A stretch of DNA of 64,000 nucleotides from NCBI RefSeq assembly GCF_040436365.1, contig NZ_AP026369.1, positions 1,427,501 through 1,491,500 of the forward strand, written 5' to 3'. The position numbers and the translations under genes were made by a program. Below the pieces are notes generated by a model, which worked only from the letters and a program-made list of their open reading frames with translations, was not told the DNA's origin and searched no databases. Source of the stretch: Hydrogenimonas sp. SS33 (GTDB lineage Bacteria; Campylobacterota; Campylobacteria; Campylobacterales; Hydrogenimonadaceae). The stretch's first letter is position 1; every line of letters begins with the position of its first letter. Shown one piece after another: positions 1 through 64,000 of this stretch.

Positions 1-478
1 TATTTTGACGCATGTGCATCGCATGCGTCCCCTGCCAGTAGATTTTTCCGCATTTGCTGCACTGCCAGAACCCCTCCAGCCACCGGTAGGTCTCTTTCGG
101 AATCTCGTTTCTATGCATCCGCTTGTCGCAGGGGACCATGGCGCGGTTGCAGCAGAGCGAGCGGTGAAAGGGGTGGGCGTAGCGGCGCAGGTCCATGAGA
201 AGGGCGAGACGCCGCACCTGCCGCTGCGACGCTTCGCAGGAGAAGAGAATGATCCGCTCCGGCAGCCGCGCCTGCAATGCCCTGTCGCAGGTGAGGCCGA
301 TACGACCGAACCGGCATATACCGACGATTTCGTCATCGCCGATGTCGTTGCGCCAGACCGTATCGAACCCCAGAAGCCGCAGAGAGAGGGCCACTTTCGC
401 CAGGTGGACGTCGCAGACAAAGCGGGGGCGAACCTTCCAGGGAATACAAAAGTCTCCCTTTCTCTCCCTCTTATCCAT
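1..478 (-). CDS. Mut7-C RNase-domain protein (PIN-like with zinc ribbon), 3' end beyond window
   Basis: The gene reads leftward from an ATG at 478 and is still open at the window edge, so its C-terminus is missing. The first 158 codons match the Mut7-C/DUF82 pattern: an early acidic motif (FVCDVHLAKVALSLRLLGFD), then a GDDEIV and a TCDRAL block. A zinc-ribbon part follows, with CCNRAMVPC and a later CSKCGKIYW then GTH. Family members are PIN-related putative RNases fused to a Zn ribbon; the Asp residues would be catalytic. There is no clear Shine-Dalgarno sequence, so the start is the least certain part. It lies 25 bp downstream of the GGDEF/EAL gene on the same strand. The family call is by motif, not by search. 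Confidence 0.8.
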   Translation of the reverse strand, partial: MDKRERKGDFCIPWKVRPRFVCDVHLAKVALSLRLLGFDTVWRNDIGDDEIVGICRFGRIGLTCDRALQARLPERIILFSCEASQRQVRRLALLMDLRRYAHPFHRSLCCNRAMVPCDKRMHRNEIPKETYRWLEGFWQCSKCGKIYWQGTHAMHMRQN

Positions 479-503
479 ACTGCGGGGGTGAACCTAAAGG
501 CCG

Positions 504-3086
504 CTATACATGGCAGATGCCATGGTCCGTCCGCTCCTGCATCCACTGCTGAAACGCCTCGATGCTCATCGGTTTGCCGAAATAGTATCCCTGGACGATA
601 TCGCAGCCGAAATTTTTGAGGAATGTGAGCTGGGTCTCATTCTCCACCCCTTCCGCAACCGTTTTCATGTCGAAGTGGGAGGCGATATCGATGATGGTAC
701 GCGTCAGGACCTCGTCGTTGGGGTTGATGCCGATATCCTCGATGAACCCCTTGTCGATCTTGAGGGTTTTGATGGAGAGGTTTTTCAGGTAGGCCAGAGA
801 GGAGTAGCCGGTTCCGAAGTCGTCGATGCTGAAGCGGAAACCCATCTCCCGAAGTTCCCGCAGCTTTTCATTGATGGTCCGGAAGTTTTCAATGAAGACG
901 GACTCGGTCATCTCCAGCTCTATGCGCGAAGGGTCGATCTCACCCGCGGCTGCCATCTCCTTCACCATCTCGATAAAGTCGCTGCGGACGAACTCCTTGA
1001 TACTGATATTGACGGCGATATACTCCAGCGGCAACTCCCGTGTCTGCCGGGAAACCTGCCGCAGTACCCACTGCCCCAGTTCGTGAATCGCCCCGCTCTC
1101 TTCGGCGAGCGGAATGAAAATCTCCGGGGAGATCAGCCCTTTGCGGGGATGTTCCCACCGCAACAGCGCCTCCGCCCCGACACAGCGTGCCGTCGCGATT
1201 TCGACCTGGGGCTGGTAGAGGATGGTCAGCTGGTTCTTTTCGATGGCGTTGTGGATATCCTGAAGCAGCTCCGTCTTGTCGACGGTGCTCTTCTCAAGCT
1301 GGCTGTCGAAGAGTTTGATGCTGTTCTTGCCCGAAGACTTGGCTTCGTACATCGCCACGTCCGCCTCTTTGAGCAGATCGAAGAAATCCCTGCCGTGCTT
1401 AAAGAGGGTGATGCCGATACTGACGCTGAAGTGGAGTTTCCGCCCCTTGATCGAAAAGGGCCGGGCGATCTCTTCGCAAATCTTCTTCGCGACGATCTCG
1501 CTTTTGAGGGCGGCCTCTTCCCTGTCCCCCTTGATGTCGGAGAGGAGGACGACGAACTCGTCTCCGCCGAGGCGGGCGACGATATCTCCGGTGCGCATCA
1601 GTTCGGTCAGGCGCTTGGCGAGCTGCACCAGCAGGTAATCCCCCACGTCGTGCCCCATGGAGTCGTTGATCTGCTTGAAGTTGTCCAGGTCCAGGAAAAG
1701 GAGGGCATTGGTCGTGTCGTTCCGCTCGGCCCTGAGCATCGCGATCTTCACATGCTCCAGAAGCAGCTTCCGCCGGGGCAGACCCGTCAGTTCGTCGTAA
1801 TAGGCGAGGTAGTCCGCCCGTTCCCTGGCGATTCGCTCCTTGGTCACGTTGCGGCCGTAGAGGTTGATCCGGTGAATATCCAGGGAGACCACGTCAAACT
1901 GATAGACCTCTTCCCCGTATTTGAGGTCGACACTCTTTTCATCCCCTTCGCAGACCCTCTGCAAAAACCGCTTCCATCGCACCGGCTGGTTCGTGCGCAA
2001 CCCCACATGTATCGCCCTCGCCGCGTCATTTTCAATGACGATCTCCTTCGATTCGCAGTCGATCTGCATGACCGGGTTGGGGTTTTGAATGTAGAACTGG
2101 GCGAAAGATTCGATCTGCCGCTTCTGCTCCAGCTCTTTGGCGATATCCTCCACGATGCCGATGGCCCCGACCAACCGGTTCTTGCTGTCTTTGAGCGCCG
2201 TGGTCTTGAGGCGGATTTCGACTTCGGTATCACTGCGGGTCGTATGGTAGGGCCCTTCGTAGTAGCCGTCCTCCAGACCGTTGTAATCGATGGGGGCCCG
2301 GAGCGCCGGTACGATGCGCCGGTCTTTCACCTCCTCGAGATCCATACCGATGATCTGGTCGCGCTCCGTTTTGAAAATCTGCAGAAATTTCTGGTTGATA
2401 TTGACGATTTTGAAGTTTTTGTCGTAGAAGAGAATACCGACGGGAACATTGTCGAAGACGAGTTCGATCTCGGCACGGTGGGCTTTGAGGGCACGGATCC
2501 ACTGGGTATTCTCCCGCCTCAGTGTAAAGGAGTCGGCGATGGTACGGCTGACACGGCCGGAACTGTTGATGAGAAACGCCATATAGATCACCACCAGCGC
2601 CGCCATCATCTTCTCCAGAGGCTCCGGGCTCACGAAGAGCCACAGTGCGGTGCCCCCCAGCAGAATACCGATATAGCTCACCGCCGTAACACGCACGGAA
2701 GAGAGTGTCGTGATGGCCCCCGACGCCATACCGCCCATGACGAAGGTCAGGAAAAAATCGTAGGAGGCGCCCTGCCTGCCCAGAAAGTACCACAGGCCGC
2801 TGACCCACGCCATACCGCTGAGAATCAGTCCCAAAGTGAGAAGCACCTCCGCCCGGGCAACGGGGATCTGATCCTCTTTCGATTTGTGATAGATGTAAAC
2901 GGCAAGGCGGTAGAGCATCGCCGCGATGATCAGACCGAACCAGAGGGCTGCATTTTTGCCCGTTTTCGGCCAGTAGACGGCCGTGACCGTCAGGGCCGCC
3001 AGAATGTTGACGATGATACTGAAAGGGATCGAGTCGTAGGCGAGGTCGACCAGTTCGCGCCGAACATGGGGATCATAGGTTTCCAT
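504..3086 (-). CDS. Membrane GGDEF-EAL protein with PAS domains (c-di-GMP turnover)
   Basis: An 860-residue protein predicted to make and/or break cyclic di-GMP at the inner membrane. Roughly residues 20-175 hold several hydrophobic helices. A PAS domain starts near 205 (ELVFDNVPVGILFYD) and a second PAS-like segment lies near 325-415. The GGDEF domain carries an intact LGGDEF at about 506-511. The EAL domain begins near 600 with EALLRW at about 639-644 and keeps the later DDFGTGYSSL and KTVAEGVEN motifs. Both catalytic signatures look intact, so the net direction cannot be read from sequence. Its start codon lies inside the end of the S24 repressor gene (14 bp overlap), so the two are probably one transcript and translationally coupled. 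Confidence 0.93.
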   Translation of the reverse strand: METYDPHVRRELVDLAYDSIPFSIIVNILAALTVTAVYWPKTGKNAALWFGLIIAAMLYRLAVYIYHKSKEDQIPVARAEVLLTLGLILSGMAWVSGLWYFLGRQGASYDFFLTFVMGGMASGAITTLSSVRVTAVSYIGILLGGTALWLFVSPEPLEKMMAALVVIYMAFLINSSGRVSRTIADSFTLRRENTQWIRALKAHRAEIELVFDNVPVGILFYDKNFKIVNINQKFLQIFKTERDQIIGMDLEEVKDRRIVPALRAPIDYNGLEDGYYEGPYHTTRSDTEVEIRLKTTALKDSKNRLVGAIGIVEDIAKELEQKRQIESFAQFYIQNPNPVMQIDCESKEIVIENDAARAIHVGLRTNQPVRWKRFLQRVCEGDEKSVDLKYGEEVYQFDVVSLDIHRINLYGRNVTKERIARERADYLAYYDELTGLPRRKLLLEHVKIAMLRAERNDTTNALLFLDLDNFKQINDSMGHDVGDYLLVQLAKRLTELMRTGDIVARLGGDEFVVLLSDIKGDREEAALKSEIVAKKICEEIARPFSIKGRKLHFSVSIGITLFKHGRDFFDLLKEADVAMYEAKSSGKNSIKLFDSQLEKSTVDKTELLQDIHNAIEKNQLTILYQPQVEIATARCVGAEALLRWEHPRKGLISPEIFIPLAEESGAIHELGQWVLRQVSRQTRELPLEYIAVNISIKEFVRSDFIEMVKEMAAAGEIDPSRIELEMTESVFIENFRTINEKLRELREMGFRFSIDDFGTGYSSLAYLKNLSIKTLKIDKGFIEDIGINPNDEVLTRTIIDIASHFDMKTVAEGVENETQLTFLKNFGCDIVQGYYFGKPMSIEAFQQWMQERTDHGICHV

Positions 3087-3750
3087 GTTCCCCCTCCCCT
3101 TTCTGCATTACCGCGACCGCTTCGCCGATGACTTCGAAATGCTCTTTCTCCACCGGAATCGCCGGATAGAGAGGGTTGAGGGAGGTGCAGAGCCATTCCT
3201 TTCGCTTCTCCCTCTCCAGCCGCTTGATGAAGAGCTCTTCGCCGATGCGCACCACGTAGATGCCGCCTTCCCTGGGCTCCCTGCGGCTCCGGTCCACCGC
3301 CACCAGGTCCCCGTCGCCCAGCAGCGGCTCCATCGAGTCGCCCCGCACCTCCAGGGCGTCGATATATTTGAGATGCTTCACTCCGCCCAGGAGCTTCACC
3401 AGCGCCTCGTCGATGCGGATCGTTTCGTAACTCTCCTCCCAGTTAAGCGCACCGTTGCCCGCGGATGCGTTGATCTGCCGGAAGTAGCGGATCGTCGCCA
3501 CCTTCTCCGTATTCTCTTCCAGGGACCGGGGTGCCTGGTCATAAAGGAGCCAGTTGATGCTGATCTTCCTTTGGGCGCAGAAGTCGGCCACGGCATCCAG
3601 CGGTATCTTCTCCCGCTTTTTCAGGACGGCAAAGTAGGCGGGTGCGATGCCGAGGGCTTCCGCCACATCCTTGTCCCGCACCTTGCGCTCACCCACTTCC
3701 GGACTGAGAATATCTTTGAGTCTCGCGAGCACTTCGTCGAAAGGGAGCAT
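3073..3750 (-). CDS. HTH / S24-peptidase repressor (LexA/CI-like, self-cleaving)
   Basis: A 225-residue protein with an N-terminal DNA-binding region (about 10-70, a CI-repressor-type HTH containing DKDVAEALGIAPAYFAVLKK) and a C-terminal S24 domain. The autocleavage parts are visible: an Ala97-Gly98 scissile bond (NASAGNG), nucleophile Ser139 in GDSMEP and general base Lys176 in ELFIKRL. In this family, RecA filaments or another stress signal trigger self-cleavage and derepression. The gene is divergent from a Y-family polymerase and overlaps the downstream GGDEF/EAL gene. It may control itself, the polymerase, or both. Targets are inferred. It is not classical LexA, whose HTH is winged. Confidence 0.88.
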   Translation of the reverse strand: MLPFDEVLARLKDILSPEVGERKVRDKDVAEALGIAPAYFAVLKKREKIPLDAVADFCAQRKISINWLLYDQAPRSLEENTEKVATIRYFRQINASAGNGALNWEESYETIRIDEALVKLLGGVKHLKYIDALEVRGDSMEPLLGDGDLVAVDRSRREPREGGIYVVRIGEELFIKRLEREKRKEWLCTSLNPLYPAIPVEKEHFEVIGEAVAVMQKGEGEHGNL

Positions 3751-3841
3751 CTTTTCCGGTTGCCTTTAGAAAATGATATTTTTTGGACTTCATCATACCA
3801 TACCGCTCTACAATGGCTTCTAAAAAACGCTCTCATGGTTT

Positions 3842-3988
3842 TTCAAGTTTAAGGTTCCTTCCGGTTTCAAGCGGCTTTGAGGCCAACCGTTTGGCATAGG
3901 ATGTGCCAAACAGCCCTCAACCTCGGAGAAATCCCATGGAGGGGATTTCGAGAATGAGTGAAAAACTGGAAGGAACCTTAAACTTGAA
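3842..3988. repeat. 147-bp element with 26-bp near-perfect terminal inverted repeats and internal hairpins
   Basis: The left arm 3842-3867 and right arm 3963-3988 are reverse complements except for one position (g3863 opposite t3967, a G-U pair if transcribed rightward). Each arm carries a core AAGG-nn-CCTT. The interior holds nested stems: TTGAGG 3877-3882 with CCTCAA 3915-3920, GTTTGGCA 3889-3896 with TGCCAAAC 3904-3911, and GAAATCCC 3928-3935 with GGGATTTC 3942-3949. The element fills the spacer between the repressor and the polymerase genes and ends 30 bp before the polymerase ATG. It could be a MITE-like insertion, a structured leader RNA, or paired operators. No flanking target-site duplication is obvious. 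Confidence 0.8.
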
Positions 3989-4018
3989 GCACCCTGAAAC
4001 AGCACCAAAGGAAGCGTC

Positions 4019-5296
4019 ATGATCATCCATCTCGACCTCGACTGTTTCTTCGCCTCCTGCGAACGGCTGCGCGACCCCTCCCTGGAAGGGAAACCCGTCG
4101 CCGTGGGCGGCAGGGGCGACCCCTTCATCTTCGCCCGGGCATCCAGGCGCAACATCGACGTCACACTGGAAAACAGCGGCGCCTTCGTTCCGACCCTCTT
4201 CTACGACGCCGGGAGCGGTTTTCGTGACTATTTCGTCGAGGGAGAGAAGATCCGGGGCATCATCATCACCTCCAGCTACGAAGCGAGAAGTTCCGGCATC
4301 AAAACCGGCATGACGATCCGTGAGGCGCTGCAGCGCTGCCCCGGCCTCGTCGTTTTGCCGCCCAACCACCTTTTCTACCACGAACGCTCCGCCGAACTGA
4401 AAGCGTGGCTGGCGACGCAGATTCCGGTGCTGGAGCAGTACAGCGTGGACGAGTTTTTCGGAGACCTGGGCGGATGGGTTCCGGACCGGGAGGTGCCCGC
4501 CTTCGCCAAAAAGCTGAGAGAGGAGATCCATCGGCGTTTCGGTCTGCCCATCTCCATCGGCGGCGCGCCGTCAAAGTGGATCGCCAAACTCGCCACCGGT
4601 GCCGCCAAACCGACAAAAGGCGACGGCGTGCGCATTCTCTTTCCCGGCGAAGTTGACAACTTTGTCAACCCCCTGCCCATCGACGCCTTCCCCGGTATAG
4701 GGCGGGGGTTTACAAGGCGCCTGAAAGCCTATAAAATCGAAACTCTGGGAGACCTGAAGGCGGCAAGACACCTCCTCTACCGGTGGAAGAAACCGGGGCG
4801 ACAGCTCTACCACCGTGTCAACGGAGATGACAACGAACCCGTCGTCGCGGGCCATGATCGGCGCTCCATCGGCATCTCCCGCACTATCGACCCGGTTTTC
4901 GACCGGAGAGAGGTCCGCCGGCGGCTCATCATCCTCTGCCGCCACCTGGCCCACCTCATCGAAAAGCTCCATCTCCAGCCAAAAACCATTTTCCTGGGGT
5001 TGAAATACCAGTTCGGCCAAAAGAGCAAGCGGCACATCACCGAAACCTTTCTCTTCAGCGAGCTGGCGCTTCGCAAACGGGTCCTGGCCCTCTTCGATAC
5101 CATCGACATCTACCGCTCCCTGGCCATCGTCCGCCTGGGCATCAGCTGCGGCAATTTCGAAACCAGACCCGCCACCCGCGCCTCCCTCCTCACCTACGAA
5201 CAGGAGAGAAAAGCCGAACGCCTCTGGCACCAGACCGCCTCCATCCGCCAAAAATACGGCATCGACACGATCCGCACGGGGGTGGAGATGATTTGA
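4019..5296 (+). CDS. Y-family DNA polymerase (DinB/UmuC type)
   Basis: A 425-residue translesion polymerase. The palm metal ligands are Asp6/Asp8 (HLDLDCFFASCE) and Asp144/Glu145 in SVDEFF. YEAR (fingers), a helix-hairpin-helix-like FPGIGRGFTRRLKAY segment and a little-finger domain (about 265-410) follow. Compared with DinB it has about 40 extra residues between KPVAVGG and IITSSYEAR. ATG with AAGGAAGC upstream. The gene is divergent from an S24 self-cleaving repressor, which recalls umuD/umuC-type SOS arrangements, so DNA-damage induction is likely but not shown. I leave out a gene symbol because DinB and UmuC subfamilies cannot be separated by eye. Confidence 0.9.
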   Translation: MIIHLDLDCFFASCERLRDPSLEGKPVAVGGRGDPFIFARASRRNIDVTLENSGAFVPTLFYDAGSGFRDYFVEGEKIRGIIITSSYEARSSGIKTGMTIREALQRCPGLVVLPPNHLFYHERSAELKAWLATQIPVLEQYSVDEFFGDLGGWVPDREVPAFAKKLREEIHRRFGLPISIGGAPSKWIAKLATGAAKPTKGDGVRILFPGEVDNFVNPLPIDAFPGIGRGFTRRLKAYKIETLGDLKAARHLLYRWKKPGRQLYHRVNGDDNEPVVAGHDRRSIGISRTIDPVFDRREVRRRLIILCRHLAHLIEKLHLQPKTIFLGLKYQFGQKSKRHITETFLFSELALRKRVLALFDTIDIYRSLAIVRLGISCGNFETRPATRASLLTYEQERKAERLWHQTASIRQKYGIDTIRTGVEMI

Positions 5297-5300
5297 AATT

Positions 5301-5437
5301 CAGTGAGCAGTGAGCAGTGAGCAGTGAGCAGTGAGCAGTGAGCAGTGAGCAGTGAGCAGTGAGCAGTGAGCAGTGAGCAGTGAGCAGTGAGCAGTGAGCA
5401 GTGAGCAGTGAGCAGTGAGCAGTGAGCAGTGAGCAGT
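5301..5437. repeat. Heptanucleotide tandem array, unit GTGAGCA, about 19.5 copies
   Basis: A near-perfect 7-bp repeat begins 4 bp after the polymerase stop codon and runs about 137 bp. It gives repeated LLTAHCS or similar in translation, which is an artefact and not a protein. Its unit differs by one base from the AGTGAAC-type heptamers seen at 8329-8420 and 28614-28644. The spacer 5438-5523 that follows contains no gene I can recognise. Confidence 0.97.
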
Positions 5438-5523
5438 ATCAGCGAAGCTGATTTTGTATGTGTTGTCAAGGATTTTCGTCAATCCTACGAAATTTTAAAC
5501 TGCGAATCATTCTCAACGCATCC

Positions 5524-5628
5524 CAATGACCAATGACCAATGACCAATGACCAATGACCAATGACCAATGACCAATGACCAATGACCAATGACCAATGAC
5601 CGACACCTAACGACCGACACCTAACGAC
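5524..5628. repeat. Heptanucleotide array CAATGAC x11 followed by two 14-bp repeats
   Basis: Positions 5524-5600 are eleven exact copies of a 7-mer. Then 5601-5628 is a 14-bp unit (CGACACCTAACGAC) repeated twice, which is itself two diverged heptamers. The array ends inside the last codons of the macrodomain gene (stop at 5621-5623), so the repeat has reached the coding sequence and probably supplies its stop codon. Confidence 0.96.
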
Positions 5629-6139
5629 CGATCGCCTCTTCAAAAACACGCCGGTTTTCGTCGGTGTGAAAGATGAAAGTGACATCCAGGTCCGGATGTT
5701 CTTGTAAAAAACGCCTGACCGTCTCATAGGCAATCTTCGCCGCCCGGTCGGCGGGGAAGCCGTAGATGCCCGTGGAGATGGCAGGGAAGACGATGGAGTC
5801 GCACCCCAGCTCCACGGCGACTTTCAGGGAGTTGCGGTAGGCGTTGGCCAGCAGTCGGTCGCACTGCTCTTTGCATCGTCGCCAGATGGGGCCGACGGTG
5901 TGGATGACATAGCGTGCCGGCAGGTTTCCCGCCGGCGTCGCCACCGCCTCTCCGGTGGGCAGGCCGTCGGGGTATCGGGTCCGCCGCACCTCTTTGCACG
6001 CTTCCAGAATCGCCTGGCCGCCGGCGCGGTGGATCGCCCCGTCCACGCCGCCCCCTCCCATACAGGAGCTGTTAGCGGCATTGACGATGACACAGGCCTT
6101 CTCTTTCGTAATGTCTCCGGTTTTAATGTGTATCGGCAT
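5621..6139 (-). CDS. Macrodomain (ADP-ribose-binding/hydrolase) protein
   Basis: A 172-residue single macrodomain of the MacroD/YmdB type. Visible signatures are GDITKEKACVIVNAANSS, the GGGGVDGAIHRAGG loop, and FPAISTGIYGFP near residue 115. Such proteins remove ADP-ribose or deacetylate O-acetyl-ADP-ribose. I chose the ATG at 6139, preceded by GGAGGAGAG, over the longer reading frame from 6181; it overlaps the upstream VWA gene by 17 bp, so coupling is likely. It is the last gene of the ankyrin/LRV/MoxR/VWA cluster. Its 3' end runs into heptamer repeat DNA. Confidence 0.93.
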   Translation of the reverse strand: MPIHIKTGDITKEKACVIVNAANSSCMGGGGVDGAIHRAGGQAILEACKEVRRTRYPDGLPTGEAVATPAGNLPARYVIHTVGPIWRRCKEQCDRLLANAYRNSLKVAVELGCDSIVFPAISTGIYGFPADRAAKIAYETVRRFLQEHPDLDVTFIFHTDENRRVFEEAIGR

Positions 6140-7310
6140 CGCCTCTCTCCTCCAGTAAAATCGTCCGTCCGAACGGAACACGCTTTTGTTCGGGCAGGAC
6201 CCATATCGTATCGTAGATCGGGGGGGCTTGGGGGAAGCGCCCCTCTCCGTCGGTGAAGTAGATCAGCAGCGACGTCTGCGGCAGCGTGGCTTCGATGTAG
6301 TCGAAAACGGGACGGAAATCGGTCCCCCCTCCCCCCTTGAGGGCGAAGTCGAGCATCTCTCCCGAACGGAACCGGTAGACCCCCTGGATTTTGGCGTCGC
6401 AGACCAGAATGTCCACCTCCGCATCGGGAAAACCGAGCATCATCGCCTCCAGTTCGCTCATGAAAAGCCCCAGCAGCCTTTCGTCCACCGAACCGCTGGA
6501 GTCGATGGCGACGGTCACCGTCAACCGCTCGCCGGTGGCGGAGGGGAGGTAGATGCCGTGGGCCAGCAGCTTCTTGTTGGGGCGGCTGAAGGTATAGTCG
6601 CTTTTGAGGTGGCGGTTGATCGCCTGGTGGAGTTCGCTGCGCCAGTCGACGGTCGCCTCCAGCCCTTTTGTAAAGAGCCGCTCCAGCCCGCCGGGGGTTT
6701 TTCCCTGCTCCTTCGCCCGCTCCAGGGCCTCTTCCATGGCGTTGGCCCACATCTCCTCCAGTTCCGGCTCCAGCTCCTGGGGCGGCAAAGGAAGTTTCTC
6801 TTTCGACTCTTCCTTCCCCTCTTCCGGCGGCCGCTGCTCCTTCGTGCGGTTTTTGTTCTGCTCGTTGAACCCCTCTTCGTTGCTCTCGTCGTCGTTGTAC
6901 TCTTCGTTTTTGATCTCCTCTTTCAAAACCGCATAGATCTCTTCGGCGTACATCCCGGAAAAACGCTCTTCGAACCGGGCGCGGTCGGGGATTTTGAAGC
7001 CGTTTTGCGAAAGCATGTCGTTGATGGCGTAGTCGGTGGCCAACTGCCAGAGCCACCCCTGGCGGGCCTGTTTGCGGTTTTCGTGGGAGAGGACATGGTG
7101 CATGACACTGTTGGCGAGGGCGAACTCCACGCTCTCTATCGGCTCGGCGGCGAGCCATTCGTCATTGTACTGAAGCACCCGGCCGTCGCTGAGAAAGGCT
7201 TCCACCTCATCGCTGGGCTCCATCTTCAGGCGGCCGGCCAGCAGGCCGAACCAGGGGTGTTGCACCACCAGGCGCGTTTTGGCGCGGGCGATCTTCTCTT
7301 CGCAGCTCAT
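6123..7310 (-). CDS. DUF2201-type protein: metallopeptidase-like domain plus VWA-like domain
   Basis: A 395-residue cytosolic protein. The N-terminal part resembles the DUF2201 putative metallopeptidase domain, with a degenerate zinc motif around SVMHHVLSHENRK. A low-complexity acidic, Asn/Glu/Lys-rich linker spans about 135-200. The C-terminal VWA-like domain has the MIDAS start VAIDSSGSVDE and a later YFTDGEGRFP. Such proteins typically pair with a MoxR ATPase, and here the MoxR gene lies directly upstream with a 4-bp overlap (ATGA). The substrate is unknown. Whether the peptidase site is active is doubtful because HExxH is not intact. Confidence 0.85.
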   Translation of the reverse strand: MSCEEKIARAKTRLVVQHPWFGLLAGRLKMEPSDEVEAFLSDGRVLQYNDEWLAAEPIESVEFALANSVMHHVLSHENRKQARQGWLWQLATDYAINDMLSQNGFKIPDRARFEERFSGMYAEEIYAVLKEEIKNEEYNDDESNEEGFNEQNKNRTKEQRPPEEGKEESKEKLPLPPQELEPELEEMWANAMEEALERAKEQGKTPGGLERLFTKGLEATVDWRSELHQAINRHLKSDYTFSRPNKKLLAHGIYLPSATGERLTVTVAIDSSGSVDERLLGLFMSELEAMMLGFPDAEVDILVCDAKIQGVYRFRSGEMLDFALKGGGGTDFRPVFDYIEATLPQTSLLIYFTDGEGRFPQAPPIYDTIWVLPEQKRVPFGRTILLEERGDADTH

Positions 7311-8308
7311 GCCAGGAGGTAGGCGAACTTCCCGATCCAGGCTTTGAAGCCGGGCGCCTTTTCAAGGAGCACCCCCTTGTGCTGCAGCTCCTTGACGATC
7401 ATCACCGAAAACTCCGGCGGCAGCTCCATCAGGTAGGCGAGCAGGTGCTCCAGCGTCTCTGTGGGGGTATCGGCATCGATGCGCTGCAGCAGCATCGACG
7501 CCAGGACATGAAGGGCGTTGGGATCCTCCGGAACGGCACGTTCCCTTCCCTCCAGTACGGCCTCCACGTCGGGCAGTTCATCGGCGGCGGCACGCCAGCT
7601 GAGAAACTCCGCCGCCAGCTCCTCCCCGATGCTTCCGGCGATCAGCGGCATCAACAGCTCCCTTTCGGGAGTCGACTTCAAAATCCGATCCACATACTCC
7701 CAGCTTCGGGGCGTGGCGAAGGAGCGGTGGGCCGATTTGGCGTCGAACATGAAAAGGGCGTCGGGACGGGCAGCGATAAATCCGACGATGGAGGGGTCGA
7801 CCCCTCTCACCAGCGCCCAGCGCCGCCACTGCTGCGGGTCGCTCTCCATCTCCAGGTGCACGAAGCGGTTGGCCAGGGGGGCGGGCATCCGGTAGACCAC
7901 GCCCCGGTCGCCCTCCCGGTTTCCCGCCGCCACGATGGCCCACCCCCCGGGCAGCTCGTACTCGCCGATCTTCCTGTCCAGAATCAGCTGGTAGGCGCTC
8001 GCCTGCACCATCGGCGCGGCGGTATTGAGCTCGTCGAGGAACAAGATCCCCTCCGCCACACTGCCGTCGGGCAGAAAGGCGGGCGGCGCCCAGACCGCCT
8101 GTTTGGCCTGCTGGTCGAAAAAGGGAATGCCCCGCAGATCGGTGGGGTCCAGCAGCGAGAGGCGCAGATCGACAAATCCGATCCCCCGTTCTTCGGCGAT
8201 CTGCCGGACAATGGAGGATTTCCCGATCCCCGGCGGCCCCCAGAGAAAAAGAGGCACCCGCTCCTCGACCAGATGGGCCACCGCCGTTTTTGTCTCAACG
8301 GGCTTCAT
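7307..8308 (-). CDS. MoxR-type AAA+ ATPase
   Basis: A 333-residue AAA+ ATPase. Walker A is GPPGIGKSSIVRQ near residue 28, Walker B is GILFLDELNTA, and a sensor-1-like AAGNREGD follows. MoxR ATPases act as chaperones that load metals or remodel VWA partners; the partner here is the overlapping downstream VWA gene. AAAGGA upstream supports the ATG at 8308. The gene is separated from the upstream LRV gene by 112 bp filled with inverted heptamer repeats, so it could belong to the same operon or start its own. Confidence 0.88.
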   Translation of the reverse strand: MKPVETKTAVAHLVEERVPLFLWGPPGIGKSSIVRQIAEERGIGFVDLRLSLLDPTDLRGIPFFDQQAKQAVWAPPAFLPDGSVAEGILFLDELNTAAPMVQASAYQLILDRKIGEYELPGGWAIVAAGNREGDRGVVYRMPAPLANRFVHLEMESDPQQWRRWALVRGVDPSIVGFIAARPDALFMFDAKSAHRSFATPRSWEYVDRILKSTPERELLMPLIAGSIGEELAAEFLSWRAAADELPDVEAVLEGRERAVPEDPNALHVLASMLLQRIDADTPTETLEHLLAYLMELPPEFSVMIVKELQHKGVLLEKAPGFKAWIGKFAYLLA

Positions 8309-8328
8309 TATAAAATCCTTTGGATTTT

Positions 8329-8420
8329 GGTAAACAGTAAATAGTAAACGGTGAACAGAGAACAGGAAACAGATGAAGCTTTTCCATATCTGTTCACTGT
8401 TTACCGTTCACTGTTCACCG
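8329..8420. repeat. Inverted pair of degenerate heptamer arrays (RGTRAAC family)
   Basis: From 8329 to about 8371 runs a period-7 series (GGTAAAC, AGTAAAT, AGTAAAC, GGTGAAC, AGAGAAC, AGGAAAC). From about 8391 to 8419 the same family runs in the opposite orientation (TGTTCAC, TGTTTAC, CGTTCAC, TGTTCAC). The two could fold into a large imperfect hairpin with about 20 bp between them. They fill the LRV-MoxR spacer. Confidence 0.85.
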
Positions 8421-9806
8421 CTATGCCATTCCCAGGTTCTGACGGATGTACTCGCCAAAGGCTTCGTTGCGTTTTAGAATCTGGTTGAGCTCTCCGTCGG
8501 TCTGGTAAGAGAGGAGTATCTCGATGGGGGTGGCGGGGTTGGAAGCCAGGGCTTTGTGTATCTCCCTCTCCCTGATTTTCGAGAAATTTAGCAGCAGGCG
8601 CCGGGGCGTGGAGGGGTTGCCGGCCAGCGCGATATAGACCTCTTTGTCCCGCACCCGCGTCAGGCGCTCGATCATCGCTTCGGGGAGGGACAGATTCGCC
8701 GCCAGGGCGCGCAGCACCTCGGGTCGGCGGCCCTTCTCCAGCGTTTCGTACAAGGAGAGAGGCAACGCTTCGTTGGCGGCCAGTGTCTCCAACACTTGAC
8801 TCTCCCCACTTTCAAGAAGGAGCCGGTAGGCCTCCCCGTCGAGGCGAACGTTTGCCGCCAGGGCGCACAGCAGCGCCTCATCCCCCTCTTCCAGTGCCTT
8901 TTCGACATCTCCGGGTGTCAAAGGCTGCTCGGCATAGACCGCCCGGCGGACCTGTGCGTCTTTCTTTTCCAGTAGGGCCTCCCGCACCGCATCCGACAGG
9001 GCCGGGTTTCTCGCCAACCCTTCCCAACTTCGCCTCTCATCGCTTTCCAGAAGCTTTCGCTGCATCCTTTCCTCCAGCGCGGGGTGGGCGGCGGCGAAAC
9101 CTCCTTTGCGCGGGTCCGCCGAAGCGATGAACCGTTCGAGAAGCGGGGCCGGAAGTTTTGGGTTGAGCAGCAGCGATTCGTGCAGCGTTCTGGGCATCCA
9201 CGCATCCCGGCTGCGCTGGGTGATCTCGTAGTCGGGCACCTGGGCCAGAGCTTCCAGAAGCGCCGGATGTTCGGCCTGGGCCGCCACCAGAAAGAGCCCG
9301 ACGGGGGAATACTGGATATTGTGGTTCTTTTCGATTTCGGGATAGAAGCGGGCCACCACGCTCCCCGCCACATCGCGATTCTCGTCGCTTTCGTAGGGCC
9401 CCAGCCCCTCCCAGTCGTACCGTTTGAGAATCTCACAGAAGAGGTCGTCGTGGATGGCGGGGTTGTGCAGCAGGTTGATCATCCGCTCCCGGTTGGGGAA
9501 AAGAGTGAGGCTGGCGATCAGCGATTCGGCATCGATATGGGTGGCGTACCACGCCTCCAGCGCCTCCAGCGTCACCACCGGGATGCCCGCCCTCTCCCGC
9601 TCGTCGCTCCACGCCTCTTCGACCGGATTGACCAGGCGGCCCAGGACGATCATGCCGATCCCCTCCTGCTCCGTCGACTGCGCCCTTTCCGCGCCGACAC
9701 GGTCGAGAAAAAGTTCGATATCCTCTTCGCTCATGGTTCTGCTCTTGCCAAGAAAAAGCACTCTTTTGCCGGCAATGGACGCCAGCGCCTCCTCCATCGG
9801 CATCAT
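8421..9806 (-). CDS. LRV-repeat protein with BRCT-like N-terminus
   Basis: A 461-residue protein. The first about 80 residues look like a BRCT fold (LASIAGKRVLFLGKSR, then MIVLGR and IPVVTLEALEAW). The rest is an alpha-helical repeat with recurring ALA.NP..P and LL elements such as ALASNPATPIEIL, ALAGNPSTPRRLL and ALAANLSLPEAM, typical of leucine-rich variant repeats. It is probably a protein- or DNA-binding scaffold; the function is unknown. I start it at the ATG at 9806 (ATGATG), 1 bp after the ankyrin stop, instead of the longer frame from 9911, whose extra N-terminus is antisense-like Pro/Arg/Ser-rich sequence. It lies in the MoxR/VWA/macrodomain neighbourhood. Confidence 0.75.
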   Translation of the reverse strand: MMPMEEALASIAGKRVLFLGKSRTMSEEDIELFLDRVGAERAQSTEQEGIGMIVLGRLVNPVEEAWSDERERAGIPVVTLEALEAWYATHIDAESLIASLTLFPNRERMINLLHNPAIHDDLFCEILKRYDWEGLGPYESDENRDVAGSVVARFYPEIEKNHNIQYSPVGLFLVAAQAEHPALLEALAQVPDYEITQRSRDAWMPRTLHESLLLNPKLPAPLLERFIASADPRKGGFAAAHPALEERMQRKLLESDERRSWEGLARNPALSDAVREALLEKKDAQVRRAVYAEQPLTPGDVEKALEEGDEALLCALAANVRLDGEAYRLLLESGESQVLETLAANEALPLSLYETLEKGRRPEVLRALAANLSLPEAMIERLTRVRDKEVYIALAGNPSTPRRLLLNFSKIREREIHKALASNPATPIEILLSYQTDGELNQILKRNEAFGEYIRQNLGMA

Positions 9807-9807
9807 C

Positions 9808-10302
9808 TCAAAAAGGGTTCTCCATCTTCTCGGCGATCCACCTGCCCGCCCGCTCCCTGCGAAGCTTCCTGGCGAAATCGGCGGCGGTGAAACCGAACTG
9901 GTCCTCGGCATAGAGGTCCGCGCCGTGGGCGTAGAGCAGCTCCATCATCTCGATATAGTCGAAACAGGCCGCCAGCATCAGGGCCGTCATGCCGCTTTTG
10001 CGCCGGGTCGCCGCCGGGTCGATCCCCCTCTCGATGAAGAGCTTCACCAGGTCGACCCGGTTCTTCTCCACCGCCTCGTCCAGCAGGCTCACCCCCTCCT
10101 CGGTCGTCCACATCAGGTCGGCGCCCCGCTGCAATAGCAACTCCACCATCTCCCTGGAAGCGCCGCTCTTGATGGCCACCAGCAGCAGCGGCCGCCCCTG
10201 CTCGTCGACGACATTGGCATTGGAAGCGTCCAGCAACGCTTCGGCTTCGGCAACGGCATCGGCCCTCACCGCTTCGATCAATTCATTTTTTTTATCGTTC
10301 AT
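9808..10302 (-). CDS. Ankyrin-repeat protein
   Basis: A 164-residue cytosolic protein made of about four ankyrin repeats (GRPLLLVAIKSGASREMVELLLQRGA-type, EGVSLLDEAVEKNRVDLV, GMTALMLAACFDYIEMMELL, FGFTAADFARK). There is no signal peptide. It opens the cluster that continues with the LRV/BRCT protein 2 bp downstream. A TATAAT box lies 7 bp before the ATG and no Shine-Dalgarno is visible, so the mRNA may be leaderless. It is probably an interaction partner; specific targets are unknown. Confidence 0.88.
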   Translation of the reverse strand: MNDKKNELIEAVRADAVAEAEALLDASNANVVDEQGRPLLLVAIKSGASREMVELLLQRGADLMWTTEEGVSLLDEAVEKNRVDLVKLFIERGIDPAATRRKSGMTALMLAACFDYIEMMELLYAHGADLYAEDQFGFTAADFARKLRRERAGRWIAEKMENPF

Positions 10303-10308
10303 AGGAAA

Positions 10309-10314
10309 ATTATA
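10309..10314 (-). promoter_or_regulatory. -10 box (TATAAT) of ankyrin gene, apparently leaderless
   Basis: On the minus strand the order is TATAAT, six bases (TTTCCT), then ATG. Transcription would start at or within a base or two of the start codon. Confidence 0.55.
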
Positions 10315-10336
10315 GCAGCAAAAAGGAAAGCTGTTA

Positions 10337-10371
10337 TGGTTTTTTGGCTTTAGTTTTTGGTTTTCAACTTT
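10337..10371. repeat. Degenerate heptamer tract (GGTTTTT-like)
   Basis: Period-7 series GGTTTTT, TGGCTTT, AGTTTTT, GGTTTTC, AACTTTC in the spacer between hypA (downstream end) and the ankyrin gene. It is more decayed than the other arrays, so it is called with less certainty. Confidence 0.5.
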
Positions 10372-10401
10372 CGGCGCCCATCTCTTTGAAGACAGCCCGC
10401 T

Positions 10402-10743
10402 TCACTCCATCTCCAGGCTCATCAGATACATCTCCTCCCCATCGACGACGTTCGTCGCCAAACTTCCGCATTTGGGACAGGCCATGGCCAACTCTTGCAA
10501 TGTGCTTTTCGTTTTGCAGTCATGGCAGTAAACGACCAGCGGCTGGATGTTCATGATAAACTCCGCCCCGTCACAAACGGTACCCTCTTTGAAGGTATCG
10601 AAAGCCGTTTGCAGCAGGTCCGGTTCCACCCCGCTGAGCACGCCGATTTTGGTAACGACCTTGAGTATCTTGCCGGCGCCGTGTTTTGCGGCGTGCTCTT
10701 CGCACTGGTTGAGCAGCGCCTGGACAATGGAGTATTCGTGCAT
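10402..10743 (-). CDS. hypA: Hydrogenase nickel-insertion protein HypA
   Basis: A 113-residue protein with the invariant nickel-binding start MHEYSIV (Met1-His2-Glu3) and a zinc site made of YCHDC and ACPKCGS. With HypB it delivers Ni to the hydrogenase large subunit. It is the last gene of the nickel-permease-hypBCDEX-A run, 44 bp after hypX. It has the usual family length. Both hydrogenases in this window would need it. Confidence 0.97.
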   Translation of the reverse strand: MHEYSIVQALLNQCEEHAAKHGAGKILKVVTKIGVLSGVEPDLLQTAFDTFKEGTVCDGAEFIMNIQPLVVYCHDCKTKSTLQELAMACPKCGSLATNVVDGEEMYLMSLEME

Positions 10744-10787
10744 GAAGTTCCTCGTTATTTGTGTACCGGTAGATTGGCTTTCGCCTC

Positions 10788-12455
10788 TTACTTCTCAGCC
10801 CGTCTATGCCTCGCGATCCTCTCCGGCGCTCTGGCGGGGCAGACTTTGTAGACAAAATCGTGGCGCAGGCGGTGAAAATCGCTCTTTGGGTCCCAAAACT
10901 CCGGGTGCATCCGCTTCAGTTCCGCCTCTTTGCAGGCGTCGATCCTCTCCCGATCCCGCTCCAGCCGCTCTCGTTTGGCATCCAGGAGATCGTAGTAGCG
11001 ATCCTCATCCTCCAGCAGTTCTCGGCACCACTTTTTCAACGACTCCTCATACCTCTCCGCTTCGAAAAGAGCATCGATCATCCCGAGATCCTTGGCCCTT
11101 TTGGCGCTAACAGGCAGGCAAGCCTCCAGAAGCTCTTTGGCCCGCTCCTCCCCCACCCGTCCGGGCAGTGTGTAGGTATGGTATTCGCTGCCGCTTAGCC
11201 CCATGGTCTTGTAGTGGGAGTTGAGCACCACCCCCTCTCTGGCCACGGCGAAATCGCAAGCCAGCCCCAGAAAAACACCGCCCGCCCCCGCGTTGGCCCC
11301 AAAGCTCGCCATGGTGAGGATGTCGTCGGAAAAGAGAAGGGTCTCGATGAGATTGTTCATGGCGTTGATGTTGCTCCAGCCGTCCTCGCCCTGCTTTTTG
11401 CTCTCTTCGAGAATGGTCAGGTGGATCCCGTTGCTGAAAAAGTTTGGCCCGCCGGTGAGCACCAGCAGATCAACCTCGTCGCGCAGCGTCTCGACGGCAT
11501 ACTTGAGACGGATGCACTGTTCGGCGCTCATCGCCCCGTTGTAGAAGTCAAAGCCCAGATAGCCGATGCGCCCCTCCTGGACAAAGGTGATCTCTTTGAA
11601 GGTCTGCAAAGAGGGATCCACATAGAGGGGAATGCGCCGCTCCTTGATCCCCTTGAGACGCTCTTTGAGTACATAGGTCGCCGGCAGTTTGAAACGGCCG
11701 GGCTCTTTGAGATGGCTGATCCAGACCGCCCCGTCAACCGTCCCCAGGCAGATTGAGCCGTTGCGCTTGGCCAAAACCGCTTTGGGCTCGCCTCTGAGTT
11801 CCCCCTCGCTGTGGGCGCCGTAAAGCCTCACCTCCAGCCCCAAAAGCTCCTCTTCGACGCCGGGATGGTTGTCCGATGCGTTGATTTTGCGCACGATCGT
11901 CTCGGTATCGTCCCGCGTCCAGTCGATGCTTCTTTGCTCCTGGCGCACGGGGGCGTGCATCGGCTCCAGCGGTTCCTGCCACCGTGGTGAGAAACCGGGA
12001 TTGTCAAAATATTCGAGAACCTCTTCCAGCAAGCGCAGAGTCGTGACCCCCACTTCCCTACGGTAGATGCGCCCTTTCGGGCTTTCGGGGGGCATGGCGA
12101 AGCTTCCCCAGGCCCAGATGGGGCCGGCATCCATCGCCTCGACCGCCTGCAGCAGGGTCACCCCCCACGCTTTTTCATTGCGCAGCAGGGCCCAATCGAG
12201 CGAACTGGCTCCCCTGTCTCCCGGCGGCCCGGGGTGGACAACGAGGGTGGGCACGCTTTGCCAAATGCTTGCAGGCACCTTCTGCAACAGGTAGGGGCAG
12301 AGGATCAGCTTCGGCTGCCAAAGCGCCACCGCCTCTTCCATCAGCGCCGGCGTGCGGGCATACTCCACGCTCACCTCGTGCCCCAGATCTTCCAGGCGGC
12401 AGAAAACCTGTTGCGTCAGGGAGTTAAAGGCGCTGACCAGAAGAAGAATGCGCAT
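10788..12455 (-). CDS. hypX: HypX: formyl-THF to CO enzyme for NiFe-cofactor assembly
   Basis: A 555-residue two-domain protein. The N-terminal half is formyltransferase-like (MRILLLVSAFNSLTQQ start; HPGPPGDRGASSLDWALL signature; GPIWAWGSF). The C-terminal half is an enoyl-CoA-hydratase fold (ASFGANAGAGGVFLGLACD, LSGSEYHTYTLPGRVG). HypX/HoxX makes the CO ligand of the NiFe site from N10-formyl-THF under aerobic conditions, as known from Ralstonia and Aquifex proteins. I start at the ATG at 12455, 2 bp after the hypE stop, rather than at an upstream in-frame codon inside hypE. It sits between hypE and hypA. Its presence suggests hydrogenase maturation in the presence of oxygen. Confidence 0.93.
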   Translation of the reverse strand: MRILLLVSAFNSLTQQVFCRLEDLGHEVSVEYARTPALMEEAVALWQPKLILCPYLLQKVPASIWQSVPTLVVHPGPPGDRGASSLDWALLRNEKAWGVTLLQAVEAMDAGPIWAWGSFAMPPESPKGRIYRREVGVTTLRLLEEVLEYFDNPGFSPRWQEPLEPMHAPVRQEQRSIDWTRDDTETIVRKINASDNHPGVEEELLGLEVRLYGAHSEGELRGEPKAVLAKRNGSICLGTVDGAVWISHLKEPGRFKLPATYVLKERLKGIKERRIPLYVDPSLQTFKEITFVQEGRIGYLGFDFYNGAMSAEQCIRLKYAVETLRDEVDLLVLTGGPNFFSNGIHLTILEESKKQGEDGWSNINAMNNLIETLLFSDDILTMASFGANAGAGGVFLGLACDFAVAREGVVLNSHYKTMGLSGSEYHTYTLPGRVGEERAKELLEACLPVSAKRAKDLGMIDALFEAERYEESLKKWCRELLEDEDRYYDLLDAKRERLERDRERIDACKEAELKRMHPEFWDPKSDFHRLRHDFVYKVCPARAPERIARHRRAEK

Positions 12456-12457
12456 CT

Positions 12458-13459
12458 TCAGCAGATCCTCGGCAGTAGCTCCCCCGTGGGCCAATCGAGG
12501 AATCGCCGGGTTCCCCAGGGGCTGTTGAGCACCACTTTGCCGGGATACTCCCCTTTGACTTCGCCGATCCGCATCGCCGCTTCCCCGCCGGGGAAGGCTT
12601 CGAGGATCTCCAGGGCCAAAGGCACGTCGGCAGGATCCAGCGCCAGGACGAACGTTCCTTCATTGGCCAGAAAAGCGGGCTCGAAGCCCAGCAGTTCACA
12701 AATCCCCCGCACTTCGTCGCTGATGGGGATCTCCTCTTCGTCGATCTCGATGCAAAGGGCGTTGGCTTCGGCCCACTCGTTGAGCACCGCCGCCAGGCCG
12801 CCCCGTGTGGCGTCGCGCAGCGCGTGGGGCTGGATCCCCGCCTCCAGCAAGGCGGCCACCTGGGGCCAGAGCGAGGCGCAGTCGCTCTCGAGCGCACTTT
12901 CGAGCTCCATTCCCTCTCTCGCCGCGAAGATCGCCGCCCCGTGGCGCCCGATATCGCGGCTGACGATGATAGCATCACCCGGACGGATCGCCTTGATGCC
13001 GATCCCTTCGCCTTGCAACTCACCGATGCCGCTGGTGGTGATAAAGAGCCCGTCCACACTGCCTCGGGGCACCACCTTGGTGTCACCGCTGACGACGAGG
13101 GCGTCGTTGAGCGCGAGCTCTTTTTTGAGCGAACGGACGATCTTTTCGAGCGATCGCACCTCAAAGCCCTCTTCGATCACCACCGACAAAGAGAGATAGC
13201 GCGGCTGCGCCCCCATCATCGCCAGGTCGTTGCAGGTACCGCAGACGCTGAGTTTGCCGATATCCCCGCCGGGAAAAAAGAGAGGGCTGACGGTAAAACT
13301 GTCGGTGGTGAAGGCGGGGCGTTCCAGGGCCTTTAAAACCGCCGCATCTTCGCCGCGGTCCAAAATATCGTTGCCCAGATGGCGCCAGAAGAGCTCTTTG
13401 ATCAGAGCGTGGTTCTCCGCCCCGCCGTTGCCCTGGGCCAGGGTGATGCACTTTTTCAT
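12458..13459 (-). CDS. hypE: Hydrogenase maturation protein HypE
   Basis: A 333-residue member of the AIR-synthase/PurM-like family. It dehydrates the carbamoyl group that HypF places on its C-terminal Cys to give the thiocyanate used for Fe-CN. The protein ends in the required PRIC. Also visible are LAQGNGGAE, VCGTCNDLAMMGA and DATRGGLAAVLNE. Start ATG at 13459 with AAGGAAG upstream. It is followed by hypX after 2 bp and preceded by hypD after 25 bp. Confidence 0.97.
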   Translation of the reverse strand: MKKCITLAQGNGGAENHALIKELFWRHLGNDILDRGEDAAVLKALERPAFTTDSFTVSPLFFPGGDIGKLSVCGTCNDLAMMGAQPRYLSLSVVIEEGFEVRSLEKIVRSLKKELALNDALVVSGDTKVVPRGSVDGLFITTSGIGELQGEGIGIKAIRPGDAIIVSRDIGRHGAAIFAAREGMELESALESDCASLWPQVAALLEAGIQPHALRDATRGGLAAVLNEWAEANALCIEIDEEEIPISDEVRGICELLGFEPAFLANEGTFVLALDPADVPLALEILEAFPGGEAAMRIGEVKGEYPGKVVLNSPWGTRRFLDWPTGELLPRIC

Positions 13460-13484
13460 CGTCGCTTCTTCCTTTTGCACAATA

Positions 13485-14630
13485 TCATTTCAAAAGATCC
13501 CCGTATTTGTAGTAGGCCGCGCAGGCCCCTTCGCTGCTGACCATGCAGCTGCCCAGCGGTTTGCTCGGCGTGCAGGCGGTGCCGAAGACCTGGCACTCGG
13601 TGGGCTCGGCCATCCCCCGCAGTATATCGCCGCAGATGCAGAGTTTATGGTCTTCGATCTCTTCGACGGGCAGTATCTCGGCATAGACCTTCTCCGCATC
13701 CAGGTGGGCGTAGGCCTCCAGCAGCTTCAGGGCGCTGTGGGGGATGTTGCCCAAGCCCCGCCATTTGAAAAGCCCCCGTTTTTCGAAAACCTCGTCGATC
13801 TGTCGCTGGGCGGCCAGGTTGCCCTCCATCGTGACGCTGCGCTTGTATTGGATCTCCAGCTCACGGCGCCCTTGGGTGAATTGGCGCACCAGCATCAAGA
13901 CCCCCTCCATCACATCCACCGGTTCGAAGCCGCTAACGACCACCGGCCGGCCGTAACGCTCGGGAAACTCCCGGTAGATCTTGGCCCCGGCGATGACACT
14001 GACGTGGCTGGGGCCGATGAAGGCATCGATACGGTTGTTGTAGCTGTCGATGTGCTCGTCCCGGCTGTCGATGAGTTCGCGCATCACCTCCGGAACGGTC
14101 ACATGGTTGATGTGATAGAGCAGGTTCTTCACGCCCAGATCTTCGGCGCGTCGGATGAGCGCGGCGGTCATCGGGGTGGTCGTCTCAAACCCGATGGCGA
14201 AGAAGATAACGCTCTTGCCGGGATTTTCCCGGGCGATCTTGAGCGCGTCCAGGGGCGAATAGACAAAACGCACATCCGCCCCCTCGCTGCGGGCCTGCTG
14301 CAGGGAGCCTCTGGAGCCGGGGACTTTGATCATATCCCCTAATGTCACCAGGATCACATCGGGCTGCCGGGCCAGAATGTAGGCGTGGTCGATCCGCTCC
14401 TTGGGCATGATGCAAACGGGGCAGCCCGGACCGTGGATAAAGCGGATCTTCTCGGGCAGCAATTGCTTGAGGCCGTATTTCATGATGGTATGGGTGTGGC
14501 CGCCGCACACCTCCATGATGTTCACCGGCCGCTCGAGCCCTTCGCTTTCTTGGTGGATCAGCTCCGCCAAGGCACGGATGGTCTTGGGATCACGAAAATC
14601 GTCATAGAGGTTTTTCAGTGTCAGGTTCAA
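13485..14630 (-). CDS. hypD: Hydrogenase maturation protein HypD
   Basis: The [4Fe-4S] scaffold on which the Fe(CN)2CO unit is built with HypC. Signatures are MEVCGGHTHTIMKYG, GPGCPVCIMP, GFETTTP and, in the C-terminal region, CICGDILRG with further Cys (GTACTPSKPLGSCMVSSEGA). The best start is a TTG at 14630: AGGAGGGAG lies just before it and it overlaps the hypC stop (TTGA). The GTG at 14651 has no ribosome site and would add seven mostly Arg residues. Predicted length 381. Confidence 0.96.
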   Translation of the reverse strand: MNLTLKNLYDDFRDPKTIRALAELIHQESEGLERPVNIMEVCGGHTHTIMKYGLKQLLPEKIRFIHGPGCPVCIMPKERIDHAYILARQPDVILVTLGDMIKVPGSRGSLQQARSEGADVRFVYSPLDALKIARENPGKSVIFFAIGFETTTPMTAALIRRAEDLGVKNLLYHINHVTVPEVMRELIDSRDEHIDSYNNRIDAFIGPSHVSVIAGAKIYREFPERYGRPVVVSGFEPVDVMEGVLMLVRQFTQGRRELEIQYKRSVTMEGNLAAQRQIDEVFEKRGLFKWRGLGNIPHSALKLLEAYAHLDAEKVYAEILPVEEIEDHKLCICGDILRGMAEPTECQVFGTACTPSKPLGSCMVSSEGACAAYYKYGDLLK

Positions 14631-14917
14631 GCGCTCCCTCCTCCGTCGCACCGGTCGCCCTCCAAAATCGCCTTTTGCCGTTCCTCTTTATCCATCAACG
14701 CCAAAATCTCCTTGTAGGTTTCGATGGAAGCGAGCGCCTCCTCTTCGCTGATGATGTTCATGGCAAAACCGATATGAATGAGGACATAATCGCCGATCTT
14801 GACCTCGTTTTCGATAAAGTCGATTCCCACTTCGCGCTGCACACCCATGGTATCGACCACCGCCGTCGCCTTCTCTTTGTCGATCTTGACCACTTTGCTC
14901 GGAATAGAAAGACACAT
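14627..14917 (-). CDS. hypC: Hydrogenase chaperone HypC
   Basis: A 96-residue member of the HypC/HybG family with the essential Met-Cys N-terminus (MCLSIPSKVV) and the G.Y VLIHIGFAM core. It shuttles the Fe(CN)2CO group from HypD to the large-subunit precursor. The stop overlaps the probable TTG start of hypD. The C-terminal tail is Asp/Gly-rich and slightly longer than usual. Confidence 0.97.
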   Translation of the reverse strand: MCLSIPSKVVKIDKEKATAVVDTMGVQREVGIDFIENEVKIGDYVLIHIGFAMNIISEEEALASIETYKEILALMDKEERQKAILEGDRCDGGGSA

Positions 14918-14926
14918 CTTTTTTCC

Positions 14927-15712
14927 TTATCGCATTTTGCGCTTGAATTCGATCCACTCGATCACCCGCTCAATCGTCTCGGGCTCTTTGATGTTCACCT
15001 CCAGGATATCCACGCCCGGTTTGATTTTGCGCGCCTCGGCCTTTTCATGCTCGATGTCGTAGTCGAAATAGGGGAGCAGATCGGTTTTGGTAATCAGCAC
15101 CAGATCGGCCTGACGAAACATGACGGGGTACTTTTCGATCTTGTCGCTCCCCTCAGGCACACTGACGAGCACGATGTTCAGATGGGTGCCGACATCGTAG
15201 CTGGCGGGGCAGACCAAGTTGCCCACATTCTCCACAAAGCAAACATCGATCTGATCGAGCGGCATATCGTGCAGCCCTTTGTGGACCATAAAAGCGTCCA
15301 GGTGGCAGGCGCTTCCCGTCGTAATTTGATGGGCCGGAATCCCCTTGGCCCGCAGGCGGTCGGCATCCCGATTGGTTTCCAGATCCCCCTCGATCACGCC
15401 GAATTTGAAAGGCGCCGTCTGGGCCATCTTCTCCAACAGCGTGGTCTTTCCGCTGCCCGGAGAGCTCATCAGGTTGATCGCCAGCACATTGTGGGCATCG
15501 AAATGGGCACGGTTATGGGCCGCTTCGTGGTCGTTCTTGTCCAGGATCTTCTGAATTACCGAAATCGTTTTGGCATCGTTGAGCTGGGGGTTGTGATGCA
15601 GGTGCTCATGGGCCTTTTGGTGTTCGTGGGAATGGTGTTCGTGATCGTGATGATAGTGTTCATGGTCGTGGTGTTCGTGTCCGGTAAGGCTACAGCCGCA
15701 GTCTTTACACAT
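14927..15712 (-). CDS. hypB: Hydrogenase nickel GTPase HypB
   Basis: A 261-residue SIMIBI-class GTPase that powers nickel insertion with HypA. The N-terminus has CKDCGC, the high-affinity Ni motif form, followed by a His/Asp/Glu-rich stretch (about residues 12-45) suited to nickel storage. The G1 loop is SSPGSGKTTLLE, then GDLETNRDADR, and CxxH-type metal residues near ASYDVGTHLN. It is preceded by a nickel permease gene 36 bp upstream, so nickel uptake, storage and insertion are expressed together. Confidence 0.97.
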   Translation of the reverse strand: MCKDCGCSLTGHEHHDHEHYHHDHEHHSHEHQKAHEHLHHNPQLNDAKTISVIQKILDKNDHEAAHNRAHFDAHNVLAINLMSSPGSGKTTLLEKMAQTAPFKFGVIEGDLETNRDADRLRAKGIPAHQITTGSACHLDAFMVHKGLHDMPLDQIDVCFVENVGNLVCPASYDVGTHLNIVLVSVPEGSDKIEKYPVMFRQADLVLITKTDLLPYFDYDIEHEKAEARKIKPGVDILEVNIKEPETIERVIEWIEFKRKMR

Positions 15713-15748
15713 AATTGATCCTTTGTATGAAAGAGGTAATGTCGAGCG

Positions 15749-16396
15749 TTATAAAAGCATTTGGGATCCGACAACCAGCGACACCGCCCCCGCCGTGGCG
15801 AAGGCCAGCCGTACATTCCTTTTGCTTGTGAGCAGGTTGTCGTTGATCAGCGAGATCATGTAACCGAAAATCATGAAAACCGACATGACGCCCAGGGTAA
15901 AAGCGAGTACCATCCAGAGATTGACTTCGTTATGGGCGATGGCACTGAGGGTCACCAGCATGCCCCGCACGCCCCCGATCCCCATGAGCGCACCGATGGT
16001 AAGGGCCGAAGCGGTGCGTTTTTCAAAGTCGGCATCGTCGTGGTCGTGGGCTTTGCCGAACCAGATATGGATATGCTCTTTGCCGTTGTGGCTGTGCATG
16101 CCCAGCTGAATCCGGTCCGTCGCCGCCATGAAAAGGAGATAGAGGCCGATCAAAAAAATGACCGAGGAGGAGATGACGTCACCGTAGGAGAGCAACGCTT
16201 CACTCAATTCGACGTGCTGAAGAATTTTCGCGAAAACAAAGAGACTGATACCGTGTCCCACGGCAAAGGCGAGGGTGATCCAGAGGGTCTTGGCCCTGCT
16301 CTTGCCGATGGAAAAATCGGCGATCGCCGTGAGATGATCGGGCCCGAAGGCGTGCAAAACCCCGTACCAGAACATGACTGCATACCCTATCGACAT
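15749..16396 (-). CDS. Nickel permease-like membrane protein (NiCoT/HupE-UreJ related)
   Basis: A 215-residue membrane protein with about six hydrophobic helices. Helix I has HAFGPDHLTAI, close to the HA-x4-DH nickel signature of NiCoT/RcnA-type transporters, and a middle loop is His/Asp-rich (MHSHNGKEHIHIWFGKAHDHDD). It probably imports nickel for HypAB, given its place as first gene of the hyp operon; efflux is a less likely alternative. I choose the ATG at 16396 with AAGGGAG before it, not the longer frame from 16426, which would start within the operator palindrome. Confidence 0.8.
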   Translation of the reverse strand: MSIGYAVMFWYGVLHAFGPDHLTAIADFSIGKSRAKTLWITLAFAVGHGISLFVFAKILQHVELSEALLSYGDVISSSVIFLIGLYLLFMAATDRIQLGMHSHNGKEHIHIWFGKAHDHDDADFEKRTASALTIGALMGIGGVRGMLVTLSAIAHNEVNLWMVLAFTLGVMSVFMIFGYMISLINDNLLTSKRNVRLAFATAGAVSLVVGSQMLL

Positions 16397-16415
16397 CGGC
16401 ATCTCCCTTTTTGAG

Positions 16416-16445
16416 TGAATGGTCATTCAGTTTGGATTTATTATA
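16416..16445 (-). promoter_or_regulatory. hyp-operon promoter with TetR-type operator TGAATGACCATTCA
   Basis: Minus strand: TATAAT at 16440-16445 and, ten bases further, the dyad TGAATG-AC-CATTCA at 16416-16429 (written on the plus strand as TGAATGGTCATTCA). The dyad would cover the transcription start, a place suited to repression. It matches 12 of 14 bases with the site before hydA (25409-25422). It also lies in the leader of the opposite-strand zinc-ribbon gene, so it could serve both. Confidence 0.7.
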
Positions 16446-16466
16446 GCGCGCTATGATAAAGGAAGT

Positions 16467-17177
16467 ATGAAAAAGAGTGGTTCCTATATAAAAAACGGAC
16501 CGGATATCGATGAGAGATGCTTCTACTGCGCAGAAAAGCTCAACCGTCTGAAAGACGGACGCGTGCAGTGCAAGAGGTGCCGGCGGCGCTACGCCCCCAA
16601 AAAGCTCTCCCGTCAATTGGCGATGGCCTCCGCCTTCTGCCGCGACCGAAGCGCCAGAGAGGCTGCCGAAGAGCTGGGCATCAGCTACGCTACCGCCCTT
16701 CATTTTTACCAAGATCTCCGACGAAGCGTGCTGGCCCGGCTCGAAGCGGATTATGAAGCGGCCAGAGAGGAGATAGACCAATACGAAGAGACCCTCTACC
16801 TCGACCACAACAAACGGCACGACAAACGGCACATCTTCGAGGCGCAAAACTTCCTGACCTTCGCCTATGGCCCGAAGGTCTACAACATTCTTCTGCCTTC
16901 CCTGGAGCGCTACAAGCAGAGCCTCGTGGACGATGGGTTGACCCAACAGTACTGGGAAGAGTTTTCCCGCTTTCTGATCTTCCACCGCATCGCCAAACTC
17001 GAAAGCCGCGAAAACACCATCGAACGCTTCCGGCGCTATTTCGACACCTTCATGAAAAACTACCGGGGAATCAAGCGGGAGAATTTCATCTACTATCTTA
17101 AGGAAGCGGAGTTCAAGTTCAACTACGGCGACAAGGCTTTCGACACCCTGGTCGAGCTTATGCGTCAAGGCCGTTAA
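16467..17177 (+). CDS. Zinc-ribbon/HTH protein, transposase-like N-terminus; possible regulator
   Basis: A 236-residue protein. Residues about 15-75 resemble the N-terminus of IS1595-type transposases: a zinc ribbon (CFYC ... CKRCRRRYAPKK) followed by a helix-turn-helix (SAREAAEELGISYATALHF). No DDE catalytic domain follows; the rest is helical and charged, with Tyr/Phe and Arg-rich repeats. AAGGAAG precedes the ATG at 16467. It is divergent from the nickel permease/hyp operon and overlaps the 3' end of hypF tail-to-tail by 20 bp. I infer a domesticated DNA-binding protein; regulation of the hydrogenase genes is a guess from position. Confidence 0.65.
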   Translation: MKKSGSYIKNGPDIDERCFYCAEKLNRLKDGRVQCKRCRRRYAPKKLSRQLAMASAFCRDRSAREAAEELGISYATALHFYQDLRRSVLARLEADYEAAREEIDQYEETLYLDHNKRHDKRHIFEAQNFLTFAYGPKVYNILLPSLERYKQSLVDDGLTQQYWEEFSRFLIFHRIAKLESRENTIERFRRYFDTFMKNYRGIKRENFIYYLKEAEFKFNYGDKAFDTLVELMRQGR

Positions 17178-19455
17178 GCCCCCACCACACCTGCCCCAAA
17201 GAGACGGCGGCGTCGTTGGGTGGGAGTCGGCGCGGTAGAAACACGTTGCGTTTTTGCAATCGCGGCAGAAGCCTCTCCATCAAGGTCCGGTTCTGAAAAA
17301 CACCGCCGGCAAGGATGACCGGCAGGTCGGGATAGCGCCCGCAGAGCGCAACGACCGTTGCGGCCAGCCCGTCGATAAAGGCCGAGGCCGAAACCTCCTG
17401 CCCCCCGATCAAACGCCTCAGCAGCGGTTCCCAATCGATGATGCCATCTTTAAGTACCAGTAATTTTCCATCTTCCATCTTCCATTTTCCATCTCTAATA
17501 GCCTGCGCTTCCAGCAACAAACCGCTCTCCCCTTCGTAGCTCACCTCCTGGCAAAGCCCCGTCAAAGAGGCCACAGCATCGAAAAGCCGGCCCATGGAGC
17601 TGGTGATCGGCGCATTGGCCTTTCGCGCCCAGGCTCTGTGCAGCAGGCGGATCTCTTGGGGGTCGAAGGTGGCGACCGTCGGGCTCTTTAGCGCCAGCAC
17701 CTCCTCCAGGCCCAAAAGCTCGAAAAGCATCCCCAACGCCGCGCGCCGGGGCTCCCTGACCGCCTTTTCGCCGCCAAGCAGTCGGAAGGGGCGCAGCGAG
17801 GCGACGCGTTCGTAAGCGTTGGCATCGCACAGCAGCGCCTCTGCGCCCCAGATCGTTCCATCCTCTCCATATCCGGTGCCGTCCCAGACGATCGCCAGGG
17901 CGCTGTCGCGCCAACCATGCTCCGCCATCACCGCCAGGGCGTGGGCGTAATGATGCTGTATTTTTTGAAGTGAAAGGCAAGAGGTATGAGGCGCTTCGAT
18001 TCTGTTTTGGGCCCATTTGGTGCTTTCATAGCCCGGGTGCAGGTCGCTGACAATAATTTCTGGCTTGAAATCATAGAAACGTTCGAAGGTTTTGACAGTG
18101 CGATCGAAGTACTCCACCGCTTCGATCCCGGCCAAATCCCCAATATGGGGGCTCACAACGATTTTGTCATCCAGGGCCAGGGCGATGGTGCTCTTTTGGT
18201 TGGCCCCCACACCCAGAAGCGGTTTTTCGACCTTTCTCTCAAGAGGCAGTGTCAACGGCGCAATTCCCCGGGCCACCCGCAGCCACTGCACCCTGCCGCC
18301 CACAAGCTGCGCCACGCTGTCATCGCAGGCGTTGACAATCTCCCGGTTATGATCGAGCATGGCATCAACCACATGGCCCAGTTTCAGACGAAGCGCCTCC
18401 CCGTCACGGATGATCGGTTCGTCGCTGAGATTGGCGCTGGTGGCGACAAGAGGTACATCCAAAAAGTCAAAGAGTAAATAGTGCAGCGGCGTATAAGGGA
18501 ACATCAAACCGATGCGGTCGATCCCCGGAGCGACAGGGGAGTGTCGGATTTTGGATTTTGGATTTCGGCGTTTTCGCATCAGGACGATGGGGCGCTCTTT
18601 GGAAAGCAGCAGCGCCTCTTCGTCCGCGTCGATCTTCGCCAGCCTCTTGGCCACTTCCAGATCTTTGACCATCAACGCGAAGGGCTTGGAGGGGCGGCGT
18701 TTGCGGCGGCGCAACTCGGAAACCGTCTCGGCATTCGTGGCGTCGCAGAGCAGATGAAAGCCTCCCAGCCCCTTGACGGCGACGATCTTTCCCTCCCGGA
18801 TCATACAGGCTGCTTCCTTGATCAGCCTGTTCTGCTCCCCATCTTCCATCCTCCATCTTCCATCTTCCATCTTGTGCCAAAGCTCCAGAACCGGCCCGCA
18901 TTCCGGGCAGGCGATGGGCTGGGCATGGTAGCGGCGGCTGGAGGGGTCTTCGTATTCGATCCGGCATCTTTCGCACATCGGAAATTCGGCCATGGAGGTA
19001 TTGGGCCGATCGTAGGGGACGGTACGGATGATGGAGTAGCGGGGGCCGCAATCGGTGCAGGTGATAAAAGCGTGCCCAAAACGCCGGTCGTCTGGGTCGC
19101 GCATCTCTTTCAGGCAGGCATCGCACACGGCCATGTCGGGACTGACGGCTGTCGATTTTTCGGACTTGGCGCTGGAAGAGAGAATCTCGAAGCCTACATA
19201 CCCAGAGGCCGGGACTGCCCGTACCTGCATCTCGTCGATACGGGCCAAAGGGGGAAGCTCCGCGGGCAGTGTTTCCAAAAACCCCTCCAGCGCGCTCTCT
19301 TTGCCTTCGATGAGCGCTTCGACCCCTTTTTCGTCGTTTCGGACATAGCCGCCAAGCCCGTAACGTCTGGCCAGTCGGTAAAAATAGGGCCGGAAGCCGA
19401 CCCCCTGAACGATGCCGGTGATCGTGAGGTGAAAGGCGGAAATCTTTTGGGGCAT
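17158..19455 (-). CDS. hypF: Carbamoyltransferase HypF
   Basis: A 765-residue protein that uses carbamoyl phosphate to carbamoylate HypE, the source of the CN ligands. Domains in order: acylphosphatase (about 6-95, GIVQGVGFRPYFYRLA), two zinc fingers (CDACLKEM...CTDCGPR, CERCRIEY...CPECGP), YrdC-like (about 220-390, VKGLGGFHLLCD) and Kae1-like (about 395-765; QKIQHHYAHALAVMAEHG, ILAGGVFQN). Three loops contain heptamer-repeat DNA translated as KMEDGRWRMEDGE, NPKSKIRHS and KWKMEDGK; each keeps the frame and lies between conserved blocks, so the enzyme is probably functional. It follows hydE and overlaps a convergent gene by 20 bp. Confidence 0.96.
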   Translation of the reverse strand: MPQKISAFHLTITGIVQGVGFRPYFYRLARRYGLGGYVRNDEKGVEALIEGKESALEGFLETLPAELPPLARIDEMQVRAVPASGYVGFEILSSSAKSEKSTAVSPDMAVCDACLKEMRDPDDRRFGHAFITCTDCGPRYSIIRTVPYDRPNTSMAEFPMCERCRIEYEDPSSRRYHAQPIACPECGPVLELWHKMEDGRWRMEDGEQNRLIKEAACMIREGKIVAVKGLGGFHLLCDATNAETVSELRRRKRRPSKPFALMVKDLEVAKRLAKIDADEEALLLSKERPIVLMRKRRNPKSKIRHSPVAPGIDRIGLMFPYTPLHYLLFDFLDVPLVATSANLSDEPIIRDGEALRLKLGHVVDAMLDHNREIVNACDDSVAQLVGGRVQWLRVARGIAPLTLPLERKVEKPLLGVGANQKSTIALALDDKIVVSPHIGDLAGIEAVEYFDRTVKTFERFYDFKPEIIVSDLHPGYESTKWAQNRIEAPHTSCLSLQKIQHHYAHALAVMAEHGWRDSALAIVWDGTGYGEDGTIWGAEALLCDANAYERVASLRPFRLLGGEKAVREPRRAALGMLFELLGLEEVLALKSPTVATFDPQEIRLLHRAWARKANAPITSSMGRLFDAVASLTGLCQEVSYEGESGLLLEAQAIRDGKWKMEDGKLLVLKDGIIDWEPLLRRLIGGQEVSASAFIDGLAATVVALCGRYPDLPVILAGGVFQNRTLMERLLPRLQKRNVFLPRRLPPNDAAVSLGQVWWGLNGLDA
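17466..17493. repeat. Heptamer tract TTCCATC x4 inside hypF
   Basis: Four consecutive units (one with a terminal T) in frame within the Kae1-like part of hypF. On the coding strand it reads as the Asp/Gly/Lys/Trp/Met-rich peptide KWKMEDGK. Same unit as the 18837-18871 tract. Confidence 0.9.
18546..18566. repeat. Heptamer tract GGATTTT x3 inside hypF
   Basis: Two exact copies and one variant (GGATTTC), in frame in the YrdC-like part of hypF. They encode the NPKSKI peptide between RPIVLM and the conserved GLMFPYTPLH block. Confidence 0.85.
18837..18871. repeat. Heptamer tract TTCCATC x5 inside hypF
   Basis: Five units, the first two imperfect (CCCCATC, TTCCATC, CTCCATC, TTCCATC, TTCCATC), in frame in the linker between the zinc fingers and the YrdC-like domain. 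Because 3 x 7 bp equals 7 codons, the peptide repeats as KMEDGRW/RMEDGEQ. Confidence 0.9.
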
Positions 19456-19498
19456 AGGAGACTTCGAAAAGAGGTTTTTTCGATTATAGCACAGGGTC

Positions 19499-20911
19499 CT
19501 ACCCGTCCAGGGCGATACGGGAGGAGAAATAGGGTTTGGAGATCTGAAATTTGCTCAAAATCCGGCTGAAGAGGACCGAATTCTCAAAGAGGTCCCCCAT
19601 CAACAAAAAGGTATCGATCTTGAACTCCCGCTTGATCTGCCCCAGGACCGAAACAGCCATATCTCCGAAAGCTTCAAAGATGCTGTAGGCCAGGTAGTGG
19701 GGCTCCGCCCCGGCAATGCGGAAACTCATGATCGAGCCCAGCATCGCCGCATAGTCGAAGCCCTCCTCTTTGAAATTCATATCGATTTTGAGTCCGCCGT
19801 TACCGTGAAACTCCAGGGAGAGATCGCTGAGGGCTTCGAAGCTCCTCTCCTTTAGGCCCATCACGACACAGATCGCCTCAAAGAGATCCCCCTCCATCGC
19901 TTCGGAGAGCGCGTGGGCTTCGTGGGGGAAGGTTTTGGTGAAATTCTCCAGCAGACGCCGCCGGGTATCGTCCTGCATCATACCGTCGATCACTTCCCGC
20001 AGATCGAAAGTAGGAAAGTCGATCACCTTTTTGGCGCCCCGGTCGGTCAGGACCGGGAAGCTGATCCCCCGGCTGCGACTCAAGTAGGCGCCTATGGCCT
20101 GACTCGCCCCGGCCTCCTCGGCCACGTTGAGAAAGCGGTTGAGGGCCGGGTCGGGGTGCAGGGGTTGCAACGCCGCGCTGATCCGGTTGTCACGGACCAT
20201 GTGCAGATGCTCCTGCACCAAAACGACGAAGGGCTCATTGGGACGCTCGTTGAAAAAGAGGGTGTTGATGCCGCTCTCTTTGGCATTGAGGGCCGCCAAA
20301 ACGCTTTTGACATTGTAGGGGGCTTTGACGCGCAGGAATTTCTTTCCGGTGATCTCCCGCAGCTGCGCATCGTTGACCGTGACCTTCAGTGTGGGTTTTT
20401 CGATGGAAAAGAGTGCCTTGATCTCTTCGTCGGTCACAAGAAAAAGTTCTCTTACCTTCGTCGCGTCACAAAGCAGGACCGTATCGTTGCCGTTGTAGTG
20501 GGGCGAAAAGTAGGTCGGGTCGACATCCTCGTAGACTTCGTCGTTGGCGTAGTGGGTGCAGCGGACCGTATCGTCGAGATAGCGGTCACTGGCGGGATCG
20601 GTAATCTCTTCGATGCAGAGGGGACAGGGAGCGATGGGATAGGCGGGCGAATGGAAGCGCTCCTGCGGAACCTTGGCCACTTTGCGGCCCGTTTTGATCT
20701 CGCCCATAAAAATGGAGTGAGGCAGATATTTCTGGGTGTAGGCGCTGAAGCGTTCCAGCGCCTTGGGATCCTCTTCGGAAAGCGCCAGGAGCACGGCACC
20801 CCTCTTTTGCGTCACCGCTCCTTCGACACCGCTCTCGTCGATGGCGTATTGCAGAAAACCCGCAAAATATTTATGCTCTATTCTGTATTCGATCTTTTGG
20901 AGGATGGACAT
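19499..20911 (-). CDS. hydE: HydE-type hydrogenase maturation protein (HypF-like)
   Basis: A 470-residue protein resembling HydE of Wolinella and Helicobacter (HP0635 type), a maturation factor found in epsilonproteobacterial hydrogenase loci. Here it follows hydABCD, as in those genomes. A Cys-rich part (APCPLCIEEITDP...VRCTHY, about 110-140) recalls HypF zinc fingers, and the C-terminal part has weak HypF/Kae1 character. The precise reaction is not known to me. It is not related to the radical-SAM HydE of [FeFe]-hydrogenases. The spacer to hydD has a small AT-rich hairpin (20947-20965). Confidence 0.85.
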   Translation of the reverse strand: MSILQKIEYRIEHKYFAGFLQYAIDESGVEGAVTQKRGAVLLALSEEDPKALERFSAYTQKYLPHSIFMGEIKTGRKVAKVPQERFHSPAYPIAPCPLCIEEITDPASDRYLDDTVRCTHYANDEVYEDVDPTYFSPHYNGNDTVLLCDATKVRELFLVTDEEIKALFSIEKPTLKVTVNDAQLREITGKKFLRVKAPYNVKSVLAALNAKESGINTLFFNERPNEPFVVLVQEHLHMVRDNRISAALQPLHPDPALNRFLNVAEEAGASQAIGAYLSRSRGISFPVLTDRGAKKVIDFPTFDLREVIDGMMQDDTRRRLLENFTKTFPHEAHALSEAMEGDLFEAICVVMGLKERSFEALSDLSLEFHGNGGLKIDMNFKEEGFDYAAMLGSIMSFRIAGAEPHYLAYSIFEAFGDMAVSVLGQIKREFKIDTFLLMGDLFENSVLFSRILSKFQISKPYFSSRIALDG

Positions 20912-20986
20912 GATCTACCTTACCTTCTCTTCACTTATTGGCCTATCGGTTTTTTTGAAAAACCGTTTAGACGTTCCGGCCAGATT

Positions 20987-21538
20987 CTACCATGGAACGC
21001 TTCGTTGCGCCGTCGGATTCGCGTATTTGTCGATGACCTCATCGAGGCTCATACCCGGTTTCTTTTTCCGATAGCATACACCGCTTCGCTCCAGTTCGTC
21101 GAGTGCTTCGCCGACGAAAGTCGGGAACGCCTCTTTCAACCGATCGCTCAATCCCGCTTTGACACTCAGGATGTCTTCGGGAACGATCCCGATGATATGC
21201 ACGTCGCTCAGATTGCCGTTGAGTGCGGCGATCTCAAGCATTTCGACGATCTCCACTTCGTGGGCGGTCTGCTTGTAACTCCCCAGCCCCAGAAGCTCCT
21301 CGCCGGGAATATTGAAGATCGTTCCCGGCCCTTCCTCTTTCATCGTGATCGTATCGAGGATGATCACCTTGTCATAATCGGTGTAGTAGGTCATCAGCTG
21401 AAAACCCAATACTCCACCATCAACGAGTGTCACATCCCCATTGAACTCATAATTTTCCTGAAGATAGCGCTGGGCATAGACCCCCACTCCCTCGTCGCGG
21501 AAAATGACCGTCCCCGCTCCCACAACCGCAATACGCAA
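20987..21538 (-). CDS. hydD: Hydrogenase maturation endopeptidase HydD (HyaD/HupD family)
   Basis: A 183-residue nickel-dependent protease that trims the C-terminal tail of the large subunit after Ni insertion. The three expected metal residues are visible: Glu in FRDEGVGVY, Asp in ILDTITM and His in TAHEVEI. I prefer the TTG at 21538 (reading LRIAVVGAG), with AAAGGA six bases before it; an ATG at 21574 lies in heptamer-repeat DNA and would add a Lys/Arg-rich leader not seen in the family. The substrate is HydB; the HupV-like subunit has no tail to cut. Confidence 0.94.
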   Translation of the reverse strand: MRIAVVGAGTVIFRDEGVGVYAQRYLQENYEFNGDVTLVDGGVLGFQLMTYYTDYDKVIILDTITMKEEGPGTIFNIPGEELLGLGSYKQTAHEVEIVEMLEIAALNGNLSDVHIIGIVPEDILSVKAGLSDRLKEAFPTFVGEALDELERSGVCYRKKKPGMSLDEVIDKYANPTAQRSVPW

Positions 21539-21553
21539 TCGAATCCTTTTTTT

Positions 21554-21690
21554 TAAGTAAGAGATAAGAGGCAAGAAGTAAGAGAAAACGGATTGAAAGG
21601 CATTCCCGGTTCTGTTTTGCCTCTCGCCTCTCCTCTTCCCTCTCTTACCTTTTACCTTTTATCTCTTGCCTCTCTTACTTTTTCCCGGGC
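21554..21690. repeat. Inverted pair of degenerate heptamer arrays in the hydC-hydD spacer
   Basis: From about 21554 runs AAGTAAG, AGATAAG, AGGCAAG, AAGTAAG. From about 21615 to 21690 the opposite orientation occurs (TTACCTT, TTACCTT, TTATCTC, TTGCCTC, TCTTACT). They fill the otherwise compact hydC-hydD junction and can form a long imperfect hairpin in the mRNA. Confidence 0.75.
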
Positions 21691-21705
21691 AAAACCCCGG
21701 GACCA

Positions 21706-22410
21706 TCACTGCTCGTCTTTGGCGAACTTGCTGCCACCGAAGACGATGGCGATATCTCCCTCCTGCCAGAAGACGGTGCGCCAAACCTGATAGTAGATAT
21801 GGAACATGACCCAGACGATAATGAAGTACATACTCATATGGTGCCAGTAACGCACATCCATATAGGTGCCGCCGGTGAAGGGTACGGTCCAATCCGTCGC
21901 CCAGTGCAGGACCGCCGGCCACCAGTCACCGATGCTGCTGTGTCCGCTCTCCAGGCCGTGCACGTAAAGCTGCAGCCCCGTGAAGAGCATCCACAAAAGC
22001 AGCAGGTGGAAGATGAAGAAAAAGACAGCGTTGAAGCTGTCTGAATGGGAAGAGTCGAATTTCTTGACCCGGTTGAAGGTGATCAGGTTCACGAAGACCA
22101 TGACGAACTCCGCCACATTCTTCGGCGTCGGGATCAGCTTGAGGATCGGCTTCTCGAAGCGGCTGAAGAAGTAGAGGTAGAAAACGACAATGGAACTCAC
22201 ATCGAAGATGATCGCCGCCATCAGATGTACCCAGCGATTCCAGGCCATCACATACTTATCCACGGCCGGTTCGGCGATGAGTGTCTGGTAATAAGGATGG
22301 CCGATATAGAGGCCAGTGATCACCGCCGCCACCATGGCGATCGCCACGATCCAGTGGTTGATCCGCATCGCGGCGGTCATCCGCTTGACTTTTCGATACC
22401 CTGTTTTCAT
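21706..22410 (-). CDS. hydC: Hydrogenase cytochrome b subunit HydC
   Basis: A 234-residue di-heme Ni/Fe-hydrogenase b-type cytochrome. Four hydrophobic helices are visible, with His in RINHWIVAIAMV (helix I), HLMAAIIFDV (helix II), FHLLLLWMLFTGLQLYVHG (helix III) and HHMSMYFIIVWVMFHIYYQ (helix IV). It anchors HydAB to the membrane and passes electrons to menaquinone. AAAGGAGG precedes the ATG. It is the third gene of hydABC, 12 bp after hydB. Confidence 0.96.
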   Translation of the reverse strand: MKTGYRKVKRMTAAMRINHWIVAIAMVAAVITGLYIGHPYYQTLIAEPAVDKYVMAWNRWVHLMAAIIFDVSSIVVFYLYFFSRFEKPILKLIPTPKNVAEFVMVFVNLITFNRVKKFDSSHSDSFNAVFFFIFHLLLLWMLFTGLQLYVHGLESGHSSIGDWWPAVLHWATDWTVPFTGGTYMDVRYWHHMSMYFIIVWVMFHIYYQVWRTVFWQEGDIAIVFGGSKFAKDEQ

Positions 22411-22422
22411 GATACGCCTCCT

Positions 22423-24168
22423 TTAGACGGAGCAGCTGGTGCTGACCTTGAAGCTGCCGAGCTCCTTGCCCTTGGTATCGACGATATGCACCGCACAGGC
22501 GATACAGGGGTCGAAGCTGTGGACCGTGCGCAGGATCTCCAGAGGCTGCTCGGGATCGGCCACCTTGGTGCCGATCAGCGCCGCTTCGTAGGCTCCCATC
22601 CGCCCCTTGCCGTCACGGGGCGAGGCGTTCCAGGTGGAGGGGACGACCGCCTGATAGTTTTCGATCTTGCCGTCCTTGATCTTCACCCAGTGGCCCAGGG
22701 CACCCCGGGGCGCTTCGGCCAAGCCGTACCCTTTGGCGTCTTTGCTTACGGCGTCGAAATCGAATTCGGTCCAGGTACTGTGATCCCCCGCTGCAACGTT
22801 GGCGGCCAGTTCGTCGATCCACTCCATCATCACGTCGGCCATCAGCTCCGTTTCGATCGCCCTGGCCGCGGTCCGACCCACGGTGGAGAAGAGCACGCTC
22901 GCCGGCGCCGCCTTACCCAGGCCGAGCAGGCCGCCCAGCCGGTCGAGGAAGCCCATGACGTACTTGGTGATCCGCTCATCTTTGGAGGCGACGCCGACCA
23001 CCATGCGCGCCAGCGGCCCCACTTCCACGCGATGGTCGCCGTAAACGGGCGCCTTGATCCAACTGTACTTCTCATCGGTTTTCAGATATGCCAGCCCATC
23101 CTCTTTTTTCTCCAGCCCGGTATATTTGGGGTTGGTGGTTCCGTCGAAGGGGTGCTGGGGCGCCGGTGCGTCGTACCAGCTGTGGGTCACGTCTTCGGTC
23201 ACTTTGGCCTGGTCAAAAGGATAAACCTTGCTCAGGTCGCCGTTGAGCACCACGCCGCTCGGGAAAAGTAGGGCCGCTTTGTAGAAATCGTTGTCATCCA
23301 GCCGGAAATCGCCATAGGTCATATAGTTCTTCAGACCGGCGCCAGTCCCATCGAGCGCTTCGTCGGCGTAGACCGTACCCGCCATAGCGATATCGGGCAG
23401 ATAGGCGTTCTTGATGAAGTTTCGCGCTTTGACGAGAATCGATTTGAATTCGGCGTTGCGGGCGGGGTTCTGGATATCCTGCACACAGGTGACTCCGCCG
23501 ACGACAATGCTCTGGGGGTGGGGCATCTTGCCGCCGTAGATCGCCATCAGCTTGGACATATCCCGCTGCATATCCAGGGCCTGAAGATAGTGGGCCACCC
23601 CGATCAGGTTCTGCTCGGGGGTCAGCTTGTAGTGCTTGTTGCCCCAGTAGCCGTTGGCGAAGAGCCCCAGGCGGCCCTGCTTGACGAACTTTGTCAAACG
23701 CTCCTGAATCTGAATCAGATCCGATTTGCTGGTGCCGTAAGGGGTTTTGGTCCACTTGTAGGATTCCGCTTCCGCCTTGGCGGGGTCCGCTTTGAGGGCA
23801 CTGGTGATGTCGATCCAGTCCAGGCCGTGCAGGTGGTAGAAGTGGACGACGTGGTCGTGAATGTAGAGCGCACCCTGCAGCAGGTTGCGCACCAGGCGGG
23901 CGTTTTTCGGGATCTTGACCTTGAAGGCGTTCTCCACAGCCTCGATGGAGCGCTGGTAGTGGGTACCGGTACAGACGCCACAGATCCGCATCGCTAGCAA
24001 TCCGGCATCCCTGGGGTCGCGGCCTTTGAGGATCGTCTCGATCCCGCGGAACATCGTCGAACTGGCGTAGGCATCCTTGATGACGTTGTTTTCGTCGATC
24101 ACCGCTTCGATACGAAGGTGCCCCTCGATGCGGGTAATGGGGTCTACTATGATATGTTTGCTGCTCAT
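22423..24168 (-). CDS. hydB: [NiFe]-hydrogenase large subunit HydB
   Basis: A 581-residue catalytic subunit. The four Ni-binding Cys are in RICGVCTGTH (N-terminal) and DPCIACAVH (C-terminal). After that His come 16 residues (IVDTKGKELGSFKVSTSCSV-like tail), which HydD should cleave. Overall sequence is of the membrane-bound uptake type (group 1). With HydA it oxidises H2 on the periplasmic side; export is by piggyback on the HydA Tat signal. GGAGGAGAAATAACG precedes the ATG, 2 bp after hydA. Confidence 0.97.
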   Translation of the reverse strand: MSSKHIIVDPITRIEGHLRIEAVIDENNVIKDAYASSTMFRGIETILKGRDPRDAGLLAMRICGVCTGTHYQRSIEAVENAFKVKIPKNARLVRNLLQGALYIHDHVVHFYHLHGLDWIDITSALKADPAKAEAESYKWTKTPYGTSKSDLIQIQERLTKFVKQGRLGLFANGYWGNKHYKLTPEQNLIGVAHYLQALDMQRDMSKLMAIYGGKMPHPQSIVVGGVTCVQDIQNPARNAEFKSILVKARNFIKNAYLPDIAMAGTVYADEALDGTGAGLKNYMTYGDFRLDDNDFYKAALLFPSGVVLNGDLSKVYPFDQAKVTEDVTHSWYDAPAPQHPFDGTTNPKYTGLEKKEDGLAYLKTDEKYSWIKAPVYGDHRVEVGPLARMVVGVASKDERITKYVMGFLDRLGGLLGLGKAAPASVLFSTVGRTAARAIETELMADVMMEWIDELAANVAAGDHSTWTEFDFDAVSKDAKGYGLAEAPRGALGHWVKIKDGKIENYQAVVPSTWNASPRDGKGRMGAYEAALIGTKVADPEQPLEILRTVHSFDPCIACAVHIVDTKGKELGSFKVSTSCSV

Positions 24169-24170
24169 CG

Positions 24171-25394
24171 TTATTTCTCCTCCTCTTTTTTACCTGCTGT
24201 AGCGCTGATGGCGGCGTGGATGGCGATCCCGACGCCCGCGGCGGTCAAAAGCCCCAGCCCGAACTCATCGACGCTCTTCTCGACCCCGCCGGTGGGCGCT
24301 TTGATATTGGCGTCGGCCATCGGGCGCTCGTAGGCGTATTTATCCCAGAACTGCGGTTCGGAACAGCCGATACAGCCGTGCCCCGCGCCGATGGGCCAGT
24401 TGGTGCCGCTGTTGTAGCGGACGATGGAGCAGTTGTTGAAGGTCATCGGGCCCTTGCAGCCCATCTTGTAGAGGCACCAGTTGTTCTGGGCCCCTTCGTC
24501 ACCCCACTCCTCGACAAACTCGCCCGCGTCGAAGTGCGCCCGGCGCTCGCAATTGTCGTGGATGCGGTATCCGAAAGCGAATTTGGGGCGGTTGAGATGG
24601 TCGAGCTCCGGGATCTGGCCGGTAAGCACGAAATGGAGAATGGTTCCGGTGATGTTGGCCGGGTTGGCGGGGCAGGCGGGAATGTTGATGATGGGCTTGC
24701 CCTTGACGATATCCTGCACCCCCACGGCGCCGGTGGGGTTGGGCGCGGCGGCAGGCACCCCGCCAAAGGTGGCGCAGGTTCCCACCGCGACCACGGCGGC
24801 GGCATCTCCGGCGACTTTGAGCAGGTGCTCCTCGAAGGTCTCCGCTTTGGCCCCGATGGTGCACCACTCTTTCCCCGCCCCGATGGGCACGGAACCTTCC
24901 ACGACACAGAGGTATTTGCCCTTGAAGGTTTTCATGGTCTCTTCAAGATGAGCCTCGGCCTGATGGCCCGCCGCCGCCATCAGGGTTTCGTTGAACTCCA
25001 GGTCGATGGTTTCGAGAATCAGTTCATCGATCGTCGGAGAGTCGGAACGCAAAATCGCTTCGGAGTTGCCAGCGCAATCTTGCAGCTCGATCCAGATGAC
25101 CGGCACCCGGTTCATCAACTCCGCCGCTTCGGCGACCAGCGGCGTGAAGGAGGCGGGCAGCATCAGCATCGCCGTGATCGCGCTGGCCCACTTCATGAAG
25201 TCCCGGCGGCTCAGCCCTTCGGCATCGAGCACCTTCTGAATGTCCACTTTCGTGGCCGCTGGCGACTCTCTTAGTTCGCGCAGGCGCTTTTGCATCATCT
25301 TTTTCAGCCTGTCGTAATAGGCCTCACCCCGATTGGTATTGACCCTCACCCCTTTGGCGCTAAACATCTTGGCCAATGCGTCACGTCTGTCCAT
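24171..25394 (-). CDS. hydA: [NiFe]-hydrogenase small subunit HydA (Tat-exported, membrane-anchored)
   Basis: A 407-residue Fe-S subunit. A long N-terminal extension precedes the Tat motif SRRDFMK at about 62-68 and its hydrophobic stretch. A C-terminal helix (FGLGLLTAAGVGIAIHAA) anchors it. Distal (HDNC ... WCLYKMGC) and medial (GHGCIGCSEP) cluster ligands are present. In the proximal cluster the usual CxxC is DCAGNSEA: the second Cys is Asn (codon AAC). VGTCATFGG and IPACPAN supply the other two Cys. GGAGG precedes the ATG, and a TetR-type dyad lies in the promoter. Wolinella HydA has the normal CTGC as I recall it. Confidence 0.96.
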   Translation of the reverse strand: MDRRDALAKMFSAKGVRVNTNRGEAYYDRLKKMMQKRLRELRESPAATKVDIQKVLDAEGLSRRDFMKWASAITAMLMLPASFTPLVAEAAELMNRVPVIWIELQDCAGNSEAILRSDSPTIDELILETIDLEFNETLMAAAGHQAEAHLEETMKTFKGKYLCVVEGSVPIGAGKEWCTIGAKAETFEEHLLKVAGDAAAVVAVGTCATFGGVPAAAPNPTGAVGVQDIVKGKPIINIPACPANPANITGTILHFVLTGQIPELDHLNRPKFAFGYRIHDNCERRAHFDAGEFVEEWGDEGAQNNWCLYKMGCKGPMTFNNCSIVRYNSGTNWPIGAGHGCIGCSEPQFWDKYAYERPMADANIKAPTGGVEKSVDEFGLGLLTAAGVGIAIHAAISATAGKKEEEK

Positions 25395-25408
25395 CTGATA
25401 CCTCCGAA

Positions 25409-25430
25409 TGAATAATCATTCACCATTTTA
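25409..25430 (-). promoter_or_regulatory. hydA promoter with TetR-type operator TGAATGATTATTCA
   Basis: Minus strand: a probable -10 (TAAAAT, 25425-25430) is followed after two bases by the dyad TGAAT-GATT-ATTCA at 25409-25422, then the GGAGG of hydA. It matches the 16416-16429 dyad at 12 of 14 positions. A-tracts upstream (25435-25510) may help as an UP element. The -10 choice is uncertain, since an AT-rich alternative lies slightly upstream. Confidence 0.65.
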
Positions 25431-25522
25431 GAGGGCTGATTTTTAAAAACGACTGAAATTTTGGCTATTTCGATAAATTTTTTATAAATTTTTTAATTTC
25501 TTATTTAAAAAACGGACCGGCG

Positions 25523-26788
25523 CTACTTTGTCGTACAGACAGAACAGACGTCGAAGGCTTTGAAAACCAATTCGGCAGGGTCGTTTCGCTGCAAACCCAT
25601 CAGCGCTTTCTGGGCCGGACAGGGGTTTTCACGTGTACCGTTTCCCAGATTCCACTGCGTCGGCGTGACGATCTGATAGCGCGAAATTCTCCCCTCTTCG
25701 ATCGTCACGCGGTGAATCAACGACCCGCGCGCCGCTTCGACGATACCCGTTCCCTGCGCGCTGGCGGGAAAGGGGCCCGGATCGGTATAGGAAGCCTCCG
25801 ACAGGTCCAGCCCGTCACAGAGCGTTTCGAGGTAGCGCAGAAGCCGCGGCACTTCGCAAATTCTGGCCAAGATGCGGCTAAAGAGCGAATCTTTGTACCG
25901 GCGGTGGGCTTCGCGAATCAGCGGCGTCTTCAACACCATCGCCCTGGCCAGCGGACCGGTTTCATAATAGCGCCCGCGGTAACTGACACGCTTTGCGGCA
26001 TTGCCCTCGAGCGCCTCCTCTTTGAGATAGCGCAGGTTGATCGACTCTTGCAGCCGGGTGCCGATCGACTTGCCCTCCGTAAAGAGCCCTCCCCCGCCGA
26101 ACACGATGAAGTGGTCCAGGCTCTGCCCTACCCGCTCCCACCCTCGTTTCAAGATATGGCGCATCGCCCGGGGAAGATCCCCCTCTTTAGAGAGCATCTC
26201 TTCGATCCGCTCGCACCGGACGAACGCTTCGAGATCCACGTCGATGAGGCTTTGTCGAAAAAGCAGTTTCAAACGCTCAAGCCTCGCCCTGAACTCCAGA
26301 AGATCCACCGGCGTGATCTCGCCGGTAATCCCGCCGGGGATGGCGTAACTGTTGTGGGGGTACTGCCCCGCCATCAAGGCGATCATCTCTCCCGCCAGCC
26401 TGGAAGGCTCCAGCGCCCGCTGTATCGGCGCCTCCAGCCCCAAAAGCGGGAGCACCGTCAAGTAGAACCATTTGAAATGGTTCTGAATCAGCTCCAGGCT
26501 CAGCGTCATTTCACGAACCGCTTCGGCCTTTTGGCTCAAAGGCACACGCTCGAAACAATCCTCCAGCGCCCGAACGGTGGCTATCAGGTGGGCATGTCCA
26601 CAGATGCCGCACACCCTCGGATTGATCACCAAAGCATCCAACGGCTCACGCCCTTGAAGGATCTTCTCGATGTGCCGGCTGTTCAAAAAACGTATCTGCG
26701 CAAAAGAGATACGCTCCCCTTCATATTCATAGAGCACCTCCGCTTCGCCTTCGATCTTCTCGATCAGCTCCAGACGGGTGCGGGCCAT
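25523..26788 (-). CDS. hupV: Cytosolic [NiFe]-hydrogenase large subunit, HupV/group-2-like
   Basis: A 421-residue large subunit with N-terminal RVCGICGHAH. The C-terminal motif is FDVCSVCTTK at the very end: the Pro of DPC is Val, the terminal His is Lys, and there is no cleavable tail. That is typical of H2-sensing or cytosolic group-2 enzymes that skip HydD processing. Start ATG at 26788 overlaps the small-subunit stop (ATGA); the longer frame from 27133 is antiframe sequence. It shares an operon with a TetR regulator and the small subunit. The role may be H2 sensing or soluble H2 oxidation; no HupT kinase gene is in the window. Confidence 0.88.
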   Translation of the reverse strand: MARTRLELIEKIEGEAEVLYEYEGERISFAQIRFLNSRHIEKILQGREPLDALVINPRVCGICGHAHLIATVRALEDCFERVPLSQKAEAVREMTLSLELIQNHFKWFYLTVLPLLGLEAPIQRALEPSRLAGEMIALMAGQYPHNSYAIPGGITGEITPVDLLEFRARLERLKLLFRQSLIDVDLEAFVRCERIEEMLSKEGDLPRAMRHILKRGWERVGQSLDHFIVFGGGGLFTEGKSIGTRLQESINLRYLKEEALEGNAAKRVSYRGRYYETGPLARAMVLKTPLIREAHRRYKDSLFSRILARICEVPRLLRYLETLCDGLDLSEASYTDPGPFPASAQGTGIVEAARGSLIHRVTIEEGRISRYQIVTPTQWNLGNGTRENPCPAQKALMGLQRNDPAELVFKAFDVCSVCTTK

Positions 26789-27660
26789 CACTCCTCCTCC
26801 ATCAAAGGCTTGTAAAAACGCTCGATACGAAAGGCCTTGGCGATCCCCGCCAACGTAAGATAGGCCCTGCGCGGAACCCCCAAAGGCATCCGCACAGGGA
26901 TACCCATATGTTTCGGCGTCGACCACAGCCCCTCTTTCGGAAAGTCGGGTTCGGTACACCCCATACAGGGCTGGCCGTTGCGGGTTTTGGAGTTGAGGCC
27001 ATTCCAGAGAATTTTGTTGCAGCTTCCGTGGGTGTAGGTTCCCTGGCATCCGTGTTCGTAGAACATGCACCCCTCCAGCGTGCCGAAACGGTGTTCGTCG
27101 ATTTTGTATTCGAAATACTCGTTGCGGGTGCACCCGTCGTGCACGGTATAGGCATAGTAATACTTTGGGCGCCGGAGTTCATCGAGAGGAATGGGCTCCC
27201 CCGCCGCAAGCAGGGAGAGGGTGCCCGCGAGCGCTTCCGGCTGCACGGGGCAGCCCGGAAGGCTGATGCTCTTTTGCCAAAACCACTCGTACTCCCCGCG
27301 GCGTGCCTCGCCGCAAAAATGGACACCGGTTCGGCCCGCTTCCCCTTTGGCGAAAATGCCGCCGAACGTCGCGCAGGTGCCGACCGTGAGGATATGCTTC
27401 GCCTCCGTGGCGTAACGCTCCAGAAGTTCGGAAAACGGGCGCCGATGCTTCAGCAGGTTTTGCTCCAGCGTCCCATCCACAATCAAGACATCGCACCCCT
27501 TAACCCCATCTTCAACCTCTTCAAAGGTATGCAGTGAGGGCAGAAGGGGATGGTAGAGCCACTCGAAACCCTTTTGCCACTGCTCATATTGGGGGTAGTT
27601 GAGAAGCGAATGGACGTTGCCATTGCAACTGAGCGCCGAAAGCCAGAGAAGACGCATCAT
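26788..27660 (-). CDS. hupU: Cytosolic [NiFe]-hydrogenase small subunit, HupU/group-2-like
   Basis: A 290-residue Fe-S subunit without Tat signal or membrane anchor, so cytoplasmic. The proximal site reads SCNGNVHSLL, with Asn where most small subunits have the second Cys. VGTCATFGG and LPGCPVQ provide further ligands. Distal (HDGC...GCMFYEHGCQG) and medial (CMGCTEPDFP) motifs are present. It starts ATGATG, overlapping the TetR stop by 4 bp. It pairs with the large subunit directly downstream. Confidence 0.9.
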   Translation of the reverse strand: MMRLLWLSALSCNGNVHSLLNYPQYEQWQKGFEWLYHPLLPSLHTFEEVEDGVKGCDVLIVDGTLEQNLLKHRRPFSELLERYATEAKHILTVGTCATFGGIFAKGEAGRTGVHFCGEARRGEYEWFWQKSISLPGCPVQPEALAGTLSLLAAGEPIPLDELRRPKYYYAYTVHDGCTRNEYFEYKIDEHRFGTLEGCMFYEHGCQGTYTHGSCNKILWNGLNSKTRNGQPCMGCTEPDFPKEGLWSTPKHMGIPVRMPLGVPRRAYLTLAGIAKAFRIERFYKPLMEEE

Positions 27661-28286
27661 TGCGCTTTGAGGGCGTTGTAGATGTTGGTGGCGATGTCAT
27701 CGGTATAGGCATCCAGGCTCTGGGGCAGAATCTTTTCGCCGGCAAGAAAAACCATGCCGCCCAGATACCCCATAAAAAGGCCGAAAGCGCTGAAAAAATC
27801 CTGGTTTTTCAGTTCGCCTCTCGCGACGCCGTCATCGAAAAAGATCATGATTTCGGTTACAAAATCGTTGACACAGATCATCCCTTCGCACCCCTGCCCG
27901 AACACCTCACGGTTGGAGAGGTAGACCCTCAGAAAAAAATCGATCATCTCCGGCTCTTTTTCCGCCGTATCGAAATAGATTTTTACGATCTGCTTTATCT
28001 TCTCTCTGCTGGAGATATCCTGGTCGTTGATCCGTCGTATCTGTTGCCCGAGATGGGCGGAGATAGTTTTGAGAATCTCCTGCGCCAAAATCTCTTTGGA
28101 AGGAAAATAGTTATAGATATTCCCAGCACTCATACCGATGGATCCTGCGATATCGGGAATCGTCGTCGAATAGAACCCTCGTTGGGCAAAAAGTTTCAAT
28201 GCACCCGATATGATCTGAAGACGGCGCTCGGTTTTGTTTGACTGTTTCAATATGCACCTACCGACATCGGAATAGTTTAGCAGCAC
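27657..28286 (-). CDS. TetR-family transcriptional regulator
   Basis: A protein of up to 209 residues with an N-terminal TetR HTH (ISGALKLFAQRGFYSTTIPDIAGSIGMSAGNIYNYFPSKE, helix 3 in SAGNIYNYF) and a helical ligand-binding C-terminus. The start is uncertain: GTG at 28286, or TTG at 28247, which gives a more usual N-terminus (KQSNKTERR) and has AGGTG before it. A perfect dyad CCGATGTCGG lies between the two. It is the first gene of the hupUV operon. It is the only TetR in the window and hence the best candidate to bind the TGAAT-n4-ATTCA dyads before hydA and the hyp operon. Confidence 0.88.
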   Translation of the reverse strand: MLLNYSDVGRCILKQSNKTERRLQIISGALKLFAQRGFYSTTIPDIAGSIGMSAGNIYNYFPSKEILAQEILKTISAHLGQQIRRINDQDISSREKIKQIVKIYFDTAEKEPEMIDFFLRVYLSNREVFGQGCEGMICVNDFVTEIMIFFDDGVARGELKNQDFFSAFGLFMGYLGGMVFLAGEKILPQSLDAYTDDIATNIYNALKAQ

Positions 28287-28329
28287 AATTTCGAAAAATT
28301 TTATGAAGTTTGCAATGCCTTATATCGAT

Positions 28330-28335
28330 ATTATA
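28330..28335 (-). promoter_or_regulatory. -10 box (TATAAT) of the TetR-hupUV operon
   Basis: Minus-strand TATAAT with a CCGACA-like -35 16 bases upstream. The transcript would start near 28323. No TGAAT-n4-ATTCA dyad is seen here, so autoregulation, if any, would use another site such as CCGATGTCGG at 28261-28270. Confidence 0.5.
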
Positions 28336-28453
28336 TCTTTTTTCGCCATTTTGTCGGCGGTACAACAAAGCTTTCGACGATGGTAGTAAGTCCAATAATC
28401 CGTCTCGACACTGCAAAACAGAGAGTGGCGGAAGAAAAAATTCGAATAGGCGG

Positions 28454-28530
28454 TGGTGACCCCGGCGCGATTCGAACGCGCGGCCTTCGGATTAGGAATC
28501 CGATGCTCTATCCAGCTGAGCTACGAGGTC
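28454..28530 (-). tRNA. tRNA-Arg (anticodon CCU)
   Basis: Cloverleaf read on the minus strand: acceptor GACCTCG pairs with CGGGGTC, anticodon loop TTCCTAA, T-loop TTCGAAT, encoded CCA. A run of T follows about 10 bases downstream. It stands alone between the TetR operon and fusA. Confidence 0.95.
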
Positions 28531-28613
28531 TTTTTTTAAGAAGTGGGAAAAGAGAGGGATGGTTTCGTTTTGTCCCAAACCGGGACCGGGGAAGAGTGAA
28601 GCGCCCTCCCCTT

Positions 28614-28644
28614 CCGTTCACTGTTTACAGTTCACCGTTTACCT
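28614..28644. repeat. Degenerate heptamer tract (CGTTCAC/TGTTTAC)
   Basis: Four units with period 7 (CGTTCAC, TGTTTAC, AGTTCAC, CGTTTAC), directly next to the fusA terminator. Same family as 8329-8420 and one base from the 5301 array. Confidence 0.7.
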
Positions 28645-28672
28645 GAAAAGAGCGGGGCATCCCGCTCTTTTC
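28645..28672 (-). terminator. Rho-independent terminator after fusA
   Basis: A 12-bp perfect stem GAAAAGAGCGGG / CCCGCTCTTTTC with a 4-base loop starts 1 bp past the fusA stop. The A/U ends of the stem make it usable in both directions. Confidence 0.85.
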
Positions 28673-28673
28673 A

Positions 28674-30749
<2,076 letters not shown>

Positions 30750-30784
30750 CTGGTTTCCTTTGACTTTTGGGTAAATTTCGGGGG

Positions 30785-30790
30785 ATTATA
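30785..30790 (-). promoter_or_regulatory. -10 box (TATAAT) before fusA
   Basis: TATAAT on the minus strand about 36 bases before the fusA ATG. It suggests transcription independent of the rpsLG read-through. Confidence 0.55.
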
Positions 30791-30810
30791 GCAAATTGCA
30801 GATTAAACAT

Positions 30811-30838
30811 CGCCAAGCGGGGAGGGCCCGCTTCGGCG
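30811..30838 (-). terminator. Hairpin after rpsG, possible attenuator
   Basis: CGCCAAGCGGG pairs with CCCGCTTCGGCG with one bulged base and a 5-base loop. The following sequence is only mildly T-rich, so partial termination is more likely than full termination. It lies between rpsG and the fusA promoter. Confidence 0.5.
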
Positions 30839-30865
30839 TGATAGACAGGGAAAGGTCCGAGTCGC

Positions 30866-31345
<480 letters not shown>

Positions 31346-31352
31346 CTAATTG

Positions 31353-31727
<375 letters not shown>

Positions 31728-31789
31728 TCGAATTTCCTTTCTTGTCTATAGTCTTCTCAAAATTGATGGCAAATCATAGCCAAAGAAAT

Positions 31790-31795
31790 ATTATA
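31790..31795 (-). promoter_or_regulatory. -10 box (TATAAT) before rpsL
   Basis: AT-rich rpoC-rpsL spacer (31728-31855) carries TATAAT about 63 bases before the rpsL start, plus the small palindrome AACTTAAATTAAGTT at 31799-31813. It supports a separate rpsL-rpsG promoter. Confidence 0.55.
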
Positions 31796-31855
31796 TTTAA
31801 CTTAAATTAAGTTGTTTTTAAATTTCATTGTGCCGGGTGGGAAGAAGGGAGGGGC

Positions 31856-40551
<8,696 letters not shown>

Positions 40552-40671
40552 CTAAGACCTCATTCAGTAGTGTTGCATAAGGGAAAGTATCGGGTGTCGA
40601 TACGGGATGTGGCATATGATCGTCTCTTTCGGGTGTCGACCAAAAGCCGATTAGTGTAGTGTAAAAGTGAT

Positions 40672-40696
40672 AAAGGGAAGGTTGCACCTTCCCTTT
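40672..40696 (-). terminator. rplL-rpoB intergenic hairpin (attenuator)
   Basis: An 11-bp perfect stem AAAGGGAAGGT / ACCTTCCCTTT with a 3-base loop lies 20 bp after the rplL stop and 123 bp before rpoB. The minus-strand sequence after it (ATCACTTTT) is a weak U tract. Its place matches the rplL-rpoB attenuator known in E. coli, which sets L7/L12 above RNA polymerase levels. Confidence 0.75.
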
Positions 40697-40715
40697 ACAA
40701 AAACGTTTTAATTTG

Positions 40716-41090
40716 TTATTTAACTTCGACAGTCGCGCCGGCTTCTTCGAATTTCTTCTTGATCTCTTCGGCCTCTTCCTTGCTGACACCCTCTTTGATC
40801 GTGGTGGGAGCGTTGTCGACCGCCTCTTTGGCCTCTTTGAGTCCGAGACCGGTGATTTCGCGAACGACTTTGATGACGTTGATCTTCTTCGCGCCGGGGC
40901 TTGTCAGAACGACGTCGAATTCGGTTTTCTCTTCGGCGGCACCGCCGGCTTCTCCGCCAGCTGCACCTGCGACGACCATCGGAGTCGCGGAAACGCCGAA
41001 GCGCTCTTCAAATTCTTTCACGAGCTCGTTGAGTTCGAGAACAGACAGACCTTCGATATATTCGAACAGTTCTTCTTTGGTAATTGCCAT
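40716..41090 (-). CDS. rplL: 50S ribosomal protein L7/L12
   Basis: A 124-residue stalk protein with an Ala/Gly-rich hinge ([20 protein letters not shown]) and the C-terminal domain [28 protein letters not shown] that recruits translational GTPases. GAGGAG precedes the ATG. Confidence 0.98.
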
Positions 41091-41164
41091 GTTTGTCTCC
41101 TCTTTCGGGATAGTTTCTATTTAGTTTTGGCGGCTTTCGGCCGCCCGCTTCAAAAGGCGCCCTC

Positions 41165-41650
41165 TCAGGCGGCCTCTTCTTCTTTTTTGCGTGCCAGTGC
41201 GTCGAGGCCGGCTGCGAAGTTGCGCAGCGGAGCCGTCCAGACGGAGAGCAGCATACCGAGCAGCTCCTCTTTGCTGGCGAGTTTGCTGTACTCGATGATC
41301 TTCGCCGCGTCGACCGCCTGTTTGTCGATGACGCCGCCTTTGATGACGAACTTGTCGTTCTCTTTGGCATAGTTGGCGACCGCTTTGGCCGTCGTGATGG
41401 GGTCTTCGCCCCAGACCGCCATGTTGGTGTCGACAAGCTCGACGCCTTCGACGCCCGCATTCTTGAACGCCAGAGACGCCAGTGTGTTCTTGATGACCCG
41501 GGCACCGAGTCCGGCTTCGTAGCCGATCTTGCGGAAGCCTTCCATCTCTTTGACCGTCATCCCTTTGAAATCGACGATGACGACACAGTTGGCGTTGGCG
41601 AATGCGTCGGACAGTTGGGCGACCAGCTGTTCTTTCTCGCTTCGTGTCAT
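41165..41650 (-). CDS. rplJ: 50S ribosomal protein L10
   Basis: A 161-residue stalk base protein (SEKEQLVAQLSDAF, VVIVDFKGMTVKEMEGFR) that carries L7/L12 dimers on its C-terminal helix. AAGGAGG precedes the ATG. The 74-bp gap to rplL holds a GC-rich hairpin (GGCGGC 41129-41134 with GCCGCC 41140-41145). Confidence 0.97.
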   Translation of the reverse strand: MTRSEKEQLVAQLSDAFANANCVVIVDFKGMTVKEMEGFRKIGYEAGLGARVIKNTLASLAFKNAGVEGVELVDTNMAVWGEDPITTAKAVANYAKENDKFVIKGGVIDKQAVDAAKIIEYSKLASKEELLGMLLSVWTAPLRNFAAGLDALARKKEEEAA

Positions 41651-41754
41651 GGTTCCTCCTTTCCGACCGAGACTTCAAGAAGGGCGGCTCATGGCCGATT
41701 AAACCCTTTCGGGCCCCTAACTATCTCCAGTCTAAGATGAAGCGCGGGGTGCGC
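41651..41754 (-). ncRNA. Putative L10 leader (autoregulatory 5' UTR of rplJ)
   Basis: A 104-base rplA-rplJ spacer with several short stems (GGGCCCGAAAGGGTTT; GGCCATGAGCCGCC). L10-L12 complexes bind such leaders in many bacteria. The call rests on position and apparent structure only; I could not match it to a covariance model. Confidence 0.35.
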
Positions 41755-42459
41755 TTATTTGATCTCCATCAGTTCGTTGGTGTCGAGCTTGACGGAGGGG
41801 CTCATCGTCAGAGAGAGCGCCGCGTTTTGGATGTAACGACCCTTGGCCGCGGCAGGCTTCTGGCGGTTGATCGCCGCGACGAAGGTTTTCAGGTTCTCGG
41901 CCAGTTTGTCGGCGTCGAAGCTCGCTTTGCCTATGCCGGCATGGATGTTACCCTTCTTGTCGACACGGAAGTTGACCTGTCCGCCTTTGGCGTTCTTGAC
42001 CGCCTGGGCGACATCCATCGTGACGGTACCGGTTTTGGGGTTGGGCATCAGGCCCTTGGGTCCCAGAATACGGCCGATCTTACCGACCTGGCCCATCATA
42101 TCGGGCGTTGCAATGACAATGTCGAAGTTCAGGTCACCGTTTTGGATCTGTTCGACCAGGTCTTCCGCACCGACCACGTCGGCACCCGCCTCTTTCGCCT
42201 CATCCGCTTTCGCGCCCTTGGCGAAGACGGCGACGCGGACGTTCTTGCCCGTCCCGTGGGGAAGGACGACGGCACCGCGTACCATCTGGTCCGCATGGCG
42301 CGGGTCGACGTTGAGGCGCATCGCCACTTCGACGGTCTCGTCAAAATTGGCGGATTTGAGATCCTTGACCAGTTTTGTCGCCTCTTCAATAGAGTATGTT
42401 TTGTTCGTATCGATTTTTTCGAGCAGCTTCTGTACCCGTTTGGAAAGTTTCTTGGACAT
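41755..42459 (-). CDS. rplA: 50S ribosomal protein L1
   Basis: A 234-residue L1 stalk protein ([47 protein letters not shown]). It controls E-site tRNA release, and in many bacteria represses the rplKA mRNA. Confidence 0.98.
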
Positions 42460-42523
42460 AGTTTTCTCCGCAAATATTTTGTTTTGCTACCGCTTCTTTT
42501 CGATCTAGCGGTGGAAAGATCGG

Positions 42524-42949
42524 TTAGTCGACGACTTCGACACCCATGCTTCGGCAGCTGCCTTCGATGATGCGGGCGGCCGCCTCTTCGTCGTGGGCGT
42601 TCAGGTCATCCATCTTGGTTTTGACGATGTTCATGATCTGCTCTTTGGTGATCTTGCCCACTTTGTTCTTCAGCGGGTTGTCACTACCCTTTTGCAGACC
42701 GATCTCTTTTTTGATCAGGTCGGTGACCGGCGGTTTCTTGGTGATGAAGGTGAAACTTCGGTCGGAATAGACGGTGATGACGACGGGGATATTGTAACCC
42801 ATCATATCTTTCGTCTTTTCGTTGAACGCTTTACAGAACTCCATGATGTTGACGCCGCGCTGTCCGAGTGCGGGACCTACCGGAGGAGAGGGGTTCGCCT
42901 TTCCGGCAGGAATTTGCAACTTGAATTCGTCTACGACTTTTTTTGCCAT
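42524..42949 (-). CDS. rplK: 50S ribosomal protein L11
   Basis: A 141-residue L11 ([30 protein letters not shown]) of the GTPase-associated centre, the target of thiostrepton-type antibiotics. Pro-rich N-domain and RNA-binding C-domain (GTxR-like [11 protein letters not shown]) are present. Confidence 0.98.
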
Positions 42950-42979
42950 TGCATATCCTTCTTTTGGGTTTGATTTGGG

Positions 42980-43510
42980 TTAGATGATCTTCTCGACCTG
43001 GGAGTAGAGAATCTCGACCGGTGTGCTACGGCCGAAGATGGAAACGTTGAGTTTCAGCTTGCCGTGCTCCATGTCGTACTCTTCCACCATGCCGGTGAAG
43101 TTGGCGAAGGGGCCGTCGATGATCCGGACCATTTCGCCAGGTTCGAAAGAGATTTTCGGTTTCGGAGCCGCCCGGTTCTCCACCTTGTCGAGGATGTTCC
43201 GGACATCCTTCTCGTTCAGGGGCGTCGGTTTTTTTGATTCGCCGATGAAGCGGGAGACTTTGGGCAGAGACTGGATCTTGTGCCAAAGGTCCGTATCCAG
43301 GTCCATCTTCGCAAAGACGTAGCCGGGATAGAGGGAGCGCTCCGTAATCTTCTTCTTGCCGTTTTTCACTTCGATGACATCTTCCGTGGGGACGACGATC
43401 TCTTCGATCTTGTCCTGAAGTCCCAGCTGTTCCGTCATCGTTTCGATCGCACGTTTGACACTCTTTTCACTGCCCGAGTGTGTCTGAATCGCATACCATT
43501 TCGCTGACAT
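42980..43510 (-). CDS. nusG: Transcription elongation factor NusG
   Basis: A 176-residue NusG. NGN domain ([31 protein letters not shown]) and a C-terminal KOW motif ([22 protein letters not shown]). It links RNA polymerase with Rho and ribosomes. Located 9 bp after secE. Confidence 0.98.
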
Positions 43511-43519
43511 AAATAATCC

Positions 43520-43699
43520 TTAAATGAGGGCCGAGAGTGTCGATGCCATGATCAGGTCGATCAGAGCTAGGAAAAGCGATACGACCGTTACGACGACGAA
43601 TACGGCGAAAAACGCCTGTCGAACCTGCAATTTTGTGGGAAAAATAACTTTGGACAATTCTATTTTTGCAGCGTTGACGTAACTGATCAGTTTTTCCAT
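43520..43699 (-). CDS. secE: Preprotein translocase subunit SecE
   Basis: A short 59-residue SecE with one transmembrane helix (FFAVFVVVTVVSLFLALIDL) preceded by the conserved amphipathic part ELSKVIFPTKLQVRQ. It clamps SecY. The start is the ATG at 43699; the longer frame would run into tRNA-Trp. Confidence 0.96.
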   Translation of the reverse strand: MEKLISYVNAAKIELSKVIFPTKLQVRQAFFAVFVVVTVVSLFLALIDLIMASTLSALI

Positions 43700-43720
43700 G
43701 GTTTTTATTCCTTCAAGTCG

Positions 43721-43796
43721 TGGCAGGGCAGGAGGGACTCGAACCCACAACCTACGGTTTTGGAGACCGTTGCTCTACCATTGGAGCTACTGCCCT
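43721..43796 (-). tRNA. tRNA-Trp (anticodon CCA)
   Basis: Acceptor AGGGCAG / CTGCCCT, anticodon loop CTCCAAA, GTTCGAG T-loop, encoded CCA. It lies between rpmG and secE, the common Campylobacterota order. Confidence 0.96.
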
Positions 43797-43805
43797 GTCG
43801 AAAAG

Positions 43806-43839
43806 AAAAGCGACCCGGCGCGTACCGGGCTCAGCTTTT
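43806..43839 (-). terminator. Hairpin overlapping the rpmG stop codon
   Basis: Two-part stem AAAAGC/GCTTTT and CCCGG/CCGGG with a run of T/C after it on the minus strand (GCTTTTCTTTTC). It includes the rpmG stop codon. It may reduce read-through into tRNA-Trp/secE or act as an RNA-processing signal. Confidence 0.55.
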
Positions 43840-43989
43840 GAGTTTCACTTCTTTGTGAATGGTGTGCTTGTTGCAGCGGGGACAATATTTGCGCGTCTCG
43901 AACTTCTCCGTATGAGTCTTCGAGTTCTTGCTTGTCGTGTAGTTGATCTCACCACACTCGCTGCACTTGAGACCGATATTGATTCTCAT
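43831..43989 (-). CDS. rpmG: 50S ribosomal protein L33
   Basis: A 52-residue L33 ([19 protein letters not shown]). It is the zinc-binding (C+) form: CSEC and CPRC pairs are intact. It is too short for many gene finders. It lies 51 bp after tuf. Confidence 0.97.
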
Positions 43990-44040
43990 CTGTTTGTTCC
44001 TTGAAAAAGGAGGCGGTCACCGCCTCCCATGGGTTCTTCG

Positions 44041-45240
44041 TTACTCGATGATCTTGGAAACGACACCGGCGCCGACAGTACGTCCACCTTCGCGGATCGC
44101 GAAGCGGGTTCCCTCTTCGAGGGCGATCGGTGCGATCAGTTCCGCCGTGATTTTGACGTTGTCGCCGGGCATAACCATTTCGGTACCTTCAGGCAGGGTG
44201 ATGGCACCGGTGACGTCAGTCGTACGAACGTAGAACTGCGGGCGGTAACCGTTGAAGAAGGGTGTATGGCGTCCGCCTTCCTCTTTGGTCAGAACGTAGA
44301 TTTCAGCTTCGAATTTGGTGTGAGGCGTGATGGAGCCGGGTTTACAGAGAACCATACCGCGCTCGACTTCCTCTTTTTTCGTACCGCGGAGCAGAACACC
44401 ACAGTTGTCGCCCGCTTCGCCGCAGTCCATCTCTTTGCGGAACATTTCGACACCGGTAACGGTTGTCTTCTGCGTGTCGCGGATACCGACGATTTCGACT
44501 TCGTCACCGACGCAGACTTTACCGCGCTCGATACGACCGGTAACGACCGTACCACGGCCGGAGATGGAGAAGACGTCTTCGATCGGCATCAGGAAATCTT
44601 TGTCCGTTTCGCGCTCGGGAGTCGGGATGTACTCGTCGACGGCATCCATCAGCTCGAGGATCTTCTGGCTCCATTCACCGATCTGACCGGCTTTCGCCTC
44701 TTCCAGCGCTTTGAGTGCGGAACCTGCAACGACGGGAGTGTCGTCACCGGGAAAATCGTACTCGTTGAGGAGTTCGCGGATCTCCATTTCGACCAGTTCG
44801 AGAAGCTCTTCGTCGTCGACCATGTCCGCTTTGTTCATGAATACGACGATGTAGGGAACGCCGACCTGGCGGGAGAGCAGGATGTGCTCACGGGTCTGGG
44901 GCATCGGGCCGTCCGCTGCGGAAACGACGAGAATCGCGCCGTCCATCTGAGCGGCACCGGTAATCATGTTTTTGACGTAGTCGGCGTGGCCGGGGCAGTC
45001 GACGTGCGCATAGTGGCGCTTGTCGGTTTCGTACTCGACGTGTGATGTCGCGATGGTAATACCGCGCTCGCGCTCTTCGGGAGCGTTGTCGATCTGATCG
45101 TAGTCCATCAGCTCCGCTTCGCCTTTGGTGGCGAGAACGGCAGTGATCGCTGCGGTCAGCGTAGTTTTACCGTGGTCGACGTGACCGATGGTACCGATGT
45201 TGACGTGCGGCTTGGTTCGTTCGAATTTTTCCTTAGCCAT
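44041..45240 (-). CDS. tuf: Elongation factor Tu
   Basis: A 399-residue EF-Tu with [10 protein letters not shown] (G1), [12 protein letters not shown] (G3) and NKAD (G4). It delivers aminoacyl-tRNA to the ribosome. It is placed in the tRNA cluster and not next to fusA, with its own TATAAT and a strong leader hairpin. Only one tuf copy is visible in this window. Confidence 0.99.
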
Positions 45241-45271
45241 GTGTTCCTCCGTGTAGAATTTAAAAATATAG

Positions 45272-45315
45272 GGTACCTCTGCAAACGGGCCGGCCAGCCT
45301 GTTTACAGAGGCACC
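45272..45315 (-). promoter_or_regulatory. Leader hairpin of tuf mRNA
   Basis: CCTCTGCAAAC (45276-45286) pairs with GTTTACAGAGG (45301-45311), one G-U or mismatch in 11, extended outward by three pairs. It sits about 32 bases before the tuf ATG. It could be a processing site between the tRNA block and tuf, or an mRNA stabiliser. Confidence 0.6.
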
Positions 45316-45333
45316 CTGCCTTTGACGCGGCGT

Positions 45334-45339
45334 ATTATA
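45334..45339 (-). promoter_or_regulatory. -10 box (TATAAT) of an internal tuf promoter
   Basis: GGTATAATA on the minus strand between tRNA-Thr(GGU) and tuf. A TTGACA occurs upstream but only 10 bases away, so it is not a proper -35. Campylobacterota sigma-70 promoters often lack a -35. Confidence 0.6.
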
Positions 45340-45413
45340 CCAAAAATATTGTCAATGACTGCTTATACCTGAAGCACCGCTTCGAACTGTCCGGTTTTTC
45401 GGGTGTTGAAGGG

Positions 45414-45488
45414 TGGAGCCCAGAAGCGGGATTGAACCGCCGACCTCTTCCTTACCAAGGAAGTGCTCTGCCACTGAGCTATCTGGGC
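45414..45488 (-). tRNA. tRNA-Thr (anticodon GGU)
   Basis: Acceptor GCCCAGA / TCTGGGC, anticodon loop TTGGTAA, T-loop TTCAATC, encoded CCA. Last tRNA of the cluster before tuf. Confidence 0.96.
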
Positions 45489-45613
45489 AATGGGTTTGTC
45501 TGCCAGGAGTTGAAGATGTTACGATGGCCGTGGATCGGTTTTCGCCGATTTGAAATGGCCTGTTTCGTCGGATTCCAAACTCTCAGCTCCCAGATGATCC
45601 GGACACTCCGGAA

Positions 45614-45690
45614 TGGAGCGGGAAACGGGACTCGAACCCGCGACCCTCAGCTTGGAAGGCTGATGCTCTAGCCAACTGAGCTACTCCCGC
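45614..45690 (-). tRNA. tRNA-Gly (anticodon UCC)
   Basis: Acceptor GCGGGAG with TTCCCGC (one G-T pair), anticodon TCC, T-loop TTCGAGT, encoded CCA. The spacer to tRNA-Thr(GGU), 45489-45613, holds no gene. Confidence 0.95.
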
Positions 45691-45701
45691 ATCGAGACAA
45701 A

Positions 45702-45787
<86 letters not shown>

Positions 45788-45829
45788 TGCTTGTCCTCTC
45801 TGGTACAAACACTGACAATTGGTAAAAAA

Positions 45830-45906
45830 TGGAGCCGGTGATGGGACTCGAACCCGCGACCTGCTGATTACAAATCAGCTGCTCTAGCCAACTGAGCTAC
45901 ACCGGC
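45830..45906 (-). tRNA. tRNA-Thr (anticodon UGU)
   Basis: Acceptor GCCGGTG with CACCGGC, anticodon loop TTTGTAA, T-loop TTCGAGT, encoded CCA. First gene of the tRNA-tuf transcript. Confidence 0.96.
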
Positions 45907-45924
45907 GACCGAAATTGGAGTGCA

Positions 45925-45953
45925 ATTGTAATAAATTTGCCGCCGCTTGTCAA
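45925..45953 (-). promoter_or_regulatory. Sigma-70 promoter of the tRNA-tuf-secE-nusG operon
   Basis: Minus strand: TTGACA (45948-45953), 17-base spacer, TACAAT (45925-45930). The transcript would start about 12 bases before tRNA-Thr(UGU). The -35 lies in a dyad CGCTTG-A-CAAGCG (45944-45956). It is the best -35/-10 pair I found in the window. Confidence 0.85.
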
Positions 45954-45972
45954 GCGCCGGGAGGCAAAAGAT

Positions 45973-46332
45973 TCAAAAACCCTCTTCGAACCCCCCGTTT
46001 TTCCTCTTCCGGTTGTAGCTTTTGATGCGCCGGCTCTTGCGGATGCGGTTGGCTTCGTGCTGGATCTGCGCCTTCACCCCGTCGGCCTCTTCCTCCCCCC
46101 GGCGCAGGCCGCCCACCATCTCCACGAACCGCTCCAGCCTGCCGTAGTAGTCGTTGTAGAGGGGGACCTTCTCCACCTCCTGCAGTTTCGCTTCGATGCG
46201 GTCCACGAGGGTGTCGAAATCCTCCCGTGTCCCCCGCTCCTGCTGCGCGAAGGCGACGCAGCGGTTCAGGAAGCGCTCCAGCTCCCTTTTGTAGCGTGTC
46301 TCCTTGTACTTCTTCAGCCGCTTCTCGTCCAC
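45973..46332 (-). CDS. Conserved-looking charged helical protein of unknown function
   Basis: A 119-residue Lys/Arg/Glu-rich, probably all-helical protein without signal peptide (YKRELERFLNRCVAFAQQE; ending in RIKSYNRKRKNGG). I do not recognise a family. I start it at GTG 46332, 1 bp after the reductase stop and with AGGAG upstream; the longer frame from 46392 overlaps the reductase. It is likely co-transcribed with the nitrite/sulfite reductase. Confidence 0.65.
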   Translation of the reverse strand: MDEKRLKKYKETRYKRELERFLNRCVAFAQQERGTREDFDTLVDRIEAKLQEVEKVPLYNDYYGRLERFVEMVGGLRRGEEEADGVKAQIQHEANRIRKSRRIKSYNRKRKNGGFEEGF

Positions 46333-46333
46333 C

Positions 46334-48040
46334 CTACCGGCTCCTGCGTTTGGAGGGGTCCATATGGGCGACTTCCCGGATCGTTTCGGCATGCCAGAGC
46401 CGGGCGATAATGGCGTCGCTTCCCTTTTTCCACCCCTCTTTCAGCGCGGTTTCGACGAAATCCTCCCCGCCGAAACTTTCGGCCAGCGTCCTCGGCTCCT
46501 CTTTCGGGTCGAGGGGAATTTTGCGGCCGGTGGCCCGCCTGGCGAGGAAAAAGAACTCCAGAAAGGCTTCGTCGAAACGGTTCAGCACCTCGTGGGTGAA
46601 GCGTTCGAAACCGGCGATGCCGCTCTCTTCGTAGACCTCGATGAGCAGGGAGACGACGGTATTGAGCTCCTCCGCCGGCACCGTGCGGAAGACCACCTCC
46701 CCCGTCTTTTTGCTTTGGGCCGATTCGTAACCCAGGAAGATTCGGGCCGACTGGTCGTTGCGGCCGAATTTGGCGTTGCGCAGGCCGACGATGCCGATGT
46801 CGGTATGTTTGTGGCGCCCGCACCCTTTCATGCAGCCGGAAAATCCGACCTTGATATCGTGTTCCACCAGCTTTTCGACCGGCAGGTAATGGGCCTCTTT
46901 CTTGATGCTCCAGTAGGAGAAGGGGCAGTAGTCGCTTCCGGCACAGGCCACGACCGTCGGCGAAGTGTCGCGCTCCGAAAAGGGCACCTCCTTCTCCGCC
47001 AGTCCCAGCAGGTAGAGCTGCTGGTCGATGCCGATGCGCAGCTCGGCGCCGCTGTTTTGCACGAAAGCCCCCAACTCGGCCATCTCATGGGGGAGGATGA
47101 GGCCGTAGTCGGTATGGTGGCGGTATCCCCAGGAGCCGTCCGCCAGCGACTCCCAGTCGCCGAAGTGGCGCTTTTCAAGCAGCGACCGCCCCGCTCCCTC
47201 CCACGGTTTTTGGTAAAACTCGGCGATGAAGGCTTTGACCTGCGCCATGCCGTAGTGTTCGATCATATGGTAGAGGCGGCTCTTCATCCGCTTCTCCCGC
47301 AGGCCGTAGCGGTCGAAGGCCATGACGACTGCCATGGCGAAATCCGCCGCTTCGCTTTCGGGAATGAAGATATCGGCATCCTGGGATATTTCGGTGTTTT
47401 TGCCCCCCATGTAGACGTTGAAACCTTTGACACCCTCCCTCTCCGCCAGCCCCAGGAAGAGGTCGTTGGAAAAGAGCGGCCAGCTGTTCTCCCGCATGCC
47501 GGTGATGCCGATGGAGATGCGCCGCGGCAGCATCCCCACCAGCTCCGGGTTCTTCAGAAAGTGTGCCTGCAGGGCTTCGATGATGGGAAAGGCTTCGATC
47601 TCGCAGCTTTGGCCCCGCCCGTCGTAGGGGTCGGTCACCACATTGCGCACATTGTCGCCGAAGGTCTGCCAGGTGCTCAGACCCTCCATCGCGTTGATTT
47701 CGCGAAAAACCGCCAGCACATTCTCCGCCTCCAGCCCGTGCAGCTGCAAACCCGAGCGGGCCGTCAGCACCACGGAGAGATCTTCGCTTTCGGCGATTTC
47801 GGCGATGCGCACGAAATGCTCCCCCCGGATGCGCCCGCCGGGCACGCGCACACGGAGCATGAAGCTCTCCTCTTCTATTTCGGAGTTGAAGATGCCGTAA
47901 TCCTGCAGATAGATACGGTCCCCCACCCCCAGGTTTTCAAAATCGAGCGTGTCGATCTGCTCGAAAAAGTCATAGGGGCGGATGTTGGCCTTGTACTTTT
48001 CATACCGTTTTTCCACCAGGTGTTCGGGGGCGAGATACAT
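46334..48040 (-). CDS. Siroheme [4Fe-4S] nitrite/sulfite reductase
   Basis: A 568-residue ferredoxin-dependent assimilatory reductase. The siroheme/Fe-S ligands are CAGSDYC and GCMKGCGRH (Cys-x5-Cys plus Cys-x3-Cys), with GLQLHG and GITGM motifs in the two half-repeats. It reduces nitrite to ammonia or sulfite to sulfide with six electrons; sequence alone does not settle which. It has a TAAAAT -10-like box upstream (48060-48075) and a small unknown gene downstream. Confidence 0.88.
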   Translation of the reverse strand: MYLAPEHLVEKRYEKYKANIRPYDFFEQIDTLDFENLGVGDRIYLQDYGIFNSEIEEESFMLRVRVPGGRIRGEHFVRIAEIAESEDLSVVLTARSGLQLHGLEAENVLAVFREINAMEGLSTWQTFGDNVRNVVTDPYDGRGQSCEIEAFPIIEALQAHFLKNPELVGMLPRRISIGITGMRENSWPLFSNDLFLGLAEREGVKGFNVYMGGKNTEISQDADIFIPESEAADFAMAVVMAFDRYGLREKRMKSRLYHMIEHYGMAQVKAFIAEFYQKPWEGAGRSLLEKRHFGDWESLADGSWGYRHHTDYGLILPHEMAELGAFVQNSGAELRIGIDQQLYLLGLAEKEVPFSERDTSPTVVACAGSDYCPFSYWSIKKEAHYLPVEKLVEHDIKVGFSGCMKGCGRHKHTDIGIVGLRNAKFGRNDQSARIFLGYESAQSKKTGEVVFRTVPAEELNTVVSLLIEVYEESGIAGFERFTHEVLNRFDEAFLEFFFLARRATGRKIPLDPKEEPRTLAESFGGEDFVETALKEGWKKGSDAIIARLWHAETIREVAHMDPSKRRSR

Positions 48041-48112
48041 GTCGGAAAATCCTTAGAAAGAGTGAATGGACCCTATTTTAGCGTGTCGGGCTTTATGAGC
48101 TTTTGATTTTCC

Positions 48113-48958
48113 TCAAGAGGGTTTAGGAAGTTCATTTCGCGGGTTTCGTTTCGGCGCGCTTGGCTGCCGACGCACCCTTTTGTTAGGCAGGAGGGCCGCC
48201 GGGTCGACATAGGCGCCGTCTATGAGCACGCCGAAATGCAGATGCGGCCCCGTCGCCCGGCCCGTATGGCCCACATAGCCGATGACCTGCCCTTTGGCGA
48301 CCTTGTCGCCGGGCCTGACAACGATGCGGCTCATATGGGCATAAAGGCTCGTCAACCCCTGCCCGTGTTCGATGAAAACAAGGTTCCCGCTGAAGAAAAA
48401 GTCGCCCGCCTCCACCACCCTGCCCGCGGAAGCGGCGCGAACCGGCATCCCCTCCGACGCGGCGATGTCGAGCCCCCGGTGGGGCGCGCGGGGCTTGCCG
48501 TTGAAAAAGCGCCGCAGTCCGAAAGCGCTGCTGACGACCCCCTTGACGGGCCAGATGAAATCGGCATCCGCCACACTGGCGGAACGAAACGCTTTCGCCC
48601 GCTTTTTGCGGCGGGCCTCCCGCTTCAACCTCACATAGACCGACCTGGGCGGACTGACCCGCCTGTCGTTTTTGAGCACGATGCGCTGGATTTTATAAGC
48701 CTTCGGTACCACGCTGACGACCAGATGTTTCGGGGGGACCGTCACGCTATAGCGGCCCGGCTTCACCCAAAGGGGTACGGCCAGAAGCCACACCTTTTTG
48801 CCGTGTCTGTGGCATGCCGCCGCACGATGGCCGAAGAGTGTGGGGACCGGGTTGGAAAAGGTGTAGGGAATCGTCAAAACGGAGCCGGGCACGGTATGGG
48901 GCACCCGGGCAAAAAGAAGTTCAAAAGAGAGGAAAAGAAAAAAGGCCCATATTTTCAT
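48113..48958 (-). CDS. Secreted M23 metallopeptidase (LytM domain)
   Basis: A 281-residue protein with a short N-terminal signal sequence (MKIWAFFLFLSFELLFA). The C-terminal M23 domain holds the zinc ligands HRGLDIA and HLHFG, plus the catalytic-type HMSRIVVRPGD region. Such enzymes cut peptidoglycan cross-bridges in the periplasm and affect cell shape or division. All key residues look intact, so it is probably active. The C-terminal 20 residues are basic. Confidence 0.88.
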   Translation of the reverse strand: MKIWAFFLFLSFELLFARVPHTVPGSVLTIPYTFSNPVPTLFGHRAAACHRHGKKVWLLAVPLWVKPGRYSVTVPPKHLVVSVVPKAYKIQRIVLKNDRRVSPPRSVYVRLKREARRKKRAKAFRSASVADADFIWPVKGVVSSAFGLRRFFNGKPRAPHRGLDIAASEGMPVRAASAGRVVEAGDFFFSGNLVFIEHGQGLTSLYAHMSRIVVRPGDKVAKGQVIGYVGHTGRATGPHLHFGVLIDGAYVDPAALLPNKRVRRQPSAPKRNPRNELPKPS

Positions 48959-48970
48959 AGGGCCATTATA

Positions 48971-50224
48971 TCAGGCGTGATTGCGGTTTTTGAAACCGCT
49001 GCCGTGGCGGGGCTTGGCGTAACCCTGGCCGGAGAATCCGCCGCGCCGGCGGTTGTTGGAGCGTTTTTTAACCGGTTCGGGGCGGATGGTCGGGTCGGGG
49101 TGGAAACCCTCCACCAGCACCTTCTCGATACCCACGCCCGTCAGTTTTTCAATGCGGTGAAGCAGGTGCTTCTCGTCGATGCAGACGAGGGAAAAGGCTT
49201 CGCCGGCATTACCCGCACGGCCCGTACGCCCGATGCGGTGGACGTAGTCTTCCGCCACTTCGGGAAGGTCGAAGTTGACCACCTGGCCCAGCTTGTCGAT
49301 GTCGATGCCCCGTGCCGCCACGTCGGTGGCGACGAGGACGCGCACACGACCGTCCTTGAAGGCTTTGAGGGCCTTCATGCGCGCCGCCTGGGTCTTGTTG
49401 CCGTGGATGGCGGTACTGGGAAGGCCGTCGGCGCTGAGGCGTTTGGAAAGTTTGTCTGCACCGTGTTTGGTACGGGTGAAAACCAGCACCTGGTTCCAGC
49501 CGTTGTTGCCGATCAGGTAGCTCAGAAGGTCCGCCTTTTTCGCCCTATCGACGGGGTGGACCGTCTGTTTGATGCGCTCCGCGGCCGTATTGTCGGCGGC
49601 GACTTTGATGGTACGGGGCTCGTGCAAAATGGTATGGCTGAGACGCTTGATTTCAGGGGAGAAGGTGGCGGAGAAGAGGAGCGTCTGTCGGTTTTTGGGC
49701 GTCTCGGCGATGATCTTCTTGATATCGTGGATGAATCCCATGTCGAGCATCCGGTCCGCTTCGTCGAGAACCAGTATTTCGAGACGGCTCAGGTCCAGAT
49801 GGCCTTGGTTCATATGGTCCAGCAGGCGGCCCGGCGTGGCGACGAGGATATCGACGCCGCTTCGGAGCACCTTGGTCTGGGGGTAGATGTTGACGCCGCC
49901 GTAGATTTCGGCGCTTTTGAGCTTGAGGAATTTGCCGTAGGTACGCACCTGGGCGTGGACCTGTGCCGCCAGTTCGCGGGTCGGGGTCAGGACCAGGGCG
50001 CGGACGTGGCGTTTCCCCTCCGCTTTGTGACGGGCGAGCTTTTCGAGCATCGGCAGGGTGAACGCCGCGGTTTTGCCCGTGCCGGTCTGCGCCGCCGCCA
50101 GAAGGTCGTGGCCCGCCAGGACGGCGGGGACGGCCTCCGCCTGGATCGGCGTGGGTTCGCTGTAGCCTGTCGCGTCGACGGCTTTGAGGATGTGGTGGTT
50201 GAGTTGAAGGTCATGAAAAGTCAT
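48971..50224 (-). CDS. DEAD-box RNA helicase (RhlE type)
   Basis: A 417-residue ATP-dependent RNA helicase. Q motif GYSEPTPIQAEAVP, Walker A AAQTGTGKT, VLDEADRML, LFSATFS, ARGIDI and HRIGRTGRAG are all present. The basic C-terminus (KKRSNNRRRGGFSG) binds RNA. Start is the ATG at 50224; the longer frame runs into upstream repeat-like DNA. It probably acts in ribosome assembly or RNA decay. Confidence 0.95.
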   Translation of the reverse strand: MTFHDLQLNHHILKAVDATGYSEPTPIQAEAVPAVLAGHDLLAAAQTGTGKTAAFTLPMLEKLARHKAEGKRHVRALVLTPTRELAAQVHAQVRTYGKFLKLKSAEIYGGVNIYPQTKVLRSGVDILVATPGRLLDHMNQGHLDLSRLEILVLDEADRMLDMGFIHDIKKIIAETPKNRQTLLFSATFSPEIKRLSHTILHEPRTIKVAADNTAAERIKQTVHPVDRAKKADLLSYLIGNNGWNQVLVFTRTKHGADKLSKRLSADGLPSTAIHGNKTQAARMKALKAFKDGRVRVLVATDVAARGIDIDKLGQVVNFDLPEVAEDYVHRIGRTGRAGNAGEAFSLVCIDEKHLLHRIEKLTGVGIEKVLVEGFHPDPTIRPEPVKKRSNNRRRGGFSGQGYAKPRHGSGFKNRNHA

Positions 50225-50527
50225 GGGGTACTTTCTTGTTGCAATCCGCACGGCGAATCGTCGCCTACCGGTCCGGATGACAATGGATTTGAATTTTTTG
50301 TGAGTAGAGACTAAAGGGGAAAGGCGGAAGGGTAAAGTTCTGTTTTTCTGTTTTAGTTTTACTCGCTCCGTAGAGCACATAATAGAGAGACCGTGTCTCT
50401 AAAGATGCCGGAGTATAGCGGAAGTTCCGGGAAAGGTCAAGGGGGTGCCGGGGAGGTCGTAAAACGGAAATCGGGAATCGGGGATGGAAAAGGGGATGGG
50501 AACCGGGATTTTGTTATGATTGCTTCC
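50225..50527. other. Intergenic region between rhlE-type gene and FAH operon, with heptamer-like DNA
   Basis: About 300 bp with no convincing gene. It holds T-rich period-7 sequence near 50337-50364, a small dyad AGAGAC-CGT-GTCTCT (50386-50400), and a G/A-rich period-7 series (ACGGAAA, TCGGGAA, TCGGGGA, TGGAAAA) at about 50464-50510. Divergent promoters are expected here, but I see no good -10. Confidence 0.5.
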
Positions 50528-51139
50528 ATGAAAAGTGTCCTGTTCGAAAATGCCGCCGTCACTCCCTCCAAAGTCGTCTGCGTGGGGCGCAATTATGTGG
50601 CGCACATCCGGGAGCTTGGCAACGAGATGCCCGAGAAGATGGTCCTCTTCTGCAAGCCCAATTCGGCCATTTCCGATAGGCTGCGCTACTTCACGCCCGA
50701 TACCCGCTTCGAAGGGGAGATCTGCCTGCTGATGGGAGAGGGGCGCATCGCGGGGGTGGGATTCGGCTTTGACCTGACCCACGCCCATATCCAAAACGAT
50801 TTGAAACGGAAAGGGCTCCCCTGGGAGCGGGCGAAGGCCTTCGACGGGTCGGCCGTCTTCTCCCCTTTCGTCAGGGTGCCCGAAAACTTAAGCGGCATCG
50901 GGTTCCGGCTCTGGCGAAACGGGACCCTGGCCCAGGAGGGCGACTACAGCCTGATGATCTACAAACCCGAAACCATCGTCGAAGAGATCCGAACCTTCAT
51001 GACGCTGAAAAAGGGAGACATCGTGATGACCGGGACCCCCAAAGGGGTCTGCTCCTACGAGGCGGGCGACAGGTTCAGGGCGGAACTCTTCGACGCAGAT
51101 GGTATACTGCTGCAAAAAGAGTGGAGCGTCGAAGCATGA
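50528..51139 (+). CDS. Fumarylacetoacetate hydrolase (FAH) family protein
   Basis: A 203-residue single-domain FAH-family hydrolase (VCVGRNYVAHIRELGN, RFEGEICLLMGEG, AFDGSAVFSPF, GDIVMTGTPKGV). Such enzymes act on acylpyruvates or related diketo acids and include oxaloacetate decarboxylases/tautomerases. The metal-binding Glu residues of FEGEI are present. I start at 50528 (MKSVLF); ATG 50516 is also possible. The frame further upstream is heptamer-like DNA. It heads an operon of overlapping genes. Confidence 0.85.
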   Translation: MKSVLFENAAVTPSKVVCVGRNYVAHIRELGNEMPEKMVLFCKPNSAISDRLRYFTPDTRFEGEICLLMGEGRIAGVGFGFDLTHAHIQNDLKRKGLPWERAKAFDGSAVFSPFVRVPENLSGIGFRLWRNGTLAQEGDYSLMIYKPETIVEEIRTFMTLKKGDIVMTGTPKGVCSYEAGDRFRAELFDADGILLQKEWSVEA

Positions 51140-51561
51140 TTGATCCCCAAAAACTGCCCACCGTCTCCTTCGAAGAGATGAACAGGGTCCATTACGAAGA
51201 GGCGGCGCTCATCAACGACCTGCTTGAAAAGCTGGAAGAAGAGGCCGCCGTTTCCGAGATCACCGGCGCGATGGAAGCACTTCTGGTACACATGCAGGAG
51301 CACTTCGCCTTTGAAGAGGGGATGCTTAAAAACAGAGGGTTCGGCATGTTCGACATCCACCGAAGCGACCACAACCGTATCATGAACCAAACCCGCATGG
51401 CCTACATGAACTGGCGCAACTTCAAAGATCGCGACGCCCTGAAAGCCTTCATGGAAGAGGAGTTCATCGAATGGCTCAACCTCCATATCCAGGCGATGGA
51501 CAGCGTCGCCGCCGATTTTCTAAGCCAACAACAACAGACCGATATCGAAGGTTATGAATAA
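51136..51561 (+). CDS. Bacteriohemerythrin
   Basis: A 141-residue O2-binding diiron protein. All seven ligands are seen with the right spacing: His19, His56, Glu60, His75, His79, His117 and Asp122. It is cytosolic and has no fused signalling domain, so it serves as an O2 store, carrier or sensor partner. It overlaps the FAH gene by 4 bp (ATGA) and the next gene by 1 bp (TAATG). In a microaerobic H2 oxidiser an O2 buffer would suit. Confidence 0.93.
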   Translation: MIDPQKLPTVSFEEMNRVHYEEAALINDLLEKLEEEAAVSEITGAMEALLVHMQEHFAFEEGMLKNRGFGMFDIHRSDHNRIMNQTRMAYMNWRNFKDRDALKAFMEEEFIEWLNLHIQAMDSVAADFLSQQQQTDIEGYE

Positions 51562-51860
51562 TGGATTATGTTAAACGAGAACCGACATATCCTGGCGAAA
51601 TCTTGAAGGAAGAATTTCTGGAACCGCTCGGTTTGACACAGAGCCGTCTCGCCCGGGAACTGCATACCTCGTTTCGTGCCGTCAACGAACTGATCAACGG
51701 AAAACGGGGCATTACGACGGAAATGGCGTTGAAACTCTCCCGCTATTTCGGCACAACACCGGAGTTGTGGCTCAATCTGCAAAATCAGTACGACCTCTAC
51801 AGGGTGCGCCGGAAGCATGAAGCGGTTCTCGAAAAGATTCATCCCCATTCCATGGCGTAG
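51561..51860 (+). CDS. HigA-family HTH antitoxin-like protein (no HigB next to it)
   Basis: A 99-residue XRE-type protein with the HigA form (YPGEILKEEFLEPLGLTQSRLARELHTSFRAVNELINGKRGITTEMALKLSRYFGT). HigA normally follows a HigB RNase toxin, but the gene directly before this one is a bacteriohemerythrin. So it is an orphan antitoxin or a plain regulator. The start overlaps the previous stop (TAATG), so it is translated as part of the operon. Confidence 0.9.
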   Translation: MDYVKREPTYPGEILKEEFLEPLGLTQSRLARELHTSFRAVNELINGKRGITTEMALKLSRYFGTTPELWLNLQNQYDLYRVRRKHEAVLEKIHPHSMA

Positions 51861-51872
51861 GAGGGAACAACC

Positions 51873-52616
51873 GTGACGATCCTTTTCGCCCCCAGCGAAG
51901 GCAAGCGGCCGGGCGGGTCGCTGCCGCCGGTGGATGCTTCGGCCTTCTGTTTTCCCGAGCTTTACTCCTTTCGCGAAGAGGCGATGGAGCGCTACAACCG
52001 TTTTGTCGCCGGCGCACCTGCGGAGGCGGTGAAAAAGCTCTTCGGCGTCAAGGAGGAGAAGCTCGTCGGGCGTTACCGCACCGACCTTTTTGCGGCACCG
52101 ACCATGAAGGCGGTGGAGCGCTACGACGGGGTGGCCTACGACTATCTCGACTATCCGTCGCTAAAACCCGAAGCCAAAGCGTATGTCGATGAACGGTTGA
52201 TCATCTTCAGTAACCTCTTCGGCCCCGTCTGCGCCAAAGACCGCCTCCCCGACTATAAGCTGAAGCAGGGGGAACAAATCGGCGATTTCGCGCCGGAAGC
52301 CTTCTACAAAGCCCATTTCAGCGACCCGCTGGACGGTTACCTCGAATCCCGGGGGCCCATCGTCGACCTGCGGGCCGGCTTTTACGAAAAGTTCTACAAG
52401 CTCCGCCTCCCCTACCTGACGATGAAGTTTCTCAAAAACGGCAGAACCGTCAGCCACTGGGCCAAAGCCTACCGGGGCATCGTCCTTCGCCAAATGGCCC
52501 AAAACGGCATCGAAACGGAGGAGGCACTGTTGGCCATGGACCTGGAAAACCTCGTCATCGAAGAGGTCAAAACCGTCAAAAACAGAAAAGAGATCGTCTA
52601 CAGCATCGTCGCATGA
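51873..52616 (+). CDS. yaaA: YaaA-family peroxide-stress protein
   Basis: A 247-residue member of the DUF328/YaaA family (LFAPSEGKRPGG, YDYLDYPSLKPEAK, RPDYKLKQGEQIG-like block, DLRAGFYEKFYK). YaaA in E. coli lowers intracellular iron and DNA damage during peroxide stress and binds DNA. It begins with GTG, preceded by GGAGGG. It lies after hemerythrin and a HigA-like gene, and overlaps the next gene by 4 bp, which suggests an oxygen/oxidant theme. Confidence 0.88.
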   Translation: MTILFAPSEGKRPGGSLPPVDASAFCFPELYSFREEAMERYNRFVAGAPAEAVKKLFGVKEEKLVGRYRTDLFAAPTMKAVERYDGVAYDYLDYPSLKPEAKAYVDERLIIFSNLFGPVCAKDRLPDYKLKQGEQIGDFAPEAFYKAHFSDPLDGYLESRGPIVDLRAGFYEKFYKLRLPYLTMKFLKNGRTVSHWAKAYRGIVLRQMAQNGIETEEALLAMDLENLVIEEVKTVKNRKEIVYSIVA

Positions 52617-53389
52617 ATCCAAAAAACGCACAACAATCCATCGATTTCTGCATGCTCGACTATGCGTGCAGCTACCTTCCCGAGCAGAAGACCCGCATGT
52701 ACTACCGCTATATGCGCCATGCAAGCAAAACGCTGGTGAGCGAACTGATCCAGCGGGGGTGGCGGCGGTTTGGAAGCTACTTCTTTCACCCCATCTGCGC
52801 CGCGTGCAACGGCTGCAAAAGCCTGCGCATCGATGCCCGGCGCTTTACCCTGAGCCGCTCCCAGAAACGGGTCATGAAAAAGAACCGCGCCACCATGCTC
52901 ACCGTCAGAAAGCCGGGGATGACCCGGGAACATCTGGACCTCTACAACCGCTACCACAAACACAAGAGCGAAACCAGCGGCTGGAAATACACCCCCATCA
53001 CCCCGCACCTCTACTACGAAAACTTCGTCGACGGAGCCCATGAATTCGGGAAAGAAGTGCTCTACTTCATCGACGACAAACTGGTCGGCGTCGACCTCAT
53101 CGACCTCACCGACGACGGCATCAGCGCCATCTACTTCTACTACGACCCGGCGTATGAAAAGTACTCGCTGGGGACCTATTCACTGCTGATGCAGATTCAC
53201 TTCGCCAAACAGATGGGGTTGCGCTGGATCTACCTGGGATACTGGGTAAATGGGTGCAGAAGTTTCGCCTACAAAAGCAATTTCAAACCGATGGAGATGC
53301 TCGACGGCTTCCCTCCCCTTCAGGAGGAGCCGCGATGGGTACCCTTCGACACAAAGCTCTGCGACTCCCCGCCATCAACAGATTCATAA
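52613..53389 (+). CDS. bpt: Aspartate/glutamate leucyltransferase or arginyltransferase (Bpt/ATE)
   Basis: A 258-residue aminoacyl-tRNA-protein transferase of the ATE/Bpt group. N-terminal Cys motif DYACSYLP and CAACNGCKSLRID, and GNAT-like C-domain (FYYDPAYEKYSLGTYSLL, GYWVNGCRSFAYKSNFKP). It adds Leu (Bpt) or Arg (ATE) to N-terminal acidic residues and so feeds ClpAP-type degradation. It is the last gene of the operon; the AT-rich hairpin 53470-53496 follows about 80 bp later. Confidence 0.9.
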   Translation: MNPKNAQQSIDFCMLDYACSYLPEQKTRMYYRYMRHASKTLVSELIQRGWRRFGSYFFHPICAACNGCKSLRIDARRFTLSRSQKRVMKKNRATMLTVRKPGMTREHLDLYNRYHKHKSETSGWKYTPITPHLYYENFVDGAHEFGKEVLYFIDDKLVGVDLIDLTDDGISAIYFYYDPAYEKYSLGTYSLLMQIHFAKQMGLRWIYLGYWVNGCRSFAYKSNFKPMEMLDGFPPLQEEPRWVPFDTKLCDSPPSTDS

Positions 53390-53469
53390 CTTCAGAGCCT
53401 CTCAAAACCCATACCCGACATAGTTATTCCCGAAAAGGAGATGCTCCGACAGGCGATGAGCAAACATTT

Positions 53470-53496
53470 TAAATAGGAGTATTTTTATCCTATTTA
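53470..53496 (+). terminator. AT-rich hairpin after the FAH-bpt operon, weak terminator
   Basis: TAAATAGGA pairs with TCCTATTTA (9 bp) around a 9-base T-rich loop. Low GC content makes it weak. Confidence 0.45.
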
Positions 53497-53548
53497 TAAA
53501 ATTTTCAAGTTAGACGAATCGATTCATAGATATTTTTGATGATATTCA

Positions 53549-53554
53549 TATAAT
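53549..53554 (+). promoter_or_regulatory. -10 box (TATAAT) of the small secreted protein gene
   Basis: CATATAATCC lies 29 bases before the ATG at 53584, in an AT-rich stretch with A/T-tracts upstream. Confidence 0.6.
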
Positions 53555-53583
53555 CCGCATGAAAAACATCCAAAGGAGAAAAG

Positions 53584-53787
53584 ATGAAGAAAACGATTTT
53601 CGCGACACTGTTCGCTTTGGCTACGGTTTCGCTCTTCGCGAAAGAGACCGTCCATTACGACAGCACGACATACGGCCCTTCCAATACGGTGGTTCACTAC
53701 GACAATGACCGTCACGAAGAAAAAAGCGCCATTCGCGCCAACATGCCCAACGACGAAATCTATTCCAAGCAATCCAAAAAGAAGTAA
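53584..53787 (+). CDS. Small secreted protein of unknown function
   Basis: A 67-residue protein. Residues 1-20 form a signal peptide (MKKTIFATLFALATVSLFA, then KET). The mature part is short, His/Asp/Tyr/Lys-rich and ends in KQSKKK. AAAGGAG precedes the ATG. It has its own TATAAT promoter and a hairpin after it (53793-53810). The mature peptide is about 47 residues, with no Cys. I do not recognise a family. Confidence 0.75.
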   Translation: MKKTIFATLFALATVSLFAKETVHYDSTTYGPSNTVVHYDNDRHEEKSAIRANMPNDEIYSKQSKKK

Positions 53788-53792
53788 CGGGC

Positions 53793-53810
53793 GTTACGCG
53801 AAAGCGTAAC
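53793..53810 (+). terminator. GTTACGC-GAAA-GCGTAAC hairpin
   Basis: A perfect 7-bp stem with a stable GAAA tetraloop, 5 bp after the stop of the small secreted protein. No strong U run follows (CCCCTCC), so termination is uncertain. The same stem sequence recurs at 56824-56846. Confidence 0.6.
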
Positions 53811-53839
53811 CCCTCCTCCCATCACGACTACGCGTAACT

Positions 53840-53882
53840 CTTCCCTATTCCTTTTTTCGTTTCCCGTTTCCCGCTTCCCGTA
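53840..53882. repeat. Degenerate heptamer tract (TCCCGTT type)
   Basis: Period-7 series TTCCCTA, TTCCTTT, TTTCGTT, TCCCGTT, TCCCGCT, TCCCGTA in the gap between the secreted protein and transketolase. Confidence 0.7.
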
Positions 53883-55829
53883 TCACGCCTCCACCAAGGC
53901 CTTGACACGGTTGAGAACGTTGGGGATGGTGAAGCCGAAGTGTTCGAACAGATCGCCCGCCTTGCCGCTGGCGCCGAAGGTGGTCATGCCCAGCACGTCG
54001 TCGGCGAAGCGGTACCATTCGTTGCCGCTGGCCGCTTCGATGGCCAGGACTTTGGTGTCCGGGTCGATGATAGTGTCGATGTACTCCCGGCTCTGTTCGC
54101 AGAGCAGTTCGAAACAGGGGACGCTGACGACATTGGCCATGATGCCCTCTTTTTCCAGATGGCAGCCGCTCTGCAGGGCCAGCATCACTTCGCTGCCGCT
54201 GGCGATCAGCGTCACCGTCGCGTTGTCGCGTTTTTTCACCAGGTAGCCGCCGTTTTCGACGCTGCCGTAGGCGATGTCGTCTTTGAGGGTTTTGAGCTTC
54301 TGGCGGCTGAGCACGAAACCGCAGGGGCGCTTCATCTTCAGGGCGATCTTCCAGCAGGCGACGTTTTCACCGGCGTCGGCGGGGCGGAAGGTGTAGAAGT
54401 TAGGAAGTGCGCGGAACTGGCTGAGGTGTTCGATGGGCTGGTGGGTCGGGCCGTCTTCGCCGACGCCGATGCTGTCGTGGGTCCAGACGAAGAAGTGGGG
54501 CAGATTCGAAAGTGCCGCGATGCGCACGGCGGGTTTCATGTAGTCGCTGAAGACGAAGAAGGTGGCGCTGAACGGCAGCAGCGGGCCGTAGGCGGCGATG
54601 CCGTTGCCGATAGCCCCCATGGCGTGCTCGCGGATGCCGTAGTGGAGGTTCTTGCCCAGGGGGAAGTCGCCCATATCCTTGAGTTCCGTCTTGTTCGACG
54701 GCGCCAGGTCGGCGCTTCCGCCGAAAAATCCGGGCACCGCTTTGGCGATGGCGTTGAGGATCTTACCGTTGGAGTCGCGGGTCGCCACTTCGCTGCCCGG
54801 CTCGAACTGGGGCCACTGGATGGTATCGAAATCGGGGTTTTCCAGGCGCGCCAGCGCTTCGTTCTGCTCGATATAGGGGGTCTGTTTGAGCAGGTGCCGC
54901 CACTGTTTCTCGGCCAGCTCCCCCTCCTCCACGGCACAGCGGAAACGGATGAGCACGTCGTCGGGAACATAGAAGGTTTTGTCGGGGTCGAAGCCCGCCA
55001 CCTCTTTGGCACGGCGGATCAGGTCTTCCCCCAGAGGCGCGCCGTGGCTGTTGTGGTCGCCCGCCATCTCCAGCGCCCCTTTGGCGATGATGGTGTGGGC
55101 GATGATGAGGACCGGACGGTCCGCCTTTTTGGCCAGCTCCAGCGTCTCGTCGATCTGGCGGTAGTTGTGGCCGTCGGTCTCCAGCACCTTCCACCCCTGG
55201 GCTTCGAAGCGGAGTTTGACCTCTTCATCCCACGCCAGGGAGGTGTCCCCTTCGATGGTGATGCGGTTGGAGTCGTAGATCATGATGAGGTTGTCCAGCT
55301 GCTGCTTGCCGGCGATGGCGCACGCTTCGTAGCTGATCCCCTCCATCAGGTCCCCGTCGCCGCAGAGGCAGTAGACGGTATGGTCGATGACCTTCGCGGT
55401 TTCCGAATTGACCAGGTTGGCGCAGTAGCGGCTCGCCATCGCCATGCCCACGGCGTTGGCGACCCCCTGCCCCAGCGGCCCCGTCGTGATCTCCACGCCC
55501 GGGGTGTGGCCGTATTCGGGGTGACCGGGGGTTTTGGACCCCAGCTGCCGGAACTGTTTGAGGTCCTCCATCGTCAAGTCGTAGCCCCAGAGGTAGAGCA
55601 GGGAGTAGATGAGCCCCGTGGCGTGGCCGCCGGAGAAGACCAGGCGGTCGCGGTTGAGCCATTTGGGGTTTTTCGGGTTGTGTTTCAGGTGGTGCGAGAG
55701 CACGACGGCGATATCGGCCAGGCCCATGGCGGCGCCCGGGTGGCCGCTGTTGGCCTTCTGGATCATATCCGCCGCCAGGAAGCGGATCGTGTCCGCCATC
55801 TTCTTCATCATCTTCTCATCCATTTCCAT
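53883..55829 (-). CDS. tkt: Transketolase
   Basis: A 648-residue thiamine-diphosphate enzyme of the pentose phosphate pathway. GHPGAAMGLADIAVVL, the TPP-binding GDGDLMEGISYEA, the PYR-domain HDSIGVGEDGPTHQP and RPADAGEN are present. Start chosen at ATG 55829 with AAGGA before it; an ATG 15 bp upstream is also possible. The conserved substrate His and TPP-binding Asp/Asn residues look intact. Confidence 0.96.
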   Translation of the reverse strand: MEMDEKMMKKMADTIRFLAADMIQKANSGHPGAAMGLADIAVVLSHHLKHNPKNPKWLNRDRLVFSGGHATGLIYSLLYLWGYDLTMEDLKQFRQLGSKTPGHPEYGHTPGVEITTGPLGQGVANAVGMAMASRYCANLVNSETAKVIDHTVYCLCGDGDLMEGISYEACAIAGKQQLDNLIMIYDSNRITIEGDTSLAWDEEVKLRFEAQGWKVLETDGHNYRQIDETLELAKKADRPVLIIAHTIIAKGALEMAGDHNSHGAPLGEDLIRRAKEVAGFDPDKTFYVPDDVLIRFRCAVEEGELAEKQWRHLLKQTPYIEQNEALARLENPDFDTIQWPQFEPGSEVATRDSNGKILNAIAKAVPGFFGGSADLAPSNKTELKDMGDFPLGKNLHYGIREHAMGAIGNGIAAYGPLLPFSATFFVFSDYMKPAVRIAALSNLPHFFVWTHDSIGVGEDGPTHQPIEHLSQFRALPNFYTFRPADAGENVACWKIALKMKRPCGFVLSRQKLKTLKDDIAYGSVENGGYLVKKRDNATVTLIASGSEVMLALQSGCHLEKEGIMANVVSVPCFELLCEQSREYIDTIIDPDTKVLAIEAASGNEWYRFADDVLGMTTFGASGKAGDLFEHFGFTIPNVLNRVKALVEA

Positions 55830-55849
55830 TCCGTCTTCCTTCATGTTTT

Positions 55850-55918
55850 GTCGTCACTGGGCACTGTCCATCCCCATCGGGGAACCCCCCGACAACCGAT
55901 GGCCAGTGGCCAATGACC
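55850..55918. repeat. Imperfect inverted heptamer pair in the tkt-ispA spacer
   Basis: TCACTGGGCACTGTCC on the left is nearly the reverse complement of GGCCAGTGGCCAATGA on the right, around a G/C-rich centre. The right part matches the CAATGAC unit of 5524-5600. Confidence 0.65.
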
Positions 55919-55922
55919 CGCA

Positions 55923-56771
55923 CTACCGGTGGCGGTAGAGGTACCCCTCCAGCAGGATCGCCAGCCGCTCCCGCAGCGCCTCGTCGAAATCGGCCATCTC
56001 CATTTCGACCTTCCGCGCCAGGGCGTCGGCCCGCTCCATCGACCCCTCCAGCCCGAAGTGGTTGACGTAGCTGTTCTTCGCCTCGTCGTTGCCCGTCGTC
56101 TTTCCCGCGTCGGCTTCGCTCCGGGTGGCGTCGATGATGTCGTCCTGAATCTGGAACAGCAACCCCACATCCAGCCCGAAATCGTAGAGGCGCTTTTGCA
56201 TCGCCCCGTCGAGAGAGGCGATGATGGCGCCCATCTTCAAACTGGCGGCGATGAGGCGGCCCGTCTTGTACTCGTGCAGAAAATCGACCTGTTCGGGTGT
56301 GAGCTTCACCCCCTCGAAGTGGCAGTCGATCGCCTGCCCCAGCACCATGCCGCCGATGCCGCCGTTGTAGGCGAGGGTCTCCACCAGCGCCGCCTTCGCA
56401 TCGCTGTGCAGGGGTGCCGTGGCGATGAGGTAGAAGGCGTGGGTATTGAGGGCGTCGCCCACCAGCACCGCCGTCACTTCGTCAAACCGTCTGTGCAGCG
56501 TCGGCTCCCCCCGGCGGAGGTCGGCATCGTCCATGACGGGCAGGTCGTCGTGGATCAGGGAGTAGGTGTGGAACATCTCCAGGGCCATCGCCACCGGGTA
56601 GGCCCCCTCTCTGAGCAAAGGGGCGTAGGCGTCCACCACCGCAAGCAGCAGGCGCGGGCGGAACCGCTTCCCGCCGGCGGCAAGCATGGCGGAGAGGGCT
56701 TCGTCAAAAGTGGGGTGGAAGCTGGGAGCCTTGGGAAGGTTGGCAAGGAGATAGGCTTCGAAACGCTGCAT
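55923..56771 (-). CDS. ispA: Polyprenyl (farnesyl/geranyl) diphosphate synthase
   Basis: A 282-residue all-helical prenyltransferase. First Asp motif HDDLPVMDDADLRRG, second QIQDDIIDATRSE; GGKRFRPRLLL and KTGRL are present. With the short chain-length-determining region, a geranyl or farnesyl product is likely. Start ATG at 56771; the frame further up would include a terminator-like hairpin. Confidence 0.93.
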   Translation of the reverse strand: MQRFEAYLLANLPKAPSFHPTFDEALSAMLAAGGKRFRPRLLLAVVDAYAPLLREGAYPVAMALEMFHTYSLIHDDLPVMDDADLRRGEPTLHRRFDEVTAVLVGDALNTHAFYLIATAPLHSDAKAALVETLAYNGGIGGMVLGQAIDCHFEGVKLTPEQVDFLHEYKTGRLIAASLKMGAIIASLDGAMQKRLYDFGLDVGLLFQIQDDIIDATRSEADAGKTTGNDEAKNSYVNHFGLEGSMERADALARKVEMEMADFDEALRERLAILLEGYLYRHR

Positions 56772-56823
56772 CGTGTTACCGTTACATATAAATTTTCGCG
56801 AATTATACCTTAAATAGGACCAG

Positions 56824-56846
56824 ACGTTACGCAAACGGCGTAACGT
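56824..56846 (-). terminator. ACGTTACGC-AAACG-GCGTAACGT hairpin
   Basis: A 9-bp perfect stem upstream of ispA and downstream of the PDZ gene, so it could end the PDZ-gene transcript or sit in the ispA leader. A further dyad CGAAATC-TTC-GATTTCG follows at 56852-56868. It shares its stem core with 53793-53810. Confidence 0.5.
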
Positions 56847-56917
56847 TTTCTCGAAATCTTCGATTTCGCAGCTTCAGGGGGCACAGGGGAGAGCTGTGTC
56901 CCCTGCCAAAATATGGG

Positions 56918-57892
56918 TTACGGCGCAGTGAGGAGGAGAAAAAACTGAAAGTCGTTTCGATCCCAAAGCATGCGCCGGGGCATCCGGCCCTTTTCGTGGA
57001 GGCGGCTCAGTACCACCCGCACATCCTTGTCGCTCTTCACCGGCGTTTCATCGATCATTATGAGCCGGTCACCGGCCCGCAGCCCCGCTTTGTAGGCCTT
57101 TTTTGACGGATCGGCCCAAAGAATGGTCAGATCTTTGGCAAAACGGAGCCCGAAACGCTCCAGAAAGGTGTCGGAGACCCTGCCGCCGCCCATTCGCCCG
57201 TAACAACCGGCGGTGATATGCAGCGCCTTGCCGTCGCGCAGGACCCCGAGCGTCACATGCCCTCCCGGCCGGCACGCATCCACCCTTTCCCAGAAATCGC
57301 ACCAGGAAGCCCTCTTTTTCTTGCCCACGGAGAGGAGCCGGTCCCCCTCCCGCAGCGCAAGGCCGCTCCAGGGGTCCACACTCTCGACGACCGCCCCCTC
57401 CCGGATTCGTTTCCACCGCACGCCGATGTCGCCATGGTAGATGTCGCCCCGCATCAGGCGGCGTATCGCTTCGGCATCGAACCATCCGCCCTCCTGCGTC
57501 ACCAGACCGGCCAGTTTGCAGCAGGAGCCGAAAAGGGCTCCTTCCCCCTCGACCTCCCCCTTCAGCCTGCCGGGCCAGACCGCCACCGGGGTGGAGAGAA
57601 CCTTCACCTTCCGCCCGTCGGAGGGGCAGTAGGTCAGAGGCGACTTCCCTTCGACCAGGATGAAGGGACGGCCCGATTCGGCCTCGAAGAGAACGAGCCC
57701 CCGGAAAGGGTCTTCCATCAGGGTTTTGTACTTTTTGGGGGCGCGGAGGGAGACGAAACGGTTTTTCGCCACCGCATAGGCGGGGTGGCCGTCGATCACT
57801 TTGAAACTGCCGGGAAAGAAACGGAAACAGCCGCTTGATTGCGCGAAAGAGGCCAGCGCGAAAAAGAGTAGGAGAAAAAGGGGGCGGGTCAT
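56918..57892 (-). CDS. Secreted PDZ-domain protein
   Basis: A 324-residue protein with an N-terminal signal peptide (FLLLFFALASFA). Two PDZ-like regions: about 160-220 (SGLALREGDRLLSVGKKK) and about 235-310 (KKAYKAGLRAGDRLIMIDETPV). There is no protease domain. It has several Cys in the mature part (ACRPGG, SCCKLAG). It is probably a periplasmic adaptor; the function is unknown to me. It begins an operon with no gap shared with ybaB except 10 bp. Confidence 0.75.
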   Translation of the reverse strand: MTRPLFLLLFFALASFAQSSGCFRFFPGSFKVIDGHPAYAVAKNRFVSLRAPKKYKTLMEDPFRGLVLFEAESGRPFILVEGKSPLTYCPSDGRKVKVLSTPVAVWPGRLKGEVEGEGALFGSCCKLAGLVTQEGGWFDAEAIRRLMRGDIYHGDIGVRWKRIREGAVVESVDPWSGLALREGDRLLSVGKKKRASWCDFWERVDACRPGGHVTLGVLRDGKALHITAGCYGRMGGGRVSDTFLERFGLRFAKDLTILWADPSKKAYKAGLRAGDRLIMIDETPVKSDKDVRVVLSRLHEKGRMPRRMLWDRNDFQFFLLLTAP

Positions 57893-57902
57893 CGGGGAGC
57901 CG

Positions 57903-58229
57903 TCACTGCCCCTGGCCTCCGGCGAAGGGGTTCATCCCGCCGCCGAGCATCTGGAGTGCGGCACTTTTCTTGTTGTCTTCCACCATCTTCATGACATCGT
58001 TGATGGCGGAGATGAGCAGAATCTGCAGGGCTTCCTTGTCCTCAAGAAGCGAGTCGTCGATCTCGATGTCTATGATCTCTCCCTTCCCGTTGGCGGTCAC
58101 CTTGACCAGGCCGCCGCCGCTTTTGGCCGTCAGCTCGATCGATTCGTTCTTCTCTTCAAGCTCTTTGGCCTTTTTCTGAATCTCTTCAAGCATCTTGCCC
58201 ATGTCGCCCATATTGAGACCTTCGAACAA
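57903..58229 (-). CDS. ybaB: YbaB/EbfC nucleoid-associated protein
   Basis: A 108-residue dimeric DNA-binding protein ([49 protein letters not shown]). TTG start at 58229, with GAGGAG before it, 1 bp after the panD stop; ATG start inside (GLNMGDM) is possible. Confidence 0.92.
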
Positions 58230-58230
58230 G

Positions 58231-58599
58231 TCAGAGCTCCTCGTGGACGGCGGCGATGGTGTTGGCGTCCTCGTTCATCAGTACCACGGTGGGCTTGTAG
58301 TTCTCCAGCTCCTCCTCGTCGTAGGAGGCGTAGGCGACGATGATGATCTTGTCGCCCGGGTGCGCCTTGCGCGCCGCGGCACCGTTGAGGCAGATGTCGC
58401 CTCTGCCGCGCTCCCCTTCGATGATGTAGGTGCTGAAACGCTCCCCGTTGTTGATGTTGAGGATCTCCACTTTCTGCCCCACCCGCATCTTCGCGGCATC
58501 CAGAAGATCCCGGTCGATCGTGATGGAACCGACGTAATTGAGGTTCGCATCGGTCACGGTCGCCCGGTGGATCTTGGAATAGAGCATTTCGATCTGCAT
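58231..58599 (-). CDS. panD: Aspartate 1-decarboxylase PanD
   Basis: A 122-residue pyruvoyl enzyme making beta-alanine for pantothenate/CoA. The self-cleavage site is Gly24-Ser25 ([10 protein letters not shown]). YASYDEEE and the conserved Lys9/Arg54-type residues are present. It ends within 2 bp of ybaB. Confidence 0.96.
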
Positions 58600-58601
58600 C
58601 G

Positions 58602-58979
58602 TCAGCGCGCTCCGGTCATTTTCATCATCTGCTCGGGAGAGATGGGCTCGTCCCACGCCTCCGCTTCGATCATGAATTCGGCGACGGGCCGGCCGCCGAT
58701 GATATGTTCGTCGATGATGCGGTCGATCTTCTCTTTCGTCAGGTGCGAATACATGATGTGGCCCGGCTCCACGAGCATGACGGGGCCGTACTGGCAGCGG
58801 TTGAGGCAGCCGGTGCGCACCGGCTGGACGGTGCCGATGATCCCCTTTTCCATCAGGCGCTGGGCCAGGTGCTGAAACAGGTCTCGCGTCTCGTTGGTGA
58901 CGCAGCTGGGTTTGGGCATGCCCGGAGGGGCGGACTGCTCGCACTTGAAGAGATAGAATGCAGGTTGAGGAATACCCAT
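58602..58979 (-). CDS. Thioredoxin-like [2Fe-2S] ferredoxin-domain protein
   Basis: A 125-residue protein with the thioredoxin-like ferredoxin fold. Fe-S Cys: [23 protein letters not shown] (Cys-x3-Cys). The pattern is of the (2Fe-2S) ferredoxin domain in NuoE-like small proteins. It ends with a Met/Glu-rich tail. Start ATG 58979 with AAAGGAT before it. It lies just upstream of panD. Confidence 0.85.
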
Positions 58980-59015
58980 CTTTCGATCCTTTATAATCGG
59001 AGTAATTTTGTCCAA

Positions 59016-59055
59016 ATTATAGTGATTGTCTCTTAACGTATCTTTACACTATAAT
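59016..59055. promoter_or_regulatory. Divergent promoters between ferredoxin-like gene and cardiolipin synthase
   Basis: TATAAT at 59016-59021 on the minus strand and at 59050-59055 on the plus strand, back to back with overlapping -35 zones. No clear -35 for either. Confidence 0.7.
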
Positions 59056-59165
59056 TTTACCAGAAAAACGGAAACGGCGTCCACAGCCACTCTCTTTTCA
59101 AGGTGCTTCAACCCTGAACCGGAGGGACGGTGCCGCTTCGGACGTCTCCGTGAAAAAGGAAGCGC

Positions 59166-60545
59166 ATGGGCGGATGGCTGGTCGATGCCGCAGTGACAGT
59201 GGGAGGCGAAGTGCTCATCGTGCTCGCATTCCTGCATATGCTCTCATCGCGGCGCAGCCCCGGCAGCATGATCGCCTGGACCCTGGCCATCTTTCTGGTC
59301 CCCTACGTCGCGGTCCCCGTCTATTTCCTCTTCGGCCATCGCAAGCTGATCAGGAAATACAACAAACTCACTTTCACCCTCCGCCCCGTCGACGGGACGC
59401 AGCCCCTGTGCGACCACCCCCTCGAACGGCTTCTCTGCGCCACCGGCCTGCCGCCCGCCTCGTCGGACAACCGCTTCTCCCTCCACGACACGCCCCAAAG
59501 CGCCTACGCCCTTCTGAAGGAGGAGATAGAATCGGCACAAAAGAGTATCGACATCTGCCTTTACCAACTCAAGCTCGACGACGTGACGCTCCCTCTGCTC
59601 ACCCGCCTTGCCCAACGGGCCGAAGAGGGGGTCCGGGTCCGGCTCCTTCTGGACTCCATCGGGTCGGCGAAGCTCTACCTCTTTCAAAAGAGGCTCGGTT
59701 TTTTGCGAAAAGCCGGGGTCCGGGTCATCTTTTTCATGCCTTTTCTGCAGCTGCCCGTGCGCAACTTCGTGAACCTGCGCAACCACCGCAAAATCTACAT
59801 TTTCGACAATGCGACCCTCGTGACGGGAGGCATGAACCTCAGCGACGACTATATGGCCCCCGACGAACGAGGCGTCTACTACCGGGACTTCATCTGCCGC
59901 CTGGAGGGGAAGGCGGTCCACTTCTACGCCCAGATCTTCGAAGCCGACTGGGCCTTCGCGACGGGCACCGCCGCCCAAACGCCGCCGCCCGCTCCGGAAA
60001 GGGGCGGCACCGCCTGCATCCAGGTGGCCCCTTCCGGCCCCGATACCCCCACCGACGGGGTGGTGGAGGGGCTGCTCGACGCCATTTGCACGGCGCAGCA
60101 AAGAGTCTGGATATTCACCCCCTATTTCGTCCCCAACGACGACTTCCAGCAGGCCCTCTCCATCGCCTCCCACCGCGGGGTGGAGCTGAAAATCGTCGTT
60201 CCCGCCCACTCCGACCACCTCATTTCCGACCTTGGGCGGGGGAGTTTCCTGCGGGAGCTGGCTTCCAAGGGGGCGCAGGTGCTTCTTTACAGGGGGCCGG
60301 TCCTTCACGCCAAGGCGATGCTTTTCGATGACCGGTGCGCCGTCGTCGGCACCATCAACTTCGACAACCGGAGCCTCTACTACAACTTCGAAGCGGCGAG
60401 TTTTCTCTATTCGCCCAAGGAGATCGGCATCATCGACCGGTGGGCCGGGAAAATCCTCGGGGAGACCGAACCCTACAGCCCTTCCGAAAACATCTGGCAG
60501 GTCCGCCTGGAGAACCTGATGCGGATGCTCGCCCCGCTGGTGTAG
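59166..60545 (+). CDS. cls: Cardiolipin synthase (phospholipase D family)
   Basis: A 459-residue membrane enzyme. Two N-terminal transmembrane helices (GEVLIVLAFLHML; MIAWTLAIFLVPYVAVPVYFLFG). Two HKD motifs: NHRKIYIFDNATLVTGGMN and LHAKAMLFDDRCAVVGTINFDNRS. It joins two phosphatidylglycerols into cardiolipin. AAAGGAAG before the ATG at 59166. Confidence 0.93.
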   Translation: MGGWLVDAAVTVGGEVLIVLAFLHMLSSRRSPGSMIAWTLAIFLVPYVAVPVYFLFGHRKLIRKYNKLTFTLRPVDGTQPLCDHPLERLLCATGLPPASSDNRFSLHDTPQSAYALLKEEIESAQKSIDICLYQLKLDDVTLPLLTRLAQRAEEGVRVRLLLDSIGSAKLYLFQKRLGFLRKAGVRVIFFMPFLQLPVRNFVNLRNHRKIYIFDNATLVTGGMNLSDDYMAPDERGVYYRDFICRLEGKAVHFYAQIFEADWAFATGTAAQTPPPAPERGGTACIQVAPSGPDTPTDGVVEGLLDAICTAQQRVWIFTPYFVPNDDFQQALSIASHRGVELKIVVPAHSDHLISDLGRGSFLRELASKGAQVLLYRGPVLHAKAMLFDDRCAVVGTINFDNRSLYYNFEAASFLYSPKEIGIIDRWAGKILGETEPYSPSENIWQVRLENLMRMLAPLV

Positions 60546-60547
60546 CC

Positions 60548-61231
60548 GTGAAACTCTCCCTTCTTTGCTGGAACGTCCAGAAGCGCACCCTCTCCGCCCG
60601 TTTCCGCCACATCCTGGCCGACCTGGACCGACACTATCCCACCGATCTCTGGATGCTCCAGGAGGTGCGCCTGCGCCAGGGCCGCCCCTTCCCCTTTCCG
60701 GACCACCTTGAAAGGGCCCAAAGCTGCAATATCCGCGGGTTGCAGAACTGCTTCGGGGTCGCGACCCTCTCCCGCTTCCCCATCGAAAAGGCGGAAAGCT
60801 ACCTCTCCGATGCCAGGGAACTCGGTTTCGCCACCCGCAAAAGCGCCCTTCTGACGGCCCACCGCCTGCCCGACGGCACGACGCTGCAGACACTCAATGT
60901 CCACGCCATCAATTTCGTCCCCTACCGCCTCTTCGAAAAGGAGATGGACCGGCTGGAGAAATTGCTGGAGAAGATGTCGTCCGGCAGATTGGTTGTCGGG
61001 GGAGATTTCAACACCTGGAGTCCGAGACGGCAGAAACGGCTGCGTGAGATGATGGGGCATTACGGGCTGGCGAAGGCGGAGCCCCGGGAGGAGCATCTGG
61101 TCAAGTCGTTCCTGGGCCGCCCCCTCGACCAGCTCTTCTACCGTGGCCTGACTTTCCTGGATGCCGTCGCCATCGACATCTCCCTCTCGGACCACAACCC
61201 GATCCATTTCCGTTTTACGACGGGCGTGTAA
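60548..61231 (+). CDS. Endonuclease/exonuclease/phosphatase (EEP) family protein
   Basis: A 227-residue EEP-fold protein. LCWNVQK start block, catalytic Glu in LQEVR, Asp/Asn in GGDFNTWSP, and terminal SDHNPI (Asp-His pair). It is a nuclease or phosphodiesterase; the substrate is unknown. GTG start at 60548 follows cls by 2 bp, so the pair are co-transcribed. Confidence 0.87.
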   Translation: MKLSLLCWNVQKRTLSARFRHILADLDRHYPTDLWMLQEVRLRQGRPFPFPDHLERAQSCNIRGLQNCFGVATLSRFPIEKAESYLSDARELGFATRKSALLTAHRLPDGTTLQTLNVHAINFVPYRLFEKEMDRLEKLLEKMSSGRLVVGGDFNTWSPRRQKRLREMMGHYGLAKAEPREEHLVKSFLGRPLDQLFYRGLTFLDAVAIDISLSDHNPIHFRFTTGV

Positions 61232-61233
61232 GT

Positions 61234-62376
61234 CTAACGCAGTTCCGTGACGACCACTCTGTCGCGCCCCTCCGTTTTCGCCTCATAGAGCGCTTCATCC
61301 GCCATTTTGTAGATAACGTTGAAGTTTCTTCTTTGGTCGCTCTTGACGACACAGACTCCGAAAGAGGCGGTCACCACTCCCTGCCGGTTCTTGGCGTGTT
61401 CGATCCGAAGGTCGCGCAGCAGAAGGCGCGCCGCCTCGATCCGCTCTTCGACCTCTTTTCGGCTTTTCCCCAGAATCACCCCGCCGAACTCTTCGCCCCC
61501 GAGCCGGCAGAAAAGGTCCTCTTCCCGGCGGAAGATGTGGGTATCCAGCGCTTCGGAGACCCGCTGCAGCACCCGGTCTCCCGCCTCGTGGCCGTAGGTG
61601 TCGTTGTAGCGTTTGAAAAAGTCGATATCCATGATGAAAAAAGCGAAGAGAACCCTCTTTTGTTTTGCCGTTCGAAAGAGAGAGCCGATCCGGCTGTCCA
61701 GATAGCGCCGGTTGTGGATCCGGGTCAGGGGATCGGTCACGGCGACCTCTTCCAGTTTCCGGATATACCCTTTCTCCTGCTCCTTCTTTTCCCTGTTCAT
61801 CGCCCGGGTCCAGTGGTAGATGCGGTCCAGGAAGGAGGCGGCTGCGAGCATACTCAGGTTCACCACCATAAACCGTGTGAAAGCACGAAAGTTCCAATGG
61901 GCGTAATCCCAATGGCCGATTCCCCGATAGGCGAGATAGAAAGCACCTGCAAAAAAGAGAAGGGAGAGGAATATGCCTATACGGCGCCCGTTTATGAAAA
62001 CCAGGGAAACGGGAAGAAAAGGCATCCATCCGAGAATATAATCTCTTCCCTCACCGCTATAGAGTACTATGCCGAAAAGGCCCATCAAAACCAGGCTGGC
62101 CAATACTGCGGCACGGACCAGGTTATGGGTACGGTTCAGGTCCACATAGGCAAGCACGATCGCACAAAGTGCAAAGATTTCGGAACGATAGAGGATGTCC
62201 GGAAGATGAAAGAAGGATTTGAGAGAGATGAAGAAGAGCAAAACGGCGCCGATTACGACAAGAATGGCATTGATCACCGCGGCTTTTATCGCCTTCTCGT
62301 TATCCGGCCATTCCGTATCGGGAAGCAGCAGCTGATTCAATACTCCCGCCCTTTCCGATACGCCCCTTTCCGCCAT
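61234..62376 (-). CDS. Membrane diguanylate cyclase (GGDEF)
   Basis: A 380-residue protein with about six N-terminal transmembrane helices (about 35-190) and a C-terminal GGDEF domain with active-site LGGEEF (GGEEF) near residue 300. The early VTDPLTRIHNRRYLD and DIDFFKRYNDTYGHEAGD are typical of active cyclases. No RxxD inhibitory site is clear. It begins 1 bp after murE (GGGAGAG before ATG 62376). The second c-di-GMP gene in the window. Confidence 0.92.
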   Translation of the reverse strand: MAERGVSERAGVLNQLLLPDTEWPDNEKAIKAAVINAILVVIGAVLLFFISLKSFFHLPDILYRSEIFALCAIVLAYVDLNRTHNLVRAAVLASLVLMGLFGIVLYSGEGRDYILGWMPFLPVSLVFINGRRIGIFLSLLFFAGAFYLAYRGIGHWDYAHWNFRAFTRFMVVNLSMLAAASFLDRIYHWTRAMNREKKEQEKGYIRKLEEVAVTDPLTRIHNRRYLDSRIGSLFRTAKQKRVLFAFFIMDIDFFKRYNDTYGHEAGDRVLQRVSEALDTHIFRREEDLFCRLGGEEFGGVILGKSRKEVEERIEAARLLLRDLRIEHAKNRQGVVTASFGVCVVKSDQRRNFNVIYKMADEALYEAKTEGRDRVVVTELR

Positions 62377-62377
62377 A

Positions 62378-63670
62378 CTATCTCTCCCGCGAAAGAATTT
62401 CCCGTATGACTTCCCTGTCATCAAAAGGGATTTTCTTTCCCCCTATCTCCTGCCAGGTTTCATCCCCTTTTCCCAACACCAGCAGCGCTTCGCCCTCCTG
62501 AAGGTCCGCAAGGGCCCGGCGGATCGCCTCTTTCCGGTCCACGATCCTGACCACCTTCTCCTGCTCTTCGATCCCTTCCGCCATCTGTTCGATGATCACG
62601 GCGGGATCTTCGCTTCGGGGGTTGTCGCTGGTCAGGTAGACCTTTTTGGCGACCATCGCCGCCGCCCGGCCCATTTTCGGCCGTTTGGTCGCGTCTCGGT
62701 CGCCACCGGCGCCCAGGACGACGCGGATCTCCTTCTCTTTCAGGGAGTCGAGCACCTGCTTGATGCCGTCTTCGGTATGGGCGAAATCGACGATGACGAG
62801 GGGGTCGTCGCTCACCTTCTCCATGCGCCCCGCCACGCCGGCGAAATTCTCCGCCGCCTCGGCGATGTCGCCCAGGTCCTCCCCCGTCAGCAGGTGGACC
62901 GCCGCCATCGCCGCCGTGATGTTGTAGAGGTTGAAATGGCCCTGCAGCGGTGTTTCGAAGGGGACCACCTCTTCGAAATGTTTCAGCACCCCGCTGACAC
63001 CGCCGCCCAGGGCATAGGCCATCACTTTGTAGGTGGCGGGATTCTCGATGCCGTAGCCATAGGCGTTTTTGGGGTTGAACTGCAGAATATCCTCGTCCCG
63101 GTTGACCAGTTTACGGCTCTCGTCCTGAAAAAAGGCGCTCTTGACGGCCCGGTAGGCTTCGATGCTACCGTGGTAGTCGAGATGGTCGCTCGTGATATTG
63201 GTGTGGATTTTCAGGGAGAAGCCGATCCCCTCGATGCGGTTCTGGTCGATGGCGTGGGAGCTCACCTCCATGACGAAAAATTCGCACCCCCGCTCCCTCG
63301 CCATCGCCATGTGGGCGATGGTAGCGAGAGAGGGGGGCGTCGTCAGGGATTTTCCCTCCACCTTCTCATCGTCGATAAAGAGCCCCCGGGTCCCCTGCAG
63401 CGCCGTCTTGTACCCAAGGTCCAGCAGGAGGGAGTAGATGGCGGCGGCCGTCGTCGTCTTCCCGTTGGTGCCGGTGACGCCCACCACTTCCAGATCCCGC
63501 AGTCCCAGCTCGTCGATGAGCTCGGCGGGGGTGACGAAGGCGGCGCCTCTCTCTTTCGCCTCTGCGGCATAACGTTCATTCAGGCGTGTGGCGAGAAAAC
63601 GGCATGACGGGCCCGCTTCGCGGCTGTCATCGGTCACACATCCGACGTGCCCTTTGAAATCGACGGTCAC
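62378..63670 (-). CDS. murE: UDP-MurNAc-tripeptide synthetase MurE
   Basis: A 430-residue Mur ligase. P-loop GVTGTNGKTTTAA, TNITSDHLDYHG, and TSDNPRSEDP: the DNPR motif is the meso-diaminopimelate form. It adds mDAP to UDP-MurNAc-Ala-Glu in peptidoglycan synthesis. GTG start at 63670 (VTVDFKGHVG). It is slightly shorter than E. coli MurE, mainly at the N-terminus. Confidence 0.95.
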   Translation of the reverse strand: MTVDFKGHVGCVTDDSREAGPSCRFLATRLNERYAAEAKERGAAFVTPAELIDELGLRDLEVVGVTGTNGKTTTAAAIYSLLLDLGYKTALQGTRGLFIDDEKVEGKSLTTPPSLATIAHMAMARERGCEFFVMEVSSHAIDQNRIEGIGFSLKIHTNITSDHLDYHGSIEAYRAVKSAFFQDESRKLVNRDEDILQFNPKNAYGYGIENPATYKVMAYALGGGVSGVLKHFEEVVPFETPLQGHFNLYNITAAMAAVHLLTGEDLGDIAEAAENFAGVAGRMEKVSDDPLVIVDFAHTEDGIKQVLDSLKEKEIRVVLGAGGDRDATKRPKMGRAAAMVAKKVYLTSDNPRSEDPAVIIEQMAEGIEEQEKVVRIVDRKEAIRRALADLQEGEALLVLGKGDETWQEIGGKKIPFDDREVIREILSRER

Positions 63671-63672
63671 CT

Positions 63673-63999
63673 TCAGCCTTTGAGTTTTTCTATCAGATCC
63701 TGGATCTTCTCTTCACCGGGATAGGCCAACGCGGCGCCTTCGATGTAGCGCATCGCCATTTCGTTGAAACCGTTGTCGACCAGCTGCCTGATGAAATCGA
63801 GAAGGTCCTCTTTTTCGCTGATGATCACCCTGGTGGAGAACATGATATCCTCGAAAGCCCGGCGAAAGGAACCCCGCAGCTCGACGAGTTCCTTGAAATC
63901 GCGGTAGTTGATGCCGTTTTCGGGCTCGTCGTTGCCCAAAAGCGTCCCCTCCAGAAGGTCCGAAATCTTTTCAAGCGCCTGGTCCAACGAACCTATCAT
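63673..63999 (-). CDS. Unknown helical protein, possibly truncated at the window edge
   Basis: A 108-residue frame starting with an ATG at the last bases of the window, so the true start could be further right. Contents: acidic, Leu-rich, probably helical (LDQALEKISDLLEGTL ... AYPGEEKIQDLIEKLKG), with a TPR-like flavour in the last 40 residues. It lies 2 bp before murE and is probably in its operon. I do not recognise it. Confidence 0.6.
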   Translation of the reverse strand: MIGSLDQALEKISDLLEGTLLGNDEPENGINYRDFKELVELRGSFRRAFEDIMFSTRVIISEKEDLLDFIRQLVDNGFNEMAMRYIEGAALAYPGEEKIQDLIEKLKG

Positions 64000-64000
64000 C

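Follow-up and report, generated by a model that had tools for sequence, protein, structure and literature searches.

Seven-base arrays in Hydrogenimonas retain their period and change their word at orthologous sites

The window, i.e. the whole stretch of 64,000 nucleotides of Hydrogenimonas sp. SS33 that was analysed, contains a number of tracts with a period of seven bases, read on the forward strand unless stated otherwise. Tracts were measured by lag-7 segment score; E is the number of segments expected at a given score or above, from 200 first-order Markov resamples of the window's 6,027 bp of predicted non-coding DNA, and genes were called by script with a simple longest-ORF rule. A composite element occupies positions 5301-5631. 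Its left array (5301..5437; score 130, E 0) consists of about 19 units of AGTGAGC with 100% matches in TRF. The 85-bp core that follows (5438..5522) starts with the hairpin ATCAGC-GAA-GCTGAT and ends with GCGAATCATTCTCAACGC, which we take to be Fur-box-like; the first hairpin appears in the predicted fold, the whole stretch giving z -1.7. To the right of the core TRF reports 11 units of CCAATGA (5523..5601; score 72, E 0) and a third array with a 14-base (2 x 7) unit, which contains CTAACGAC (5598..5631).

Upstream of a gene for an AAA ATPase lies an inverted-pair element, composed of a purine-rich arm of RGTRAAC units (8330..8372; score 20, E 0.005) and a pyrimidine-rich arm of GTTCACT units (8390..8420; score 14, E 0.015 for 8390-8418). 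Another pair is formed by a purine-rich arm of AAGTAAG-type units (21558..21583; score 11, E 0.115) and its pyrimidine-rich partner of CTTACCT-type units (21619..21673; score 20, E 0.005). Tracts of CGGGAAT type (50458..50485; score 13, E 0.015) and TTCCCGT type (53838..53887; score 21, E 0.005) follow. A single GTTCACT/GTTTACC tract (28616..28643; score 11, E 0.115) is weak alone; its word is of the common GTTCACT type. The hairpin at 55853..55918, with CACTGGG and CCAGTGG-CCAATGA arms, is weak as a tract (score 9, E 0.53 for 55889-55918). Six of the nine tracts named in an earlier sequence-only reading are clear; as tracts, the two at 28614 and 55850 are weak, and the one at 10337 was rejected as chance (10342-10364; score 8, E 1.1). 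Three strong tracts were missing from that list, all of them in frame within the coding sequence of hypF on the reverse strand: a CCATCTT-type array (17463..17494; score 19 for 17463-17492), a GGATTTT array (18546..18573; score 14 for 18546-18568) and a CCATCTT array (18839..18873; score 24). When the window was searched against Rfam 15, only six tRNAs exceeded the gathering score and nothing matched at the tracts.

Large hairpins had been proposed at three sites, and two of them stand. The sequence at 8329-8420 folds far better than its shuffles (z -5.9, 0/200), as does 55850-55925 (z -4.65, 0/200); the fold of 21550-21695 is not exceptional (z -1.3, reached by 20 of 200 shuffles). Where neighbouring arrays are skewed in composition, the purine-rich one precedes the pyrimidine-rich one in 15 of 16 cases in the genus and in 20 of 21 among the cross-phylum loci listed. 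For paired arms in this genome, composite left out, inverted likeness is no greater than direct likeness (11 vs 11).

The period is a property of the genome and not of the window alone. A 400-kb sample of this genome (G000; the 17 other genomes of the genus are G001-G017) contains 34 intergenic lag-7 segments with a score of at least 9, compared with a shuffle mean of 0.6, which bears out the sharp intergenic peak anticipated earlier. Lags 14, 21 and 28 give 24, 26 and 16 intergenic segments and every remaining lag from 2 to 28 at most 9. At a score of at least 14, there are 28 segments at lag 7 against 2 summed across lags 4-30 excluding multiples of seven. A second 400-kb sample of the same genome, picked for composite copies, was excluded from these lag counts and served for the comparisons of inverted pairs, word sharing, orthologous spacers and paired arms. 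Unit length seven is over-represented relative to neighbouring lengths in G000, G017 and G001; in smaller genome samples the lag-7 excess is present in G013 and G004 and absent in G002, G012 and G016. The placement differs between species: G000 has 28 segments in the roughly 42 kb that lie outside predicted genes, a length that includes 5,000 N, versus 6 in 358 kb of predicted coding sequence, and this is reversed in G001, with 25 segments in predicted coding sequence and 4 outside.

The composite element is dispersed. Its core has 23 matches in this genome, two of them partial, and none in the 17 other genomes of the genus (E <= 0.001); orthologous spacers without the composite are present in G001 and G002. 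The tracts at 5301 and 5524 are thus two arms of one dispersed element, and the former statement that the repeats are not one transposable sequence fails for them. In other copies, too, the left array adjoins the core at this position. Its word varies among the 23 copies (GGGTAGT in 7, GAGCAGT in 7, GAGAAGT in 5, others in 4), and mean core identity is 0.841 between copies with the same left word and 0.836 between those with different words, a difference reached by 461 of 2000 shuffles (19 copies, three words). Homogenisation of the left arrays proceeds separately in each copy and does not follow the core. Mixed right arrays are arranged block-wise in 7/7 cases, and pure arrays of the composite copies reach 20 units. 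A hairpin GGGGC-GAA-GCCCC occurs in 16 of the 23 copies; the copy at 5301-5631 is without it. A composite-like site with truncated core at G000:1307397 was not counted among the 23. As to the source of the core, a phage origin was rejected (the end motif GAATCATTCTCAACGCGC matches four viral contigs, with no arrays nearby), and so was a plasmid origin, as there is no match in the plasmid collection.

It had also been held that the only constant is the length of seven. This does not survive: the purine-rich strand, the register and several words (AGTGAAC, AGTGAGC and CCAATGA) recur between sites as well. Throughout the genome, AGTGAACAGTGAAC is found with up to two mismatches at 259 places, the reversed word at 88. 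The same three words are also found in other phyla. The cross-phylum loci considered here are those among the matches listed for the word RGTGAAC, a selection that had no control set and in which many genomes are MAGs. Sharing of words between G000 and other genomes, noisy at two copies, modestly exceeds the reversed-word control for cyanobacteria (8 vs 5), other phyla (14 vs 8) and G017 (8 vs 4), and exceeds it more strongly for G001 (14 vs 4). Three copies of CCAATGM are present in 9 of 10 cyanobacterial genomes (49 genomes searched). The cyanobacterial STRR, reportedly described by Mazel in 1990, are heptamer arrays like those seen here.

Comparison of orthologous sites shows that the period is retained and the word is not, both in spacers and in the in-frame loops of mfd and hypF. 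We identified hypF, manC and gmd from database matches; frr, pyrE, mfd, dnaX, fcl and sdhA/frdA are putative names read from the sequences. The spacer 3' of the sdhA-type gene was compared in 13 genomes, leaving out the orthologues of G003 and G007, which are cut by contig ends. Five of the 13 have arrays scoring at least 11, built of GGTGAAC (G000), GGAGAAT/GGATGGA (G001), CGGGAAA (G017), GAGAATC-like (G013) and GGGAATC (G014) units. In the MoxR spacer, arrays were read by eye in 7/13 loci, one with two copies only; a further locus is a run of N. The orthologous spacers of 8330..8372 carry other words in relatives. A difference in unit number was observed at one spacer, where about four units of AGTGAAA in this genome correspond to one in G017.

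Besides hypF, in-frame arrays occur within mfd, manC, fcl and gmd. In hypF, the same three loops hold arrays (score at least 14) in this genome and in the pair G004/G011, with AAGATGG, AAATCCA and AAGATGG in the former vs GAATGGA, CTTTTAC and AGTGAAA in the latter. The mfd loop has arrays scoring at least 11 in 4 of 14 genomes (ATCCAAA in G001, ATCCATC in G003, CGGGAAT in G000, CGGAAAT in G017), which by our reading appear to share register and ATC. In G016, sister of G003 in a tree of Mfd and the SdhA-type protein in which several deeper supports are low, 1.4 copies of ATCCAAA remain, and this looks like the contraction of an array. Some genic arrays are not net insertions, since the array-less G017 orthologue is as long, or almost as long, at the first of the manC sites and in the vicinity of gmd. 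Genic arrays must moreover keep the frame, which excludes single-unit steps there and calls for multi-unit or one-step changes. Because the period is kept and the word changed at orthologous sites, there is no base-for-base conservation of the tracts, which the sequence-only reading had named as a refuting outcome. The initial observation is thus partly confirmed, with the corrections given above, and its interpretation partly supported.

We suggest that concerted evolution of one population of heptamer arrays, together with their dispersal, is the best reading of these data, and we hold it to be somewhat probable. Slippage or unequal exchange would add or remove whole seven-base units, and a unit that has mutated could sweep its array; unit length and register would then be inherited while the word drifts. 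Spread might take two routes: small intergenic hairpin elements would carry arrays as their arms, the purine-rich one before and the pyrimidine-rich one behind the loop, and the composite with its 85-bp core would carry them as well. Words common to paired arms may reflect hairpin-templated repair or template switching. We infer slippage, template switching and mobility as the molecular steps. MutL was not found in any of the 18 genomes, a condition permissive for slippage. It does not separate the array-rich species, here G000, G001, G004, G013, G014 and G017, from the array-poor ones, which are alike without MutL, and a Y-family polymerase was likewise rejected as the difference, being present in 14/18, among both array-rich and array-poor species (the four genomes that lack it have a completeness of 76-82%). 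It counts against the model that seven does not follow from slippage alone, that the same words across phyla are unexpected under free drift, that genic arrays have to keep the frame and are in some cases no net insertions, and that inverted likeness of paired arms does not exceed direct likeness in this genome.

One competitor is plain slippage with a preference for seven bases, in which every array originates where it stands and none is dispersed. An excess of heptamers among the long simple repeats of many bacteria has been reported, with a polymerase footprint suggested as the cause (Mrazek 2007, as cited in the parts of PMC4692102 and PMC4679880 used here), and the pure arrays of up to 20 units suit this idea. 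It sits badly with 23 matches of one composite core, with words that recur between distant sites and phyla, and with the prevailing purine-then-pyrimidine order, and we think it rather unlikely. A further rival takes the arrays as functional elements under selection, RNA or DNA hairpins that require the seven-base spacing and no particular word and that serve in termination, nucleoid binding or RNA binding. The shared purine-then-pyrimidine order, the strong hairpins at 8329 and 55850 and the several sites with arrays in more than one species speak for it. Yet arrays lie in frame within mfd, hypF, manC, fcl and gmd, many relatives have no array at the same sites, and spacers between divergent genes are not depleted of arrays (8/128 vs 29/365 other spacers, p 0.70). 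Arrays in length-variable in-frame loops of housekeeping genes also mean that no regulatory role is needed for their upkeep, and selection for function is in our opinion improbable.

The dispersed composite, the hairpins and the composite-free spacers in relatives would all fit classical mobile elements of MITE or REP type, moved by a transposase and having heptamer-array ends only incidentally. A match to Y1_Tnp is present once in this genome and in 8/18 genomes of the genus. However, G017 and G004 have inverted pairs and no Y1_Tnp match, so that a Y1 transposase as required writer (REP/REPIN with RAYT) was ruled out by presence and absence across the 18 genomes; a common core is established for the composite family only, and we give this explanation little credence. 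Even less can be said for a reverse transcriptase or other templated polymerase that writes heptamers, an effect given as an example in the sequence-only reading. RVT_1 matches once in this genome (G000:C1:388429) and in 2/18 genomes overall, with no match in array-bearing G001, G004, G013 and G017. A reverse transcriptase as required writer is ruled out by this distribution, and a templated writer in general seems very improbable. A bolder conjecture, which we consider a long shot, is that many phyla share a sequence-directed process that both creates and renews seven-base arrays, purine-rich strand first and with recurrent words such as AGTGAAC, AGTGAGC and CCAATGA; the period would then stem from a conserved enzyme of replication or repair and not from the DNA, and the arrays would be the footprints of that enzyme.

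That bacterial genomes contain an excess of heptamers is an old observation, and we know of no agreed explanation for it. According to the portions of Rehm et al. 2015 (PMC4692102) considered here, Xanthomonas and Nostoc have G-rich heptameric repeats, GGGAATC / GGGGA(C/T)T, and three heptanucleotides are cited for Calothrix. They share with our arrays the period of seven, the intergenic bias, the occurrence singly or as inverted pairs, and some intragenic cases. Their sites likewise vary in length and sequence (83% kept between two related species), and a position nearer to the 5' neighbouring gene, in any orientation, is listed as a further likeness. The same portions (PMC4692102) describe one word family per genome with a focus on G-quadruplexes, whereas many words coexist in the genomes studied here, words differ between species at the same site, arrays run in frame through housekeeping genes and a composite has a core. 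Their avoidance of divergent spacers is not reproduced by the spacer counts above. A GGGAATC-like unit is found at some of our sites only (CGGGAAT at 50458 and in the mfd loop of this genome, and the sdhA spacer of G014), and a G run is absent from most of the words listed.

Tandem repeats of Bacillus, as far as the excerpted text of Subirana and Messeguer 2021 (PMC8161180) goes, also have fixed unit length with sequence not conserved between families, and selection for a spacing-dependent protein or RNA was suggested for the 52-nt class; their units are 52 or 20-21 nt instead of 7, and here the change of word is visible at orthologous sites. The TAACTGA repeats that MacGregor 2015 (PMC4679880, in part) describes in Beggiatoaceae, Cyanobacteria and Bacteroidetes are dispersed heptamer arrays across distant phyla too, some within reading frames; there a single word is involved, its relatives seldom form repeats, and most arrays directly precede a start codon. 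In the Nostoc tRNA-Leu intron, the P6b stem is likewise made of 7-nt motifs, its NNTGAGT class repeatedly replaced by TDNGATT (PMC4476775, in part); that is a single intron locus, whereas several loci of one genus, coding loops included, are concerned here. Elements of Geobacter metallireducens (PMC2700814, in part) are similarly dispersed in 49 copies between and within genes, some genes having two or more; they differ in having the consensus GGACCGG with four heptanucleotide units and a proposed regulatory role. Bacterial heptamer repeats are therefore already known, as are repeats of fixed length and variable sequence in Bacillus; in-place turnover of the word and the composite family are new.

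Taken together, the genus presents a natural experiment, in which the same spacer or loop keeps its period with different words, alongside empty or contracted states. This separates what is copied from unit length and makes rate and step size measurable. Change of word at the same site with a fixed period speaks against any need for a conserved binding sequence or a reverse transcriptase. The presence of arrays in Mfd, HypF and sugar-nucleotide enzymes also points to a way in which proteins may gain or change loop peptides, and an old bias of bacterial DNA becomes directly testable.

In several genomes of the genus, the heptamer arrays keep their period while the repeated word at the same site differs between species. 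The genus is probably Hydrogenimonas, since a MAG contig of that name (L154) has 77.6% nucleotide identity to G000 over 3.3 kb. In a 400-kb sample of G000, the genome of the window (2.25 Mb, single contig; the window is G000:C1:1427501-1491500), intergenic DNA has a single self-match peak at lag 7 and its multiples, with 34 segments vs 0.6 in shuffles, as the sequence-only reading had expected. Under a stricter score, lag 7 gives 28 segments, and the other lags between 4 and 30, multiples of 7 excluded, give 2 in total. In the comparison set of 18 genus genomes, G000 included, the peak recurs in G017 (14 vs 0.4), G001 (13 vs 0.2), G013 and G004 (4 each vs 0); it is absent in small samples of G002 and G012, and a small sample of G016 has no clear peak (4 vs 0.8). 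When runs of lag-7 self-match were scored against resampled non-coding DNA, six of the nine originally named tract sites (5301, 5524, 8329, 21554, 50464 and 53840) stood clearly above it; those at 28614 and 55850 are weak and that at 10337 is chance. The large hairpins proposed with them are supported by folding at 8329 and 55850, not at 21554. Three further strong tracts lie within hypF.

Orthologous spacers differ in their words. In relatives, the spacer preceding the AAA ATPase gene (window 8309-8420) holds, by eye, repeats of CCAATCA, AAAATGG/AGAATTG, GAAGAAT, AGTGAAA or GTAAGTT, or is lacking altogether; two of these repeats reach lag-7 segment scores of 10 and 14. The spacer 3´ of an sdhA-like gene holds arrays scoring at least 11 in 5 of 13 genomes examined, with differing words and a constant purine strand. 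Between frr and pyrE, arrays scoring at least 9 occur in 6 of the 17 genomes; G000 and G017 have inverted pairs here, arranged about hairpin cores that resemble each other. The genes frr and pyrE nearly abut in 8 of the 17. At one orthologous site, four AGTGAAA units in G000 correspond to one in G017.

Genes are affected as well. In predicted coding DNA of G001 (score 14), lag 7 yields 25 segments, lag 14 yields 14 and other lags that are not multiples of 3 at most 4. The housekeeping gene hypF (window 17158-19455) contains three in-frame arrays, each in a loop. G004 and G011, a close pair, also have arrays in all three loops, built from different words; in G017 the third loop holds an array of score 11 and the first a weak array. 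Those of G001 are weak, and G002, G003, G016 and G010 (partial sequence) have none scoring at least 8. An mfd loop carries arrays in 4 of 14 genomes (ATCCAAA in G001, ATCCATC in G003, CGGGAAT in G000, CGGAAAT in G017), and 1.4 copies of ATCCAAA remain in G016, which a tree of Mfd and the SdhA-type protein places as sister to G003. In G001, CATTCAA-type arrays occur in manC, fcl and gmd, all inside 12 kb; in the orthologues of G017 no lag-7 segment reaches a score of 7. The second manC array lies within a stretch absent from 2qh5 (14 residues) and G017 (15), and Gmd is 10 residues longer than E. coli 1DB3, only 3 longer than in G017. At the first manC site the length is the same in G017, and at the last fcl site G017 is longer, so that arrays occupy loops of variable length and do not always represent inserted sequence. 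The region G001:C1:1660000-1705000 (L109-L111) is a dense series of 31-35 bp arrays in mfd, dnaX, manC, fcl and gmd, one word being common to the last three. Because such loop arrays are in frame, a regulatory role is disfavoured as general cause, and changes there must be multi-unit or one-step.

Between tracts 5301 and 5524 lies an 85-bp core that has 23 matches in G000, two of them partial, and no match in any of the other 17 genomes of the genus. The composite reads [AGTGRGN]n - hairpin - core - [CCAATGC]n[CCAATGA]m - second hairpin (16 of 23 copies) - CTAACGAC-type array. Where present, the left array is almost pure inside one copy and its word varies among copies (GGGTAGT 7, GAGCAGT 7, GAGAAGT 5, other 4); some copies have one or two units only, and one truncated copy none. 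Core identity is independent of the left word (mean 0.841 vs 0.836 in 19 copies, a difference reached in 461 of 2000 shuffles), and in all seven mixed right arrays among copies L071-L093, CCAATGC units adjoin the core and CCAATGA units are outermost. We therefore read the composite as copies that spread and whose arrays were then homogenised on site. At the window site, 19 bases separate the aligned flanks in G001 and 11 do so in G002; in G017 another, short inverted pair is present. Copy L092 (G000:C1:272743-272803) is interrupted by ~200 bp of unrelated sequence whose ends are inverted repeats of each other, probably a further small mobile element. At its 3´ end (window 5500-5522), the composite core presumably holds a Fur box-like motif; a stretch similar to this end occurs in viral contigs L355 and L356, with arrays absent.

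The genus contributes 44 pairs of neighbouring arrays (within 120 bp, composite excluded), and loci from other phyla contribute 80. Where both members are clearly and oppositely skewed, the purine-rich array precedes the other in 15 of 16 and 20 of 21 pairs, respectively. Partners match more closely inverted than direct in other phyla (50 vs 14, 16 ties), G001 (8 vs 1), G017 (3 vs 1) and smaller samples (4 vs 0), and equally in G000 (11 vs 11). Under a stricter count, an inverted partner is present for 18 of 81 tracts, a direct partner for 3 and some other array within 200 bp for 29. Rehm et al. describe, in other terms, a matching polarity for GGGAATC repeats.

Within arrays, slippage or unequal exchange would fit the fixed period with changing words, the block-wise variants, the unit-wise length difference and the independence of word and core. 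Between arms, hairpin-templated repair may act, which would fit words common to both, and the composite would additionally require a dispersal step. A polymerase or reverse-transcription effect had been proposed as an example; reverse transcriptase is present in 2 of 18 genomes and does not separate genomes rich in arrays from poor ones, which argues against its being required. Nor do Y-family polymerase (14 of 18), Y1 transposase (8 of 18) or loss of MutL (18 of 18) separate them; MutL (PF01119) matched none of the 18 genus genomes and 11 of 14 control genomes. The single reverse transcriptase domain of G000 lies at G000:C1:388429-389025, and within the genus otherwise only G009 matches.

Related words extend far beyond the genus. 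Among the matches listed, without a control word, RGTGAAC x3 occurs, by record title, in Cyanobacteria, Bacteroidetes, Acidobacteria, Chloroflexi, Gemmatimonadetes, Desulfobacteraceae, Nitrospirae, Cloacimonadota, Patescibacteria, a spirochaete, an actinomycete and others. CCAATGM x3 is found at 318 places in 10 of 49 other-phyla genomes, vs 13 places in 5 genomes for the reversed word; nine carriers are cyanobacteria (9 of 10 searched) and the tenth is a deltaproteobacterial MAG.

An excess of heptamers and their dispersed arrays have already been published (PMC4692102, PMC4679880, PMC2700814; via citing papers, Mrazek 2007). PMC4476775 describes word replacement in one intron stem, and PMC8161180 Bacillus repeats whose unit size is fixed but whose sequence varies (units 52 and 20-21 nt). 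For Campylobacterota, PMC4692102 cites one heptanucleotide, GTGATTA of Helicobacter pylori; among the literature matches listed, nothing concerns Hydrogenimonas heptamer arrays or the composite. With these arrays, the long-standing question 'why seven' becomes testable.

Follow-up and report, generated by a model that had tools for sequence, protein, structure and literature searches.

Rickettsia palindromic elements, repeat DNA of a defined, palindromic sequence, lie in frame within unrelated genes. Among tandem heptanucleotides, simple sequence repeats with this unit length have been reported in bacteria by Mrazek et al. in 2007 (as cited in PMC4679880) and in Calothrix (as cited in PMC4692102). 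The GGGNATC repeats of Xanthomonas and Nostoc (Rehm et al. 2015, PMC4692102) are dispersed, mostly intergenic and preferentially built of four units. The H4 elements of Geobacter metallireducens (PMC2700814) consist of four tandem heptamers of one unit family, occur both within and between genes and are predicted to act in regulation. The TAACTGA repeats of Beggiatoaceae (MacGregor 2015, PMC4679880) are heptamer arrays with one dominant unit, some of them in reading frames, near protein ends or in hypothetical proteins, and their insertion into coding sequence has already been suggested. In Borgs, which are archaeal extrachromosomal elements, tandem repeats within reading frames create disordered regions and evolve fast, and the coding repeats are perfect at the amino-acid level, with strong selection reported (PMC9879509). 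Both this class of repeats and its occurrence in coding sequence are already known (PMC4679880, PMC2700814).

Here we analyze heptanucleotide tracts within hypF of Hydrogenimonas sp. SS33 and within other enzymes of Campylobacterota. With the Rickettsia elements they have in common only in-frame repeat DNA, being tandem arrays of variable units that are not palindromic, and no inverted repeat spanning the hypF tracts was found. Head-to-tail 7-nt units occur in this genome above chance and above other periods; as in the bacterial heptanucleotide repeats, period 7 is dominant, units are many and most arrays are intergenic, but here the tracts also recur at homologous loops of conserved enzymes, with units that differ by genus. 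The four-unit preference, the dispersal and the mostly intergenic location are shared with the GGGNATC repeats, and a GGGAATC-type unit is present in CarB of this genome; here, however, the length preference extends to units without GGG, there is no overall inverted-pair bias, and in the hypF units GGAAGAT and AAAATCC neither G nor C occurs three times in a row, a run of three G in each unit being, with four or more units, the mark of the quadruplex repeats. Compared to the TAACTGA repeats, the units here are many and lie in internal loops of core enzymes and, compared to the Borg repeats, the tracts are short, their unit is variable and they do not form perfect amino-acid repeats. The recurrent filling of permissive loops of conserved enzymes is a real and general, although little described, role of heptanucleotide tracts in these bacteria. 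In the literature searched, mostly non-subscription, we found no precedent for tracts that recur in equivalent enzyme loops while differing in unit, for a length peak independent of the unit or, in what is reported on the Geobacter H4 elements (PMC2700814), for a site-by-site comparison of the kind made here.

Heptanucleotide arrays in hypF

The window, by which we mean the whole analyzed stretch of 64,000 nt, spans positions 1,427,501-1,491,500 of a complete 2.25-Mb chromosome (single contig, 58% G+C). The product of its hypF gene (Table 1) scores 800.9 bits with the TIGR00143 profile, for which the cut-off is 466.1, and has the Pfam domains expected of HypF. Inside the intact frame there are three period-7 arrays, as the original prediction held; their coordinates and copy numbers are those given by Tandem Repeats Finder, and some of the copies are mismatched or partial. 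Preservation of the frame had been attributed to multiples of 21 bp, but none of the three lengths is such a multiple. With 3-5 heptamers each, the tracts are long enough for no more than about 1.7 cycles of a repeat of seven residues, in the peptides KMEDGRWRMED (from residue 195), NPKSKI (from 298) and GKWKMEDGK (from 656). These peptides had been thought to lack a counterpart among HypF motifs and, in agreement, they are missing from solved HypF chains, which are shorter at the places of the tracts. In an AlphaFold model built from a shallow six-sequence alignment (mean pLDDT 75), confidence is lowered at the tracts.

Table 1. Features of hypF in the window (positions are those of the window)
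Feature	Position	Strand	Residues	Location in protein	Array
hypF	17158-19455	minus	765-aa intact frame	carbamoyltransferase HypF (TIGR00143 and Pfam)	
Site 1 tract	18839-18873	minus	195-206 (variable linker about 191-206)	linker, zinc-finger region to YrdC-like domain	5.0 copies of CCATCTT; coding-strand unit GGAAGAT; 35 nt
Site 2 tract	18546-18565	minus	297-304 (variable linker about 295-305)	loop within YrdC-like (Sua5) domain	2.9 copies of GGATTTT; coding-strand unit AAAATCC; 20 nt
Site 3 tract	17466-17494	minus	655-664	loop within Kae1-like domain (HypF_C_2)	4.1 copies of TTCCATC; coding-strand unit GGAARAT; 27-29 nt
Site 4	17965-18015 (approximate)	minus	481-497 (variable linker about 482-497)		array-free in this genome

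The tracts had also been taken for the same repeats that fill the spacers of this genome. A whole-genome search for TTCCATCTTCCATCTTCCAT with up to 3 mismatches matched only the two hypF arrays and gave no spacer source from which they could have been copied. Since the genome has no other TTCCATC arrays, an origin of these two from its spacer repeats is not supported.

This HypF is closest to that of G040, a member of another family (74%), with the best match within its own genus slightly lower (72%), which suggests that the gene may have been transferred.

HypF of related bacteria

Across 30 HypF genes, we found 16 period-7 arrays compared to 0.6 expected from codon shuffles, so that their presence is not random. 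All 16 fall in four variable linkers, as anticipated by the original placement of the tracts in linkers between conserved blocks; these include site 4, where L010, L017 and L024 carry arrays in the corresponding linker. The units at a given site vary from genus to genus. At site 1, the place of GGAAGAT is taken by GGAGAAT/GCAGAAT in L006 and L007, by GGAGAAT together with GGAAAAT in L028 and by GGAAAAT in L025, and at site 2, AAAATCC of this genome is replaced by CTTTTAC in L006 and L007. Conservation of the peptides in other genera had been named as the observation that would speak against insertion. Peptides of this kind, MENGKW/IENGKW, do occur at the corresponding linker in the HypF of another family (L028, L025), but they are encoded by slightly different heptamers, which points to recurrence, or to an old site whose unit has drifted, and not to conservation of a motif.

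That the tracts are insertions at all three sites was borne out in part. The linkers vary in length among the relatives, with means of 53 nt with arrays and 34 nt without at site 2 and of 66 and 44 nt, respectively, at site 3, and the shorter solved chains agree with this. However, the site 2 linker of the window HypF, the one with GGATTTT, is as long as in its nearest relatives and shows no gap, so that simple insertion is not demonstrated at this site. In addition, linkers without a called array retain an excess of lag-7 matches, with a pooled z of 5.7 (overstated in significance because the sequences are mutually related) compared to 1.5 in control windows, as would be expected of decayed arrays.

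A protein of about 583 aa encoded in G031 (L077, 222-1970), with zinc-finger-like cysteines, contains a QWKMENGK tract at a place resembling HypF site 1; although it is HypF-like in appearance, a Pfam search with it gave no match.

Tracts in other enzymes

Tolerance of coding DNA to the acquisition of such tracts, another element of the original prediction, is well seen in CarB, PabB, RNase HII and ThiE. RNase HII provides the cleanest example of a filled versus an empty loop: the loop is 75 nt long and empty in 7 relatives and is extended by 24 to 54 nt, with a tract, in 8 others, and species with and without arrays are intermixed inside genera. The units of the filled loops include AAAATGG, AGTGAAA, GAATTGA, AAGTTCC and AAAGTGA. 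In CarB, the tracts occupy the linker that joins the two halves of the protein, with the units GATTCCC here, AATCCAA in G003 and CGGGAAA in G008, in proteins that are about 90% identical. Three species carry tracts in PabB, the linker being shorter in most of the other species, and degraded-looking stretches are present in both CarB and PabB of G016. ThiE has a tract in some relatives and empty-site counterparts as well. One epimerase of this genome carries a tract, as do UbiD, a nucleotidyltransferase and a dihydrolipoamide acyltransferase in relatives. Because different species have different heptamers at the same loops, evolution keeps tolerating such tracts and perhaps re-making them. RNase HII and HypF of Campylobacterota, with their empty and filled sites, represent a ready comparative system.

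The interdomain linkers of the dihydrolipoamide acyltransferase of G040 (L067, 7517-8998) are for the most part made up of five tracts in succession, each of about 30 nt and with differing 7- and 8-nt units. At the N-termini of an M16 peptidase (L044, 9410-9480) and an outer-membrane efflux protein (L092, 6300-6387), signal-peptide-like sequences (LFTVHCSLFT, FIVHRSLFTV) are partly made of GTTCACT-type arrays, an assignment that depends on the start codon chosen.

Selection on the reading frame

We compared the 23 tracts assigned to validated genes, among which these two are the N-terminal ones, with 115 arrays elsewhere. Heptamers free of stops on both strands account for 14 of the 23 coding tracts and for 26 of the 115 other arrays (p = 0.0006), and heptamers with stops on both strands for none of the 23 and 13 of the 115. 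An open gene by itself requires that its coding strand have no stops, and an excess of heptamers that are stop-free on both strands is what would be predicted if orientation were blind and a filter followed. Whichever of the three frames is used, an array of a stop-free heptamer encodes one cycle of seven residues, and therefore the sole requirement is a net indel divisible by 3. Because such a heptamer reads alike in every frame, a repeat whose unit is not a triplet can give rise to loops, time and again, in enzymes that are conserved and single-copy.

Selective filtering of the coding tracts, which the original prediction had proposed, is supported by both the stop-free bias and the confinement to linkers. 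In outline, the view of insertion followed by selection was correct and is partly supported; the three details in which it erred are the multiples of 21, the identity with spacer repeats and the gap at GGATTTT.

Arrays across the genome

Array statistics for this genome were obtained from evenly spread stretches that cover 38% of it (864 kb). Period 7 is represented by 63 arrays, and each of the other periods from 4 to 15, except for the double period 14, by at most 4. The heptanucleotide arrays are dispersed and mostly outside genes, with 9 of the 76 sampled arrays lying within validated genes. Array length has a mode at 29-33 nt, or about 4.5 units (26 of 76 arrays here and 48 of 89 in G040), with fewer arrays above it and a separate tail of long perfect arrays, many of which adjoin an 85-nt core element. 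The peak persists under a looser mismatch penalty, and a strict penalty widens it to 24-33 nt. Most of the arrays lack GGG, and the mode is the same for these units.

A strict unit consensus, CAYTNNN, was rejected in favor of a weak purine-rich motif only (log-likelihood gain of 177 compared to 152 ± 4.6 for letter-shuffled units). Hairpins formed by paired inverted arrays were rejected as well, given that 52 pairs included 21 inverted and 22 direct ones, with no bias. Period 8 is a minor second tandem class of similar total length in the samples of this genome and G040, mostly in the latter (GAGCAACC type). In a sample of 298 genomes from the phylum, only 3 have triple arrays of CCAATGA, this genome with 74 matches, and array load thus differs greatly among relatives.

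Origin and persistence of the tracts

The explanation that we consider probable is that the tracts are near-neutral heptanucleotide filler of tolerant linkers that has survived a selective filter and has since drifted and homogenized or decayed. The three tracts belong to the bacterial heptanucleotide tandem repeats, abundant here and in some related Campylobacterota, and arrays some four to five units long, or about 30 nt, would arise at many places. A coding tract would survive only if the coding strand of its heptamer were stop-free, if the net indel were a multiple of three and if it fell in a tolerant linker or loop, of which HypF provides at least four. The survivors would be fillers of variable linkers rather than functional motifs, presumably close to neutrality; subsequently, the unit would drift and homogenize in place, or point mutation would cause the tract to decay. 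For their source, we infer as most likely the process that Mrazek et al. proposed in 2007 (cited in PMC4679880), in which DNA synthesis slips by 7 nt or copies a unit.

A comparison between genomes gave greater similarity for the units at one site than for shuffled units (4.83 compared to 3.95), which implies that recurrence and old residence both contribute and in part favors old residence, or constraint on the peptide, over fresh acquisition. The tracts could then be old residents, with one ancient array per linker inherited vertically, drifting and homogenizing and mostly lost, without ongoing invasion. The degraded-looking G016 tracts of PabB and CarB, along with the weak lag-7 traces in array-free linkers, fit this possibility. 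Nevertheless, we regard it as doubtful, in view of the clearly different units at one site (AAGTTCC and AAAATGG in RNase HII; AATCCAA, CGGGAAA and GATTCCC in the CarB proteins with about 90% identity; AAAATCC and CTTTTAC at HypF site 2) and of the mixture of array and array-free species inside RNase HII genera.

The length distribution bears on how the tracts arise. If slippage by single units were the only process, numbers of arrays should fall with length, unlike the observed peak at 29-33 nt; a peak would result either from a balance of expansion and decay or from tracts of about 30 nt being written at once. Thus, a dedicated process might write the tracts in a single, cassette-like step rather than unit by unit, as four to five copies of a short template of 7 nt or sometimes 8 nt. 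We deem this unlikely, and so too its wider form, in which the process would act on genes and spacers alike in several families of the Campylobacterota and might extend to Geobacter, Xanthomonas and cyanobacteria. The mode is sharp in two genomes whatever the unit, adjacent tracts in the L067 linker are alike in length but different in unit, and four tandem heptamers both define the Geobacter H4 elements (PMC2700814) and dominate in Xanthomonas (PMC4692102). On the other hand, expansion, decay and deletion in balance could also yield the peak, which spreads under the strict mismatch penalty, and the distribution of Y1 transposase and reverse transcriptase families does not correspond cleanly to array load. 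If true, writing in one step would be a recurrent source of new protein loops; in any case, the reason for about four copies in bacterial heptamer tracts is a testable question.

That the tracts are retained because the peptide, the DNA or the RNA has a function (regulation, quadruplex formation, phase variation) seems highly improbable. Selection for quadruplexes has been proposed for GGGAATC repeats with their four-unit preference (PMC4692102), but most units here lack GGG and their length mode is unchanged. Because the peak is also present in units without G-runs, which are incapable of forming quadruplexes, we reject quadruplex selection as the cause of four units in those units; G-quadruplexes are not a general cause, and the quadruplex explanation of the four-unit preference is weakened. 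Moreover, the peptides at one site vary between species and many relatives have no tract; a change of one unit would shift the HypF frame, yet nothing marks HypF as a contingency locus. Chance or an assembly artefact is extremely improbable given the excess of arrays over expectation (16 compared to 0.6), tracts shorter than a read, a single complete contig and arrays shared by two related genomes, G007 and G011.

Elements associated with the arrays

The 85-nt core is part of a composite element present at 23 places of this genome (window positions 5301-5601; L185-L207), flanked on one side by an array of AGTGAGA, AGTGGGT, AGTGAGC or AGTGAAA and on the opposite side by an array of CCAATGA or CCCAATG. 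The flanking arrays have about 2 to 20 copies, and the units are uniform inside an array and different between copies of the core. The flanking arrays of the 23 copies show that units both drift and become homogenized in place. Rfam matched only tRNAs in the window, so that a known RNA family was rejected for its array element. A second short hairpin, GGGGCTTCGCCCC, adjoins several arrays, with further heptamers flanking it (L043, 8490-8525; L053, 13260-13310; L054, 15220-15270).

Reverse transcriptase was rejected as the driver since it is absent from the array-rich G040. A Y1 (REP-associated-like) transposase was likewise rejected, given that G007 and G057 have arrays without its form of about 250 aa. 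This form is present in several array-bearing genomes and absent from the array-poor G016 and G042, so that a link between the Y1 transposase and array load may be taken as a lead only. No heptamer arrays were found at the ends of the Y1 transposase genes. Genes of this type (L270, L271, L274) are bounded by inverted GGGGTCAGGTGATAAC-like ends and, with these ends, probably represent a mobile cassette.
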